From Neovahlkampfia damariscottae (Eukaryota > Heterolobosea > Selenaionea > Neovahlkampfiida > Neovahlkampfiidae): a stretch of 64,000 nt of DNA. Each line of letters begins with the position of its first letter. The first letter of the stretch is position 1. The position numbers and the translations under genes are program-made. The notes beneath the pieces are model-generated. The model did not search any database, had not been told where the DNA came from, and saw nothing but the letters and a program-made list of their open reading frames with translations. Positions 1-64,000 of this stretch are shown here, piece by piece. The DNA lies in the NCBI GenBank assembly GCA_016618085.1, contig JABLTG010000025.1:86809-150808 (forward strand). The letters run 5' to 3'.

Positions 1-37
1 GTAAAATAGTTTTAGTTTTTAACATTATTTCACACAG

Positions 38-592
38 TATCAATTGAAAGTTTTAAATGATAATGCTTTGCTTCAAATGAAAAAATTGATTGCTAGTGCT
101 GAAAGAAGTATCGCTGATGAAGAAGCTAAAAAAGAAAGAGCTTTAATTACTAAAGGTCAAAAAGAAATTGAAGCTCAAAGAAAAAAACAACTTGCCATTA
201 TTAAAGCTGAAGAAGAAGCTGAAGTATTAAAATATAAAGCAGAATCTGAAGTTATTAACTCAAAAATTCAAGGAGAAAAAGAAGCAAGTTTGATGATTTT
301 AAAAGCAGAGGGTGAAGCTTCAGCTCAAAAAATTAAAGTTGATCAAGAATGTCAAGTTGAAATTATTAAAGCACAAGCGGAACTTGAAGCTGCTGAAAAT
401 ATTTCAAAAGCTTTGATTATTGAAGCTGATGCTGAAGAAAAAGCATCTTCTCAATTGAAAGAAAGAAGAGCTCATGATTTGACACTTGAAAAATTAAGTG
501 CTTTGGAAAAATTAACAAAGAAAGGTAAAATTATTATTTCAGGTGAAAATGGTGACAATTTAATTAAGTCTGTTGTTGATATGTCAAAATAA
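38..592 (+). CDS. SPFH/flotillin-like coiled-coil protein, C-terminal exon (5' partial)
   Basis: The reading frame is open from an acceptor at 36-37 to the TAA ending at 592, so this is the last exon of a gene whose start lies before the window. The first 37 bases begin with GT and end with AG and could be a complete short intron. The roughly 185 residues are almost entirely A/E/K-rich amphipathic helix with recurring KAE(G/S)EA-type segments, followed by a short tail (GKIIISGENGD...). This pattern resembles the C-terminal coiled coil and end of SPFH (flotillin/band 7) proteins. The membrane-binding SPFH domain itself is not in the window, so the family call is an inference; another coiled-coil protein such as a vault-related one is possible. 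Confidence 0.5.
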   Translation, partial: YQLKVLNDNALLQMKKLIASAERSIADEEAKKERALITKGQKEIEAQRKKQLAIIKAEEEAEVLKYKAESEVINSKIQGEKEASLMILKAEGEASAQKIKVDQECQVEIIKAQAELEAAENISKALIIEADAEEKASSQLKERRAHDLTLEKLSALEKLTKKGKIIISGENGDNLIKSVVDMSK

Positions 593-703
593 AAAATTAT
601 TTGTTATACATCATATTTTAACTACTTTTAACTCACCCTATAATTTTAACTGATGCAGTCGAGTTTTCGGTTGGTTATTGTTTTAAATTAAAAGAATCTT
701 TTT

Positions 704-708
704 ATTGG
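704..708 (+). promoter_or_regulatory. ATTGG promoter element of the peptidase gene
   Basis: The sequence TTTTTATTGGACAAACC lies 23 nt before the ATG at 731. The same pentamer occupies a similar position before nearly every gene in the window; see the finding on ATTGG/CCAAT. Confidence 0.55.
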
Positions 709-730
709 ACAAACCAACCGAAAAAAAAAA

Positions 731-1945
731 ATGAACACAACAGAAGGGAAAGCAAAACATTTAGATGAAATAGACTTACTCTTTCGTAAGATAACAACAA
801 TACATAGTGAACCAACAAATGAATCAGATTTAATTGAATACATTTGTGAGTGGTTAGTTGAAGAACATATTTGTGAAAAACATGAAATATTAAAAGACAG
901 AAAAATTGGAATTTTCATTCAAAAACAAATTTTAGTTTCAAAAAGTTCAAGTCTTAAAAATGGTGTTATGTTTTGTGGTCACTTAGATTCTTTACATTTA
1001 CCTTCCAAAGAAGATTTATCCAATACGATATTTGAAAGAAAAGAGAACAAATTACATTTTAAAAATTTGAAACAAGGAGAAGAATTAGGTTTAGATGATA
1101 AAACTGGAATCGTAACAATCTTAAAATTATTGAAAGATTTGAAAAATGAAAAAAAATTTAAAGAAAATGAACTCGAAGAAGTTTTTGTTCAAACTGAAAA
1201 AGTGAAAGAAGAAGATTTAAAATCTATTAATTTTTTTGTTTATTTTTCAATTTGTGAAGAAATTGGTCAGAAAGGAATTATTTTTTTTCCAATTGAAAAA
1301 ATATCCTCAAAGATAGAGTAACTTGCAATTTTTTTTTTAAAACTCAAAAGTGTTGCAATAGCAATTGATAGAAAAACAGATTACCATGAAAAAAATATAC
1401 AACATTATGTGAATAAATACATGGGAATTCCAACAATTCATAAAAATCATGAAGACATGATTTATGCAATGTTCAATAAAGTAAAAAAAAATATTTTTTA
1501 CAATTTTGAAAAGGCGGCAGAAAAAATGGAACTAGGAACTTCAATTGACAGATTGGAATCAAAAAATATGTCAGACATATTAGAATTGAGAGGTCGAATT
1601 GATTGTGAAGTAATTCTCAATGATTTAGTGATTGATGATATCTTAAATGATGAATTATCAAGATTATTGAATTCATATCAGTTCGCTACAAATGCGGTAA
1701 TGAATAAAATGGATGAAGTAAAACCAAATGAATCTATTGGTGGATTCAAATCACCATTGAGATCTGAAAGATATCAAAATATGAAGAAAATTAATGAAAT
1801 ATTATATTCCAAATACTCTAAACAAGTTTCAGTCGAATTTTCTTGTTTGAATTTTTCAATGGATTATGATGAACAAAATCAATACATGGATTTGAAAGAA
1901 ATTCAAAATACAGTGCTTTTAATGAAAGGATTTATTGAAGAATAA
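731..1945 (+). CDS. M20-family (peptidase T-like) metallopeptidase
   Basis: Two exons, 731-1317 and 1351-1945, split by a 33-nt intron, encode 393 residues. Zinc-peptidase landmarks appear in order: GHLDS (first metal His and catalytic Asp) near residue 78, LGLDDKTG (bridging Asp) near residue 121, and CEEIGQKG (catalytic Glu and metal Glu) near residue 178. The intron falls just after the EE motif and restores the frame (...KID, then VAIAIDR). This order is that of M20/M28-clan di-zinc exopeptidases, closest to peptidase T or tripeptidase. No signal peptide is seen, so a cytosolic peptide-trimming role is inferred. The substrate cannot be told from sequence. Confidence 0.75.
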
Positions 1946-2104
1946 AAAAAGATTTAGTTTCTAATTTGGTTAATTTTAAGTTTCATTTGGCAATTTTTCT
2001 TTCCATTCAAATTTAAAAAAAATCCGTCTTTAATTGGCCGAAAATTTTTTTTGACCAATTGAAGAATAATAAGAATTTTTGAAAAGAACAAAAAGAAATT
2101 AAAA

Positions 2105-2871
2105 ATGAACGGAAAAGAACAAAATGAAGATTGGAATGTACAAACAAAAAAATCAAGAGGTGGAAGAAAAGAAGTTTTGAGTAAAACAAAAACTGATAAA
2201 ACACCAAGTCCAACCTCAAATAAAGAAATTACATTTAAACAAACAACAACAACAATCACAACTACAAATAATAATGAAAATAAAAAAAAAGGACCTCATT
2301 TGTTATTTGCTAATTTCACTTTAAGTGTTTATTGTAAAGAAAAAGGAAGTGAAAATTATGAAGAAAGTGTAAAAAAAATTGGAACTTTTTCAACAGTCGA
2401 AGATTTTTGGTTTTTTTATTCTCATTTAATCCGTCCACATGATGTTACAGTACCAACTGATTTTCATTTATTCGTACAAGGAATAAAACCAACATGGGAA
2501 GATCAGGAAAATTTAAACGGTGGCAAATGGATGGTTAGATGTAAAAAAGGATTTTCAACTAGACTTTGGGAAGATTTGGTAATTATTTTCAAAAATCTTT
2601 AAAAAAAAAATAGTTACTAGGTTTTGTCGGTTATGAATTTAATGTTTTGGAAAATGAAATTTCTGGTGTTGTTCTTTCGATTAGAGATCATCATGATATC
2701 ATAAGTGTTTGGAATAAAACAGCAATTGATCAAGATATTCGTTATAAAATCAGAGATATTTTGATTCGAATTTTAAAATTACCAGGTGGTACAATTATGG
2801 AATACAAAACTCATAATGAAAGTTTAAAAGATAATTCAAGTTTTAGAAATACAGAAACTTATAAATGTTGA
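2105..2871 (+). CDS. eIF4E-family cap-binding protein, 4EHP-like
   Basis: Exons 2105-2578 and 2614-2871 are joined across a 35-nt intron and give 243 residues. The join restores the conserved WEDLLLGFVG segment. The N-terminal 60 residues are low-complexity and basic. The core has the eIF4E pattern: a FSTVEDFW stretch preceding a YSHLIRP segment, a GIKPTWEDQENLNGGKW segment with a cap-stacking Trp and acidic residue, then a VLSIRDHHDIISVWNK segment. The dorsal 'W..Y' position is occupied by FWFFY, as in class II (eIF4E2/4EHP) proteins rather than W-N as in class I. It binds the mRNA 5' cap; 4EHP types usually repress translation, but that role here is inferred. Confidence 0.85.
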
Positions 2872-3026
2872 ATAAAAATAAACTTCAAAAAAAAAATGTA
2901 ATATCATCATCTCTTTGATACGTCAAAACCAAACCAAAACTAAAAAAAACCAAAACTGAAAAACCAACACTTCTTCTATCAATAATTACAACAACAACAA
3001 CAACATAAAAGGTTAATGTAAAAAAT

Positions 3027-4447
3027 TTATTTATTTCTAGCTTCTGCTTCAGCAGCCAATTGTTTTGCTCTTTCTTCTTCTCTTTTTTTTGTATTTTCAA
3101 AAGATTGTAAAATTTCTTCTTCTGTATTTCCAGCCAATTTAAAGAATTCAATCCATTTTTCATCTGAAACAGTTTTATCAGATTTGACTACTTTTTCAGC
3201 TTTTGTTTCTTTAGTTGTTGTTGAAACTACTTTTCTTTGAGCACCTCTTGTTTCTTCAATCTTTGATTTCAAAGCTGAAATTTCCATTTCCATTTTTTTA
3301 TTTGCTTGAATTTGTTCTTGAAATTGTTTATATAAAACTTCAAGGTGTTGTTGGAATTCATTTAATTCTTCAGCTTGACCACCTGAACGACCACTTGATT
3401 TATCAGTTGTAAATGTTTCTGATGTAATTCTTGCTTCTTCTGTTTTAGCCCAAAGATCATCAACAGATTGAACGTGTTTTAATTTTTTATATCTTTCTTT
3501 ATAAGAGTAGTCAAAATCACCTTTTTCAATTTCAACTAAAATTTCATCTCTAACTTCAGGTAAGTACTTATCAATGTATTCATATGAATTAAGTTGATAA
3601 GGTAATGAATAATGATCAAATAAAATAAGTTCGGATGTATTTCTATAAACTTTACCAATTTTATCAACTTGACCAGTAAATTTAGAAAGTTCATCACCAA
3701 GTTTATCCATCTTTTAAATTTTAAAAAAATTATTTTTTTTTTTTTTACTTCTGGTTTTAAAAATGATTGGAGGATTTTTAAAACATCATTTTTAGCATAA
3801 GTTGGTTGATTATTTTTCAATGAATGATGGAATTTTTCACGTAATTCAAATGCTTTTTCTTCACCTAAATTTTTTTCAGCTTCTTCCCAATCCATAGTTG
3901 GAAGTGATGTTTCAATAAGTTTATGATGTGCTTTTTCATAATTATTAACAGATCTAAAAAGTTTTTCCCATTCTTCTTTTTCTGATTTAGATACTAATGA
4001 ATAAAATTTTTCAAGTGTTTTTGGGTCAATTTGTTGAAGTTCTGATTTTTCTGGCCATTCTGTGAATGGTTTTGTAGTATAACTTGGTACTTTTGGTAAA
4101 GGCATATCTAAAATTGAAGTATCTTGATATATAGCTTTTACTTGTTCAACAGTTTCATAACCACCTGCTTGTTTGATTATTTCGAAATATTCTTCAGATT
4201 CAATTGGTTTGTAACGAAGAATATCTTTAATTTTTGATAAAACTTGGAAGTCTACATCTGCTTTTTTTACGTATTCTGAAGGTGATCCGTATTTTGCTTC
4301 AAAATCTTTTGCTATATTGTCTGTAGTTAATCTGTTTGCTTCTGAATCAGCTCCAAAATAAACTCTTGCAGGATGATCTAATTTTTTAACTCCTGAGCTA
4401 GAACGGACAAAACTCTTTTGCTTCGCGAATTTTAACACTCTTTGCAT
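3027..4447 (-). CDS. Mitochondrial protein, possibly ATP synthase subunit d-like
   Basis: Two exons, 3749-4447 and 3027-3710, with a 38-nt intron, encode 460 residues. The N-terminus (MQRVLKFAKQKSFVRSSS) is basic and Ser-rich with no acidic residue, as expected of a mitochondrial presequence. The middle region contains LPTMDWEEAEKNL and, after the intron, YLPEVRDEILVEIEKGDFD followed by YKERYKKL. These recall the 'P-x-x-DW' and the C-terminal 'EIDAKVEEM...KGKW..Y..RF' blocks of ATP synthase stator subunit d, which is enlarged in some protists. The C-terminal 150 residues are predicted coiled coil and K/E rich. The mitochondrial location is a fair inference; the subunit d identity is weak. ATTGG at 4471-4475 precedes the start. 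Confidence 0.5.
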
Positions 4448-4624
4448 GTTGAAGAAATTCTTGAAAGATGATTGGTCAGATAAAAAAAAAATCTTTTTAA
4501 AAAAATTTTATTTAATTTTTTTGTTTTTTATAGAAAAATAAAAGTTTTTTCGCTTGACATTTTTGTTGGTGATTTGATTCACCTTTCGGAGAATAAAAAC
4601 GAAATGTAAATAATTATGAAAGTT

Positions 4625-6668
4625 TTACTTATTGTCAGATTCCAACTTTAGAGAATGATATCCTTCACTTGAATCAACGAATGTATATTTCGTTTTAACT
4701 TTAAGCATTGCATCATTCGAAACACGAACACCTTTTGATAGATTTGCCAACATTATTGCTTCGTCAACACCATCTCCAAATATTGTATATTGATCCATCA
4801 AGGGATTCAATAAAATTCTCTTTCCAAGTGAAATCCCAATTCCAATTTCGAATCCTTCAAATCCTTTTTCAAAATCTAATTCAATTTTTCCTTTCACGAA
4901 ATTCATCATTGCAATAGCTGATTTTACAAATGCATTAACAGTAATAAGTTCTTTATTAGTGACTGCGATCATTGTATCATTTACAATTATCATTTTATTC
5001 ACAATAAATGATGTTGTTACTTCTTCAAATTTTTCGTAAACATGTTCCAAAAATGCGGTGAATTTTCTTTCAGATTTGTATTTTTGGATGTTAACAATTT
5101 TCAATGCAATAATAGGAGTACTTTCAATTCTTTCCATTTTCTTTTTTTTTGCTCCTGATGGATTTTCTGTTAATTTTTTTTTTGAATAAATATCTTGAAT
5201 TAAATTAAACCATGAAGATGCCAAAACATCACTTAAAATATCTCCTTTAAAAAAATTAAAAAAAATGATTCATCATTTACCACTAAATTCGTCATATTTT
5301 CCATTTGTCAATCCAGCCAAAGCAACACATTCAGCGTTAATAGAGATAGGAATCAACAACAGATTTGACATTGGAAAATGTCCATGAGGTAAATCCAATG
5401 AAGTAGTATCTTTCAAATAAAGAGGTTTTCTATTTTTTACAACTTCAAGCATTGTAGGAGCTTTTTTTAAAATTGGTTTTCTAAATGATTGCATGACGCT
5501 TGATTTAATTTGTTCAGCAGAAGAACTGAAAACATAATTTATGAATTCATATCGATCAGATTTTTCTTCTTCTACTTCAGACTCTGATGATTGAGAACTT
5601 GTTTGAAAACTTTGTTGTTTAAAAGCACGTAAATTTGATTCAACTTTTAAAGGTGCAACAAAAGCCATACCTCCATACATTTCTTCAAAGAAATTTACGA
5701 TTGACTTTAACTTTTTTTTTGCAATATCTGAATCTTTATCATCATCATCTTCATTGGAAGAAATATAATTGGATAATTGTTGTGATAGTTTTTTGATATT
5801 TTCTACTCTTTCTTCCACTCTTCTCAATCTTTCAATTGCTTCTAATTGTTTATTTGCTTTTGATATTGATTCTAAAATGATATTCGCCCAGATTTTCGGT
5901 AAAACTTCCATCAAGATTTCTCCATCGATATCTGTATACATTCCATTTGCCATTCCCAACAACCTCCGAAATTTAGTTTTTTTTTATTTTGTTTCTTACG
6001 CAACAGATTGTTTGTTTACCACTACAGGTACTAATAAAACTGTTTTTAGTTTGAAATGACCTTCTGGAACTTTTACTAAACCTCCATCTAATAATTTAAA
6101 ACGTTTGGAAAGAAGAATCAATTGAAAACTTGTAGATCTAGATAATTTTGGTTCTTCTAGATGTTGTGAATCCATTTCTTTCAATACATTTTTGCTTGAA
6201 GTTGACCAAACGTATTCCTAAAACAATAAAAAAGAATTTGTAATTTACCAAAAAATTTAAGTCTGATAAATCTGTAATAGAAGTTAATTCTTTCTTGCTT
6301 CCCAAAGATGAGTTTGCAGCTACATCTAAAGGTGCTAAAAATACTAAAAAAAAAAAAAAAGAATAAAAAATAAATTGACACCTACCACTACCACCGAATT
6401 CCATAGCAATGGCATCAACAATTTGAAGTAATTTTTCTCGAAGAAGTTCTGTGATATCACTTGTTTTTGACTCAACAGAGCACATTGCTTCAACTAAGTC
6501 TATGAGAGACTGTGCTTTTTGACTCCTCTGAACTTCTTTGTCACTTGTGTTGTTGAAATTTTCTATTTCTCTGTACGCTTGTACTAAAAGACCAAGAACA
6601 TCTTTGCTAGTATAGTCAGGAATTTCTTCTGATGACTTGTCACTGCCGTTCAAAATTGACTCAAGCAT
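4625..6668 (-). CDS. Tandem-GAF protein with degenerate class III nucleotidyl cyclase domain
   Basis: Five exons (6386-6668, 6249-6343, 6000-6217, 5281-5963, 4625-5244) joined across 31-42-nt introns give 632 residues. Two GAF domains (about residues 80-215 and 280-430) share parallel segments: FGGSVFLAPLDV with YGGMAFVAPLKV, and VLLVPVVVNKQSVALLGMANG with LLLIPISINAECVALAGLTNG. A helical linker separates them. The last 180 residues follow the fold order of a class III cyclase (IVNDTMIAV, FEIGIGISLGK, FGDGVDEAIMLAN), but the first metal-binding Asp region reads IALKIVNI and the usual IGD reads VND. Catalytic activity is therefore unlikely; a cyclic-nucleotide or small-ligand-sensing regulator is inferred. 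CCAAT at 6680-6684 lies just upstream. Confidence 0.75.
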
Positions 6669-6719
6669 GACTTTTTAAACCAATAGCATGAAGAATTGCC
6701 TAAACTGGATATGAAAAAT

Positions 6720-8854
6720 TCAGGAAATAGAATTGATGAAAAAAAATATTTTTGAAATGTAAAATTTAGATTTTGGGCATTCTTTACAAGATTTTGAATC
6801 TGGGACATCAAGAACAGGATTTTGATCAAAAAATCCAAATGGAGCTAAAGTGAAAGCGTTCAATTGAACAACAGGCATAATTGGAAAGTCTTCTGGTTTT
6901 ACAATGTGAGAAACACCTGTTGTAATCCAAAGAACCAAATTTTGATTTTGAATACTTCTATTTTTTTTGGTAAATGATTCAAGTGTTTTTCCACCAACAA
7001 CACCATCAGATTGATTTGGATAATTTCCAGAGGAATGCATTTCATCATCTTTAAAAGGTGTTACCCATAAATGATGTTTTAACCATGGAGCTCTTTTCAC
7101 CAACCATGAATCATCTGTCGCAAATTTTTTTACATTTGGACCAAAATGTAATGCATAAGCTGTGTTCATATGATGTGCATTTTTCTTTTCTGTGTTGAAA
7201 CTAAAAAGGTTAATAAATTTTTAAAAACAAACATTTTCCAAAATCTACATTGAACAAGATCTCTTTTTGCATCATTCTCATTTTTCAAAACAGTTTCTTG
7301 AGAATAGAAAGCATTTCCCAATGGATTTTTTGATTTTCTTTCTGTGTGGATATTCACCTCAGAAATTGAATTTTTTAATCCATCAACACACATATCCATT
7401 CTGACACTATAAATATGTTGATGAATATGTGCAACTAATCTGTCATATAAAACTGTTCTGTATTTATTTTTTTTTCATTCTTTTTCAAACCACTTAAGTT
7501 AATAATACCTGTATGCTTGACTTCAAGACTAATAGTTCCATCAAGTCCTAAATTCCAATAAAAACCATATTCATAATTTCCCACCAAAATTTTAAAAGAT
7601 GTGTTCAGTGGATTACCAGTTGCAATGAAAGAAATTATTAATTTTCTATTTCTTTTGATATATACTTCATTTAATCTCCAATCTGTGTGTTTCAATAAAA
7701 TTGAATTATCTTCTTCATGTAAACAAATAGCATTCTTGATAATGTGTGGAGAACCATCAAGAGTGGTCATAACTCCATCAAAGTATTTAATTTCACCAAC
7801 ACAATCATATCCTAATTCAAGGGAATTTGCTAATTTACCTAATCCATATTCACTTTTATTTGATTTAATAAATTAAAGCAAACCCTGCATCAAATACATT
7901 TTTGAAACAATGAAGGTCTTCAGGAGATCCATAAGGAACGACCATTTCAGCAATAGAAGCACGATAACAAACTGGACGATTATTGAAAGAAATATTTTGT
8001 AAAATTAGTCCTTCAAGGGTTGTGAAATTAATTCTAAATTTCCAATTCTGCCATTCTACTTCATTCCCATCAATATTCCATGATACCCCATGTGGTTGAG
8101 TAACTTCAATTGGATTCATGTTAGTTCTTAATTTAAATCCTTCTTCTTTCAACAACAATTCTTGTTTGTAGTTGAAACTTTTGGTTGACATTTCATTGAA
8201 TGTATCAACGATTTTTAATACTTTTGAATTTGTCAAATCAATTAAAACTGAAAGTCCTTCAACTGGATGAGCATAGCCATTGTCATCATCGGATCCAATT
8301 CTGGAATAGACCAAAGCTCTCAATAATCTTTTTCCTTTTTCTGATTCATCACCATAATAACCGGCAGTCCATGGTTCACTTGTCATATTTTTAATAAAAC
8401 TATGAATTTTACATCATCCAATGTTGTGGATTTAATTAATTTCTTTTTTTCATTGCTTTGATGAAGTTTTCATCTTGCTTGATTAATTTTTCACAAGATT
8501 CATATTCTTCAAGTGTTACAATTGGTTGACATCCCTTTGGAAGTTTTTTCCAACTCAAAATTTTTTCTGTTGTTAAAGATACAATAGTTTCATAGGAAAT
8601 TGCATGACTTTTTTCTTTGATGGAAAAACAAACAAAAATTTGTCTGTCATATTTTTTAGTTTCACTATTGAACACAATTTCTTTTGGTACTTCATGTAAA
8701 TCAATTTGATAGAAATAAATTTTTGTTTTTGTTTTTGAAATTTTCGAAAAAATTTGTTCTATGACAATTTTAGAAGTTTCTTTTATTTCTTCAGGTTAAA
8801 GCGTCTAAGAAAAATAATGAGACTTTCAAAGTAATGTTTACCAAGTGGATGCAT
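6720..8854 (-). CDS. Copper amine oxidase, 5' part frame-disrupted
   Basis: Copper amine oxidases deaminate primary amines to aldehyde, H2O2 and ammonia using a topaquinone made from an active-site Tyr. Exons 6720-7200, 7233-7452, 7491-7852 and 7884-about 8386 join cleanly and contain GNYEYGFYW (N-Y-E/D-Y, topaquinone Tyr), HIHQHIYSVRMDM (two copper His) and HHLWVTPF (third copper His). The 5' part starts with a 13-nt exon (8842-8854, MHPL) and an intron 8805-8841, then shows three single-base breaks: near 8795-8804 (before PEEIK), near 8440-8450 (after KAMKK) and near 8385-8392 (before MTSEPW). No GT...AG intron explains the latter two. All lie in or beside A/T homopolymers, so assembly error or recent pseudogenisation are both possible. 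CCAAT at 8876-8880. Confidence 0.8.
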
Positions 8855-9069
8855 CAATCAACCGATTTTTTTGAACCAATCATCTTCAGATACCAAATGT
8901 AATTTTTAATTTAAATTTAATTTCATTTTGGAAGTACAAATTAAAAAAATGACAAAAAACATTCTATGGAACCTTCCACTGGTTTGTTCAATCAAATTGG
9001 ATATTTCAGTTCCAATAAACAATTAGAAATAAATGTGATTGGTTAAATTTTTATTTTACTTGAAGCTAA

Positions 9070-10521
9070 GTGATGAAGATTCATGTGTTAATTCTTCTGG
9101 TATTTATTGCTTCTTCAATTGCAAATAATTTAATTATCAAAGGAGGGATTTGGTATGACGGTGACAATTCAAATCCCATTGCAAACAATGACAAAATTTT
9201 AATAATCAAGAATGGATTAATTAACTCAATACAACCTTTATCACTCATGCAAGGAGTAAAAAAATTCTACAAGAATTATAGAATTATCGATATTACAGGA
9301 AAGTTTTTAGTACCTGGATATTATGATGTTCATTATCATTCCACCTCTTCATCTTTTGGAGAAATATTTTTTCCTTTTTGGTTGAATCAAGAAGTAAGTT
9401 ACAGTTATTTAGTTAAATTAAAGATGGTTGAAAAATATCCTGGAAAAGAAGCAATGGAATATGCCCATAAGTATCGAAAATTGAATAGAGAACAAGCATT
9501 AAGAAGTGGTATCACAGCACTAACTGAAATCGGAGGTCCTTTATACTCAATTTCATATGTAATATTCATATTATCTTCTAACCATTTAAGTATAGAGAAA
9601 CCATTGAAAATCACGATTCACCAATATTCTATCCTTCTGGAAATATGTTGTGGGTTTCATCAGTTCCTCCTTTACCTGATATACCAGTTATCAATGTAGA
9701 GTTGAAGAATATTTCACATGCCATTGATGTGACTCGAAGACAAATTATGATGGGTGCTAAAACTATTAAATTCTATTATGTAATTCCTCAAGGAAGAAAA
9801 CCAGAAGAATTTTTACCAATCTGTGAAGCTGTTGTGAAAATATGTAGACAATTTAAAGTTCCTGTTGTTGCACATCCAGCATCAAATACTTTTGAAGCAG
9901 CAATTCAATGTAATATCTTCATTTATTAATAATTAAACAGGTGGTGTTGATGCATTGGTACATGGTGTATTTGATCGTGTGATTGATCAAAAATTTATTG
10001 ATTTAATGAAAAAACACGGAACTTATTATACTCCTACATTTCAAATTCATGAAGGATATTATCAACTTTCTCATAATGTTTTATTTGAATCAACAAAAAG
10101 ACAATTGGAAAAAATGATTGATACAAGAACCAAAGAAAGAATTATGACAATTCCAAAAATGCCAGAAGCTCTCAGAAAACAACCATTTATAAATTTGTCA
10201 ATGGCAAAACAAAATTTAAAAATTCTTCATGATGCAGGAGTTCCTATATTAACTGGAACGGATTGTGGTCTCCCTGTTGCAATTCATGGCTTAATGCTTC
10301 ATCGAGAATTTGAATATTATCAAGAAGCAGGAATTAAACCAATTGACATATTGAAACAAACAACATCAAATCCTTCGAAGTTGTGGAAAAGAAATCATGG
10401 AATTATTAAAATTGGATTTAATGGGGATTTGAATATTTTAGAAAAAGATCCATCCAAAGATGCTAGAAATTTGAATACTATTCATTCAACAATCAGATTG
10501 GGAAAACAGCATGTTTGGTGA
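9070..10521 (+). CDS. Secreted/lumenal metal-dependent amidohydrolase
   Basis: Three exons (9070-9558, 9591-9909, 9941-10521) encode 462 residues. An N-terminal signal peptide is clear (MKIHVLILLVFIASSIA). The amidohydrolase-1 fold signature is present: DVHYH (metal HxH) near residue 92, a KTIKFYY Lys that may be the carbamylated bridging residue, VAHPAS, LVHGVFD, and TGTDCG with the catalytic Asp. This is the imidazolonepropionase/prolidase-like branch, which cleaves C-N bonds of cyclic amides or dipeptides. Two introns fall at GGPLYSISY and at EAAIQC. A protein entering the secretory pathway, either lysosomal or extracellular, is inferred; the substrate is unknown. ATTGG lies at 9038-9042. 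Confidence 0.8.
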
Positions 10522-10868
10522 AACCAAAATAAATTAATCATTCTTGTTTCATTTTTTGTTTTCCTTGTATAAATAGTAAATCCCAGTTCTTCTGATTTCA
10601 TAAATCTTTGATTAAATATTGCTTTCCTCATGAAATCTTTCCTAAATGATGAAAAATAGTTTTTAATACTTTCATCTATTTGTATTCTGTAGAACTGTCC
10701 AATTTTCCTTTGATCACAAGAAATTCTGGTGAAATTTCTGTTCCAAAAAAAAATGTGCTGAACGAATCACATTACAAACCAAAAGAAATACATTAAATAT
10801 TTTTATTTTTTTTTGAACATACAAATTCAAAAAAAATTCGCTTCTAAATAAACCTTCCATTCTTTTAT
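10522..10868. other. Intergenic stretch without recognised gene
   Basis: This stretch lies between the amidohydrolase stop and the promoter of the HEAT-repeat gene. It is A/T rich with no long frame, no RNA fold that I recognise and no repeat. The promoter motifs CCAAT (10869-10873) and ATTGG (10877-10881) follow immediately. Confidence 0.5.
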
Positions 10869-10933
10869 CCAATCAAATTGGATGAGTAAAAAAACATTAA
10901 AAACACCAGTCATTGAGACAGGAAGGAACATTG

Positions 10934-13900
10934 ATGGTATACTTTCAAATTCAACTAAACGATGTAGATATTGTCAAAGGATTAATTTCCACAATAAACG
11001 ATGAAGATCCAAAAATCAAAGAAGAAATTCATCAATCTCTTTGTAAAATCGGAAGCAAAGAACCTTTAATGGTTTTAAGTAAATCTTTGGCATTTATGAA
11101 TGGTGGCTCAAGATCAGATAAACAACACAGAATTTGTGTCATGAAGGTTATTTCAGAAGTTATTGACAAAAACGACTTTAAATGGACAAAAGAAATTGGA
11201 GAAGCAATGATTATCATGGCATCTCAAGAAATGATCGCTGAGTCAAGTATTGATCATGTTTGGCAAGAAGCTTCTTCAAAAGTTTTAATTTCCATGGCTA
11301 GAATTGCTCCAAAAAAAGTTGCAACAGAATTGTTAGATTATTTACCAGCAAATACACCACCACACTATTTTGTCATAAAGACACTTGGTGACTTTGCTTA
11401 TAATTATCGTATTTTTTTTTTTTTTTTTAAATTTTTAGCAACTTCTTTTTTACCTCATTTGAAAGAAATTTTAACAAGAACATTACCAATTCTTGCCATG
11501 TTGAAACATGATAATCTTAGATGGGTTTTTGCTGCTGCCATTGGAAGGTGGGCTGAAGCTGTAATTGTTGCAACAAATGATACAGAAAATCCAACTCCAA
11601 TTCCAATTAGTGAATTTTCAGCTCAAATGGATACTGCTTTAAAACACATTCACAAAGAGTGGTTACTCAAAATGTCTTCAAAGTAAATACCCAAAAAAAA
11701 TTAAAATTAACAACAGAATTCGTTTGGCTTCAGCTGAAGGTATTGGATATATGGCTCATATCATTGAAAAAGATCATATTGAAGAACAATTAGATGGCTT
11801 AATTGCTTCATTTTTGAACTTAATAGGAAAAGAACTCAAAGAACAACAAGCTGTGACAATTGGACTATCAAATCTTATTGAATCTGTAATTAGAAGTACA
11901 CCTGATTCACTTATAACTCATGTTGATATTTTGTTAAAAACTTTTCAAACATACATTAATAGTCTTAATAATGCAAGTTCACCAAACTCAATAAAAAATA
12001 GAGAAGCTTATTTAAGATGTTATGAGTTACTTGGAAGACATTACCCGGATAAAGTAATTACATGGCTCATTAAACAATTTGATAATTCAGCCACCAATGT
12101 TAAAATTGCGACATTATCAATTTTAAGACATTTAGTGAATAAACTCAAAAAAGAATTATCCACTTATAAAGAATTAATTGTTGGTGGCGTTAAACTTGTT
12201 ATCAAAATTGATGACAACAGAGTAAATCTTTAGAAATAGTTTAATCTTTTTTAAGGCACGTCTAGAATTGTTGAAATTAATTTGTGAAATGGGAAAAAGA
12301 GGTTATTTATCAAAATTAGGTGGAACTGATTTACTTGCTGTTGTAGTTGATGCTGCTTCAATAACAGATAAACAAATTTCAAGCTTTGATAAAAAAAATA
12401 AAAAAGATGGAAATTATCCACCAAACATGACTGCTTTGCATGAAATCAGAGATGAAGCTGATAAAATTCTTTTTGGATTTTCAGAAGCAAATATGAGTGA
12501 AAAATTAGACAAAGTGTTTTGGCCATTCCTTTTTGAATTTTTCAATGAAGGAAAACATACAGCAGCTTTTGGTATTTTAGCAAAAATTGCAGCTGATGTT
12601 GCAAAAAGAAAAAAAGAAGATGAAGATTTTATGATTGATTTTACAGCTCAAGTCAACTTACCAAAACCACATCAAATTTTAACAAGATTGTTAACTATGT
12701 TACATGAACCATATGCAAGAAATCAAAATGGAGTTAATATCCTCAGAGCTTTATATTGTTTATCACCTTTATTCCATGAAGAAGTTATTGAAGTTTGGGC
12801 AAAACTTTTACCAGAAATGAAAAAATATATTGATGGTAAAAAAAAAACTAAAATTAAAAATTCTAAAAGATGAAACAAATTTTGCACTTGAACATTGGGA
12901 AAATATGATTTTACAATTAGTTAGGGCAAGTGTAGTTGCTGTTGGAGATGATGAATGGTCAGTCAAACTTGGAAATGCATTCATTCAATCAGCACCTTTA
13001 TATTCAGGAGATGAAGCAACAAAAAAAATGTTGTTAAGTATTATTGGACTTGGTAAACAAATTATTGATCATTTATTCTTTAGTTATACAAAAAACAAGT
13101 CTCAAAGAATTTGTTTTTAATGCAATTACTGATTTATTTTTTGCAACAGATCATACAAATGAAGAAGAAAGATTAGGATGTGCTAGAGGTTTAGGTCAAG
13201 CTGCATCTGTTCACACTGACGCAGTTTTAAATAATCTTCAAACTGTCATGAAATCATCAATCAAAACTAGTGGATTCTTTTATACATTAAAACCTACTGA
13301 TATCACATCTGGATGTAAAGCATCAGCACTTTTAGCTTATGGGTATATTGCGATGCTAATTCCAATAAACTTAATTCCTTCAAGAATGGAAGTGTATATC
13401 ATTCAAAACATCACACCAACATTGAAAACAGAAAAATATCCAGAAATTAAAGAAAATGGATTAAAAGCTTTAAATTTAGTAGGACAAGCAGTTCATCCAA
13501 ATAGAATGCCTGATTATACATTGAAATCACGTGATGAATTAATCACATTGATTTTATCATTAATTGGAAAAAGTGTGAAAGATTCAAATATACATGCATT
13601 AAGAAAATATGGATTAGAAGCATTGGCAACATTAATCAAATTACCACCAAGATTAGATTCAAAACTTCAAGCAACCATTTTAGAAAAAACTTTATTTCTT
13701 TATTCAGTAAAAGTTGAAGGAGCTGGTGATGTTACTGAAGATGTCATTTTAGAAAATTTGAATTTAATGTTATTTTCAATTTTACATATTGAATTAAAAG
13801 AAACAAATTTAAATGATTTATTGTTAGCTTTGGAACCATTTACCAAACATAAAGATGTTAAACAAAGAGAAAAATCAATGAACTCTTATGTTGCTTTATT

Positions 13901-16084
13901 AAAAGAATTTGCTGTTGGAATTTCAGAAGAACCACAAGAATCAAAAGAATTCACAAATTGTGGAAGGGCAATCGGAGAACTTTTACCAAGAGTAACCGAA
14001 GCTTCAGGATCAGTCAGAAGAAATGCAATTGACGCAATTTATCTCTTATTAAGAATTCATTATTATTTAGAAAAAGAAGGATCTGATTTACCTGCATCTA
14101 TTAAAAAGATTGGACCTTTAAGAGCAGAAATTGAAAATGCTTCAGAAAATGAATTATTGGATATTGCAAAAAAATTATCATCAATTCTTGCAGAAGCAAT
14201 TATTCCACAACATTTATCAACTTTAGTAAACACATTATTTACAACTTTGGGAGATGTTGATTTAACAGGTGCTAATGGTACTGGATTAATCTTAAATGGA
14301 TTAATTCGTTTCCGTGGGAAAGAAATGGAAACCAATTGCAATAGTTACATCAAAACTATCTTAAAAAATATGGAAACTCATTCAGCAAGAGAACCTGTTG
14401 TTTCAGGTCTTCAATATGCTGTCAGAGCTCTTGCAAGACATCACACAACATTAGTTATCAAAAATCTCATATCAGAACCAACACCACATTCATCGTAAAA
14501 TTTTCTTCTTTTTTTTTAATTCTCTTAAAAAGTGAACTTATCAAATCAATTCAAATTTTAACAACTGATGAAAAATTACTTATTAGTCTCTTAGATCATG
14601 TTTTGGATGTTATTAATAATTCACAAATTTATGATGAAAAACAAGTACCTGGTCCAACAGATGAATCAGGAAGACAAACCTTTAGAACTGAATATGCACC
14701 TACAGCATTAACTTTATCAGCAACAGCTGCTTTATCAGAGATTTTAGAAAAAGATGTTGGTGATTTTATTATGGAAAATCATGATTATTATTCAAGAATT
14801 TTATGTGCAATATTGTTACGTATTGGAACTTCAAATGAATGCACAAAAAATGCTCCAACAAAAGAAGCTCAAAAATTATTAAAAAATTTCTTCAAATGTG
14901 TTGATGAAGAAGATATCACTCAAAAACTTGAAACTGATAACATTTGGAATGATTTAGTTCACAGTAAAATGTATCCAGAAGTGATCAAAGTTATCACTGA
15001 ACTTGTTTGTCAAAAGCATGAAAAATTGATTAAAAATATCTTTGAAAACACAAAGAATTTCATTTCAAGAGGTTATTTAGGTCATAGAGGTAGGCTTTAA
15101 TTATTTAAAAAAAAATAGTGGCATCAACTTGTATTCTTGCTGTTTTACTTAAAAACATAAAGAATGATAGAGATTTAACTTATGCAACAATCAATGGTCT
15201 TTTAGGTAGAATTGGAACAGATGAACATTTTAAAGTAAAATTACCATCAATTGATGGATTATCTGGTATTGTTGTTCATCCAATTGATCAAGTAAAACAA
15301 TTCAATTGTTTAACTTTTTAAAGATGGATAAGTTTGTAACGCCTGTTGTTGGTGCTTTATTAGCTAATTTAGAAGACAAAGATGAAAATATTATTTTAGT
15401 AAGCATGAAAAGCATGAAAGAAATTTTAGAAATTGCACAAGATGAATCAGTTTCACCACTTTTAGTGAATATTTGTGTTCGTTTAAAACCATCATTTGAA
15501 AAGAAAAATCCTGTTATTCGTGATACTTCAATAGATTTATTTGGTGTCATTGCACGTTTTTCAGAAGGTGCTGTTGGTGAAAATTTGATTCAATTAATTC
15601 ATTCAAATCTTTCAACATTAATTCTTCATATGTTTGATTCAGATGCAAAAGTTGTTGCTGTAAGAAACTTTTATTATTTTTTTAAATTTTCAAGTCATGT
15701 AAAAGTTCAATCAGGAAATTAGTTGCTGTTCTTGGTGGAAAAAATATCATTGAATTATTTAATCATAAATCATTTGATGAAGATGGTGAAATTGATGGTG
15801 ATGATTTTCCACATTCACTTGCTGTTGCTTATATCAAAGATTTTCCAAACAGAGTTTCTGAATTTGTTTCTTCACTTGTTGTTTTCTTCAAATCAACATG
15901 GGGAAATATCATTGCACAATCATCATTGACAGCTGGTTACATTTTAGCAGAATGTGGTGAAGATTTAAGATCAAGAACAAATCTCAGACATACATGTTCT
16001 TCTTTAATTTCTTTATTGAGAAATCCAAATCCAAAAGTTAGAGGAAGTGTTTCAAAAATATTAGGACTTTTGTATGAAAGTTAA
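10934..16084 (+). CDS. Maestro HEAT-like repeat protein, MROH1 type
   Basis: Ten exons give 1617 residues; introns are 11409-11438, 11683-11716, 12222-12255, 12836-12869, 13053-13083, 14495-14532, 15090-15118, 15292-15323 and 15660-15694. The protein is all alpha-helical HEAT-like repeats. Family landmarks are TPPHYFVIKTLGDFA followed by a LPILAMLKHDNLRWVFAAAI-like block in the N-terminal fifth and RHTCSSLISLLRNPNPKVRG near the end. Human MROH1 (HEATR7A) is of similar length and has been linked to lysosome dynamics; whether that holds here is unknown. The start is chosen at 10934 because it sits about 50 nt after the CCAAT/ATTGG pair at 10869-10881, whereas the upstream ATG at 10882 runs into a stop. 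Confidence 0.85.
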
Positions 16085-16131
16085 AAATAAAAAGTTTAGT
16101 TTTTTTTAACCAATCGAAAGGTTTTTTTCAG

Positions 16132-17334
16132 ATGAACAAATTGGTGAGACAGTACTCTGTCAAAGTATTGAAAAATACTCCTAAAATAGTGAAATTACAA
16201 CTGAATGAAGGAAAAGAATTATCATTTTTGCCATTGTGGTTACGTGACCATTGTCAATGTTCAAATTGTATTCATCCTTTAAGTTTACAAAGAAAAATTG
16301 ATACTTTTGAAATTCTTCAAGAATCAAAGAATTTAAAAATTGAATCTTTAAAAGAAAATGATGAAGAAAATATTTCAATCAAGTGGAAATCAAATCAAAT
16401 CGAGCATGAAAGTGTGTATCCAAAAAAATTTTTAGAAAAATATTCACAAGAAAATATGAAAAAAAATTCACCTTTTTTGCATCTTTATAATGATATTAAA
16501 TTATGGAATTGCTCTTTAGAATTAAAAAATGGAATGGTTGATTACAATGAAGTGATGAAAAATGATGAAGGATTGTTCAAACTTTTGACAGTGATTAGAG
16601 AATATGGGTTTTGCATTATTAACAACACACCTATTGATTCACATAAACCAACAAGAGATTTAATTGAAAAAATTGGAAAAACAAGAAATTCTATTTTTGG
16701 TGATTTCTGGGAATTTACAGTAAGACAATTTATTCTAAATTGTTTTATTAAGGATGATGATGCTGTTGATGACACGGCATACACAAATGAGAGATTAGAA
16801 TCACATTGTGATGGTACTTATAGCTTTGATGCTCCAGGAATTCAATCATTTCACTGCATCAAAGGTGAATATAAAAATGGTGAAAGTTTCTTAGTTGATG
16901 GATTTAATGTTTGTCAACAATTGAAAAAAAAAAATCCAGAAGCATTTAAATTCTTTTCAAAATTTGATTTTCCTCATGTTTTCAATACAAGAAATAATGA
17001 AACCTATTTATTGAATAGAACTAAAATAATCAACACAGAAAATGAAGGAAATGATGTTTATTGCTTCAGATATAATAATTTAGACCGTGATATTTTAGAT
17101 TTAGATCCAAAAAATCAAGAATTATTTTATCAATATTATTCAGATTTGGCAGAAATTGTGAGATCTAATCAAAATGAAATTCGTTTCACATTAAAACCTG
17201 GAATGTTAATGTTGACAAATAACTGGAGAGTTTTACATGGAAGAGAAAGTTTTATTGGAAAAAGGACCATCATTGGATGTTACGTGAATGAAGAAGATTA
17301 TTTAAGTAAACTCTCTACATTTTTAAAAAAATAA
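16132..17334 (+). CDS. Gamma-butyrobetaine / trimethyllysine dioxygenase-like Fe(II)/2-oxoglutarate enzyme
   Basis: Exons 16132-16719 and 16753-17334 (in-frame 33-nt intron) give 389 residues. The N-terminus is basic (MNKLVRQYSVKVLKN), consistent with mitochondrial import. Residues 30-45 hold a zinc site (LRDHCQCSNCIHP) typical of the GBBH N-terminal domain. The TauD-like core carries HCDGTY (metal His-x-Asp) and WRVLHGR (second metal His and 2-oxoglutarate Arg). Removing the intron restores the conserved DFW(E)F..DD...DTAYTNE block. Family members hydroxylate gamma-butyrobetaine or trimethyllysine in carnitine synthesis; which of the two is not decidable here. It fits the lipid-oxidation genes at 22-27 kb. 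CCAAT at 16110-16114. Confidence 0.85.
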   Translation: MNKLVRQYSVKVLKNTPKIVKLQLNEGKELSFLPLWLRDHCQCSNCIHPLSLQRKIDTFEILQESKNLKIESLKENDEENISIKWKSNQIEHESVYPKKFLEKYSQENMKKNSPFLHLYNDIKLWNCSLELKNGMVDYNEVMKNDEGLFKLLTVIREYGFCIINNTPIDSHKPTRDLIEKIGKTRNSIFGDFWEFTVRQFILNCFIKDDDAVDDTAYTNERLESHCDGTYSFDAPGIQSFHCIKGEYKNGESFLVDGFNVCQQLKKKNPEAFKFFSKFDFPHVFNTRNNETYLLNRTKIINTENEGNDVYCFRYNNLDRDILDLDPKNQELFYQYYSDLAEIVRSNQNEIRFTLKPGMLMLTNNWRVLHGRESFIGKRTIIGCYVNEEDYLSKLSTFLKK

Positions 17335-17344
17335 AACCTTCGTT

Positions 17345-19762
17345 TTAAAAGACTTCTTCTTGTAATTCAATTTCTTTTGGTGATTTAACCTCTTTTTTTC
17401 TTAATACATTCGCAATTTGATTTCCAACTTTCACTGAAAGTGATTGAAAAACGAAGTAGGCTTTAGGAACAAACATCAAACTGAGAATAATAATCAAAGC
17501 TAAAAAATTTGCAATGTAAAAAATGATTGACAATGCAATGATGTCTGTTACAATGAACATAATTGGTACAGTCACTAAAAATATCAATGCCATTGAAAAA
17601 GTCTAAAAATACTCATTAGAATTTTTTTGATTCAGTACTGAAAATGAAAGAAAATGAACTTCATAGAATAATGAAGAGATTGTTCTTGAATAAATTGATA
17701 TAATTAAAGCCCAAATTAAAATCAAACATTTGTATCCAATCAAAACACCCATTACAACCGGGTCATCATCACATAAAATGAATTTTGTTGTTTCTCCGTA
17801 AGCCAAATCAAAAATTTGAGGAGGATGAACAAGAGCCCATAAAAGTAATAAAATCTAAAAATAGGTTATGGAAAATTGATTTACTGTTTGGGCGACTAAG
17901 AATACAATCAAATATCTTGCAATGTAACTATTTGATTTGAAGTTACTCTCGTTTTCTGTTGTAACTGCATTTTTACGACCATAGTATCTATAATATTTTT
18001 GATTTTTAGCGAATAAAGAACCAACAACGAAAACAAAACCATAACTGAAACTATATCCTCTGCAAAGACAAATCGTTAAATTATTGTAATTTATCAGTGT
18101 TGTTAAAATAACTGAAATCATTAGTAAAATAGAGCCAAATAATATCAATAATAAAGCCCATGGTGTCGCTTTTCTTATTGGTTGTTTTGTATAACAAGCC
18201 AAAACAAAAATCATGAAAAAAATACATATAATAATAAAACCAGAAGCAATTCCAATCACAGTATAAGTCAACCATTCTGGATATCCAGGAGTCAAAAAGT
18301 CTGTAAACAATATTAAATCCTTGAAAAATTAGTTTTCGTTTGATTGTTACTGTTTTTCCTGCATTGGAATGTGTGGTCAAATTATAATTCTCCGAAAAGG
18401 CAAAATGAACACTAAATGTAGAACGTGTAAAGTTCGTATCAAATAAATCACTTGAGACTCTAGATCTTGTAAATTGTACTTTTGTGACCCCTAATGATTC
18501 AATGAATGTCACGCTTTCTCCAATATTACTATGTTGCCCACCAAGAGCAATATCCAATATCTAAAAGTATATAAGAAGAGAATTAAGCTTACTGGAACTC
18601 CATAAGATGTATTTCCATAATAATCTCCGACTTCATATTTTCCATTTTGTAGTCTGCCAATTACAAGATCAACTCCGAGGTGATGTGTAGTATTTCCGAC
18701 CTCTTTGAATCCAATTCCAACCCATCCTGTCGCTGAAAAAAGTCAGATAATTATTTTTCTTACTGATTCCTTGTATTTCAAAATCTACATGAGTTGAGTT
18801 GTATCTCCAGTAAAGTTTGTATCGTGAGTGGAATAAATGAGATCTTTGATATTCACCATCTGTTTCATCAAATGGGTTTGTTGAATGTTGTTTAATTGAT
18901 TGATAATCGAATAATTTGGATTTGAATTTTTTAACATCTGACAAACTTTGTGGTTTTGTGAATCTTTTGTACGGAAGCAGAAGCAAAACTCTTGTTAAAG
19001 TATCTTTTTTGTTATCAAATGATTCAAGGTGAATTCCAATGGAAGTGTCTAAATTATCAATTGTTTTGTAGATTGAAGTCAAAGTTGAAAGAATTTTTTG
19101 ATTTTTTGTTAATTCAGTGAAGTGTTTCAAAGTTTTGAGTCCGAATAATAGGCGAAGTTCATTGTATTTTCGAATCTTCAGTTTTTGTTCTTGTGTTAAA
19201 AAATTGATAATTTCTTTTTTTTTCAATTTGGTGGCATTGTAAAATTTAATGTGAAGAATTTTCATTGTTAATTCATGTAAAAATAATGATGTTTCTTTTG
19301 AAAATTGATTATTTACAGTTTTTGACTGAGTTGTGAACACTGAAGGAATCCATTCATCAAAAAAAAAGGTTTCAACCAAACTTAACAACGTTTCATCAGC
19401 TCCTACAGTAATATCATCATTATTATCTAATAGACTCTTTTTTTTCATCATATTAATTCGTAATTTATGTTCATCTAAAAGTCTTGTGAAAAGACTTTTT
19501 TTCTCCGATTGATTTGGCAATAATTTTACAAGTTTCTTCAATTTTGGAATATCTAAGACTTTACTTTCAAGAGACTCTGATATAGTTAGTGAATAATTAT
19601 AAGATTACTTTGTGAGCTTTGGAAAAGATGGAAAAAATGTTTTTGTTGAAAGTTTATCGTTGAAACAGAATTTTCCTGGAATAGGTCTATTTTGTTTTCA
19701 CATCCGCTCACTAGTAGCGCTATTGTTAGCAACAGAAACAACTTCAAGTTATTGAGTATCAT
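17345..19762 (-). CDS. Seven-transmembrane class C-like receptor with DOMON ectodomain
   Basis: Seven exons (19609-19762, 18764-19576, 18593-18732, 18351-18560, 17885-18319, 17639-17854, 17345-17602) encode 741 residues. A signal peptide (MILNNLKLFLLLTIALLVSG) leads a helical region of about 260 residues. A DOMON-type beta sandwich follows, about residues 295-430 (VDFEIQG, TTGWVGIGFKEVG, HLGVDLVIGRLQNG). Then come seven hydrophobic segments, about 445-725. The third helix ends GSLFAKNQKYYRYY and the last reads MFVPKAYFVF, matching the class C 'FxPK.Y' signature. DOMON domains bind heme or sugars, so a ligand-gated G-protein receptor is inferred. The start is fixed by the signal peptide and by CCAAT at 19784-19788. 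The stop lies 10 bp from that of the dioxygenase. Confidence 0.8.
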
Positions 19763-19936
19763 TCCAACGTATTGTTGAGCCGACCAATGAGCGCAAAGAA
19801 ATTAAAAGATACGAAAAAAGAATTTTTCCGGAGAATTCAGAAAAGAACAAAAATCTTGAAAGAACAAAAAATTAGAGAAACGAAATATTAATAACTCCGA
19901 TCCAATCAAATAAAACCTTCTATTGTTCAACGACAT

Positions 19937-21771
19937 TCATTTTGGAGGAACCCATCCTCCAAATTTCTTTTCCAAAGCAATAGCAACTGCAACAGTAAGA
20001 ACATCATTTCCAGGAGCAGAAACAATTTGAATTCCAAGAGGCAAACCATTTTCATTCAATCCCAAAGGTACTTGGGTCACAGGAGTTGTCATCATGTTAA
20101 AAATGCCTTGTAAAACCCAAGAAATTGGATAAATCTTTGGTTGATTATGCTTTGGAACAGGTGTCATATAACTTGGAAAAACCAAAACAGTATCATTTCC
20201 AAGCATGTTTATCAATTTTTCTCTCATTTCTTCACCTAATTTATAATATTTTTCTAATCTTTCTGGCATTAATTTTTGAATGTATTCAATGTAACATAAA
20301 ATGATGCATGGAAGAGTAAAATCTGATTGTTGTTGATTTAAAAGTTTGTATAATTCAACAAACACATTTGGTTTACCTAAATTCTCCCAATGACCAGGTC
20401 CTCCTCTTGAATCAATTTCTAATAACGCAGCCCAAATATCAACCTTTCTTTTTTGAGATTTAATTTATTTCTTACAGCTTCTTCCATATGTTCAATTTTT
20501 TTAACATCTCTTCTAATTTCACAACCCAAATTTGTTAATTCAGTGACAACCTTTTTTTGAATGTTTACAACATCCCTTGTAAAATGCATTAAAAAAATAT
20601 CAATTTCTTCAATTGAGATGACTTTGATTTTTTTTAAATCAACATTGGAAGGATCACCTCTTATTCTTCCTTCTGATAAAATTTTTAAGAGAGGCCATAA
20701 ATCTTCAGATTTTTTGCAAATAGGTCCTGTACATAAATATTTATCAGCTTCACCATAAGTGCCTGGAAATTGTCCTTTATTTGAAATAGCCAATCCTGTT
20801 GCTTTATGTCCAAAAACACCCTATCAAAGATTTTTATTCAAAGAGAATTGTTACATTGAAGTATGCTGGTATTCTGATTGAACCACCAATGTCTGAACCA
20901 ATTCCAATCGGAGTACATCCAGATCCAACAGTACAACCTTCTCCACCTGAAGAACCTCCTGCAGTCCTTTCCAGATCATATGGATTATTAGTTCTTCCAT
21001 AAACTTCATTATTTGCTTCAATCCACATGCAAATTTCAGAAACATTTGTATTTCCTAAAATTATGAACCCAGCTTGTTTCATTAATTTAACAACATCAGC
21101 ATCTTCTTTAGAGATTTCATTTATTCTACTGACAAGTCCACTTGAATTTTTCATATCTTTCACTTGAATATTTTCTTTTATGCTACATGGAACTCCAAAA
21201 TAAGGATGTTTTTTGTATAACTCATCCAAGTTGGATGTATTTGAAATGATTTCATCGACTTTTTTGGCTTCTTTGATGGCATCTTCAAATCTTTCATTTA
21301 CCATAGCATTTAATTTTGGATTTACTTGTTTAATATGTGAAATATGTTCTTCAATTAATTTCAAGGATGTTACTCTTTTGAGTTTTAATAGATTGACCAT
21401 TTGTAATCCTGATAATCTTAAAATTTGCGGAACTTCAACATCTAAATGTGTAATTAAAATTTCTTCAACTGATGAAGTCATGACAGTGGAGCGTTTTTCA
21501 ACTAGATTCAAATTTAAAAAAAAAAAAAAAATTCACCTTTGAGTTTTAAAGTTTTGACTTTCAAATTATTTTTGTATACATCAATGGCTGTTTTCCAGTC
21601 TTTTTCATTTTCTATTGTGATCCATTCATTTTCTTCATCAAGAAAAAAGAGTTTGCAAGGAATTTTGATATATTTTTGAATAATGTCACGGAGTTTTTTA
21701 TTTTCATCAACTGAGATTCGAATAATTGAATCAGGGAAATAAATTTTGAGAGAAATACTTGTTATTAACAT
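19937..21771 (-). CDS. PB1 domain-amidase fusion (fatty-acid-amide-hydrolase-like)
   Basis: Four exons (21537-21771, 20855-21501, 20476-20820, 19937-20443) give 577 residues. Exon 1 (residues 1-78) has the pattern of a PB1 interaction domain: LKIYFPDSIIRISV, then DENKKLRDIIQKYI, then an acidic DEENEWITIENEKDW loop. The rest is an amidase-signature enzyme: SIKEN (catalytic Lys), GGSSGGEG (cis-Ser) and GSDIGGSIRIPA (nucleophile Ser), with EADKYLCTGPICK and GWVPP at the C-terminus. These enzymes hydrolyse amides, FAAH types acting on fatty-acid amides. The 35-nt intron 21502-21536 joins the domains in frame (LKLK-VEKRS). An alternative is two separate genes with the amidase starting at ATG 21483, but no promoter motif lies between them. 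Confidence 0.75.
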
Positions 21772-21940
21772 CAAACAAATCAAAATGGAATAGTGGAAGT
21801 ATTATTGGACAAAAGAACATCCAATAAAAAGGCAGTGGTAAAATATTGAAGAAAGTTTTTTTCAATTTTCTTTAAAAATAACGATGCTTTACCTTAGATG
21901 TCATTTTATGAACCTACTTTTCATTGGATAAACAAAAAAC

Positions 21941-22793
21941 ATGAGGAAAAAAATTATTTTTCCAAAACTATATAAAAACGCAAATAGTCCAAAACTATTA
22001 GAATTAATACCAAAAATTGATTTCTTCAAGAACAAAACTTCACCAATAATTACAGTTGAAAAATCAACCCATGACAAAGTCAATGTTTATGACAACAGAG
22101 CAATCAAAAACAATAAACCAACTGAAAAACCAATTCATAGTTATAAAAGGATTTTAAAAGAACCAGTTCTTCAACCAAACGCAGCTGTTTTATTATTGTT
22201 TTTTAAAAATAAAAACCAAGAAAACTCCATAGCCTTCATAGAAAGAGCAGACCGTGGTTCTCATGCTGGAGAACTGGCTTTTCCAGGTGGAAAATTAGAC
22301 TCAAATGAAACATTAGAAGAATGTGCTCTCAGAGAAACAGAAGAAGAAATATTCATCCCAAGAAGTGGAATAACAATTTTGAATCAAATTCCTTCTGTTG
22401 TTACAGTGACCACAAAAAAAAAAGTCAAAGTAAATCAATTGAATTTATAAATTCTAACTTTAAAAAAAGCCATTTGTTGGTACCTTTGATCGAAATAGCC
22501 TTAATTCATGGAGTTTTCAAACGTCTGAAGTTAAGCAAGTCATTGAAGTTTCTTTGAAAGATATCATTGAACATTTTGAAGAAAGGGGTTCTTTTTTATT
22601 CCGTCATAATGATGAGCATACTCATGAATGTAAATTTCAAAATTATCAACTAAAATCTTGTTTGACAGTTTTTGGACCAGTTTTTCATATTTCTGAAGAT
22701 ATGAAGCTTCATGGTCATAAAGAAGGAACTATATGGGGTATGACTGCAAGAATATTGACATATTTCTTGAAAGAACTTGAAGAAAATCTATGA
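21941..22793 (+). CDS. CoA-diphosphatase-type Nudix hydrolase
   Basis: Exons 21941-22429 and 22470-22793 (40-nt intron) give 270 residues. The Nudix box reads GKLDSNETLEECALRETEEE, matching G-x5-E-x7-R-E-x2-E-E. It is preceded by SHAGELAFPGG, the extra signature of the CoA pyrophosphatase subfamily (NUDT7/NUDT8), which splits CoA or acyl-CoA into phosphopantetheine and 3',5'-ADP. The N-terminus is basic and may be a mitochondrial presequence; no peroxisomal tripeptide is present (ends EENL). The gene heads a cluster of acyl-CoA enzymes. ATTGG (21923-21927) lies 14 nt before the ATG. Confidence 0.85.
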
Positions 22794-22883
22794 ACCAGAC
22801 ACTGAAGTAAACCTTTCTTTTAAATTTCCATTTGTTTTCTTATTGGTTGTTTTTGTGTGGATTTTTTATTTATCATTAAGAGA

Positions 22884-25236
22884 ATGGATCATCAACAAAT
22901 TGAAAGAAGAAAAGAAATTCTTTTGTCACATTTAAAAAGTGAAAAAATGATTGAAAAATTTGGAACAAGTTCAAAAAGCAAACAACAAGTTGTAAATTCA
23001 ACATTGACAAAACAAGGTGTTTGTGTGATTTATTTAAATAATCCACCTGTTAATGCATGTTCAAATGATCTTTTACAAGGTTTAGAAAGAGAATTTGACA
23101 AGGCTATTTTGAACAAGGACTGTAGAGCGATTGTTTTGGCTTCAAAAATTAAAAGATTTTTTGTAGCTGGTGCTGATATTTCTGTGATACAAAAACTTCA
23201 AGGTTTTTTTTGAAACAATTTTTTTGACACTTTAAAGATGAACCAAAAAAATTAAAACAATGGGCTTTAGCTGCAAATGCTTTAATGAATAAAATTGAAA
23301 GTAGCTCAAAACCAACAGTAGCAGCAATCCCAGGAATTACTTTAGGAGGTGGTTTAGAAATTTCAATGGCTTGTAATGGAAGAATTTGTACACCTGAATC
23401 TACATTAGGTTTACCTGAATTAAATATTGGTTTAATACCTGGATGGGGTGGTACACAAAGATTACCAAGATTAGTAGGTGTAAAAAAAGCACTTGACATG
23501 ATGATTGTAACAAACTTTTTCTTTAACTTTTTTAGAAATCACAAAACGTCAAAGGAGAAGAAGCAAAATCAATCGGATTGGTTGATGACTGTGTTGATGA
23601 ATCAAATTTACTTTCAAGAGCATGTGAATTAGCTTCAGAAATGGTTTCATCAAAAAGTAGAAGAAGAATGTCTTTATACCTTTATGAAAATTTGAATTAT
23701 GAAAAAGATATTCCTTTTATTAAAGAATTGAAGAAAAAAATAGTTGCTCAAGATTTACATGTTCCACACTTCAAAGCATGTATTGATGCAGTTTGGGTTG
23801 GTATTGAGGAAAATGGTAAGTGTGATTTTTTCAATTTATTTTTTTTGTAGGTTTATTAGGTTTAGACGAAGAACATGATCAATTTCTTACTTGTGCATAT
23901 TCAGATTCATCAAGAGCATTAATTCATTATTTCTTTGCTCAAAGATCAGTCACAAAAATCCCAAATGTTCCAAAAAATACAAAACCAAAAATGATCAAAA
24001 AAATATGTGTTATTGGTGGTGGTTTAATGGTAAAAAAATCAAATTTTTTTAAAAGTTTCTCAGGGATCTGGAATTGCAACAGCTTGTTTACTTGGTGATT
24101 ATCAAGTTACTTTGAAAGAAATCAATGAAAAATTCTTAAGTTCAGGATTACAAAGAATTAAAGAAAATTTAAGTAAAAGATTAAAATCAAAGAGATTAAC
24201 ACAAGAAAAATTTGATAAAATGATGTCAAATTTATCAGGAACTATTGAATATGAAAATTTCAAGCAATTTGATTTGGTAATTGAAGCTGTCTTTGAAAAT
24301 TTAAAATTAAAACAAGAAATCTTTCAAACTCTTGAAAAAGTTTGCTCCAGTGATTGCATTTTAGCTTCAAACACATCAACTATTGATATTGATTTGATTG
24401 GTGAAAAAACCAAATCTCAAGACAGAATTATTGGTCTTCACTTTTTCTCACCTGCTCATGTCATGCAATTATTAGAAATTGTAAAACCAAAATCAACTTC
24501 AATGGAAACTTTAATTGCTTCACTTGAATTTGGAAAAAGAATTAAAAAAACAACAGTTGTTGTTGGAAATTGTATTGGATTTGTTGTCAATAGAGTATTT
24601 TATCCATATGGAATTGCTGCTTGTTGGATGGTTGATAATGGAATTCATCCTTATAGAATTGATACAGTAACAAAAAGTAAAGTTCAAATGCCAACTGGAC
24701 CTTTTATGTTGTATGATATGATTGGAATTGATGTTTTTTCACATGTTGGAGCATCAATGTCTGGTGGTTATGATCATTTAAAATATCCAATTGGAATCGT
24801 CAATCAAATGGTTGAAGCCAAAAATTTTGGACAAAAAACCGGAAGTGGATTTTACGTCTATGAAAGTAGAAAACCAACAGAAAATAAAGAAATTGGTGAA
24901 TTTATCAAAAAAGCAAAATCAAATGCTCCAAAATCAACAAATTTATCTTTGTCAGATGAAGAGATTATTGAAATTTTATTTTATCCTTGTATTAATGAAG
25001 CATGTAGAATTGTTGAAGAAAATTTAGTTTACAGAGCTTCTGATATTGATATCGCAACTTGTTTAGGAATGGGATTCCCAAAACATCTCGGAGGATTGAT
25101 GAAATATGGTGATTTGATTGGATCAAAAAAAATCTTTGAAAAATTAGAATCACTTCATAAAAAATTTGGTGAAGATTTATTCAAACCTTCAAATTATTTA
25201 AAAGAACGTGCATTAAATAATAAATCACTTTATTAA
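22884..25236 (+). CDS. Bifunctional enoyl-CoA hydratase / 3-hydroxyacyl-CoA dehydrogenase
   Basis: Five exons (22884-23202, 23238-23506, 23536-23815, 23851-24029, 24064-25236) give 739 residues, close to the size of peroxisomal EHHADH/MFE1. The hydratase half has AGADIS and GITLGGGLE (oxyanion hole) and PELNIGLIPGWGGTQRLPR. The dehydrogenase half has the NAD fold VIGGGLMGSGIA and the LHFFSPAHVMQLLE block with the catalytic His, then the paired C-terminal 3HCDH domains. It catalyses hydration of trans-2-enoyl-CoA and oxidation of the hydroxyacyl-CoA in beta-oxidation. No clear peroxisomal signal is visible (ends KSLY). The stop is 9 bp from that of the acyl-CoA dehydrogenase gene on the other strand. 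ATTGG at 22842-22846. Confidence 0.92.
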
Positions 25237-25245
25237 ATTTTTCAA

Positions 25246-26910
25246 TTACAAACGACTCATTCTCATTGTAGCTCTAACTCCAAAGTCTAGCATCACTTCT
25301 TCACTACCACCTCCAATAGCTAGTACTCTTACATCTCTATAAATTCTTTCAACTCTTTCTCCTTGTCCACCTCTTGAATATCCAAGACCTCCAAATATTT
25401 GTACTGCTTCTCTAGCACAATTTTCAACTAATTTTGTCGTTTGTACTTTTAAAAATGAAATATCACCACCTAATTTAATATTTTGTTCTTCATGTGACAT
25501 TTGACACATTTGATAAGTAATGTATTCCAACCAAGACCACGCTGATTCAATTTGACGAATCATATCACCAAGTTTTTGACGAATCACTTGATGTTCAATT
25601 AATTTCTTTCCAAATGTTTTTCTTTTGAATGCATATCTATAAGCATCTTCATAACACACTCTAGCATATCTTAATGCTTGAACTATTCCTCCCCAACTTT
25701 TAAATTAAATCAAAAAAAACTGTTATTTACCGCTCATGATTAAAGTTATACATTACGTATTTAAAACCTTCATTTTCATTTCCTATTAAATTTTCAGTTG
25801 GTACTTTTACATTCTCAAAAGTTACATAACTTGTACCAGAAGACCAAGATCCTTGCATTTGTAATCTTCTAGTTTTTACACCAATCATTTCTTTTTCAAC
25901 TAAAAATACAGAAATACCAGACATCCCTGGTCCTCCTGTTCTTGCAGCAACTGTAAAATAATCACCCCATATTCCATTTGTTATGAACTAAAAATCATAA
26001 ATTGATCAAATATTTCTTTACTTTTTTTTCTCCATTCAAAATATAAAATTTTCCGTCTGATGATTTCTTCGCAGTTGTTGATAAACTAGCAACATCAGAA
26101 CCAGCATTTGGTTCAGTGACTGCCAAACAAATCATTTTTTCACCACTTAAACAAGAAGGAACAACTATTTAAATTAAATCTTAATCAATTTAATTCAATA
26201 CCTTTATCTTGTAAATATTGAGAAGCAAAATTAATAATTGGTGATAATCCAATCGTATGCGTGACAAAGATATTTCCCAGTACACCAAAAGAAGCACATT
26301 TACTCATTTGATCTATTAAAATAAGTTCATGAAAATAATTATATTCATCAGGAGAAATTCCATTTAAAATTTCCGCATTTGGAATATATTTTTTTGGCCA
26401 TTTTCCAAATAATCCAGATAATAAACCAACATCTCCACATCTAATTCTGAAACTTTTTGGTACTTCTTTTTTTACATCTTCCCATTCAAATGTATTTGGT
26501 AGTAATTCTTTTTCAGTGAATTCTTTGACTGCTTGGTTGAATTTGAAATGTGATTTATTGTAATATGGTGAAGGGCTTCCTTGTAACCATTTTGGTTCTG
26601 AATAAGGAATGAACTCTTTTTTGTTCTTTTTTTTTATTTGTTCTTCTTCAATGATTTCACCAATAAATAATTTGTCATGATATTTTTTCAAAACAGAAGA
26701 TTTATGAAATGATTCAAATTCTTTAGTTGCTTCTTTTCCTGCCATATCTAAAAGAACTTGTTTTCCACCTTTCAAAAAAATATAAATTAAAAATTGTTTA
26801 CCTGGATGGAGAATAGCAAATTTAGTGATGTCATAAACATTATTGTCGATTATAATCCAACTGGATATTTTTGTGTTGTGATCAGAAACTTGTTCTCTTG
26901 TAAAACTCAT
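25246..26910 (-). CDS. Cytochrome b5-acyl-CoA dehydrogenase fusion, peroxisomal
   Basis: Five exons (26802-26910, 26202-26768, 26022-26164, 25731-25987, 25246-25696) encode 508 residues. Residues 1-85 are a cytochrome b5 domain: SWIIIDNNVYDITKF, HPGG with a heme His, and SFHKSS with the second. The acyl-CoA dehydrogenase part has ICLAVTEPNAGSDVA (FAD/substrate segment), a FITNG segment and the C-terminal GGLGYSRGGQGERVERIYRD helix, where family members may carry the catalytic base. The protein ends MRMSRL; SRL is an accepted PTS1 variant, so peroxisomal import is inferred. This architecture is known from fungi and other eukaryotes. The start at 26910 is preferred because upstream codons run through the ATTGG element (26929-26933). 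Confidence 0.88.
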
Positions 26911-27022
26911 TTTTGATTTCTTAGTTTGATTGGTCATCCAAACAAAACATCGAATCAAATAAAAACTTTCAAAAAGTACAAAAAAAAATAAGCTTTTTTA
27001 AAAACTGGTTGGAAAATTGAAT

Positions 27023-28608
27023 TTATTTTTTTTTATCTTTTTTTTCTTTCTTTTCTTTTTTTTCCTTCTTTTCTTTTTTTTCTCCTTTGTCTTTCTTTTC
27101 TTTCTTTTCCTTCTTTTCTTTTTTCTTTTCCTTTTTTTTTTCTTCTTCATCATCGGAGTCATCTCTTTTTCTTTTTTTTTTTTTTGATTTTTCAATTGTA
27201 ACATCATTTGAATCATCATGAATTTTTCCGTTTTCTGATTTTAATTTTGCGGAATGGTCAACTGATCTGTCAACTTGTTTAGCATTTGAAGAACCTTTTG
27301 GTAAAGCAGAAACAGGCTTTGTTGCTAAACCTTCTAAAGTTGCTAATCTATTTTCAACAATATCTTTTGAAGGTAAACCAATTGTAACTGAATCTTTTTC
27401 ACCTAAAGCATCAACACGTGAAGATAAAGAACATTTAGCAGCTAAAACACGAGCAATTCTTCCTTTGTTTTTGTTTGAAGCTTGTCCAATGAGTGAAGCA
27501 TGATAAATGAGACCATATTTTGGAGTATTATGTTTAGCTTTTAAAGCTCTGAATAAAGCTTTTTCAGCTCCTAAAATTTGTAAAGTTGAAGCAGGTTGTT
27601 TAGCTAAATTAATTAAAGAACCAGCATGACTAATTAAACGAGCACCAACAAGTTCACCAACAACGTGTGTTAAATTTGGAGCAATTGCTTGCATACGGTT
27701 TTTCAAATATTCAAAAAGTTTCATTCTATAATCATTCAAAGCAACTACTTCTTCAGCTAAAGTACAAACACTTTCAACATCTTCTTCATTGATTTCTGTA
27801 CCCATGGAAATTTTAACTGCTTCTTCAACGTTATGAGCCATATCTTCTGGTAAAACATCTGTTAAATCACCTGATAATTTTTCTTGTCTATTTCTAAGAA
27901 TCAAAACTGATTTTGCATATAAAATATTATCATTAATGATTTTAGCTAATTCTGGAAAATGCCATCCATACCATTCTTTAACTCTCATTGCATAAATGTT
28001 TAATTCTTTATCTAAATCATCAAGTAAATTAATTGCTTGAACAATCATTGTATCAACTTTGTCAGGTGTAAATTTTAATTTATAACGATAAAGAGTATGT
28101 GAAATACCAACACTCATATTTCTAAGATCAACATCTGATGCTTCTTCTTTTAAAAGTGATCCTACTTGTGCACGAATTCCACGCATAAGTTCAATAACTT
28201 TTGAGTCATAGATACAAGTTATTCCTAATTTATCTTGAATAGCTGAACCCAAAGCTTTGTCATATACAGCTAATTCTCCTGATTTCTTTCATTATTGTTA
28301 AAAAAAAAAAAATGCTCACTTTGGACATTGAGTCTTTCAAGAAAGTTTTGAGAGTGTTACTGACTTTTCCTTCAACAATACCTGATAATGATTCAATAGC
28401 ATCTTGTGTATTTTCGAATCTGACAAATGATTTTAAGCTTACACTGAAATTTTAATTTTGTTAAATTATTTTTTTTTTTTGTTTACGTTTTTTTAGCAAC
28501 TTCTGGAGTTTCGAATGCTGCGTCAATTTTATCAACTGATTTTAATGCGGATTTATCTAAAAGTTTGAATAAAGCGAATCCTGATGCAGTTTCATAAAGG
28601 ATTAACAT
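27023..28608 (-). CDS. NOP58: NOP58 box C/D snoRNP core protein
   Basis: Three exons (28487-28608, 28320-28443, 27023-28285) give 502 residues. The N-terminal domain begins MLILYETASGFALFKLLD, and the NOP domain includes VKEWYGWHFPELAKI, GARLISHAGSLINLAKQPAST and QILGAEKALFRALK, all near-invariant. The last 80 residues are a lysine/glutamate tract (repeating KKEKKEKK) as in NOP58/NOP5 of other eukaryotes. It is a nucleolar scaffold that binds box C/D snoRNAs with fibrillarin and directs rRNA 2'-O-methylation. CCAAT at 28639-28643 lies about 30 nt before the start. Confidence 0.93.
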
Positions 28609-28784
28609 TTTGTTACAAAAAGTTTTTGAGCAAATTAACCAATCAGGTTTAACTAATTTGACCAATGGTTTTTTATCAGAAAGAGAATTTTTTCTATGAA
28701 CAATTTTTTAGCAATTTTTCACAAAAATAAATATTCTGCCTTTCTCTTAAAAACCTTTGCTTTTGATTGGTTTATTATTTTTTG

Positions 28785-31230
28785 ATGGGAAATACACACC
28801 ATACAGACGAAAGGTTGACAGAGAAATCTGTGGTTACTCAAAAACAACCAGAAAAAATAAAAAGAAATTGGTATTTGGAGGCTCAACAAATTCAAAGTTC
28901 TTTCAGAGATGAAGAACAACTCCAAAAAGTTTTTCTTTCAAGACTTCAAGATGTGAAACTTAAAACTTTGGACTTATCAAGAATGGGTCGATTACTATTT
29001 GATCAAAATGACTTTGAAGTTCCATTGAGTTTAAACGATAAAATAATTCAAAATATGAATACAGAAGAAATCAAAAAAATTGATATTTCTTTCACACTAT
29101 TTTCAAAATCTAAAAGAACAGTGGATGAGTTTCCAAAAGAAATATTCTTAATACAGCAACTAAAAGAAGCTAATAGAGTTCAATTTCCAACAGAAATCCT
29201 TCAATTTACCTATTTAAAAGAACTAATTGCAGTAGGATGCGATATAGCAGAGTTACCAAACGGTTTGATTTTAAAATAACTAAATTCACCAGAAATATCA
29301 AGTTTAAAATTTTTGGAAAAATTGGATTTGTCTTCGAATTCAATTGGGAAACTCCCTGAAGAGTTTTACGAATTGAAATATTTGAAATTTTTAAATTTAA
29401 GCAAAAATAGTTTTGAAACTAAATTTAATGAAAAATTTTCGGGGTTTGTCGAACTAATTGAATTAGATTTAAGTCATTTGAATCTTAGTTCATTTCCAAA
29501 TCTATCAAAAATGAAAAAATTAAAAAAATTCAGAGCACAATTCTTTCCAATTCAATTGAAGAAAATTGAAGAATTTCCTAAATTTCCAACATCAATAAAG
29601 TAGGAAAACATATAACTAAATCTCAAAAAATTTTAGATCAATCGATTTAAGACTTGCAAAATTTACTGAATTTCCAGAGTAAGATTACTTTCATTTTTTA
29701 TTTCAAAGTTTATCGAATTTGATTGATTTAGAATATTTAGATTTAGGTTTTGGTGATATTTCTTCAATTCCAGATACAATTTCAAAATTATCTTCATTGA
29801 CATATTTGAATTTATTTGGAAATCAAATATCATCTTTACCAAAACTTCCTACAAAATTGAAATATTTGATATTAAGATCAAACAAAATTACCAAAATACC
29901 AGCACAAATTTATGAAATGAAAAATTTAGAAATATTTGACATTTCAATGAATGAACTAACAAAAATTGAACCTTTATCAAAGTAAGTTGATCAAAAAAAT
30001 GAACATATTTAAGTTTAATCAATTTAAAGAGCTTGAATATTTCCTATAACAAATTAACTTCAATTCCAGAAATTTCAAAAGAAGTAAAATTGGAAAGGTT
30101 CATTTTTTGTGAAAATCCTTTGAAAGAAAAATTTTCATTTTCACCTTCTTTTTCGTATCCATTTAAGAAATGTGATTTAACAAATGATTTGGTTGATAGA
30201 ATTAAAGGATGTATTTATGGTCAAGCTTTGGGCGATGCAATAGGATTACTTACAGAATTCTTCCCAAAAAATCAATCATTCAAATTTTACGGGATTGAAA
30301 ATTTATCTTCCAACATCATGGTAGTTGATAGACATAGAAATATGTTTATTCCAGGTGATTTTACCGATGATGTAAGCTTTTTGAATTTCTGAAACTCAAA
30401 AGACTGATCAAATGATTTGTATTCTTGATTCTGTCATTTCCAAAGGAAAATTTGATTCTACAGATTTCGCAAAACGCTTGTTTGCTTGGGTATTCCGTGG
30501 TTTTTATATGTTGGGTGATTCTGCTGGAGCTGGTTTAGGTCAAACAGTGAAAAACACAATTACTCGTGAAAACTTTTTAAATGATCCTCACAAGGCAAGT
30601 GAATACGTTTGGGAACAAATGCATAGAAACGCAGCAGCAAATGGAGCAATTATGCGAACTAGTATCACTGGTGTTTTTGATTTTGATGATACCGAAAAAG
30701 TAATTTCTAACACAAAAAACATGGCAATGGTGACTCATTTTGATAGTAGATGCGTTCAAAGTTCAATTTTAATTTCGACAATAATTTCATTAATTCTCAA
30801 ATATACCAAAGAAAAGAAGGAAATTGAAATCGACAATCTGTTGCAAGAAGCTTTGAAATTGATTGAAATTCCTAAAGAGCATGAGGCTGATTTTGATCGT
30901 TATTTGAAAGGCGAAACATTTGAAGATTTAGAATTGGATGAACCCTCAAAAATTGGTTATACTTTGAAGGCTATGGGTTGTGGTGTTGTTGGTTTGAAGC
31001 AAGCAAAAAATTTGGATGTGAAGAAAGCTTTTAAATTAATTCTTTCTGATTTAGTTTTAGAATCAGGTGATGCTGATTCTAATGGATGTGTTTGTGGAGC
31101 TGTGCTTGGAACTTATGTCGGTTATTCTAACTTACCAAAAGAATGGATTGATGAATTGATTCACAAACAATTCTTAGATGAAAAAATTGAAGAATTATTG
31201 GATTTCATGAAAAAAGAGAATCAGTTGTAG
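28785..31230 (+). CDS. LRR-ADP-ribosylglycohydrolase with N-myristoylation motif
   Basis: Six exons (28785-29262, 29293-29599, 29637-29678, 29709-29981, 30032-30371, 30403-31230) give 755 residues. The start MGNTHHTD fits the N-myristoylation consensus and lies 14 nt after ATTGG (28766-28770). Residues 50-440 hold about ten short leucine-rich repeats (LEKLDLSSNSIGKLP, LTYLNLFGNQISSLP, LNISYNKLTSIPE). Residues 465-755 form an ADP-ribosylglycohydrolase (DraG/ARH): GCIYGQALGDAIG, FTDDTDQM, ANGAIMRTS and ESGDADSNGCVCGA, with all Mg-binding acidic motifs present. It should remove ADP-ribose from a target; the LRR probably selects partners. Membrane attachment via myristate is inferred. One exon is only 42 nt. 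Confidence 0.85.
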
Positions 31231-31373
31231 AAAGTAAATAACTTGTGATTAAAATAAAAGAAGTCATTTTGAGGGGAATATTTCATTTTATTTAGCAAGT
31301 GGAATTTCCTCAATTGAAATCAGATTTTTCAGCTTCACTCTTTATCATTGGATAAATATTTACACCAATTAAA

Positions 31374-32163
31374 ATGTTTAAATTCAACTTGTTGCTTGTA
31401 TTTCTTTTGTTGATTGCTTATCAACAAATAGCTGCTATTCCTGCTGAATGTGTTAGTTCTGTAAGTCAAGTTTTGTCAACAGGTGCTCCAACAGATCCTT
31501 GTAATCCACGTTACACTTGTGAACACAAATGTAAAAATGGTCAATGCACTGTTTATCTTGATATCAGAAAATTTGGAAACCATATTTTAAGTGACTGGAA
31601 TGGTTTCTGCAAAAATGAAAATCCTATTGTTTGGAGATGATTTTGTTGAAAATACTCTCAAAGAACATAAATTTGGTTTATCTTCACGCATATACAAAAG
31701 TAACGCTAAAACAATGCTTGCTGATATTGTCTCTAAATTTGCAAAAATTTGTAAAGGTGGAGCCAAAATCACTCAGAAAGACATGGAAAATGCATCTTCA
31801 AAAATCTCTAAAGCAGCTGCAAAAGCAACAGCAGACTCAAATGTAAACTTTGGAAGAGGTTATACTGCAGAAAAAAAGAGATACCATGCAAACAACAAAC
31901 GTGATGCTTATAATGGTTTAAAAAATATCATTGGCATTTTCAGAATGAAACTCAACGCGGGTAATTTTGGTTATTGTTCATGTGCTGATTTTGGAAATTC
32001 ATTAACAGGAATTAAAAAACAAATTGTTAACTTATCTGTTGCAAAAGCATGCAAAAGAAAATGTAATTCTGGTGCTGTTACACTTGATGATAATGATATA
32101 GTTGCTGTTGAAAATCTCACCAAAGACCTTGAACTTGAAATTGAATCATTAGAACTTGAATAA
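31374..32163 (+). CDS. Secreted cysteine-containing protein of unknown function
   Basis: Exons 31374-31602 and 31637-32163 (34-nt intron) give 251 residues. The N-terminus is a strong signal peptide (MFKFNLLLVFLLLIAYQQIAA). Early Cys residues occur in PCNPRYTCEHKCKNGQC, followed by an alanine/lysine-rich helical region and a second Cys cluster (YCSCADFG, KACKRKC). The tail is acidic (LELEIESLELE). No family is recognised. It is probably secreted or lysosomal and stabilised by disulfides. Promoter motifs flank at 31347-31351 (ATTGG) and 31365-31369 (CCAAT). The codon use is like that of its neighbours. Confidence 0.75.
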
Positions 32164-32258
32164 AATATTTTGTTTGAGAATTCAATCTTTTTTCTGTCTA
32201 TTTTTAGATCGGAGGTTTCTATGATTGGACAACCAGATTTATTACGGAGTTTAGTGAA

Positions 32259-32956
32259 ATGAACACAATAACAAAAGAACTTTCTGAATTAGGTGAAAAA
32301 GAATTAAACACAGATGAAGGATGGTACATGGAATATGATGATGGGACAGGAACAACAATTTGGTCAAAAACGTTATTTCCAGAGTGTGACATTAAAACAT
32401 ATAAAGTTATTTTTGAGGTTTCTAGATCAGTTGAAATTGTTTACACTGCATTTAAAGATCAAGAGGCGAGAGTAAAATTCAGTCCAAAATTTTCCGTCAG
32501 CAAATTTGTTGCACAAGAGTAAATAAAAGAAACAATTTAATTTTTTCTCACAAAGTGGTGAAAAAGACATTGTTTTTCAAATAAACAAACCTATAATACC
32601 ATTTTTATCAGAAAGAGAATTATTATTAGAAAGGTTATTTAAAAAAAAAGACGATAGTTTTATGATGATTTGCAAGGTAAAAGTCAAGTTTATTTTAATT
32701 ATTTTAATAGTCAACCACACATGATGATTATCCAATCAACAATACTTATCCTAGAACTGATACAATTTTTCAAGCATGTAAAGCAGTAAAATTAGAAGAA
32801 AAAAAAACTCAAATCACTTTTATTCATCAACAACAATTGGGTTTTTGGATTCCTCAATTTGTAATTTATCAAGCAATGAAAATGCTTTCACCAAAAATTC
32901 CAACAATATTTGATGTTGCATGTGACTATCATGAGAAACAACAAAACGAAAAATAA
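32259..32956 (+). CDS. START-domain lipid-binding protein
   Basis: Three exons (32259-32518, 32556-32676, 32711-32956) give 208 residues covering a single START (helix-grip) domain and little else. Features are an N-terminal MYTAF-like VEIVYTAFKD segment, LLLERLFKKKDDSFMMICKST (the 'R-x-W...S..' strand pair) followed by YPINNTYPRT, and a C-terminal amphipathic helix (FVIYQAMKMLSP). START domains bind sterols or phospholipids in a hydrophobic pocket. No signal peptide or membrane anchor is seen, so a cytosolic lipid transfer role is inferred. ATTGG is at 32224-32228. Confidence 0.7.
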
Positions 32957-33125
32957 AATTTAAATTATTTCTTTTCTCAATCCAAATACATGATGATGAT
33001 GAATATTAGGATTCTCACACATTGAAAACTAGAGACATAGATTTCTTGTGCATACGACATGTTTCTTCAAATGAAATTTCAGGTCAAAACAAAAATAAAC
33101 AAAACAAAATTTAATTGTCAAAATA

Positions 33126-34915
33126 TCAATTTTGATTCAATGCTCTTCCAGTTCTTTCTTTTTCTCTATTTTTTTTCATTTGAATCAACAAATCAGAAAT
33201 ATCTTGAGATAATTCACTTCCTGGTCTAATTTTTTCATCTCCTAAAATTTTTTTAAAAATTTCAGCTTCTTTTGCTGATTCTGCATCAGTCAATTTTTCT
33301 TTTTCAACTTTTGTATAAAAGTCATTCATAATTTGATGAAATTTATACATCATATCATTTTCATCTGATTTATGTCTTGGTTCTTGTTTTAATGATTCAA
33401 TTTCATTCAAAGCTCTACAAGGACACATTCTTTTTGATCCCCATCTTTGTGATGAACAAATACTAGTAACATTAACTAAAGTTTTACATTCATTCATTGA
33501 TAAATCATATAAAGGTAATGCATCACCATTATCATCAATCATATTATAACATCTACAATTAACTTTCATTGTCTTCCTCATTGTATCACAACTTTAAATT
33601 TAAACTTTTTTTTTTTTGTTATTTACTTATTGACAAATTGAAATGCTCTTGGTGAACAAGCCATATCCATATCTTCACAAATTTCATCACATGATCTTCT
33701 AAATATATTATTACCTGGAATTATTTCATGACCTAATCTTCTCAATAAAACTTTTCTTGTTTCATAATCTATTGGTACGTCCATATATGGAATTTGTAAA
33801 GTTTTTAATTGTTTAATAGATGGGTTTTTACAAGGTGACAACATATAATTTTCACAATTCCAATCAAATTGTTCTTGATAATGAAAAATTGGTGATTTCA
33901 TCAATCCAAAACATTTATAATCTCTTTCTCTCCAATTACCAACAGATGACTCATATCCAATATGTTCAAATAAAATATATCTATAAGTATAATGTACTCT
34001 TCTTTTTTTTTGATTTTCAAAAGGATCCCAAAATAACGCCAAAGCTGTATCAACTATTGTTGAAAAATTAAAAAAAAATAGTTTTTCTCTTTTACTTGGG
34101 AATGAATTTCGAATTGATTTTTCTTCAATGACTGAAATAAATTTTGGAATATCTCTGCATTGCATAAATAATCCTGAAAATCCAAATGTCATTCTTATTA
34201 CTAACCAGTCATCTAAATGCATTTCTGCCCATTGATATAATGAAATCACATGCGCAGCTGCATCAGGACAAATCAAATAATCATCTTCGAGATATAAAAA
34301 CATAGATGATCCCGAACAATTACTTCTATGCCAAGTTTTCATCATTTCAAGCCAATCTTTCAATTTTCAATTTTTTTTTTTTTTTTTTTTACCTAACGCT
34401 TGATTATTCCATTTTTTGATTTTCTCAGTTGTTACTTCGCCATATTTTTTTTGTAATTTTAATAATTCATGTTCTGGATCTTTTAATAATTTAATTAAAT
34501 TTTGGTCTTGTTCAAAATGAGTTAATTTGAAATTATTTCCTCCATCAAATGGAACATCATTATTAAAAAGTGATTTTCTTTCAAAAGCATTTAATGTAAA
34601 ATCAACATTTAAATCTTTAAAACTTGTATTCATACTTTTGAAAGTCTTCTTTAAATAAGTATAACCTGTTTTTAAACGATACATTGTTGGAATGACGACT
34701 TGTATTTTTGGAAATTCTTCAGATAAAGTTTTTAAAGGTTCATATGTTTCAGGTTTTGAATTTGATGAAATAGAGTCATCTGAATAAAAAAATTGTGCTC
34801 TATTCACATCCGTATTTGTTTGTCTTTCTTTTGTAATAAAAAATATTTGAAATAGTATATTCAAACCAAAGAAAATTACAATAGTAAACCAAATATAGGG
34901 TTTTTTGCTGTTCAT
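33126..34915 (-). CDS. Type II membrane glycosyltransferase, GT54/MGAT4-like
   Basis: Four exons (34393-34915, 34096-34356, 33627-34053, 33126-33591) give 558 residues. A transmembrane anchor (WFTIVIFFGLNILFQIFFI) near residue 8-27 indicates Golgi type II topology. The lumenal part contains FLYLEDDYLICPDAA (the acidic 'EDD' nucleotide-sugar motif), DDWLVIRMTFGFSGLFMQ and, after a 42-nt intron, PIDTALALF, following the block order of N-acetylglucosaminyltransferase IV (GT54) and related enzymes. Twelve or more Cys in the second half suggest disulfides. The acceptor is unknown. The C-terminal 150 residues are charged and helical without a known domain. Confidence 0.65.
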
Positions 34916-35017
34916 TTAAGTTTTTTTTATTTGGTTTTGGAAGTTTTTAGAAATTCTTTAGAACCTTTTTATTGGACAAAACAGATCAAGTTGAAAAAAA
35001 AGTCAACGTTAAAAAAC

Positions 35018-36124
35018 ATGGCATACAGAGTTTTAACAAATAAATATGAAAAGATTAGATCTATGATAAAAACACCATTAAGTGAAAAGAAATTCATTGA
35101 TGATGATGAATTGACTGAACCTATTGAACTTGTTTATTGTGATCCAACTTCTTGGAGAAGGTAAGAAAAAAAAATATGTAAAATTGATAAATTAATAGTA
35201 TTTTAGAATCTGTTGAAGGTGGTATTTCTCAAATTCAAAAAAGACGTAAAAAAAAAAAAAATTGAAACAAGGTGGGATTTGAAGTCAAGTCTTTACATAA
35301 ATTGCACGAAGAACATGTTACTCCTCGATTCGGAAAAGATTATACTGCAGAAGAACAACAAATTGAAATTTTAACACAAACTATAAAAGATTTATTCAAA
35401 GAATGTATTAAGAATATTTCTGATATTGGTGGAAGTGATGATGAAAAATCTCAGGAAGACGTTTTTAGAAAAAATATGAAAACAAATTTTGTTCTTCAAT
35501 TAAATGATTTATCAAAAGAATTTAAAGATGCACAAAGAAATTTCATTCAAAGTAAAAAAAAAAAGATTTTCATTTAAATTTTCTTTCAGAACTGAAATCA
35601 ATGAAAGATAAAAAAAAAACGATCGGAGTTTCATATGAAAATGATGATTTAGATCCAGAAGAAAAAAGACAACTTGAACAATTACAAGATAAAATTTATA
35701 CAAAAGGTTTCACTGACGAACAGATGTCTCAGGTAAGAAGAAATAAAAAAAAAATAAAAAAAATCAAAGATTTTACAAAATGAAAGAGAAATATTAGACA
35801 GAGATAGAGAATTAAAAAATATTTTATCTTCCATTATTGAATTAAAAGATATGTTTCAAGAATTTTCAAATTTGGTCATTGAACAAGGAACCATTTTAGA
35901 TAGAATAGATCATAGTTTACTTCAATTATTTTTTTTAATCTTTCTTTTCAGATTTGGATCATACTATAGATAATGTGGATGATGGTACAAAAAATTTAGT
36001 CAAAGCAGAAAGTTATCAAAAATGTAGTAAAATAACATTATGTATGTTGTTTGTTGTAATTGCAGTAGCAGGTGCTGGCTTGATTTTAACTCTAAAAATC
36101 TTGATGAAATTGGCAATTTTATAA
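35018..36124 (+). CDS. Qa-SNARE, syntaxin 16 / Tlg2-like
   Basis: Six exons (35018-35160, 35199-35245, 35285-35551, 35590-35732, 35770-35914, 35952-36124) give 305 residues. It shares the syntaxin-16 hallmarks: a LKSLHKLHEEHVTPRFG block with an Habc region, GFTDEQMSQILQNEREILD opening the SNARE helix, and IEQGTILDRIDH with the zero-layer Gln. A single C-terminal membrane anchor follows (CMLFVVIAVAGAGLILTLKI), making it tail-anchored. It mediates fusion of endosome-derived vesicles with the trans-Golgi network. The intron at 35246-35284 needs the acceptor at 35283-35284 to keep frame. ATTGG at 34971-34975. Confidence 0.88.
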
Positions 36125-36248
36125 AGAAAAAATAAAATTTATTTATGAAAGATTGTTTGGAGGTTGATTGATGTTTTAGAGGTCCAGTTTATAAAGAAAA
36201 CAAAATTTTTATTATTAATAATATTGACTAAATACAATAGGTGTCTAA

Positions 36249-36941
36249 TTATTCTTCGTTTTCGACAACACTAACTTGTGCTGCTCTTAATACTCTATCA
36301 TGGTATAAATAACCATCTTTAAAAACGTTTTGAATTTTATTTGATTCTAAATTTTCGTTTGCTACTTTCAAAATTGCTTCATGGAATTTCGGGTCAAAAT
36401 CTTGTTCTGTTGGGTCTTCCATTCTTGTGATATGATATTGTTTGAAAACTTTAAGTAAAATATTTTCAGTCATTTTAATTCCTTGAACAAATGTCTTCAT
36501 GCCATCTTCTTCAAGTTTTTCTTTTGGAACTGATTTGAGAGCTAAATGTAAAGTGTCAGGTACTTCAAGTAAAGAAAGTGCAAAATTTTGTAAAGCAAAC
36601 TTTCTAGCGCTCTCTACGTCTTTCTTTGCAATATTTCTTGTATTTTCTTGATCAGCAAGTGCCGACAAATATTTTTGTTGTAATTCTTTAATTTTGATTT
36701 CTTGATCTTTTATCTTTTCATTAAGATCATCTGTATCTTTTTTTTCAACTGTTTCTTCTACTTTTTCTTCTTCTTCTTTGACTTCTTCTTCAACTTTTTT
36801 TTCTTCTTGGTTCAATTTGAAACTATTCATTGAAAAGAATCTTTTTGGTTGCTGTTTGATGAATAATTCATTTGTTAATTTATAAGTTTTGTTTGAAATT
36901 TTTTGTGAAATAGCTCTTGTTGTGAATCTGGTCAACTTCAT
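36249..36941 (-). CDS. GrpE, mitochondrial nucleotide exchange factor
   Basis: A single exon of 230 residues from the ATG at 36941. The longer frame begins at 36974, but that ATG overlaps the ATTGG element (36973-36977), so the shorter start, which opens an Arg/Lys/Ser-rich presequence (MKLTRFTTRAISQK), is preferred. An acidic K/E linker is followed by the GrpE long helix (KYLSALADQENTRNIAKKDVE) and the beta domain (DFDPKFHEAILKV, VFKDGYLYHDRVLRAAQVSV). It releases ADP from mitochondrial Hsp70 in protein import and folding. The full family length and C-terminal signature are present. Confidence 0.93.
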   Translation of the reverse strand: MKLTRFTTRAISQKISNKTYKLTNELFIKQQPKRFFSMNSFKLNQEEKKVEEEVKEEEEKVEETVEKKDTDDLNEKIKDQEIKIKELQQKYLSALADQENTRNIAKKDVESARKFALQNFALSLLEVPDTLHLALKSVPKEKLEEDGMKTFVQGIKMTENILLKVFKQYHITRMEDPTEQDFDPKFHEAILKVANENLESNKIQNVFKDGYLYHDRVLRAAQVSVVENEE

Positions 36942-36977
36942 TTTTTTGGTTTTTGAAAATATGAACGATTTCATTGG

Positions 36978-37462
36978 ATAAAAATTTAATGAAGTTAAAT
37001 AAAAAAAAAGAATCTTTATTTTTGAAGTTCAATAATTTCAAGTCTAAATTTTTTAAAATTGAAAAATAAATTAAAATTTTTCAAAGAACAATTTAAACTT
37101 GTCATGTAATTTTGTGGTTTTTGAATCATGGGCAGTAGGAAGATTAACGAAAAAATGAAAAAAATTATAATGAGTATATATTGTTTTAAATATATCAAAA
37201 ATAGTAATAATATCAATAGTACAACTTGAGAGTAGTTAGTTTTTTTTTAAATGACGAACATTTTAATAATAACGAGGAAAATAAATAAAATTGATATTTT
37301 TCAAGTATTATCATTTCAAATAATTCTATATCATCATTTTTCATGGATTATTTTTTTTGAACTTTTAATGTTTTCTTTTTTTCTTTTCTTCAACGGAAAA
37401 GTTGAAAATTTGATTGGCAGAAAAACAACAGAAAAATAATTCGGATAAATTTAAATATTTAA
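36978..37462. other. Intergenic stretch without supported gene
   Basis: Two short frames of 66 and 62 codons exist, but they are rich in I/L/F from A/T-rich sequence, have no family signature and no promoter element in the right place. A lone ATTGG occurs at about 37410. I see no RNA gene or repeat. Confidence 0.4.
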
Positions 37463-37955
37463 TTAAATTTTATGGTCTGAAATTGAATTTAATTTTATCG
37501 GAATTGGTGGCATTTGTGACATAATTCCAGGCATTTTACTCATACAAGTTAGAATTTGAATAATGTTTGCTCGAAATTGTTTCATTAATTCATGATTTGA
37601 TTCTAAAGATCCTTTCAATATATTTTCTCTTATATTTGATATAATTAAATTATTTTGAGAAAGAAGATTATTAATATACATTTCTTGTTCTTCTGCTGTT
37701 GCTCCTGTTTTTATTTTTTTATTTTCTGAACCATTTGTTTCTTCTTGTTTTCTTTTCTTTGATTGACCTCTTTTATTATTTTAATTTTTTTGTTAGTTCT
37801 TACGCTGTAGTTGCTGTCAAAGTATCTTGTAATGTCTTTAAATCATTTTCAGATAAGTTTGATAGCGAATTCTTTTCTTGAGTCAATAGATTCAATAAAT
37901 TAGAATAACCATCTGTAGTAATTGGAGTCTGTTGTTTATTAGTATCTTCACTCAT
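37463..37955 (-). CDS. Small protein of unknown function
   Basis: Exons 37804-37955 and 37463-37769 (34-nt intron) give 152 residues starting MSEDTNKQQTP. A short helical region (LLNLLTQEKNSLSNLSEND) leads a basic stretch (QSKKRKQEE), possibly a nuclear localisation signal. A helical C-terminal half ends with a Met/Pro-rich tail (MPGIMSQMPPIP). No family is recognised. The promoter element ATTGG is at 37987-37991, and the intron has canonical ends, so I take it as real. Confidence 0.65.
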
Positions 37956-38032
37956 CAATTGACTTTATTGACTTTAAAATTACCCTATTGGTCGAAATCA
38001 TTTTGATTGAATTGGGTATTTATCATAAAAAT

Positions 38033-38823
38033 TTATTTTTCATTATCGTATTTTTTAATAATGTCTCTAAAATTTGGTACAAATCTCTCAATCAATTCAT
38101 CTGCATATGGATTTCTTTCTCTTTCTTTTTGAATAACATGTTCAAAGGCTTCTTTTGACATTCCTTCGTCTTTTTTTTTTTCTCCAGTGAACTCACTAAG
38201 ATCAATATTCAAATCTTTCATTTGTTGATTAGAAAAAATTTCTTCAATTCTTTAAAAAATTGTTAATTGATTTGTTAAATTACCCTTCTTTTAATTCTTT
38301 ATCATATTTCAACATATGTACAAATTCTTCAACTTCTGATTTTGAAACTTCTTTATTGTCAAATTCAACGCCAGCTTTATCACTAAAAGTTTTTTGAAAA
38401 CTTAAAAAATCATCATTCATATTTAAATCGTTCATTATTTGATGTAATTGTAATTTTGCTTTTTCAGATTTTTTTGGATTTTCTCTGTCTTTATATAATT
38501 TTGTGTATTTTTTATTAATTTTTTTTCTTTTTTCGAGAATTACACTTTTTGCTTTTCCAACTGTGAATTGATTTCTAGGTGTTTCATTCATATTAAAATC
38601 CATCCAAATTTCATTTTCCATATCTTCTAATTCTTTCATATGAGCTATTAAATTAAGTTAAAAGTTGAATTTTTAACTTACCTTTGTATAAATTGTCATT
38701 CGTTAAATTTTCAAATCTTTCTTCCAAGTCTTGAAAAGAATCTTTATCAAATGCATCATAATTATAATTTCTAATGATAAAATTTTTTGTCTTCAATTTT
38801 TTTGTGAATCTTTTCAACAGCAT
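38033..38823 (-). CDS. Probable mitochondrial protein of unknown function
   Basis: Three exons (38682-38823, 38284-38644, 38033-38249) give 239 residues. The N-terminus MLLKRFTKKLKTKNFIIRN has seven basic and no acidic residues, like a mitochondrial presequence. The remainder is charged and helical (LEERFENLTND, ILEKRKKINKKYTKLYKDR, NPYADELIERFVPNFRDI). No domain is recognised. It is divergently transcribed from the CAF-1 gene across a 77-bp region with ATTGG at 38844-38848 and CCAAT at 38861-38865. Confidence 0.65.
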
Positions 38824-38843
38824 TTTTTTTGATGTTTGGGATG

Positions 38844-38865
38844 ATTGGTTGTTTTTTTAACCAAT
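38844..38865. promoter_or_regulatory. Bidirectional promoter with inverted ATTGG/CCAAT pair
   Basis: ATTGGTT and AACCAATC form an imperfect inverted repeat separated by about ten T-rich bases, between two divergent genes (38823 and 38901). Each copy is 20-40 nt from one start codon. Confidence 0.5.
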
Positions 38866-38900
38866 CAAACTATGTAACGGATTTTCAAAAACAAAAAGTA

Positions 38901-40892
38901 ATGGAAACAAAGAAACGGAAGTTTGATGAATCTTTCAATGACTCAGAAGATCAATCTAAGAAAGCTAAAATTGAAAATACAGATGAAACACCTGAAACAA
39001 AGAAAGTACCAACTCTACAGAACGTTCAAACCGAATTAAAAAGTTTGACTACTGAATTTGACAATTTACTTAAATTTCAACAACCAAATGTTAAAAAAGA
39101 CATTTTTCAAAATGAAGAATATAAACTTCAACTTTCTCAATTCAACAGTTTTCAAGTTACAAACCCAACAATTTTTCCTCAAGAGTTTAAGAGTTTATTC
39201 ACCAAAATTGTTCAAGATTCACAATGTACAAAAGAGAAATTGGTTGATGATTTGCATATTTTCTTTTTAAAAAAAGTTGATAAAGAAGGAATTAAAGTTG
39301 CTTTAGATTTATATTCACAAGAAGAAAACTATGGAACAAAAGAATCACCAATTAAAATATGGGAATGTGTGAATTTAAAAGATATACCAGTTGGTATCAG
39401 AACTAGTTTAATCGATTTCAGAAAACAAAGAAAACAACAAAAGAAAAAATTGAATGAAATTTCAAGACAAATCAAAAAATTAGAAAAAGAAGAAGAAAAA
39501 TTAAAAAAGAGTTTAGAAAAAGAACATGAAAAAAACAAGAAAAAATTGGAAAAGGAAGATGAAAAAATGAAAAAAAAAATTGAAAAGGAAAAAAAGAAAG
39601 AAGAAATAATTCCAAAAATGGAAACACCAAAGAAAAAAGTGGAAAAGAATAATGGACAATCATTACTTAACTTTTTCGCAAAAAAAGAAAAAAAAGTTAT
39701 CATTGAAGAAGTTCCAAAAGTTCAAGAAAATCAACCTGAAATAAATCAAAAAATTGATGAAGAATTACAAAAAGAATATGATATTGATCAATTAAAAACA
39801 ATGTTAAAATCAAAAATGATAAGAAAAAGATATATTTCAAAAAACAAAGAACCAAATGAATTCTACAAAGAAAAGAAAATATCACCAAAAATCAAAGCAT
39901 TTCAATACTCAGAATCTGTTCATTACTTTGGTACTTTTTCAAAAAAAAGTTCTGTAATTACTGCAAGAAGACCTTTCACTAAAGATGAATCACTTGATTA
40001 TGATTTTGATGAAGAAGAAGAATTTGAAGAAGAAGGGGAAAACTTAACAGATACAGAAGAAGAAGAAGATCTAGGAATTGATGATGATGAAAATGAAGAT
40101 GGATTTTTTGTCAATGAAGAAGAGAATGATAAAGAAAATCAAAATAACATAAATGTAACCACAATATTTCTGGGACCTTATCAAGATGAACATTTTGAAC
40201 AATACAAAGTAATCAAGAATTTTGAATTTGGTGAAAAATCAATAAAAGAAGAATGGAAAAATTTGATCCCTGAAAAAGAATTAATTCAATTGATCAATTT
40301 ATTAAGCATGAATAGTAAAAAGAAAACTGTTGAAATATTTCATGCTAATTATCCAACTATTCCAAAATTGAAAGTTGAAAAACAAATTATGGAAATTTCA
40401 AGAAGAGAAAAGAGAGATGAAAAATTTAAATGGGTTGTTTTTGATAAAGTTTTGGAATGGAAAACAAAAAATGAGTCAAAATATACTTCTGATATTTTGA
40501 TGAATTTGAATGAAGTTCCTCAACCTATTGTTACTCAATCATTGAATCAAGTTCCTCAACAATATTTTCAACAATTTCAACCACAATCTCAAATTCAAAT
40601 ACCACAAAACATGACAGTGAATTCATCACTGACTCAGTCAAATCAAATGTTCACTTTCAATCAGTATCAACCAAATTCAGTGTTTACAAATTCATTTTCA
40701 AATCAACTCTCTTCATCATTTATACCAATGAGTCAACCAAAAACAAATGTAACTTCACAACCAAATGTGAATATTCTTCAAGTTAAACATAAACCAAAAA
40801 TTCAATCAACAGAAAACAAAAATCCAAAACCGTGTAATTTACATGAAATTATCAACGAAAAACCATTCAACGTTGATGAACTGTTCAATTAA
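38901..40892 (+). CDS. Chromatin assembly factor 1 large subunit (CAF-1 p150)
   Basis: A single exon of 663 residues. In order it has a K/E-rich coiled coil (about residues 175-255), a PCNA-interaction box QSLLNFFAKK near 263, and the diagnostic CAF1A block FQYSESVHYFGTFSKKSS, then RRPFTKDESLDYDFD, then an acidic stretch ending DGFFV. A C-terminal Gln/Asn-rich tail follows. CAF-1 deposits H3-H4 on newly replicated DNA behind PCNA. The start at 38901 (METKKRK) lies after the CCAAT element at 38861-38865; the in-frame ATG at 38829 lies before it. Confidence 0.85.
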   Translation: METKKRKFDESFNDSEDQSKKAKIENTDETPETKKVPTLQNVQTELKSLTTEFDNLLKFQQPNVKKDIFQNEEYKLQLSQFNSFQVTNPTIFPQEFKSLFTKIVQDSQCTKEKLVDDLHIFFLKKVDKEGIKVALDLYSQEENYGTKESPIKIWECVNLKDIPVGIRTSLIDFRKQRKQQKKKLNEISRQIKKLEKEEEKLKKSLEKEHEKNKKKLEKEDEKMKKKIEKEKKKEEIIPKMETPKKKVEKNNGQSLLNFFAKKEKKVIIEEVPKVQENQPEINQKIDEELQKEYDIDQLKTMLKSKMIRKRYISKNKEPNEFYKEKKISPKIKAFQYSESVHYFGTFSKKSSVITARRPFTKDESLDYDFDEEEEFEEEGENLTDTEEEEDLGIDDDENEDGFFVNEEENDKENQNNINVTTIFLGPYQDEHFEQYKVIKNFEFGEKSIKEEWKNLIPEKELIQLINLLSMNSKKKTVEIFHANYPTIPKLKVEKQIMEISRREKRDEKFKWVVFDKVLEWKTKNESKYTSDILMNLNEVPQPIVTQSLNQVPQQYFQQFQPQSQIQIPQNMTVNSSLTQSNQMFTFNQYQPNSVFTNSFSNQLSSSFIPMSQPKTNVTSQPNVNILQVKHKPKIQSTENKNPKPCNLHEIINEKPFNVDELFN

Positions 40893-40919
40893 TAAGAGTA
40901 TAATAATACAATAAACATT

Positions 40920-42398
40920 TTATTGCATAATAATTTTCAATGAAATCATCCAAGTGGGAATCCACAAAATAGAAATGATCTGATAAAATAAATGATTTGT
41001 TAAATGAATAAATGTGAGCGGTGATAAACAAAAAACAACCAGAAATTGAATCCATTTCAAACTCTGATAATTCTTTGTTGTGAAAAATAAAATTATAAAT
41101 AAATATATTGAAGAAGCAATATAAATAGCAGTGTTCCAAGTTAATAATGAAGCCAATCCTAAGAAATTATAATAAATTAGAAATGATTTTGTATTTTTCC
41201 AATCTTTCATATTCCATTGCCAAAACAAAAGTCCAATTGAAAGATAAGGGAATGATTGAACAATAAATGAAAATAAAACAATTAAACCAACATTTTGAAT
41301 AGAATTCAATAAACAATCATTATTTTCTTTTTTTGAAAAATAATAAATGAATTGAGCAGCAAAAGCAAAAACAATCAATAAAACTGATAATAAAAATTCT
41401 TCATATCCCATGAAACTAAAAAGTTAAAAAAAGTGAAATATCACATACGAGTAATTTGACATCATAAAATATAAAAAATAAGATTGATGCATTGATTCAA
41501 TTAAATTATTCAAATATCTAATTGTAGAAGTTGTTAATTTTCCAACTAACATTTTGTTTCTATAAATATTTACATTTGGACTTTTTTTTAAAGGAGCAGT
41601 CAATGTAATAGTATGAGTATTGAATTTTGATAAAAATCCATCTTTACCAAAATTTGTTGGATTTCCAAATAATTGTTGTTTATAATGATGAAAGAATACA
41701 TTATAACTTGGATGAATTGAAAATAAACTTTGATCATATAAATCAACTTTAATACCAAGTGAATGTTCACAACCATAAATTATTATATTAACTAAATCTA
41801 AGTTTGGTAAATCACCATTCTTTCCAACTGTATTTAACACAACAGATTCAAATTGATAATGATCAAAATTTAAGTAAATAGCTTGATTTAAAAAATTAGT
41901 TTGTTTTAGTTTTTTACCTTCTCTTATAACTCCAGTTGAGATTTTTCTTGAATTCAAAATTTCTTCGAGTTGATTTGACTTCTCATTTTCAATCATGAAT
42001 AATAGATCATGGTGTAACCATTTTTGTTGACTTAAATATTTTATAATGTTTAATGATAAATCAAGGTCGTTTGAAATGATCAAAAGTGACTCTTTTCCAT
42101 TTCCTTTCGGTGCACGCAATTTCGCAAAAAAAGTATTGTTATGTTCTATTACTTCTAAACCTAATGATTGTATTGTCTCTAAAGGATGTTTTGATAAGTT
42201 TGGATGAAATTGAAAAGTATCATCTGCTGTACCAAAACTAATGGCATTTTCTGAAAAGTATGTTTTTTTAGCTTGGAATGGCCAACTGATAATCATTCCA
42301 ATACCTACTATGAACAATAAAATACTTAGCTCAAACGTGAATTTTGCTATAAGCGACGTGGCTTTTTCTTTTATTCCAAGCCGAAAAGTTGAAGACAT
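40920..42398 (-). CDS. GAA1: GPI transamidase subunit GAA1
   Basis: Exons 41449-42398 and 40920-41415 (33-nt intron) give 481 residues, shorter than the roughly 600 of yeast or human. Residues 22-40 are the first membrane helix (FELSILLFIVGIGMIISWPF). The lumenal M28-like domain contains KDGFLSKFNTHTITLTAP. After the intron there are about six further hydrophobic helices (LLSVLLIVFAFAAQFIYYF, LIVLFSFIVQSFPYLSIGL). GAA1 helps the ER transamidase attach GPI anchors to proteins. The stop is 27 bp from that of CAF-1. No ATTGG lies within 100 bp upstream; the nearest (42528-42532) belongs to MON2 and could be shared. Confidence 0.82.
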
Positions 42399-42545
42399 TT
42401 TTTGGAGTGATTCTATTCGTCAATTTTCATCAAAACAAAAAGAAAAGTGAAATACCACATAAATATTGATTCTGAAAAATTTATTTTCATTCTATTTTTT
42501 TCATCTCAAAAAAAACAGTTCGATTTGATTGGATAATTGTAATTG

Positions 42546-45500
42546 ATGAGTCTTCACAAACTGTTACAAAATGAGTTAAACAAAATCATTGAAGAATCAA
42601 GAAAAGATTTTCACAATGTCAAAGAAGTAAATTAAATAAACTAAAAATTAACCGCACTTCAGTCTTCAGAAAGGATGTTGCTTCTTTTAAAATCAATTCA
42701 ATACAAAGACGAAACATTCGCTCAAGGTACAAAAACAAAAATTTTAAAAAAAAAAATGATAAGCTATCAAAAAATCAGGTGAAGTCGTAAAACCATTTTT
42801 ACTTTGTTGTGAAACAAAAAATCCAAAATTAATAGCCCACGGACTTTCCTCTTTTCAACTTTTAGTTTCTCATGATGCATTACCAGACGAAGGTGCTATT
42901 GGTATTATTATTGAAACTTTACTCAGAATTTATGATCAACAAGATGAAGTCATATCTTTAAAAATAATCCAATTATCTTTACTCATACTTACTCATTCAA
43001 AATATAACTTGGATGTTTCAATATATTCAAAGGTATATATTTTTCTTTTATATCTCATTTTTTCAAAGACTTTTAATTTATACTTTATTTTGAATGCTCA
43101 TAAAAATATCATCATCAATCAAACTTCATTTATTAGTTTGAGACAATCAATACCAATATTTTTTGAAAAGAAAGGTGTAGAATCAATTGATTTTTTTGAA
43201 GATTTATTCTTATTTCTTGATAATAAACCAACAATTTGGGTCAACATTCAAAATGTCACAAAAGTTAGAAAAAAAAAAATTAACTTGAAAAAGTCCTTTG
43301 TTTTGGAAATGATTGAAGAAATTGTCAGAACATTTCATACACTTTTAAAATCAAAAGATGAATTCAAAAAAATAATAATTGAAAAAATCTTACCACTCAT
43401 TCATGAAAAAATCCAAAAAAGTGAAGAATTTTCAGAATGCTTAAAATATAACCAAATGGCATTAAGTTTATTGGAATCATATTTTGATATTTTGGTAAAA
43501 AGATATTTAAGTTTTAAACATTCATTTTGACAGGACGAGAAACAGTTGGAAGATTTGTTAAGTTTAATTGCTCATGAATCAACTTCAAATTCATGGAAAA
43601 AGGTTTTAGGATTAGAAATTATCAGAAATTTATTTCAAAACGAATATTTTTTAAAGAAAATCAATGTCGAAAAAAAACAAAACAATTTTGATATTTTGAT
43701 TAATCCATTAAGAGATTCAATTCAAAAATTTGATCAATTGGATTTCAAATATAAACAAAATTCATATAAACGTTTACAAGCGAATCATGAATTTCAACCA
43801 AATCATGAAGAAGTTTTGAATTTATGTATTGATGCCATTAACAATTTAACAAAATCAATTTCAAATATTATTGGATTAGAAGAAAAAGAATACTTAAAAA
43901 CAGATTTAGTATTATTGGAATTGACTTGGTCAGGTGTACTTTCAACTTTGATTGAATTATTAGAAAAATCACAACATGATGATACTATTGATATTGTACT
44001 TCAATCTTATTTGTTATTCACAACATTAAGTGGTTTAACTCATTTATCAACACCAAGAGACGCATTTTTGACATCACTTTGTAAATATACTGTTCCAAAA
44101 GGAGGTGAAAACAATGTGAATAAAAATATAAAAGTTCTAAAAGTCTTATTTCACATTACACGTATAATAGGACCATATTTAGGTAATAAAACTATCAAGT
44201 TAACAAAATAATTCTTAGGAACATCTTGGTATTTAATTTTGAAAAATTTTCAAATGTTAAATTCATTCTTAATGAAAAATGGATTTTCAAAAGATTTAGG
44301 AGATTTATTCAAAGACACAAAGAATTTTAAAATTGATTCTTTATTAAATTTAATCAAACAATTGATTAAATTATCAATGGATTCAGTAAGATAAAAAATA
44401 ATCATTAAACCAATCAAAAAAGTCAAATTTATTCGCAGATGAAAAATTAATGGAAATTATATTCATTCATATCAAAAGATTAGGTGAAATTTTTGATTTA
44501 ATATCACCACATTTGATTTATTTATGCAAAACAAAAAATATTGAAACTGAAAAATTTACTATTGAAAATTATTGCAATTTAATAATCACTAAATGTGAAC
44601 TTGGTTTATCAGAAGAATTAGAATTAAAATTATTCAAAACATTGAGAGAAATATATGAAATTGAAGGTTCTATTAAAAAATTATCACTTCAAAGTTTAAG
44701 TATAATCATTCAAAAATGTGGTCAAAATTTGAATAATAATGCATGGAATGAAGTTTTAAAAATTTTACAAAATGGAAGTAAATTGGATGATTTTGATAAT
44801 ATAACACTTGCTTTTAAATGTACTCAATATATTGGAAATGATTTCCTTCCTTTACTAAATTTAAGTGAATACATTAAAACGGTTGGTTGTTACTCTCAAC
44901 AAGAAAAAACAGATGATATCAATACAAATTTGGTCGCTATCGGTCTATTTATGACATTATCTGATTATTTTCAAAATTTAGAAAATATTAATGAAATGTG
45001 GATTACTTTGTATTTAGAGTTGATTGAATCAACTACTGATTTAAGATACGAAGTTAGAAATTCAGCTATAAAAACTTTGACTTTTGCTTTGACTTCTCAT
45101 GGCAAAAAATTAAATGATGAAGGATGGAATTTATGTTTAAATCAAATTTTAACTGCTGTTTTAGATAAAATTCAAATTTCCGCTTCTTCAATCAAAGAAG
45201 ATGATGAAAGTGGTTTAGTTTCATTGAAATCAGTAAAGAAAAGTTATGTTCATCATAGTCGTGATAATATTACAAAACAATGGAGTGAAACAAGAAAATT
45301 ATCAATTGAAGGCATTTCAAGAATTTTGATTGAAAACTCAAATTCTATTTTTCACTTGAATTCTTTTGTTGATTTCTCCAATGAATTTATTCGATTCTTA
45401 ATTAACTCAATTAAGACAAAGTCAGAAGAAATTTTTCATGTAATCTCAAATGTGCTATTTGATTTGATTTTGAAGTCCACAGGAAAACCAAAAGAAATTC

Positions 45501-46657
45501 TATTTGATAATTCCTGGGAAATTTGGAATTTTATTTCAAAACACGTTCAACAACAATCAACTATTTTATTAATTTTAACTGGTTTTGATCAATTGTTTGA
45601 ACAAGACTTATTGAAAGAAAAGGAAGTTAAATTGATTTTGGAAATTTGCTCAAAATTGATGATGTCTCCAATTGCTTTGAAGGGAATTTCTTCTCCTTCA
45701 AAAATTCAAGAAACTATTTTGGATCTTTATAAAAAATTGTCAACAAAAGAATCAAAATTAGTATTTCAGTCTTTAGTTTCATTTTTACCTTTAAATGAAT
45801 TTAAAACACTTCAAGGTCACCTATTACCAAAAAGTAAGACGAGAAAATTCTTCCACTAAAAAATAGAATTTCCAAATGTTGAGTTATACATCACAATTCA
45901 AAATATTATAGTTGAAGAATTTGACTTTTTTGATTCTATCATTAGAATTTTAGGTGAGTGTATGATGACAAGATATATTATTGGTGATTTTCCATTATGG
46001 AAGCAAACCATAAAATCATTCAAAAAGATTATTTTAAATCATATGATTAATGTTAAATTAACTTATGAAAACTGGAATGAATTATGCTCACAAATTGAAA
46101 ATTTCATTTTTACAAAAGACACCAATGATGGATTATTTGATGAAGAAGAAGTCATTATGTCAAATTTAATCTTTGAAATGATAACAAAAATGGAATCAAA
46201 TGATGATATTAATATTAGATTGATCTCAATTTTAAGAAAATCAACTGAATTATCACCAAAACCAATTGCTTCAGAATCATTAAGTTATTTATTTCAATTG
46301 ATCAAATTTGATCAAATTTCTCATTTAGTTTTACCTGAAATTGAAAATCTTTGCATTGAAATATTTGAAAATTTTATTAAAGAAGACAAAAGATCAGGTG
46401 GTCTTCCAATGCCAAGATATCGAAGACAAGAAGTTTTAAATGTTTTTAAAGAATTAAAGAAAGTTGAAATTGATCCTTCACTTTTTAAAGACACTTCTGA
46501 TATTAAATTTAAAGGTAAAAAAGGATTGATTGTGAAGTTATTTCCTTATCTTTGTGAATTTATTGCTTGTACTGAAGATAACTCTTTTAAAATGATTTTA
46601 TTGGACTTGTTTAGAATTGCATCTGAAGAGTTGGGTTTGAATAAATTGGTGAAATAA
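42546..46657 (+). CDS. MON2: MON2 (Golgi/endosome scaffold related to large Arf-GEFs)
   Basis: Nine exons (42546-42626, 42663-42726, 42779-43032, 43069-43263, 43294-43494, 43534-44182, 44219-44385, 44423-45833, 45867-46657) give 1270 residues. The family order is DCB domain (VVKPFLLCCETKNPKLIAHG), HUS region, the LGTSWYLILKNFQ block, HDS repeats (LRYEVRNSAIKTLTFAL) and FPLWKQTIKSF near the C-terminus. MON2 lacks a Sec7 domain and, with DOP1, supports endosome-to-Golgi traffic. Three introns keep frame even if retained (43033-43068, 43264-43293 and 43495-43533; the last contains a stop); the GTTAGA donor at 43264 is the least certain. Confidence 0.85.
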
Positions 46658-46842
46658 AAATTTTCATTTTCAAAGTGTCATTTTAATTGGTTAAAACAGA
46701 GAGGTTTTATTGGTTGTTTGATTGTCCAATTGGCAAAGACTATATTTGACCAATGGTGTGATCGATTTTTCCCGCTCAAAATAATTATAAATGATTGGCC
46801 AAAATTGCCGTTATTCAACAAAAACAAAAACAAATAACAAAG

Positions 46843-47667
46843 ATGAGCACAACACCAATTGTCACAAGAACTGAATGGAAAAAGAAAAAAATTGATAGAT
46901 CAAAAAGAGTTGCACCAGGAGCAGTCATTGATGAAAAAAACATTTTGACAAAATCGAGAAGAAAAGGAGCAAAACTCACTGTTGAACAAAGAAACAAAGA
47001 AAACAAAGCATCAAACAAAAAAGTTGAAAAAAAACCAGTTGAAAAAAAACCAGTTGCAAAAAAAGAAAAGAAAGAAGAAAAAGTTGAAGAACAACAAGAA
47101 CAACAAGAACAACAAGAACAACAAGAACAACAAGAACAAGAAACAAAACTTCAAGAAGTAACAGAATCAGTTGAAAACATGAAAGTTACAGAATCAGCTC
47201 CAACAAAATCAACACCAACAAAAACAAGAAAATCAGCAACAAAAATAAAAGGAGTTTCAGCTAAAGTTTCAGCACAAATTGAAAGACTTGGAGGAAAAGT
47301 ACAAGAACTTGGTGAAAGAAGATACTACAGAGATTCTGAAAATCCAATGCCAATCGCTATTCAATTATTCTGTGATGCTTTTGTTGGAAAAGAAGAAGTC
47401 AAATTCTGTTCATTAAAACATAAACTCGAAGAAATTACATTTGGTCAAGAATTTACATTAGAAGAATTTGAAGATTTCAAATATTTAAAAAAAGATGATA
47501 TCTTGATTGGAGATGGAGAAAGTTTAGTTGTTGCAAATGGAAAAGATACACGTGAAGATTTTGAAGTGTGCTTGGTTGAAGATGAAGAATCAAAACCAGT
47601 TGGTCCATTTAAAATTTCAGAATTTTTGAAAACTGTTGAAGTTACACAAATCACTGAAGCAGAATAA
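46843..47667 (+). CDS. Lysine-rich protein of unknown function with EQQ repeats
   Basis: A single exon of 274 residues from the ATG at 46843. The in-frame ATG at 46795 is part of the ATTGG element (46794-46798) and is not used. The N-terminal half is basic and disordered (KKPVEKKPVAKKEKKEEK) with six tandem EQQ units near 47088-47141. The C-terminal half looks folded (MPIAIQLFCDAFVGKEE, EFTLEEFEDFKYLKKDDI) but matches no family I know. The low-complexity region is a CAA/GAA trinucleotide tract prone to length change. Confidence 0.7.
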   Translation: MSTTPIVTRTEWKKKKIDRSKRVAPGAVIDEKNILTKSRRKGAKLTVEQRNKENKASNKKVEKKPVEKKPVAKKEKKEEKVEEQQEQQEQQEQQEQQEQETKLQEVTESVENMKVTESAPTKSTPTKTRKSATKIKGVSAKVSAQIERLGGKVQELGERRYYRDSENPMPIAIQLFCDAFVGKEEVKFCSLKHKLEEITFGQEFTLEEFEDFKYLKKDDILIGDGESLVVANGKDTREDFEVCLVEDEESKPVGPFKISEFLKTVEVTQITEAE

Positions 47668-47892
47668 ACTTCCGTATTTATAAGTTACTTTAATAAAAAA
47701 TTTAGATTTTTAATGTACTTTAAATTTTCATATTTGAAAAGAATTGTATTTCCAACCCAAGTTGCCAAATTGTCAGAACTAACAAACCCAAAAAAATGAG
47801 GATTGCAAAAAATTGTTTTGAATGGTCAAAAATGTTCCGATCAAATTCTCACTTTTCAAAAATAAATTAAATGAGTAATTAAATATATATTT

Positions 47893-48339
47893 TTATTCTG
47901 ACATCATTGTTCTAACAAATTCTTCGTATCTAATAATACCATCATTATTTGTATCAGCATCTCTCAATAATTCATCAACTTCATCTTCGCTTAATTTTTC
48001 TCCTAAAGTTGTCATAACATGTCTTAACTCAGCTGCTGAAATAGTACCTGTGCCATCTTTATCAAAAACTCTGAAGGCTTCTTTAATTTCTTCTTCTGTA
48101 TCGTTGTCTCCAATTTTTTTTTCCATGAGACGAAGAAATTCATTAAAATCAATTGTACCATTTTTATCTTGATCAACTTCATTAATCATATCTGTGAGTT
48201 CTGCTTCTGTAGGGTTTTGTCCAAGTGCTCTCATTACAGTTCCTAATTCTTTGGTGGAAATTGTTCCATCACCATCTTTATCAAAAAGTGAAAAGGCTTC
48301 TTTAAATTCTGCGATTTGTGTATCATCAAGTTTGGACAT
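47893..48339 (-). CDS. Calmodulin
   Basis: A single exon of 148 residues, the exact canonical length. Four EF-hands are intact: [36 protein letters not shown] and [12 protein letters not shown]. Characteristic blocks are [13 protein letters not shown] and [13 protein letters not shown]; the linker is shortened and altered ([16 protein letters not shown]). It is the cytosolic calcium sensor that regulates kinases, phosphatases and channels. It is divergently arranged with the small gene at 48425, sharing a palindromic CCAAT...ATTGG promoter. Confidence 0.97.
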
Positions 48340-48388
48340 TCTTTTTCTTTTCTACACAAAACAAAAAAGTTCAGTCAGTAAATTTTAA

Positions 48389-48418
48389 CCAATAAAAATC
48401 ATCCTTTGATTTTATTGG
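48389..48418. promoter_or_regulatory. Bidirectional promoter with CCAAT...ATTGG palindrome
   Basis: CCAATAAAA and TTTTATTGG are perfect reverse complements separated by about a dozen bases, between the divergent calmodulin and 48425 genes. Each motif copy lies within about 50 nt of one start codon. Confidence 0.55.
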
Positions 48419-48424
48419 ATGCAA

Positions 48425-48769
48425 ATGGATGAAGAAAGTTGGTTTGAAAAAAATAAAAATATCGAATTAATTGAAGATTATACAGAAGAAGAAGAAGATA
48501 AAGATGGTTATTACTGGCCAAGAATTCCAAAAGAAATTAAAAATTCAATTGAAAAATTATACAATAATAACTTCTTTGAAAAACAAACAATAAACAAACA
48601 AGAAACAGAAAAATTTATGAATGAATTAGGATTTCCTAAAGAATCTATTAAAAAAAATCTTTTAATTTTTGATGAAGAAAGAAAATTAAATAAAGAAAAA
48701 GAACTAAAATTTTCATGGTCAACATTCAAAGACTTTTTTGGTATAGTTATGATAGAAAATAAAAAATAA
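48425..48769 (+). CDS. Small acidic protein of unknown function
   Basis: A single exon of 114 residues (MDEESWFEKNK...). An in-frame ATG at 48419 directly abuts the ATTGG element. It is rich in E, K and N, with a possible folded C-terminal part (FMNELGFPKESIKKNLLIF, FSWSTFKDFFGIVM). No family is recognised. Its stop is 9 bp from that of the USP7 gene. Confidence 0.6.
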   Translation: MDEESWFEKNKNIELIEDYTEEEEDKDGYYWPRIPKEIKNSIEKLYNNNFFEKQTINKQETEKFMNELGFPKESIKKNLLIFDEERKLNKEKELKFSWSTFKDFFGIVMIENKK

Positions 48770-48778
48770 AAAAAAAAA

Positions 48779-51700
48779 TTATTTAATGATAATTGCTTGA
48801 TCACTCCATTTTGTTTGAACTGAAGGATCTTTATGTTCCAGACCTAAAGTTACAGTAACATTTTTATAATGATTATATTTTTCAAAATGATCAAATACAT
48901 TATCATCTATTTGAATCAAAAGTTAAATTCAATTTGTTTTTTTTTTTACCATCTTTTAAATATTCACATTTTTGATTTCCAATTAAAATTCCAAATTTAA
49001 ATTTATCAAAGGTTGTGATTTGTAATTTTTCTTTTAACAAAATTTTGATCTCTGATAATGTTTGATTTTTTTTAATTTTAAAAATGAATGGATGATCAAA
49101 TGATCTAAATAAAGAAGATTCTCTCCAAAAATGTTCAATTTGAATCAGTTTTTCATTTTCTTCATTTTGAATTAATTCATCATTTTTGATCTCTTCTGCC
49201 CTAAGCATTACAAAATTTTGTAAATTTTCAATTCGATCTTCTTGTGTGTATATTTTTTTTATTCTTGAATATTGAACTTTCATTAAACGAATATTATCAA
49301 TATCTAAATGTGGTAAACTAATTTTAATATCTGATAAAACATCTTTAATGATTGCTCCTTTTTTATAAAAAAAATGAAATGTTGATTGTTCAATTAAATG
49401 TTCATCAAGAAATGAAATAAAAATCTCTTTTTCAATTTCATTTTTTGGGTATGGTAACACATCAAAATAAAAAATATTAGGTTGAATTTCAGATAAATTA
49501 TTCCAATCTGAAATTGGTGGATATTTTCCTGTTTGAGATATTGTATCATAATAAAATAAACGAATTTGATCTTTTGGTGCTCTGACACTAAATGCAAGTT
49601 GATCAATGACATTATCAATTGTCATTGTTTTTGATAAATCCATTTCAAATGGTTGAAGAAACATGGATCTAAATTGAAATTGAATTTTGTTATTTTTGTA
49701 ATCAACAAAATCACCAACAGTTTTGAAATAACAATTTTGCTGTTTTTTAAGATCTTTTTGAAATACCAAAATATCACCACTTTGTAAATCAGCTTCACAA
49801 ACAGTCATATCCAAATCAATAATCTCTTCAAAACGATTTGCTGAAACTTCTTCAAATACCAACCAATCAGTTTCATTTTCTTTTTTCCATTTATTGAAAA
49901 GTTCAAATAAATCTCTGATGTGCGTATTTTTTGGTATGATAAATGATGTAATAAAGTCAACAGATTTTGAATCAAAATATTTAAAAAAAATTAAATAATC
50001 ATTTTTTTCATCAATATGTCTTGGAGAGACATGAAGATAAATGCTAATATTTTCAACTAATCGATTTGATAAACGAAATGTTTTTAAAAATGCTTTTTGT
50101 TAATAAATTTGATTATTTACTTGAATCAAGTTGTGAAAGGTATTTACTTGGTCTAGTAGTTCTATTTTGTCTTTTTTCCCATTTGAATAAATGTTGTTTT
50201 TCAATTTCAATTCCTGTATCTTGAAGAATTGCTTTTTTAACTTCCATTATATCTTTTGTTTTTTCAACAAAATATTTTGTTTCAATTTTTGAGAAATCTA
50301 TTAAATCAGGACCATGATATTGTTTCATATCAGTTTTATCAATAACCTTAATATGAACGAATTTAAATTCTTCTTGTTTTTGTTTTTCTTTTTTTTTAAT
50401 TTCAATTTTTTCTTTTTTTATAATCTCTGAAAGTTCATTTGGATATTTAGTTTCATCTGAAATGAAATTTTGAAAATCTGATTTTTTAATATAAACTAAC
50501 ATGTAAGCATTTGTAAAATTGAATTTATTTGGTTGTGAATCAGAAGACCAAAAATAAGGAAAATTTTCAAGTTCACCACCAAATGAGTCTTTAAATACAG
50601 ATTCTTCATTTAATGTGAATACTTTTTCATCATTGAATTTAAACCATTGACCTTTTTCTTTTTGAATGAATGAGTAATAATGACCTGAATCAACATTTCC
50701 ACTGTGTATCAAAACACCAAATAAAACATAATCAGTTTCTAATTTATTTTGTTCATCATTAAAATACTTTTTTAAATCTAAATCAATTGGAAATTCATAT
50801 TTATCATTAATTTTATATTGTGTGTAATTAACAACATCAAATTCAAATCTTTTTAAATGAAACATTAATACTGGAGGTAATGATAAAAATTTGACACCTT
50901 TTTTAGCATTTTGTAATCCAAATGTTTCACTGTTGTATTGATTTTCACCTTCTAATATTTCAACTTCAGTATATTGATCTAATGATTCATAAATATTTGA
51001 ACAACCTTTCACATTCAATTGTAAATCATAAAAATTTTCTTCTCTTTCAGATTTATAATCAACATTAATACATTCAATAAAATTCAAAATTTTTCCACCA
51101 AATATTTGTAAAATTTTATCTTTTTGATTTTCAGATTTTTTTAATTTTTCTTCTAAGTGATCCATTAAAACTCTACAAAATTCTTGAACATCATGTTGAC
51201 GAAATGAATCATAATTATCCCATCCAAATGATTTAGTTAATTCTGTTGTTTCAATAATTTCTTCTTTTTCGTATTTTAAATGATAAAATAATTTTTGCAA
51301 GGCAAAAGGAGCATTTCGATTATCATTTGTAATTGGAATTGAAAAAACTAAATCTCTGAATATTTTCAAATGAAATAATGTTTGTAGTAATGAATTCATA
51401 TAACCTTTCAGCACACAAAATTAATTTTTTTTTTTTTTTTTTTTACAAGTTGCTCCTTGGTTAATTAGTCCATTGTATTTTCCATCTTTTTCTCTATGAA
51501 AAATTAAGATGGTTTTGTATTTTACTGTGATTTATCTTCTTCATCTTCTCCAACATGTATTATGATATCAAAATAGAGGGTATTATTGAGAAAGAAACCT
51601 TCTTTGTAGTCGTAAACTTTTTCAAGAGGTACTTAATTTTTTAGTTTTTAATTTTTGATTTACGAAAATCTCGGAATCCCCAATCTGCTTCTGCTGAATT

Positions 51701-52139
51701 AAAATCCTTTTCAGCATCTTTTTACGAAAAAATTAATTTTTTTTTTTAAATTAATTTACCCTGAAAAAATGAATGTTCCAAGTTATTTTGGTTTAATAAT
51801 ATAATTTGAAACTTTGAAAATCTTGTTTCATTTTTTTTAAATTTTTTTGCGTCTATTTTATTTAATTTTTTTTTTTTAAAAACCTGGACAAACAAGAAAA
51901 GCTGAAAAGAATGTAGATTGACTTCCAAGTAAATAAACAAGTATTTTCCATGGATATCCACCAACATAAATTGTGTCACTTTCTATTTTTTCATTTAATT
52001 CCGTAACGTTTTCAATTTTCCAACGAAAAATTGAATTGTTTTCATCAAAATCTTTCAGCTTATAAATACCGGATAGATCCGGATTAATATCATCTTTTAA
52101 ATTTTAACAAAAAAAAAACAAACCTGAAAGAATCTTCAT
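48779..52139 (-). CDS. USP7-type ubiquitin-specific protease
   Basis: Nine exons (52124-52139, 51884-52093, 51760-51852, 51664-51717, 51526-51631, 51447-51493, 50121-51404, 48950-50092, 48779-48906) give 1026 residues, near the length of human USP7. In order: a MATH domain (about 20-150; FRWKIENV, YVGGYPWKILVYLLG, ADWGFRDF), the catalytic domain (about 165-470) with INQGATCYMNSLLQTLF (nucleophile Cys), RQHDVQEF, and HSGNVDSGHYYSF (His), then tandem ubiquitin-like domains. The end LGLEHKD...AIIIK matches the activating tail of USP7. The catalytic Cys codon is split by intron 51405-51446. It removes ubiquitin from nuclear targets. Confidence 0.9.
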
Positions 52140-52163
52140 CTCCAAAAAATTTGATAAAATTAA

Positions 52164-52191
52164 CCAATTAGTCTAGTTGAATTTATCCAAT
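52164..52191. promoter_or_regulatory. Divergent promoter with two CCAAT elements
   Basis: CCAAT at 52164-52168 lies 25 nt from the USP7 start, and CCAAT at 52187-52191 lies 30 nt before the start of the V-ATPase subunit e gene. Only 81 bp separate the two start codons. Confidence 0.45.
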
Positions 52192-52220
52192 CATTTTAAC
52201 TCAATTTTGTTTTTAAACTG

Positions 52221-52496
52221 ATGACAATCTCACACAACGCTTTAGTGATTATTATTGGTACTTGTATATTCATGGCTTTAGGTCTCATTATTGTACCATG
52301 TACATTCATTTCAAAAGCACATGGAGGGTTTTGAATTAAAAAAAATTAAATTTTTTTAAAAAGGTTAATTCGTTTGATGGCTGTTGGTACTGCTGCATGT
52401 ACTTGGTTAATGTGGTTGATGATATTCTTATCACAAATGAACCCACTGCAAGAACCACAAAGAAAAGAAGATGAAGGAGCATGTGTCATTTTATAA
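52221..52496 (+). CDS. V-type proton ATPase subunit e
   Basis: Exons 52221-52327 and 52364-52496 (36-nt intron) give 79 residues. Two transmembrane helices (LVIIIGTCIFMALGLIIVP and TAACTWLMWLMIFLSQ) end in SQMNPL, the conserved end of the second helix (family: LAQ-hP-L) in the V-ATPase e subunit (Vma9/ATP6V0E). The size matches the family (70-80 residues). It is a membrane component of the V0 sector that acidifies endomembrane compartments. Too short per exon to stand out as an open frame. Confidence 0.8.
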
Positions 52497-52670
52497 AACG
52501 ACACATTGAATTCTTTGAATAAAAATTTTTAAAAGGATGTTAAATTATAAATATCTACATAAAAAAAACAAAACTGAAATTTTTTTAACTTGAACTTTTT
52601 TGTTAAGTAAAATTTGACCAATTATATTCATCAGTTCTTCAATCTCTACCAAAAACAAACTTGAAATACG

Positions 52671-53006
52671 ATGACTATTGGAATACCTATAAAACTTTTA
52701 CACGAAACTGAAGGACATACAGTTACAATAGAATTAAAATCAGGAGAAGTTTATCGTGGACATTTAGCTGAATGTGAGGACAACATGAATTGTCAATTGA
52801 AAAATGTAACTCTTACTGCAAAAGATGGAAAAGTTACAGCTTTAGAATTAGTGTATATTCGTGGTAGTAAAATTAGATATTTTATTATTCCTGACATGTT
52901 GAGAAACGCTCCAATGTTTAAACAAGTAGATCCTTCAAAACAAACTTCAAGAGGAAGTGGAAACGGCTTTGCTCTTGGAAGAGGAAAACAAATGTTACCA
53001 AAATAA
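52671..53006 (+). CDS. Small nuclear ribonucleoprotein SmD3
   Basis: A single exon of 111 residues. It has both Sm motifs: [20 protein letters not shown] followed by CEDNMNCQL, and [21 protein letters not shown], the latter diagnostic of SmD3. A short basic GRG tail follows. It is part of the heptameric Sm ring on spliceosomal snRNAs, in keeping with the intron-rich genes here. CCAAT at 52618-52622. Confidence 0.95.
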
Positions 53007-53256
53007 ATTATATTTTAATTTTTTGTCTTCATAATTTTCCACATTGTTGAATGATTTAAAAATAAAAAAAAAAAAAAAAAAATTCTTGATTTTTTTCAGT
53101 AACAATGTCATTATTGATTCAAAACATGAAAAAAAAGGGAAAAAAAAATTTTCCATTTTTTAAAATCTTTTCACTTCATGTAAAGAATTCACTAAATTCC
53201 GATTGGCTATCGAGAGTCATAAAAATCTTCATTTTTTTTTTTGACTTATCAAAAAC

Positions 53257-56200
53257 ATGTCTGGAGAAAACAAAGAAGAACCAGAAAACAAAAAGACAAA
53301 GGTAGAAATTCCTGATGGTGATGTTGATGACCTTGTTGGAGACTTAATCAAAGAAGAACTCCAACTCTTAATCACAAGGTAATTTAACAATTAAAAAATC
53401 CTCTAACTTTTCCGAAGAGTTATCAAAGACAACACAGAATTTGTGGACCCTATCAAAGACCAAATCGTTAAAATTATTAAATCACGCTCAAGACAAACAC
53501 CAGCTCCAAAAGTTACTCAAGAACAAATGTCACAGTTAATTCAAAATCCATCTGCTCAACAACTTTTCCAAGCTACACAATCTCTTGGAACACAAATGGG
53601 AATGTCTTCACAAGATTTATTTGGTGGTTTTTCACAACCAATGCTTCCTTTCATGGGAGGTGGTATGAGACCTCAAGGTGGTGGCGGTGGTGGAATGATG
53701 ATGCCAGGTATGGATTTAGATAAATACGGGGTAGATGTTGGTTCTATTCGTAGAAGAGTCAAAGAAGCATTTCAAACAAATTCAAAAAAAAGTAAAAAAA
53801 GAGGAGGTTTTGGACAAGATTCAGGAAATGATCGTTACCATGTTGTTAATTATATTATTCAAGAAGAAATTAAAACTGGTAAAAATGCTATTATGATTTC
53901 AAATGACGTCAGAAAAGGTTTATCAATTTTTGAAGCAGTAACATCTGAATATGTTAATAGAGGTGCTGAACTTGGTGAAAATACTATTGATGGATATCAA
54001 GATATGTTAGAAGAAATTGCAAATGAATGGATTGAAATTATGCTAGACTCAAACCTTGATGGTAAAAATAAAAAAAAAAAAAAAATTTAACATTTTTTTC
54101 TTCAGAAATTGGAGATGAACGTAAACAATGGGTTGAAAAACTTTATGAATGGGATACTTCAGCTTCAGAAGAAGAAGGTACATTTTCAATTGCCAGAGCA
54201 GCAGCAAAATTAGGATGGAAAGATACACAATTACAACAAGTATTAAAAGGTGAAGGTATTGGAAAATACAAAGAACCACAAGCTTTAAGTGTTGCTAGAT
54301 TAAATCAATTAGAAAGAGAAAAAAGATATGAAGAAGGTGTTAATCTTGCAAAATCAGTTGATTTAGATTTTTATACTGCAAAATTCCTTTTAAAATTAGA
54401 TAAAAAAGAAGAAGCTGAACAAATTGCTGTTCGATATGTTTTAGATCCTTCAAAATTATTTTCAATTGCTCAAGTTGCTAAATCAGTTGATGTTGAAATT
54501 GCTTTTGGACTTGCTATTAGAAGTATTGGAATGTTAAAAGATAATCTTCCACAAACATGGAGTAATGATATTTATGAAAGAACAATGTGGGTTATTGATT
54601 TATCAATTAGTCAACATTTAGAAGAAACATTAATTAAAAAGACAAAAGAATTAATTAAAAACAAATCATTTCAATTTGAAATGTGTAAAATGTTAAAACA
54701 AAAAGAACAATTCCAAACTGCTTTAGAAATTGCAAAATATTGTTTAACACCTTATTCAGTTCAAGATGAATCAAAAATTGAAAAAATTCAAAAAGTACAA
54801 ATTCAACAACAACAACAACAAAAACTTGAAGGTACACCAACTGGTCAAACATCTTCAACATCATTACAAGATACAGTTGCTTTACAAGATGTTGACCCAG
54901 GTTCTATTATTCCATCACAATTATGTGTTTGGTTATGGGAACTTTCACATGAAATGTTATTATTAGATTTATGTTCAGAAAATGAAATGAAAATTGTTTT
55001 AAAATTTATTTTAGATACAGAAAAAGATTCAAATCAATTGGTTCAATTAATTAGAAGAATGAAAGAAAAATTAGAATGGGAATTAATTATTCAAGTTGGA
55101 TTTCAAATATTTGAAATTGTTAAACAACAAAGAGAAAAAGAATCAACTGAACAAAAAGCATTTATCAAAATGATTATTGAAGATCCTTCAATTTTAGAAA
55201 CAAATCCATTAGCACAATTAATTTCAATTAATTATAATTCAACATGGGATAATTCAATTTATAATTCATGTCAACAAATGATTAATGCAATTTCTGAAAG
55301 TAGAAAAGAAAAAGCTCCAATTTTAAATGTTGTTGAAACAACAACTAATAATAAACCAAAATTAAGAGAAATTGAACCAATTTCTGAAGTTATTGCTAAA
55401 AAAGTTTTAGAAAAATGTTTAGAAAATTTAACAGTTATTGATCATCAAATTAATTTCGGAAATTTACTTTTTTCAGTTAAAGAATATTCAATGGTTCTTG
55501 AATCATCAGAAAAATTCTTAAAACATATTGTTTCTTTAGAAAAAGAAAAAAAGAAAATTGATGAATGGGTTCAAGATTTAGCTGATTTAAGACAAGAAGA
55601 ACAAGAATTAATTTCAAAAAACAAAAAATTAAAACAAAATCTTGTTGATAAAATGAAAAAACTTCAATATGAAGAACAAGTTTTAAAACTTTCACATCGT
55701 TCAGTTAATTACAATGCTCAAAGATATGACCAATTAAAATTACAAATTATTCAAAATACAGTTACATCTGGATTAAATGGTGTAGATGAAGAAAAAATAC
55801 AATTTGATGAATTTGAAACAGTTCTTGATACACTTTTACAATATTTAAGAAATCCAAATCATTTCATTCAATTAGGAAATACATTTAACATGAGAAGAGA
55901 ATTTAGATTAACAAACAAAGTTGGTCAAAAATGTCAACAAATTGTTGAAGTTTTGAGAGAAAAATATACTGAAAGAAAGAAATTAGAAGTTCCATATAAT
56001 TTATTAATTCAAGAACAAGAATATTATTTATCAAATTTAAAAACAGTTCCTTCAAAATTACAAGAAGAAATTAAAGAACAATTAAAAAAAATTGATCAAT
56101 TAGATGAAGTTGAATATTTTGATTCAAGTTCAAATATAGATTATTATGATAATACACATTATTCAATTGCTCAACAAATGATTCAAGGTTCAATAAACTC

Positions 56201-59195
56201 AAAAATTAAACAAGTTGTACAACAAACAACAAATGTATTTGGAAATTATGTTGCACCAACACAAAAAGTAATTGAAAAGAAACCATTAGAAAATAATGAA
56301 ATTCAAACAATTATTGATATTTGTTTAAAATTTGTTAAAAAACCAGTTCATTTAATTTCTTTATTGAATATCATTTCAACACCTTCTTATGAAGAATATG
56401 ATTTTTCAATTTATTTAACAAAAAAAATTCAACAAAGAATTATTGAAGTTTCTCCTGAAAAAGCAAAATTAGATTTAGAATATTTTGAATTTCAAGAATT
56501 ATCAAGAGAAGAAGAAAAATTAAAATCAATCAAAAAATCATTATCACCAGAAGATGAAAAGAAATTAAAACAAATGAAAATTGAAAATGGATTAAAATGT
56601 TTAATACCAAGTTATTTTAGAGATAGTTCAAATGAATATGATAAACAACAATTTACAATTACTCAAACATTATTAAATTTATTTTTCACAAAAAAAGTTC
56701 AATTTCAAAATCAATTAGAAGAATTAATTGAATCAGAATTACAAAATGGTGATAAAATGATTGAAGAAGATGATGAAGAAGAAGAAATACCTGAAACAAA
56801 AGAATCATTAGAAGAAAAAATCAAAAAAACAAGAATTGAAATTTCAGATGTTTTAGAATTTTGTTTACCATTTAATGAAGATCCAAATAATCTCTTAAAA
56901 ATTTCGAATTTATTAAAATCAAATTCTGAATTTGATAAAGCAATACATGTTGGAAAACAAACAAAAGAAAGAGTTGATAAATGTATCAAAGAAAGAGATG
57001 CAAGAGATATTCTTTTAGATGAATTGAAAGAAATTGAAGATGAAGAAAATGAATTAGAACTTCAAAGAAAACAATTAAAAACAAAAAAAACATTAGATGC
57101 ATCAAAATTAAAAAGAATGAAAGAATTAGTTAGACATCGTATTTTATTCAATTCATTACCTTCATATACTAAATCAAGCAATACTAAATTTGACCAATTA
57201 TTATTCAAAGTTGCTGAAATGATGATTTATTCATATTTTTCAAAATCAGAAGAAGATGTTCAAAAAGATGAAATTTCAAACTTAATTGATTATTGTTTAT
57301 CATTTATTTTAAATCCAAATCATATTTTCTCAATTATTCAAATTTTAGTCACAAATCAACAAATTGATTTAATGATTTCAGTAATGAAAAAAGATTTTAC
57401 AAGAATTTCAGAATGTGTTATTCAAAAATTAAAAAGAGATAAACTTCAAATTCGTTCAAATATTTTAACAGAAGAACAAAATCAATTAACTCTTTTAAGA
57501 AAACAATTAACAGATGATTTAAAACAAGAATTAGATTCAATCATTTTAGAAGATTTACCTGATTATATTTTACATTCTGATTATGCTAAATTTGATGAAT
57601 TAAAATATAACATTGGATACTCAATTCTTCATTCTTTGTTAAATTTAAAAGAACATTTATTACAAGAAGAACAAGAAGAACATGAAGATGATTATGTTAA
57701 AAAATTTGAAGTCTCAGATATTGAATCACAAATTGAAAAAGTATTACAATTCTTATTGGAAGAAACAAATGGAATTCAAAATCCAGATTCTTTATTAAAA
57801 TTGGTAAAATCAGTAAAATCACATGATATTTCAATTAAAATTGGTGAAACAATATTTAAAAGAGTACAACTCTTTAGAAAAGAATCAGAAAAGAATTTTA
57901 TTCCTTCACAAAAATATGCTGAATTGAAAAATGAATCATTAATGTTATTAAAATCAAGAAAAGAGTTAACAGAAGATAAACAAAAAGAATTAAGATCTTT
58001 GGAATTTGATGTTAAATTATTAGAATTAAGACCTTATTATGAAAAATATACATCCAATGAATATGATTCAATTGTATTCAAAGCATCAAATGAAATTATT
58101 CAAAGTTGTTTAGCTGATAAAACTGATTTAGAAAATAGAATGCAAATGGATAGTCAAGTTACAGAAGATCAAATGCTTTCTGCAATTAATGAAAACAAAA
58201 AACATATTGATGATATTTTATCAATGTGCTTGGATAACATTTTATTGATTTCAAATTTAGTTCATTTAGTTAATAGTTTAAGTAATAAATTAGAATATGG
58301 AATGGCTATTTTAGTTGGTAAAAAATGTCAACAAAGAATTGATGATTTGAATAAATTAATTGATCATATTGAATCATTACAAGAAGAAAAACAAAATTTA
58401 ATTCAACAAAACAAAATTAAACCATCAAAAGATAAACAAAATAAAATTGAAAAGATTGATCAAGAATTAACAAATGTTAAAGTTGAAACTTATGATAAAA
58501 CAAAAATTAGAAATGATTCATTAAGAATTGCTAAATTGATGATGAATGCATTGAAAGTTGAAAATGCAGATTCATCTGTTTTAAGAGAACAAGCAATTAA
58601 TATTTTCAAAATTGAAATGTCTTTAGAATCATTAGGTGAAGTTAAAATCTTAACTGAACCTGATGATTGGGAAAAACAAAAAAATGAATTAATGAATTAT
58701 GTGATTAATATGAATAAAGCAAAAGATCCAAATGCTAAATTGACATCAGGACAAATTGAATTGTTATTATCTGAAGATATGATTAATGAATGTATCAATG
58801 GATTTCCAGATCCAAATGATGAAACATCACCTGAATTATTAGAAAGATTATGGATTGAAATTGAAAAAAAAGATTCAAAATCATTGAAGAAATTGTTACC
58901 TTTGGTTAATGCTTATGTTACTCATGATTATTTACAATACATTTTTGATGGTACCGCTTCTTTATTGGATATTGTTGAGGCATATGATTCTGATTGGGTT
59001 ATTGATTTGTATATTGCAATTTCAGATACTTTGTTAGTTTCAATTGTTCAAAAACAATACAAAGATTTTGTTGAATTTTTGGAAGTTGTTAAAAATAGAA
59101 TTCCAGGTTCATGGGATGAATTTATAGAAGGAGTGAAGAAAAAACATAAAGGAAAGAAAAAATTGATGCAAATGATAACTATGGCAGGTTATTAA
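53257..59195 (+). CDS. 1951-residue protein with internal helical repeats, unknown function
   Basis: Exons 53257-53378, 53418-54061 and 54106-59195 (introns 39 and 44 nt) give 1951 residues. Residues 90-130 are Gly/Met rich. Residues 135-240 (VGSIRRRVKEAF, ISNDVRKGLSIFEAV) and 255-450 (WVEKLYEWDTSASEEEG, RYEEGVNLAKSVDLDFY) look like folded helical modules with tetratricopeptide-like hairpins. From about 695 to 1740 at least seven diverged repeats of 125-185 residues recur; each has a helix like LLNLxNPNHLxxLxxxL, a charged coiled coil (EEEKLKSIKKSLSPEDEKKL) and a SxEYDxxxFKxAxxMI block. The last 110 residues (YVTHDYLQYIF, SWDEFIEGVKKKHKGKKK) are unlike the repeats. I do not recognise the family. 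ATTGG at 53202-53206. Confidence 0.8.
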
Positions 59196-59452
59196 ATTTC
59201 TCATTCATTCAATAAAATTTCTTAAAAATTACATTCATGGATAAAATTGGTATTTTTTTTTGCTCGGTATTGCATTGAGAATTATTCGAAATCATTCAAA
59301 TTTTCAAAATTTATTTTTTTGAACAAAGGAAACCTTGTAAGGTAATGCCATTTTTCTATTCATCATTTCTGTTTTGATTTGTGACACAGTTCTTTTGTTA
59401 GTTGTTGTTCCATTTGTTTTTTTTTTGTCGATTAATTAAAAATCTTTATTTT
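59196..59452. other. Intergenic stretch before the accessory region
   Basis: No gene, RNA fold or repeat recognised. An ATTGG-like ATTGGTA occurs at 59246. A/T rich throughout. Confidence 0.35.
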
Positions 59453-59790
59453 TCAAATTTTATTGAAACATCTCAAAAAAAAAGTATCTGATGAATGACA
59501 ATGAAAACAAAACAATCCAACTGATACTTTTAAATTTTTTGGACTTGGATCAAAAATTTCGATTTTTGGATCCTCTTTCTTCAACAACAAAAATCCAACT
59601 TTGTCATCAATAAAATCTTCAGGTTTTGTATAGTTACTAATGTCCAAGAAATAAACTTCATCATCTGATATATTTTCCTTGGTAGATCATATGTTTCTGT
59701 GCTTTTTTAATATATAATTAACAATATCATCGAATAAAATCCTCCTCTTTTTATCAATATCACCCATACATTTTTTTGATGACTATGAGT
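59453..59790 (-). pseudogene. Possible degenerate coding remnant
   Basis: On the minus strand a protein-like frame (about 59530-59680; DDEVYFLDISNYTKPEDF, VGFLLLKKEDPKIEIFDP) has non-random composition, and a second frame begins MGDIDKKRRILFDDI at about 59765. The two do not join without frame changes. Its segment with alternating hydrophobics (ISDDEVYFLD) is similar in style to the tail of the ATPase-nuclease gene (IQNNQILYFTTEED). It may be a decayed fragment related to that gene. Confidence 0.3.
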
Positions 59791-59807
59791 TGTTGATTTT
59801 TACTTTC

Positions 59808-59922
59808 GCTTACGGCCATACTTAGGAGAACACACCACATCCCGTCCAATTTGCGAAGTTAAGCTCCTACAGGCTCTCCTAGTACTAGAGAAGTAAGTAG
59901 GGGGAAAATTCGCTGGTGTTTT
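59808..59922 (+). rRNA. 5S rRNA gene or 5S-derived sequence
   Basis: The sequence opens GCTTACGGCCATAC and continues through CACATCCCGTCC, GCGAAGTTAAGCTCCTA and CTCCTAGTACTAGAG. These match, in order and spacing, the 5' half, helix II/III loop, box A and loop E of eukaryotic 5S rRNA. About 115 nt is the right length, ending at a run of four T (59919-59922), a possible Pol III stop. The 3' part (GTAGGGGGAAAATTCGCTGG) is divergent, and I cannot pair the 3' end with GCTTACGGC to form helix I. It is therefore either a divergent functional 5S gene or a 5S copy with an altered 3' end. Only one copy is in the window. Confidence 0.75.
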
Positions 59923-60153
59923 CAGAAATATTTCGTGCTTGTTACCTGAGAACATCGGATTTCCTCTCCACATGACTGTCTTGATTTTTTTCATCAAAAA
60001 AAACTCATTTTCCCCTTTTGATATTTTATTGATTTTTTGCTGCGTTTTTTGTGACATGAAAAATTTGGTGATGATTGGTCAAAAATTTTTACTTTTTGTA
60101 GTTCTGACCAAGTCAGAATTATTGAAAGCAAAATTATTTCTTTTATTAATATA

Positions 60154-61180
60154 ATGACAGACCAACAAATAAGACAATTAATTAACGACCCTGAAAAAGG
60201 TTTGAACAGTGATTTGAAAAAACTCCAGACAATGTTAAAAGATCATGGAATCAACACAACACAAAAAAAAATTAAAGAAATTAGAGATAAACAAAATTGG
60301 TATCAATTAACCAAAAAAGTTAAAAAAACAAAAACACTTTAACTCTATTATGGTTCCAGAAAATTCAATTTTGTATTATATGGATGTTATTGTTTATAAT
60401 CGTTTTAAAATCCATGGATATCAATATATTTTGAATGTCGTTGATACAAATTCAAGGTATGTAGCTTCAAGAGCTTTAACAAATATGAAATTAAAAGAAT
60501 CAACCAGAGGAAATAAAGCGGTTACACTTCTCGATGCTGTGAAAGAAATTATGGAGGAATTGGGATATCCAAAAGAATTAAGATGTGATAATCAATTTAT
60601 TTCTGATGATTTTGTTAAATTAATGAAAGAAAATGATGTTAAAGTTGTTTATTCTGAAACTGATGATTTAATTAAAAATTCATTGGTTGAATCATTTAAC
60701 AGAACTTTAGCAGTTTTATTGCAAAATTGGAGAGTGTCAACAGGTAAAACAGAATGGTACAAAGTATTACCTATGATTATTAAAAAATATAATAACACCA
60801 TTCATTCAACCATAAATGCTAAACCTGCAGATGTTTGGAGCGGAAAAGACATTAATCGTCAAGAAATAAAAAGGGTAGTTTCCAAGTTTACTATTGGTGA
60901 TAAAGTAAGAATAGTTTCAAATAAAAAAATTTCCGAAAAAGGAGATTCCATAAAAAATTCAAAATCCATCTACATAATCACTCACGTTGTCGGAAATAAA
61001 TACAAATTAAAAAATTTGGAATCTGGAGCAACTGGTGATAAATTATTTAATCCAAGAAATTTATTGAAAGTTACAGATGTTGATGAAATTAATAAAATTA
61101 TTGAACCAAAGCAAACTGAAGCAGAAAAACCTAAATTTATTGGAACTACCATCATAAAAACAAGAAAAAATAAGAAGTAA
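60154..61180 (+). CDS. Polinton/Maverick-type DDE integrase with one frame break
   Basis: Two frames, 60154-60342 (62 residues) and 60350-61180 (276 residues), meet with a single-base shift. The first holds the N-terminal module (LNSDLKKLQTMLKDHGI, WYQLTKKVKK). The second holds the rve core: YYMDVIV (first Asp), LRCDNQFIS (second Asp) and SLVESFNRTL (Glu), then NNTIHSTINAKPADVW. An SH3-like end follows, with FTIGDKVRIVSNKK and YKLKNLESG. The order matches Polinton and Ginger-like integrases, which cut and paste element ends. The catalytic DDE triad is complete. The frame break lies by A-rich sequence (AAAAAAACAAAAACAC), so a sequencing error or inactivation is possible. No intron explains it. 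ATTGG at 60074-60078. Confidence 0.85.
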
Positions 61181-61369
61181 AATATTTGTTCTTGGAACTC
61201 TTTTTCATCTTCTTCAGTTGTGAAATATAAAATTTGGTTGTTTTGAATTGAATTTATGTCAACTATTTCAGCTTCAATTGGTAGAGATTCTCTAATTTTA
61301 ATTCCTTTTATTTTTAAGTATTCATTTTCAATTCCTAACAACTTCTCCAAATCTTCTGGTAGTTGAATT

Positions 61370-63306
61370 TTAGTTCCCCTTTTTTTGTCCATATTTTCTT
61401 AAGATGACATTTTTTTTATCTTGAATCTTTGGTATTTTTGAAATAGATTCCTCAATTTCTTCAAATTGATTTAATTTTCTCTTTTTTTCTCCAAATTGAA
61501 TTGGATTTTTTTTTTTTACAATAATTTCTTTTTGATTTTCAATATAAATTTTAAAAGTCAAAAAATCAGAAGAATGATAAATGTACATTGTTTTAACTGT
61601 TGAAGATTTTGGAAACCAATATTTCTTTGTTTCAAGTTTTTTTGGATCCACAGTTGTCCAATTGATTACCCAAGTTTCTTTTGCTTTCAATCCAAAATGA
61701 TACAATTCTCCTTGTCTATAAACATGATGCCATAATGTAGATGTTGTGTTATATGAAGGTTTTAAATTTAAAGTTAAATTAACTCCATGTTCTATCAAAT
61801 AAATATTATCTTGATCCAATTTCATTAACATATCACAAGAAATGGCTTGTTGAGGGAATTGATGTGATTTTAATTTTGAACTCTTGTATGATGAGAATTT
61901 ATCTAAAGGAACATTTTTTTCTAAATTGTATCTATATTATTTAAAATAATATTTTTTTTTTACATGATGGATTGAAAATTAGAAAGTGTTTGTTTGAGTG
62001 ATTGATAAAATTCAACTCGATAAATAGATTCTTTACATCCAGGAATTTCTTTTGATAAGCAACTATTGTTTGACAATCTTTCACCAAATATTAATGGTAC
62101 AATTTTGATATTTTCAATGGTTGCTTTTACAATAGCACGTATATTCAAATTGTCGTTCAAATAAGGAAGAGTGATTAAAGGTTGTTGTATTTGTTTATTC
62201 ATTGAAAAAAGTAACCATTTTTCAACAAAAGGAGATGCAATAATAAATTTTCCAGATAATTTTCTTAAAATATTTGCTCTTTGTAAAATATTTGATTCTT
62301 GAGGATAGAGTGTATTGATATCTTGATGTTGAAAAAAACTATAAAGTGTTTTTAGACATGAAACATCACTATCAATTAATTTAATCATTTTTCCAAAATT
62401 GACTGATTCATCACGAGCATAATCAAATAAATCCATTCCATAGACAAGACTTTTCCATTCAGAGGTTGTTGGAACTGTTTTTTTTTTAATTACTATATCT
62501 TCAGATAAATATTTTCCAAATAAAGTTGTTAAACCTTGTGCACCTAAAGTTTGATCATAAATATCTTTTTTTATTTCTGATTCAATTTTTATATTTTCTT
62601 GATCTTCATATTGTTCAAATAATTCATTCAATTCTTCCAAAGTAAAATAGGATGAAACAATCTTATTTGATATATTAAATGGTGAACTTCCAAGAGTATC
62701 ATAAATATAATCTCCTGCCCAATTAGTTATTCCAAGAACTGAATGTAAACAATTGGAATCAAAGTCTTGTATTTTCTTTTGTTTTAATGTTCTCAACATT
62801 GATAAAAATCTATTTTTAATATCTTTATGAAGATTTGATATGGAATCTAATTCATCCAAAATGAGAATACAATCTTTTCCATCATAATATTCTTCTTTAA
62901 ATTTAAAAAGTTCATAAAATGAAGATGATTCAAATGAAAGTGTTGGTATTTTTTTTCCAGTAATTTTTTCAATTTTTAAAGAAAATTCTTTGAAAAATTC
63001 TTCATAAAATTTATCTGAACTTTGATTTTTATCTACAATACCGAGGATATCAATATAAATTGGTAAAAATTGATCTTTTAATTGATCCAATAATTTATTT
63101 ACACGAGTAGTTTTACCACTTTGACTTGGAGCAACAAGTAAAAGATAGTGACCAATTTTTAGTTGAGGAATTAAATTTTTTTCATTCCATTCAGAAGGAT
63201 CAATATAAAAATGATAACGTGGATCTACTAAACCATTTGGACAAAAACATCTTTTAACTGATCCTGTAATTTTTTCTTGATCCTTAACAAGTTTTGTTTG
63301 ATCCAT
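61370..63306 (-). CDS. AAA-type ATPase with REase-like domain (Crinkler-effector/transposon type)
   Basis: Exons 61964-63306 and 61370-61931, with a 32-nt intron, give 634 residues. Residues 50-160 carry a P-loop (APSQSGKTTR, first Gly replaced by Ala) and a Walker B (CILILDELDSI); a sensor-like GITNWAGDY and a helical/winged-helix region follow. After about residue 430 a second domain appears: SIYRVEFYQSL, YLIEHGVNLTLNL, LWHHVYRQGELYHFGL, ETWVINWTT and YIYHSSDFLTFKIYI. These resemble the order of the nuclease-like (PD-(D/E)xK) domain of Crinkler NTPase-REase proteins. The stop at 61370 follows a GGACAAAAAAAGGGG run; in the next frame the protein could continue to about 61199 (QLPEDLEKLLGI, IQNNQILYF). 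No signal peptide is seen. ATTGG at 63326-63330. Confidence 0.7.
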
Positions 63307-63330
63307 TTAAAACAGAATCTTTATGATTGG

Positions 63331-64000
63331 TTTGTTTAATTGAAACAAAATAATAAACTATTGGTTAAAACTCCATTTTGTTTTCAAACACAACAACATT
63401 GAAAAATTTACTTCATGCTTTTGGAAAAAAAAAATTAAGATAAAATTTCGTCGTTGAGAAGTTATGAAATGATTTTTTTCAGTTTTAACAATAAATAAAC
63501 AGTAGTAGATGTGAAAAGTCCGGACGGCGATTTAACTTTTTTTAATTTTCACCCCCCAAGGAAGTAAAAAAAGACCATTTTGGCGGATTTTTCATTTTTT
63601 TTGACCAAATCCCCCGTTATCCCCTGAGCCATTTTCTTTCCAGCTCACGCCTCAACTCGGCGGTTTTTTGTCATTTGAAAATTTTAGTTACCTTCTTACT
63701 TTTTGTTATCCATAATTTTTCATTTTGGTTCTGTTTATTTGTTGGTCCGTTATATTGCTTTTTGGTTGGTATAAAATTATGGGTAATAAAAACTACGAGT
63801 TTGTAAATCCATAATTTTGGAAGATTTGAATCCTTTCTAATTGGAAGTTTGAAGCGCTTTGATTGGCTTAATCCTTTGTTTTGGAAGTTTGCAAATCATT
63901 CTTTTTGGAGGTTTGTAACTTTACGTTCAGAAGTTTTGGACTTTTAAATTGGGTTTAAAGTTATAATAATTATATATTCTAATAATATATAATCATTTTA
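63331..64000. other. Non-coding end of window with local G+C rise and a short motif repeat
   Basis: No protein-coding frame is supported. From about 63515 to 63665 the sequence has runs of C and G (CACCCCCCAAGG, AAATCCCCCGTTATCCCC, CTCGGCGG), unlike the rest of the window. From about 63825 to 63945 the motif TTTTGGAAGTTTG and near variants (GGAAGATTTG, GGAGGTTTG, AGAAGTTTTGG) recur about five times at 15-45-nt spacing. No known RNA or element end is recognised. Confidence 0.4.

Follow-up and report, generated by a model that had tools for sequence, protein, structure and literature searches.

The classical CCAAT box is a binding site of the trimeric factor NF-Y and lies 60–100 bp upstream of the transcription start, normally as one promoter element among several. 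In mammals it occurs in both orientations. CCAATCA is the usual NF-Y form, and the usual consensus is RRCCAATSR, with A or G before CCAAT. Mammalian NF-Y maintains nucleosome-free promoters and affects where transcription starts (PMC6624317), and CCAAT is found in some 25% of mammalian core promoters (PMC7793273). For Phytophthora infestans, whose core promoter consists of INR and FPR elements, a published analysis describes 1953 CCAAT matches at a strict cut-off, equally frequent in both orientations (984/969), at a median of 83 nt upstream of the initiator, mostly no more than 150 nt from the start codon and with a T-rich flank (PMC3599244). In Entamoeba invadens, all three NF-Y subunits are present, cyst nuclear extracts bind CCAAT via NF-Y, and 354 of 900 cyst genes have CCAAT in their promoters, without positional enrichment within 500 nt (PMC6581852). 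Our literature search, mostly outside subscription journals, found no article on this motif in Naegleria or Heterolobosea among the titles listed.

The genome of Neovahlkampfia damariscottae is compact and AT-rich; its introns measure about 35 nt, and the gaps between its genes are very short. Most of its protein-coding genes are preceded by a site of about 14 bp, and we consider the conserved CCAAT-binding NF-Y trimer to be its probable reader. The pentamer, its use in both orientations and the encoded trimer are shared with mammals, whereas the 25% of mammalian core promoters contrasts with 79% of starts at −70..−8 and 86% within 100 nt here. Orientation balance, proximity to the start codon and the T-rich flank resemble the description of P. 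infestans, with cut-offs that are not comparable between the two studies. Like E. invadens, N. damariscottae is an amoeboid protist with three NF-Y subunits; unlike here, CCAAT in E. invadens is tied to one developmental programme and has no preferred place within 500 nt. The CCAAT box is of a known kind, and it is its reach and geometry that are unusual.

Materials and methods

The gene finder was trained on the window, the whole 64-kb stretch of DNA analysed, together with twenty pieces of 10 kb each from this 20.4-Mb genome, and all start counts rely on these predictions of our own, made without cDNA. Among 197 predicted genes, 157 had a CDS of at least 300 nt, and in 145 of those the start was preceded by 200 nt of available sequence. 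The promoter segment was defined as −70..−8 (62 nt) relative to the predicted ATG. Controls, 62 nt each, were −200..−138, DNA downstream of stops and 500 dinucleotide shuffles. A held-out set comprised 40 kb with 22 predicted starts.

Results

ATTGG or CCAAT was present in the promoter segment of 114 of the 145 predicted starts, whereas the 500 dinucleotide shuffles averaged 25.2 ± 4.6 such starts and never exceeded 41; the pentamer was present in 44/145 windows at −200..−138 and in 28/128 windows after stops. These counts bear out the original prediction that the pentamer is near-universal and promoter-specific. The comparison it had proposed, with shuffles and other pentamers upstream of starts, ranked ATTGG first in our sample (z 16.5); eight of the next ten pentamers overlap the extended site described below, and ACCGT and AAAAA do not. 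Against Markov-1 expectation, we counted 143 versus 25.9 pentamers in promoter segments (17.0 per kb), 85 versus 34.0 at −200..−110 (6.8 per kb), 57 versus 32.1 in the first 100 nt past stops (4.6 per kb), 664 versus 551.5 in CDS (3.3 per kb), 29 versus 12.2 in introns (2.3 per kb) and 17 versus 17.4 in convergent gaps (2.7 per kb). There is some excess in other non-coding DNA and by far the largest in promoters.

The pentamer was held by 40/41 divergent, 53/56 tandem and 12/39 convergent gaps, and by 6/6, 8/9 and 0/6, respectively, in the held-out DNA. There, 20/22 starts had it within 100 nt and 17/22 at −70..−8, and 9/19 downstream 100-nt windows also contained it. The window has 246 copies in total, and 31 of its 33 genes with a CDS of at least 300 nt carry one within 100 nt of their automatic starts, the two misses being a gene at 77, at the window edge, and a gene placed at 19451. 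One of these hits is dubious: the pentamer credited to the automatic start at 42296 is a single copy just 1 nt upstream, and no copy is present within 100 nt of the longer ORF start at 42398. Among all 145 starts, 21 lack a pentamer within 100 nt; some of these are visibly misplaced and others apparently real (e.g. 9691 in L026).

All 33 coordinates listed earlier for the window read exactly ATTGG or CCAAT, and 30 of them fall within 100 nt upstream of a gene-finder start (Table 1); the other three (6680, 16110 and 19784) immediately precede ATGs for which the gene finder gave merged or misplaced models. Of four supposed false upstream ATGs, those at 48419 and 36974 are indeed ATG, and those at 46795 and 26958 are TTG.

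Table 1. CCAAT-box sites in the 64-kb window and the genes beside them.
Feature	Position	Strand	Neighbouring gene
CCAAT-box site	704..708	+	start 731 (+), 22 nt between
CCAAT-box site	2055..2059	-	2105 (+)
CCAAT-box site	4471..4475	+	4447 (-)
CCAAT-box site	6680..6684	-	ORF from 6668 (-), merged by gene finder into longer model
CCAAT-box site	8418..8422	-	8386 (-); site absent from earlier list
CCAAT-box site	8876..8880	-	8854 (-)
CCAAT-box site	9038..9042	+	9073 (+); further copies 8996, 9012
Paired sites, CCAAT 10869 and ATTGG 10877	10869..10881	.	10934 (+)
CCAAT-box site	16110..16114	-	ORF from 16132 (+)
CCAAT-box site	19784..19788	-	likely start 19762 (-), signal-peptide-like N terminus by eye
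CCAAT-box site	21804..21808	+	21771 (-); second copy 21821
CCAAT-box site	21923..21927	+	21941 (+)
CCAAT-box site	22842..22846	+	22884 (+)
CCAAT-box site	26929..26933	+	26910 (-)
CCAAT-box site	28639..28643	-	28608 (-), NOP58; second copy 28662
CCAAT-box site	28766..28770	+	28785 (+)
CCAAT-box site	31347..31351	+	31374 (+)
CCAAT-box site	32224..32228	+	32259 (+)
Single CCAAT-box site	34971..34975	+	divergent genes 34915 (-) / 35018 (+)
CCAAT-box site	36973..36977	+	36941 (-)
CCAAT-box site	37987..37991	+	37955 (-); second copy 38011
Paired sites 38844 and 38861	38844..38865	.	divergent genes 38823 (-) / 38901 (+)
CCAAT-box site	42528..42532	+	42546 (+)
CCAAT-box site	46794..46798	+	46843 (+)
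Paired sites 48389 and 48414	48389..48418	.	48339 (-), presumably calmodulin-like / ORF 48419 (+)
Paired sites 52164 and 52187	52164..52191	-	52139 (-), small ORF 52221 (+)
CCAAT-box site	52618..52622	-	52671 (+)
CCAAT-box site	53202..53206	+	53257 (+)
CCAAT-box site, weak case	60074..60078	+	~75 nt before short ORF 60154 (+)
CCAAT-box site	63326..63330	+	63306 (-); second copy 63360

The extended site, TTTgATTGGwyrAA, can face either way and precedes the ATG by about 10–60 nt. Unsupervised EM on the promoters recovered TTTgATTGGttAAA; the best 12 solutions from up to 40 random seeds were all this motif, with a fraction of 0.85–0.98 of the sequences assigned and a near-invariant CCAAT core (0.90–0.98 at the five core positions). 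Genome-wide, TTTTATTGGACAAA has 61 copies versus 0 for the pattern read backwards, TTTGATTGGTYRAA 246 versus 1 and TTTGATTGGAYRAA 330 versus 2, compared with 8 versus 6 for a scrambled core. The T-rich and A-rich flanks follow the orientation of the motif itself and not that of the gene, as expected of a protein footprint. Among 120 sites, 57 are forward and 63 reverse, in line with the earlier claim that both orientations occur. The median distance to the ATG is 28.5 nt (forward 30, reverse 28; 5th–95th percentile 9 to 59 nt). Since 114 of the 120 sites end less than 60 nt before the predicted ATG, any transcription start upstream of the ATG would be nearer than 60 bp; the classical vertebrate geometry does not apply, and the distance to the ATG is far shorter than for classical CCAAT boxes, as had been noticed.

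On its 3' side the site fits RRCCAATSR, with CCAATCA seen 55 times versus 8.7 expected. The base preceding CCAAT is A in 83, T in 56, G in 4 and C in 4 of 147 sites, and TTTGATTGGCYRAA has 33 genome-wide copies, while the forms with T and A have 246 and 330. This A or T probably reflects base composition because the distribution is similar in the 190 copies of ATTGG located outside promoters (A 81, T 86, G 12, C 11), and we do not claim an altered base preference. Between neighbouring sites, start-to-start distances below 15 nt occur less often than under random placement (12 versus 27.1), and distances of 15–24 nt occur more often (27 versus 13.5), as if bound bodies needed room. Same-orientation pairs are fewer than with shuffled labels (27 versus 35.8). 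A palindromic site (TTTGAttggTCAAA) was considered and rejected: G at −1 and C at +6 are not associated (both in 19/173 sites, p 0.25). A search for a second common motif after masking yielded only A/T runs and words of small count, such as AACGTTA (7).

TATAA is depleted at −70..−8 (19 versus 36.5 expected), and a TATA box as the common promoter element was rejected on this ground; TBP matches occur at one place in the genome. The equal orientations likewise speak against an initiator with fixed orientation over the transcription start, and the variable spacing does not look like an initiator either. A CAA-rich, leader-like stretch occupies the final 18 nt upstream of the ATG for near and distant motifs alike, and no fixed motif-to-leader spacing was found at the promoters. 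Its anchoring to the ATG rather than to the motif counts against a rigid core element. For these reasons, the "initiator-like" character originally proposed is not supported.

Between motif and start, ATG triplets were found at 23 of 4039 places (58.1 expected), and just upstream of the motif at 56 of 5076 (80.5 expected), a significant difference (Fisher p 0.006). No corresponding step is seen for CAT (74 and 81, p 0.42), and across the motif itself ATG occurs as often as expected (17 versus 17.0). With ATG rarer past the motif than before it, the leader seems mostly to begin downstream of the motif. The step is small in the group with the farthest motifs (34–70 nt; 5.6 versus 7.2 per 1000).

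Profile and sequence matches identified NF-YA, NF-YB and NF-YC in the genome. NF-YA matched PF02045 (4.3e-25) and PDB 4awl_A (1.5e-21), and NF-YC matched 7c9o_C (1.5e-31) and 4awl_C (1.9e-25). NF-YB matched 1n1j_A and 4awl_B (1.7e-16) over one exon; in Pfam its pieces were at or under the cut-off (third exon 21.0 bits versus 21.4), and the first exon alone had no match. The contrast with NF-Y implied by the original prediction is not upheld, given the three encoded subunits and the favoured CCAATCA. Because NF-Y genes occur widely among eukaryotes, finding them here lends little weight to a promoter role.

Discussion

The analysis establishes a site that is specific to promoters, with a characteristic position and balanced orientations, and the presence of the three subunit genes. 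We read it as most likely an NF-Y site, near-universal, promoter-proximal and placed unusually near the ATG, suggesting that a single conserved factor, NF-Y, marks most promoters. From these sequence patterns we infer that NF-Y binds the site, that the transcript mostly begins downstream of the site and that the site determines where it begins. NF-YA would grip CCAAT, the NF-YB/NF-YC histone-fold pair would hold the flanking DNA and keep a short nucleosome-free patch open, and the polymerase II machinery might begin transcription close to this patch.

Recognition of TTTgATTGGwyrAA by a different protein, such as a Y-box, homeodomain or lineage-specific factor, is unlikely in our judgement: the A or T preceding CCAAT is at odds with the usual NF-Y consensus, a weak point given the similar non-promoter copies, but the CCAAT core, orientation freedom, CCAATCA enrichment and the complete set of subunit genes fit NF-Y. 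We give still less credence to an element acting in the 5' leader RNA, either as a translation enhancer or as an initiator over the transcription start. The short distance to the ATG would suit it, and the ATG-bearing ATGATTGG on the sense strand, in 8 of 167 promoters versus 16 for CCAATCAT, is a weak hint of selection against ATG; against it stand the equal orientations and the ATG pattern, lowered after the motif, at expectation over it and without counterpart for CAT. That ATTGG is simply common in this genome, or was favoured by a reading bias, is very improbable. Its many copies in the window and some excess in CDS, introns and after stops would be in keeping with such an artefact, but the shuffles, the convergent gaps at expectation (none of those held out has a copy) and the rarity of the scrambled core beside 246 and 330 genuine copies contradict it.

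The site may be a core promoter element, as first suggested. A further-reaching proposal, which we regard as conceivable but doubtful, is that NF-Y might be a general initiation factor in this lineage, with the site replacing TATA and initiator at almost every polymerase II promoter. The histone-fold pair would then position the machinery at a distance of a few tens of bases, ahead of leaders that are very short.

In practice, with introns and gaps this short, the motif is useful as a pointer to gene starts. A genome with CCAAT beside the ATG at nearly every promoter would be a simple natural test of whether NF-Y can carry basal initiation and start-site choice, and it would reveal a branch of eukaryotes whose promoter code differs.

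Gene models and survey

The assembly containing the window comprises 20.4 Mb in 307 contigs at about 27% G+C. Among the best 120 of 7993 database matches to the NOP58 protein encoded in the window, the top two have 74% and 72% identity; third by score comes an entry under the name Sesamum radiatum, flagged 'unverified contaminant' (49% identity), and the next organism-named matches, both at 66%, are Willaertia magna and Naegleria fowleri. By this single protein the genome is heterolobosean-like. Genes were predicted by a two-strand hidden Markov gene finder whose training set was the window plus twenty 10-kb stretches (264 kb, 197 genes); it draws only on coding statistics and on splice-site, ATG and stop signals. 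The twenty stretches were picked by coordinate, yet on contigs already known to contain somewhere the 14-mer of the original prediction, an extended form of the site. Introns in the gene-finder models from this sample have a median length of 35 nt (10th–90th percentile 30–55), with GTAARW donors and T-rich acceptors. Coding sequences reach at least 300 nt in 157 of the 197 predicted genes, and for 145 of these 157 the start has 200 nt of sequence before it.

All starts are predictions, and the survey covers one genome. Some starts are misplaced (Table), and the model of a protein in stretch L011, which we take to be 14-3-3-like, seems to lack its first exon. Wrong starts lower the pentamer-positive count; genuine starts without the pentamer also seem to exist.

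Enrichment before predicted starts

All 33 coordinates at which the original prediction had placed ATTGG or CCAAT were exact. Because the pentamer is common, with 246 copies in the window, its enrichment at promoters was tested. The claim that it precedes nearly all genes held against shuffled sequence: one or more copies lie between −70 and −8 at 114 of 145 starts, versus 25.2 ± 4.6 in shuffles. Copies in this interval number 143 versus 25.9 expected. Within 100 nt upstream, the pentamer is found at 124/145 starts (86%), compared with 44/128 (34%) after stops. ATTGG ranked first among pentamers (z 16.5); eight of ranks 2–11 overlap the extended site, the exceptions being ACCGT (9 seen, 2.6 expected) and AAAAA. 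The ATTGG and CCAAT peaks both lie between about −60 and −15.

Intergenic gaps, whose counts depend less on exact predicted starts, contain the pentamer in 40/41 divergent, 53/56 tandem and 12/39 convergent cases, the 17 copies in convergent gaps matching expectation (17.4). A smaller excess occurs in other non-coding DNA, namely introns (29 copies versus 12.2 expected), sequence after stops (57 versus 32.1) and −200 to −110 (85 versus 34.0). In 40 kb of held-out sequence, analysed with every setting fixed beforehand, 20 of 22 starts have the pentamer within 100 nt and 17 of 22 at −70 to −8, as do 6/6 divergent, 8/9 tandem and 0/6 convergent gaps; downstream windows contain it in 9/19, a higher share than in the first set.

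Extended site and putative transcription-start zone

Expectation maximization on promoters, seeded with up to 40 random promoter 14-mers, returned TTTgATTGGttAAA from the best 12 solutions, the best run assigning about 0.9 of sequences to it. Relative to the motif itself, the flanks are the same in both orientations. Genome-wide, the originally predicted 14-mer gave 61 matches versus 0 for the pattern read backwards; by the base following ATTGG, the extended site occurs 246 (T), 330 (A) and 33 (C) times, and a scrambled core 8 times. The A/T preference at this position is also seen in copies outside promoters and is probably base composition. Adjacent copies in 167 promoters avoid spacings below 15 nt and favour 15–24 nt, and forward-then-reverse pairs are slightly over-represented (26 versus 18.1, p 0.02).

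The motif-to-ATG gap has quartiles of 20, 28.5 and 39.5 nt and is below 60 nt in 114/120. ATG triplets are rarer from motif to start (23/4039) than upstream of the motif (56/5076, p 0.006), where they are likewise under expectation (56 versus 80.5); the control triplet CAT gave 74/4039 versus 81/5076 (p 0.42). CAA/CAAA words increase from about −25. Because of this ATG depletion and CAA/CAAA increase, two weak proxies read from sequence, we suggest that leaders may be a few tens of nucleotides long and begin downstream of most motifs. Where motif and ATG are far apart, the CAA/CAAA increase tracks the ATG, not the motif, and the ATG step is small; by these two measures, therefore, no constant motif-to-start distance was found. 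On the sense strand of 167 promoters, CAA/CAAA/CAAAC are enriched from about −25 to −1, a likely leader signature.

Coordinates of individual features
Sequence	Positions	Feature
Window	19451	Misplaced predicted start
Window	60350–61180	Integrase-like ORF (by eye), possibly a mobile-element gene
Window	61960–63306	AAA-type ATPase-like ORF near the integrase-like ORF, possibly a mobile-element gene
Stretch L017	1887–3753	Small ORFs resembling decayed retroelement pieces
Stretch L029	960–1173	NF-YA gene with five CCAAT words over the 200 nt preceding its ATG (by eye)
Stretch L030 (contig C221)	1444–1605	Second NF-YA match, partial and divergent (PF02045 positions 26–56, 1.2e-7)

NF-Y and known CCAAT systems

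One NF-YA, on contig C33, matches the entire 56-position domain, and its DNA-binding stretch aligns gap-free to solved NF-YA chains. NF-YC and NF-YB are clear against solved chains; in Pfam, the third NF-YB exon scored 21.0 bits (cut-off 21.4). Self-regulation would fit the CCAAT words before the NF-YA ATG; a single such word precedes the NF-YB ATG by about 52 nt (by eye). The usual machinery is not lost, since an NC2-beta-like protein is encoded and there are TBP matches at one place in the genome.

CCAAT is reported in some 25% of mammalian core promoters and a TBP-like role has been suggested for mammalian NF-Y (PMC7793273); NF-YA depletion gave 538 significant start shifts, the vast majority upstream, within a set of 3056 NF-Y-bound promoters or within part of that set (PMC6624317). 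In Phytophthora, the median distance from the box to the initiator downstream is 83 nt (PMC3599244), and CCAAT is described without a preferred position in Entamoeba (PMC6581852). Compared with these systems, what distinguishes the Neovahlkampfia genome is the reach of CCAAT and its closeness, rather than its kind.
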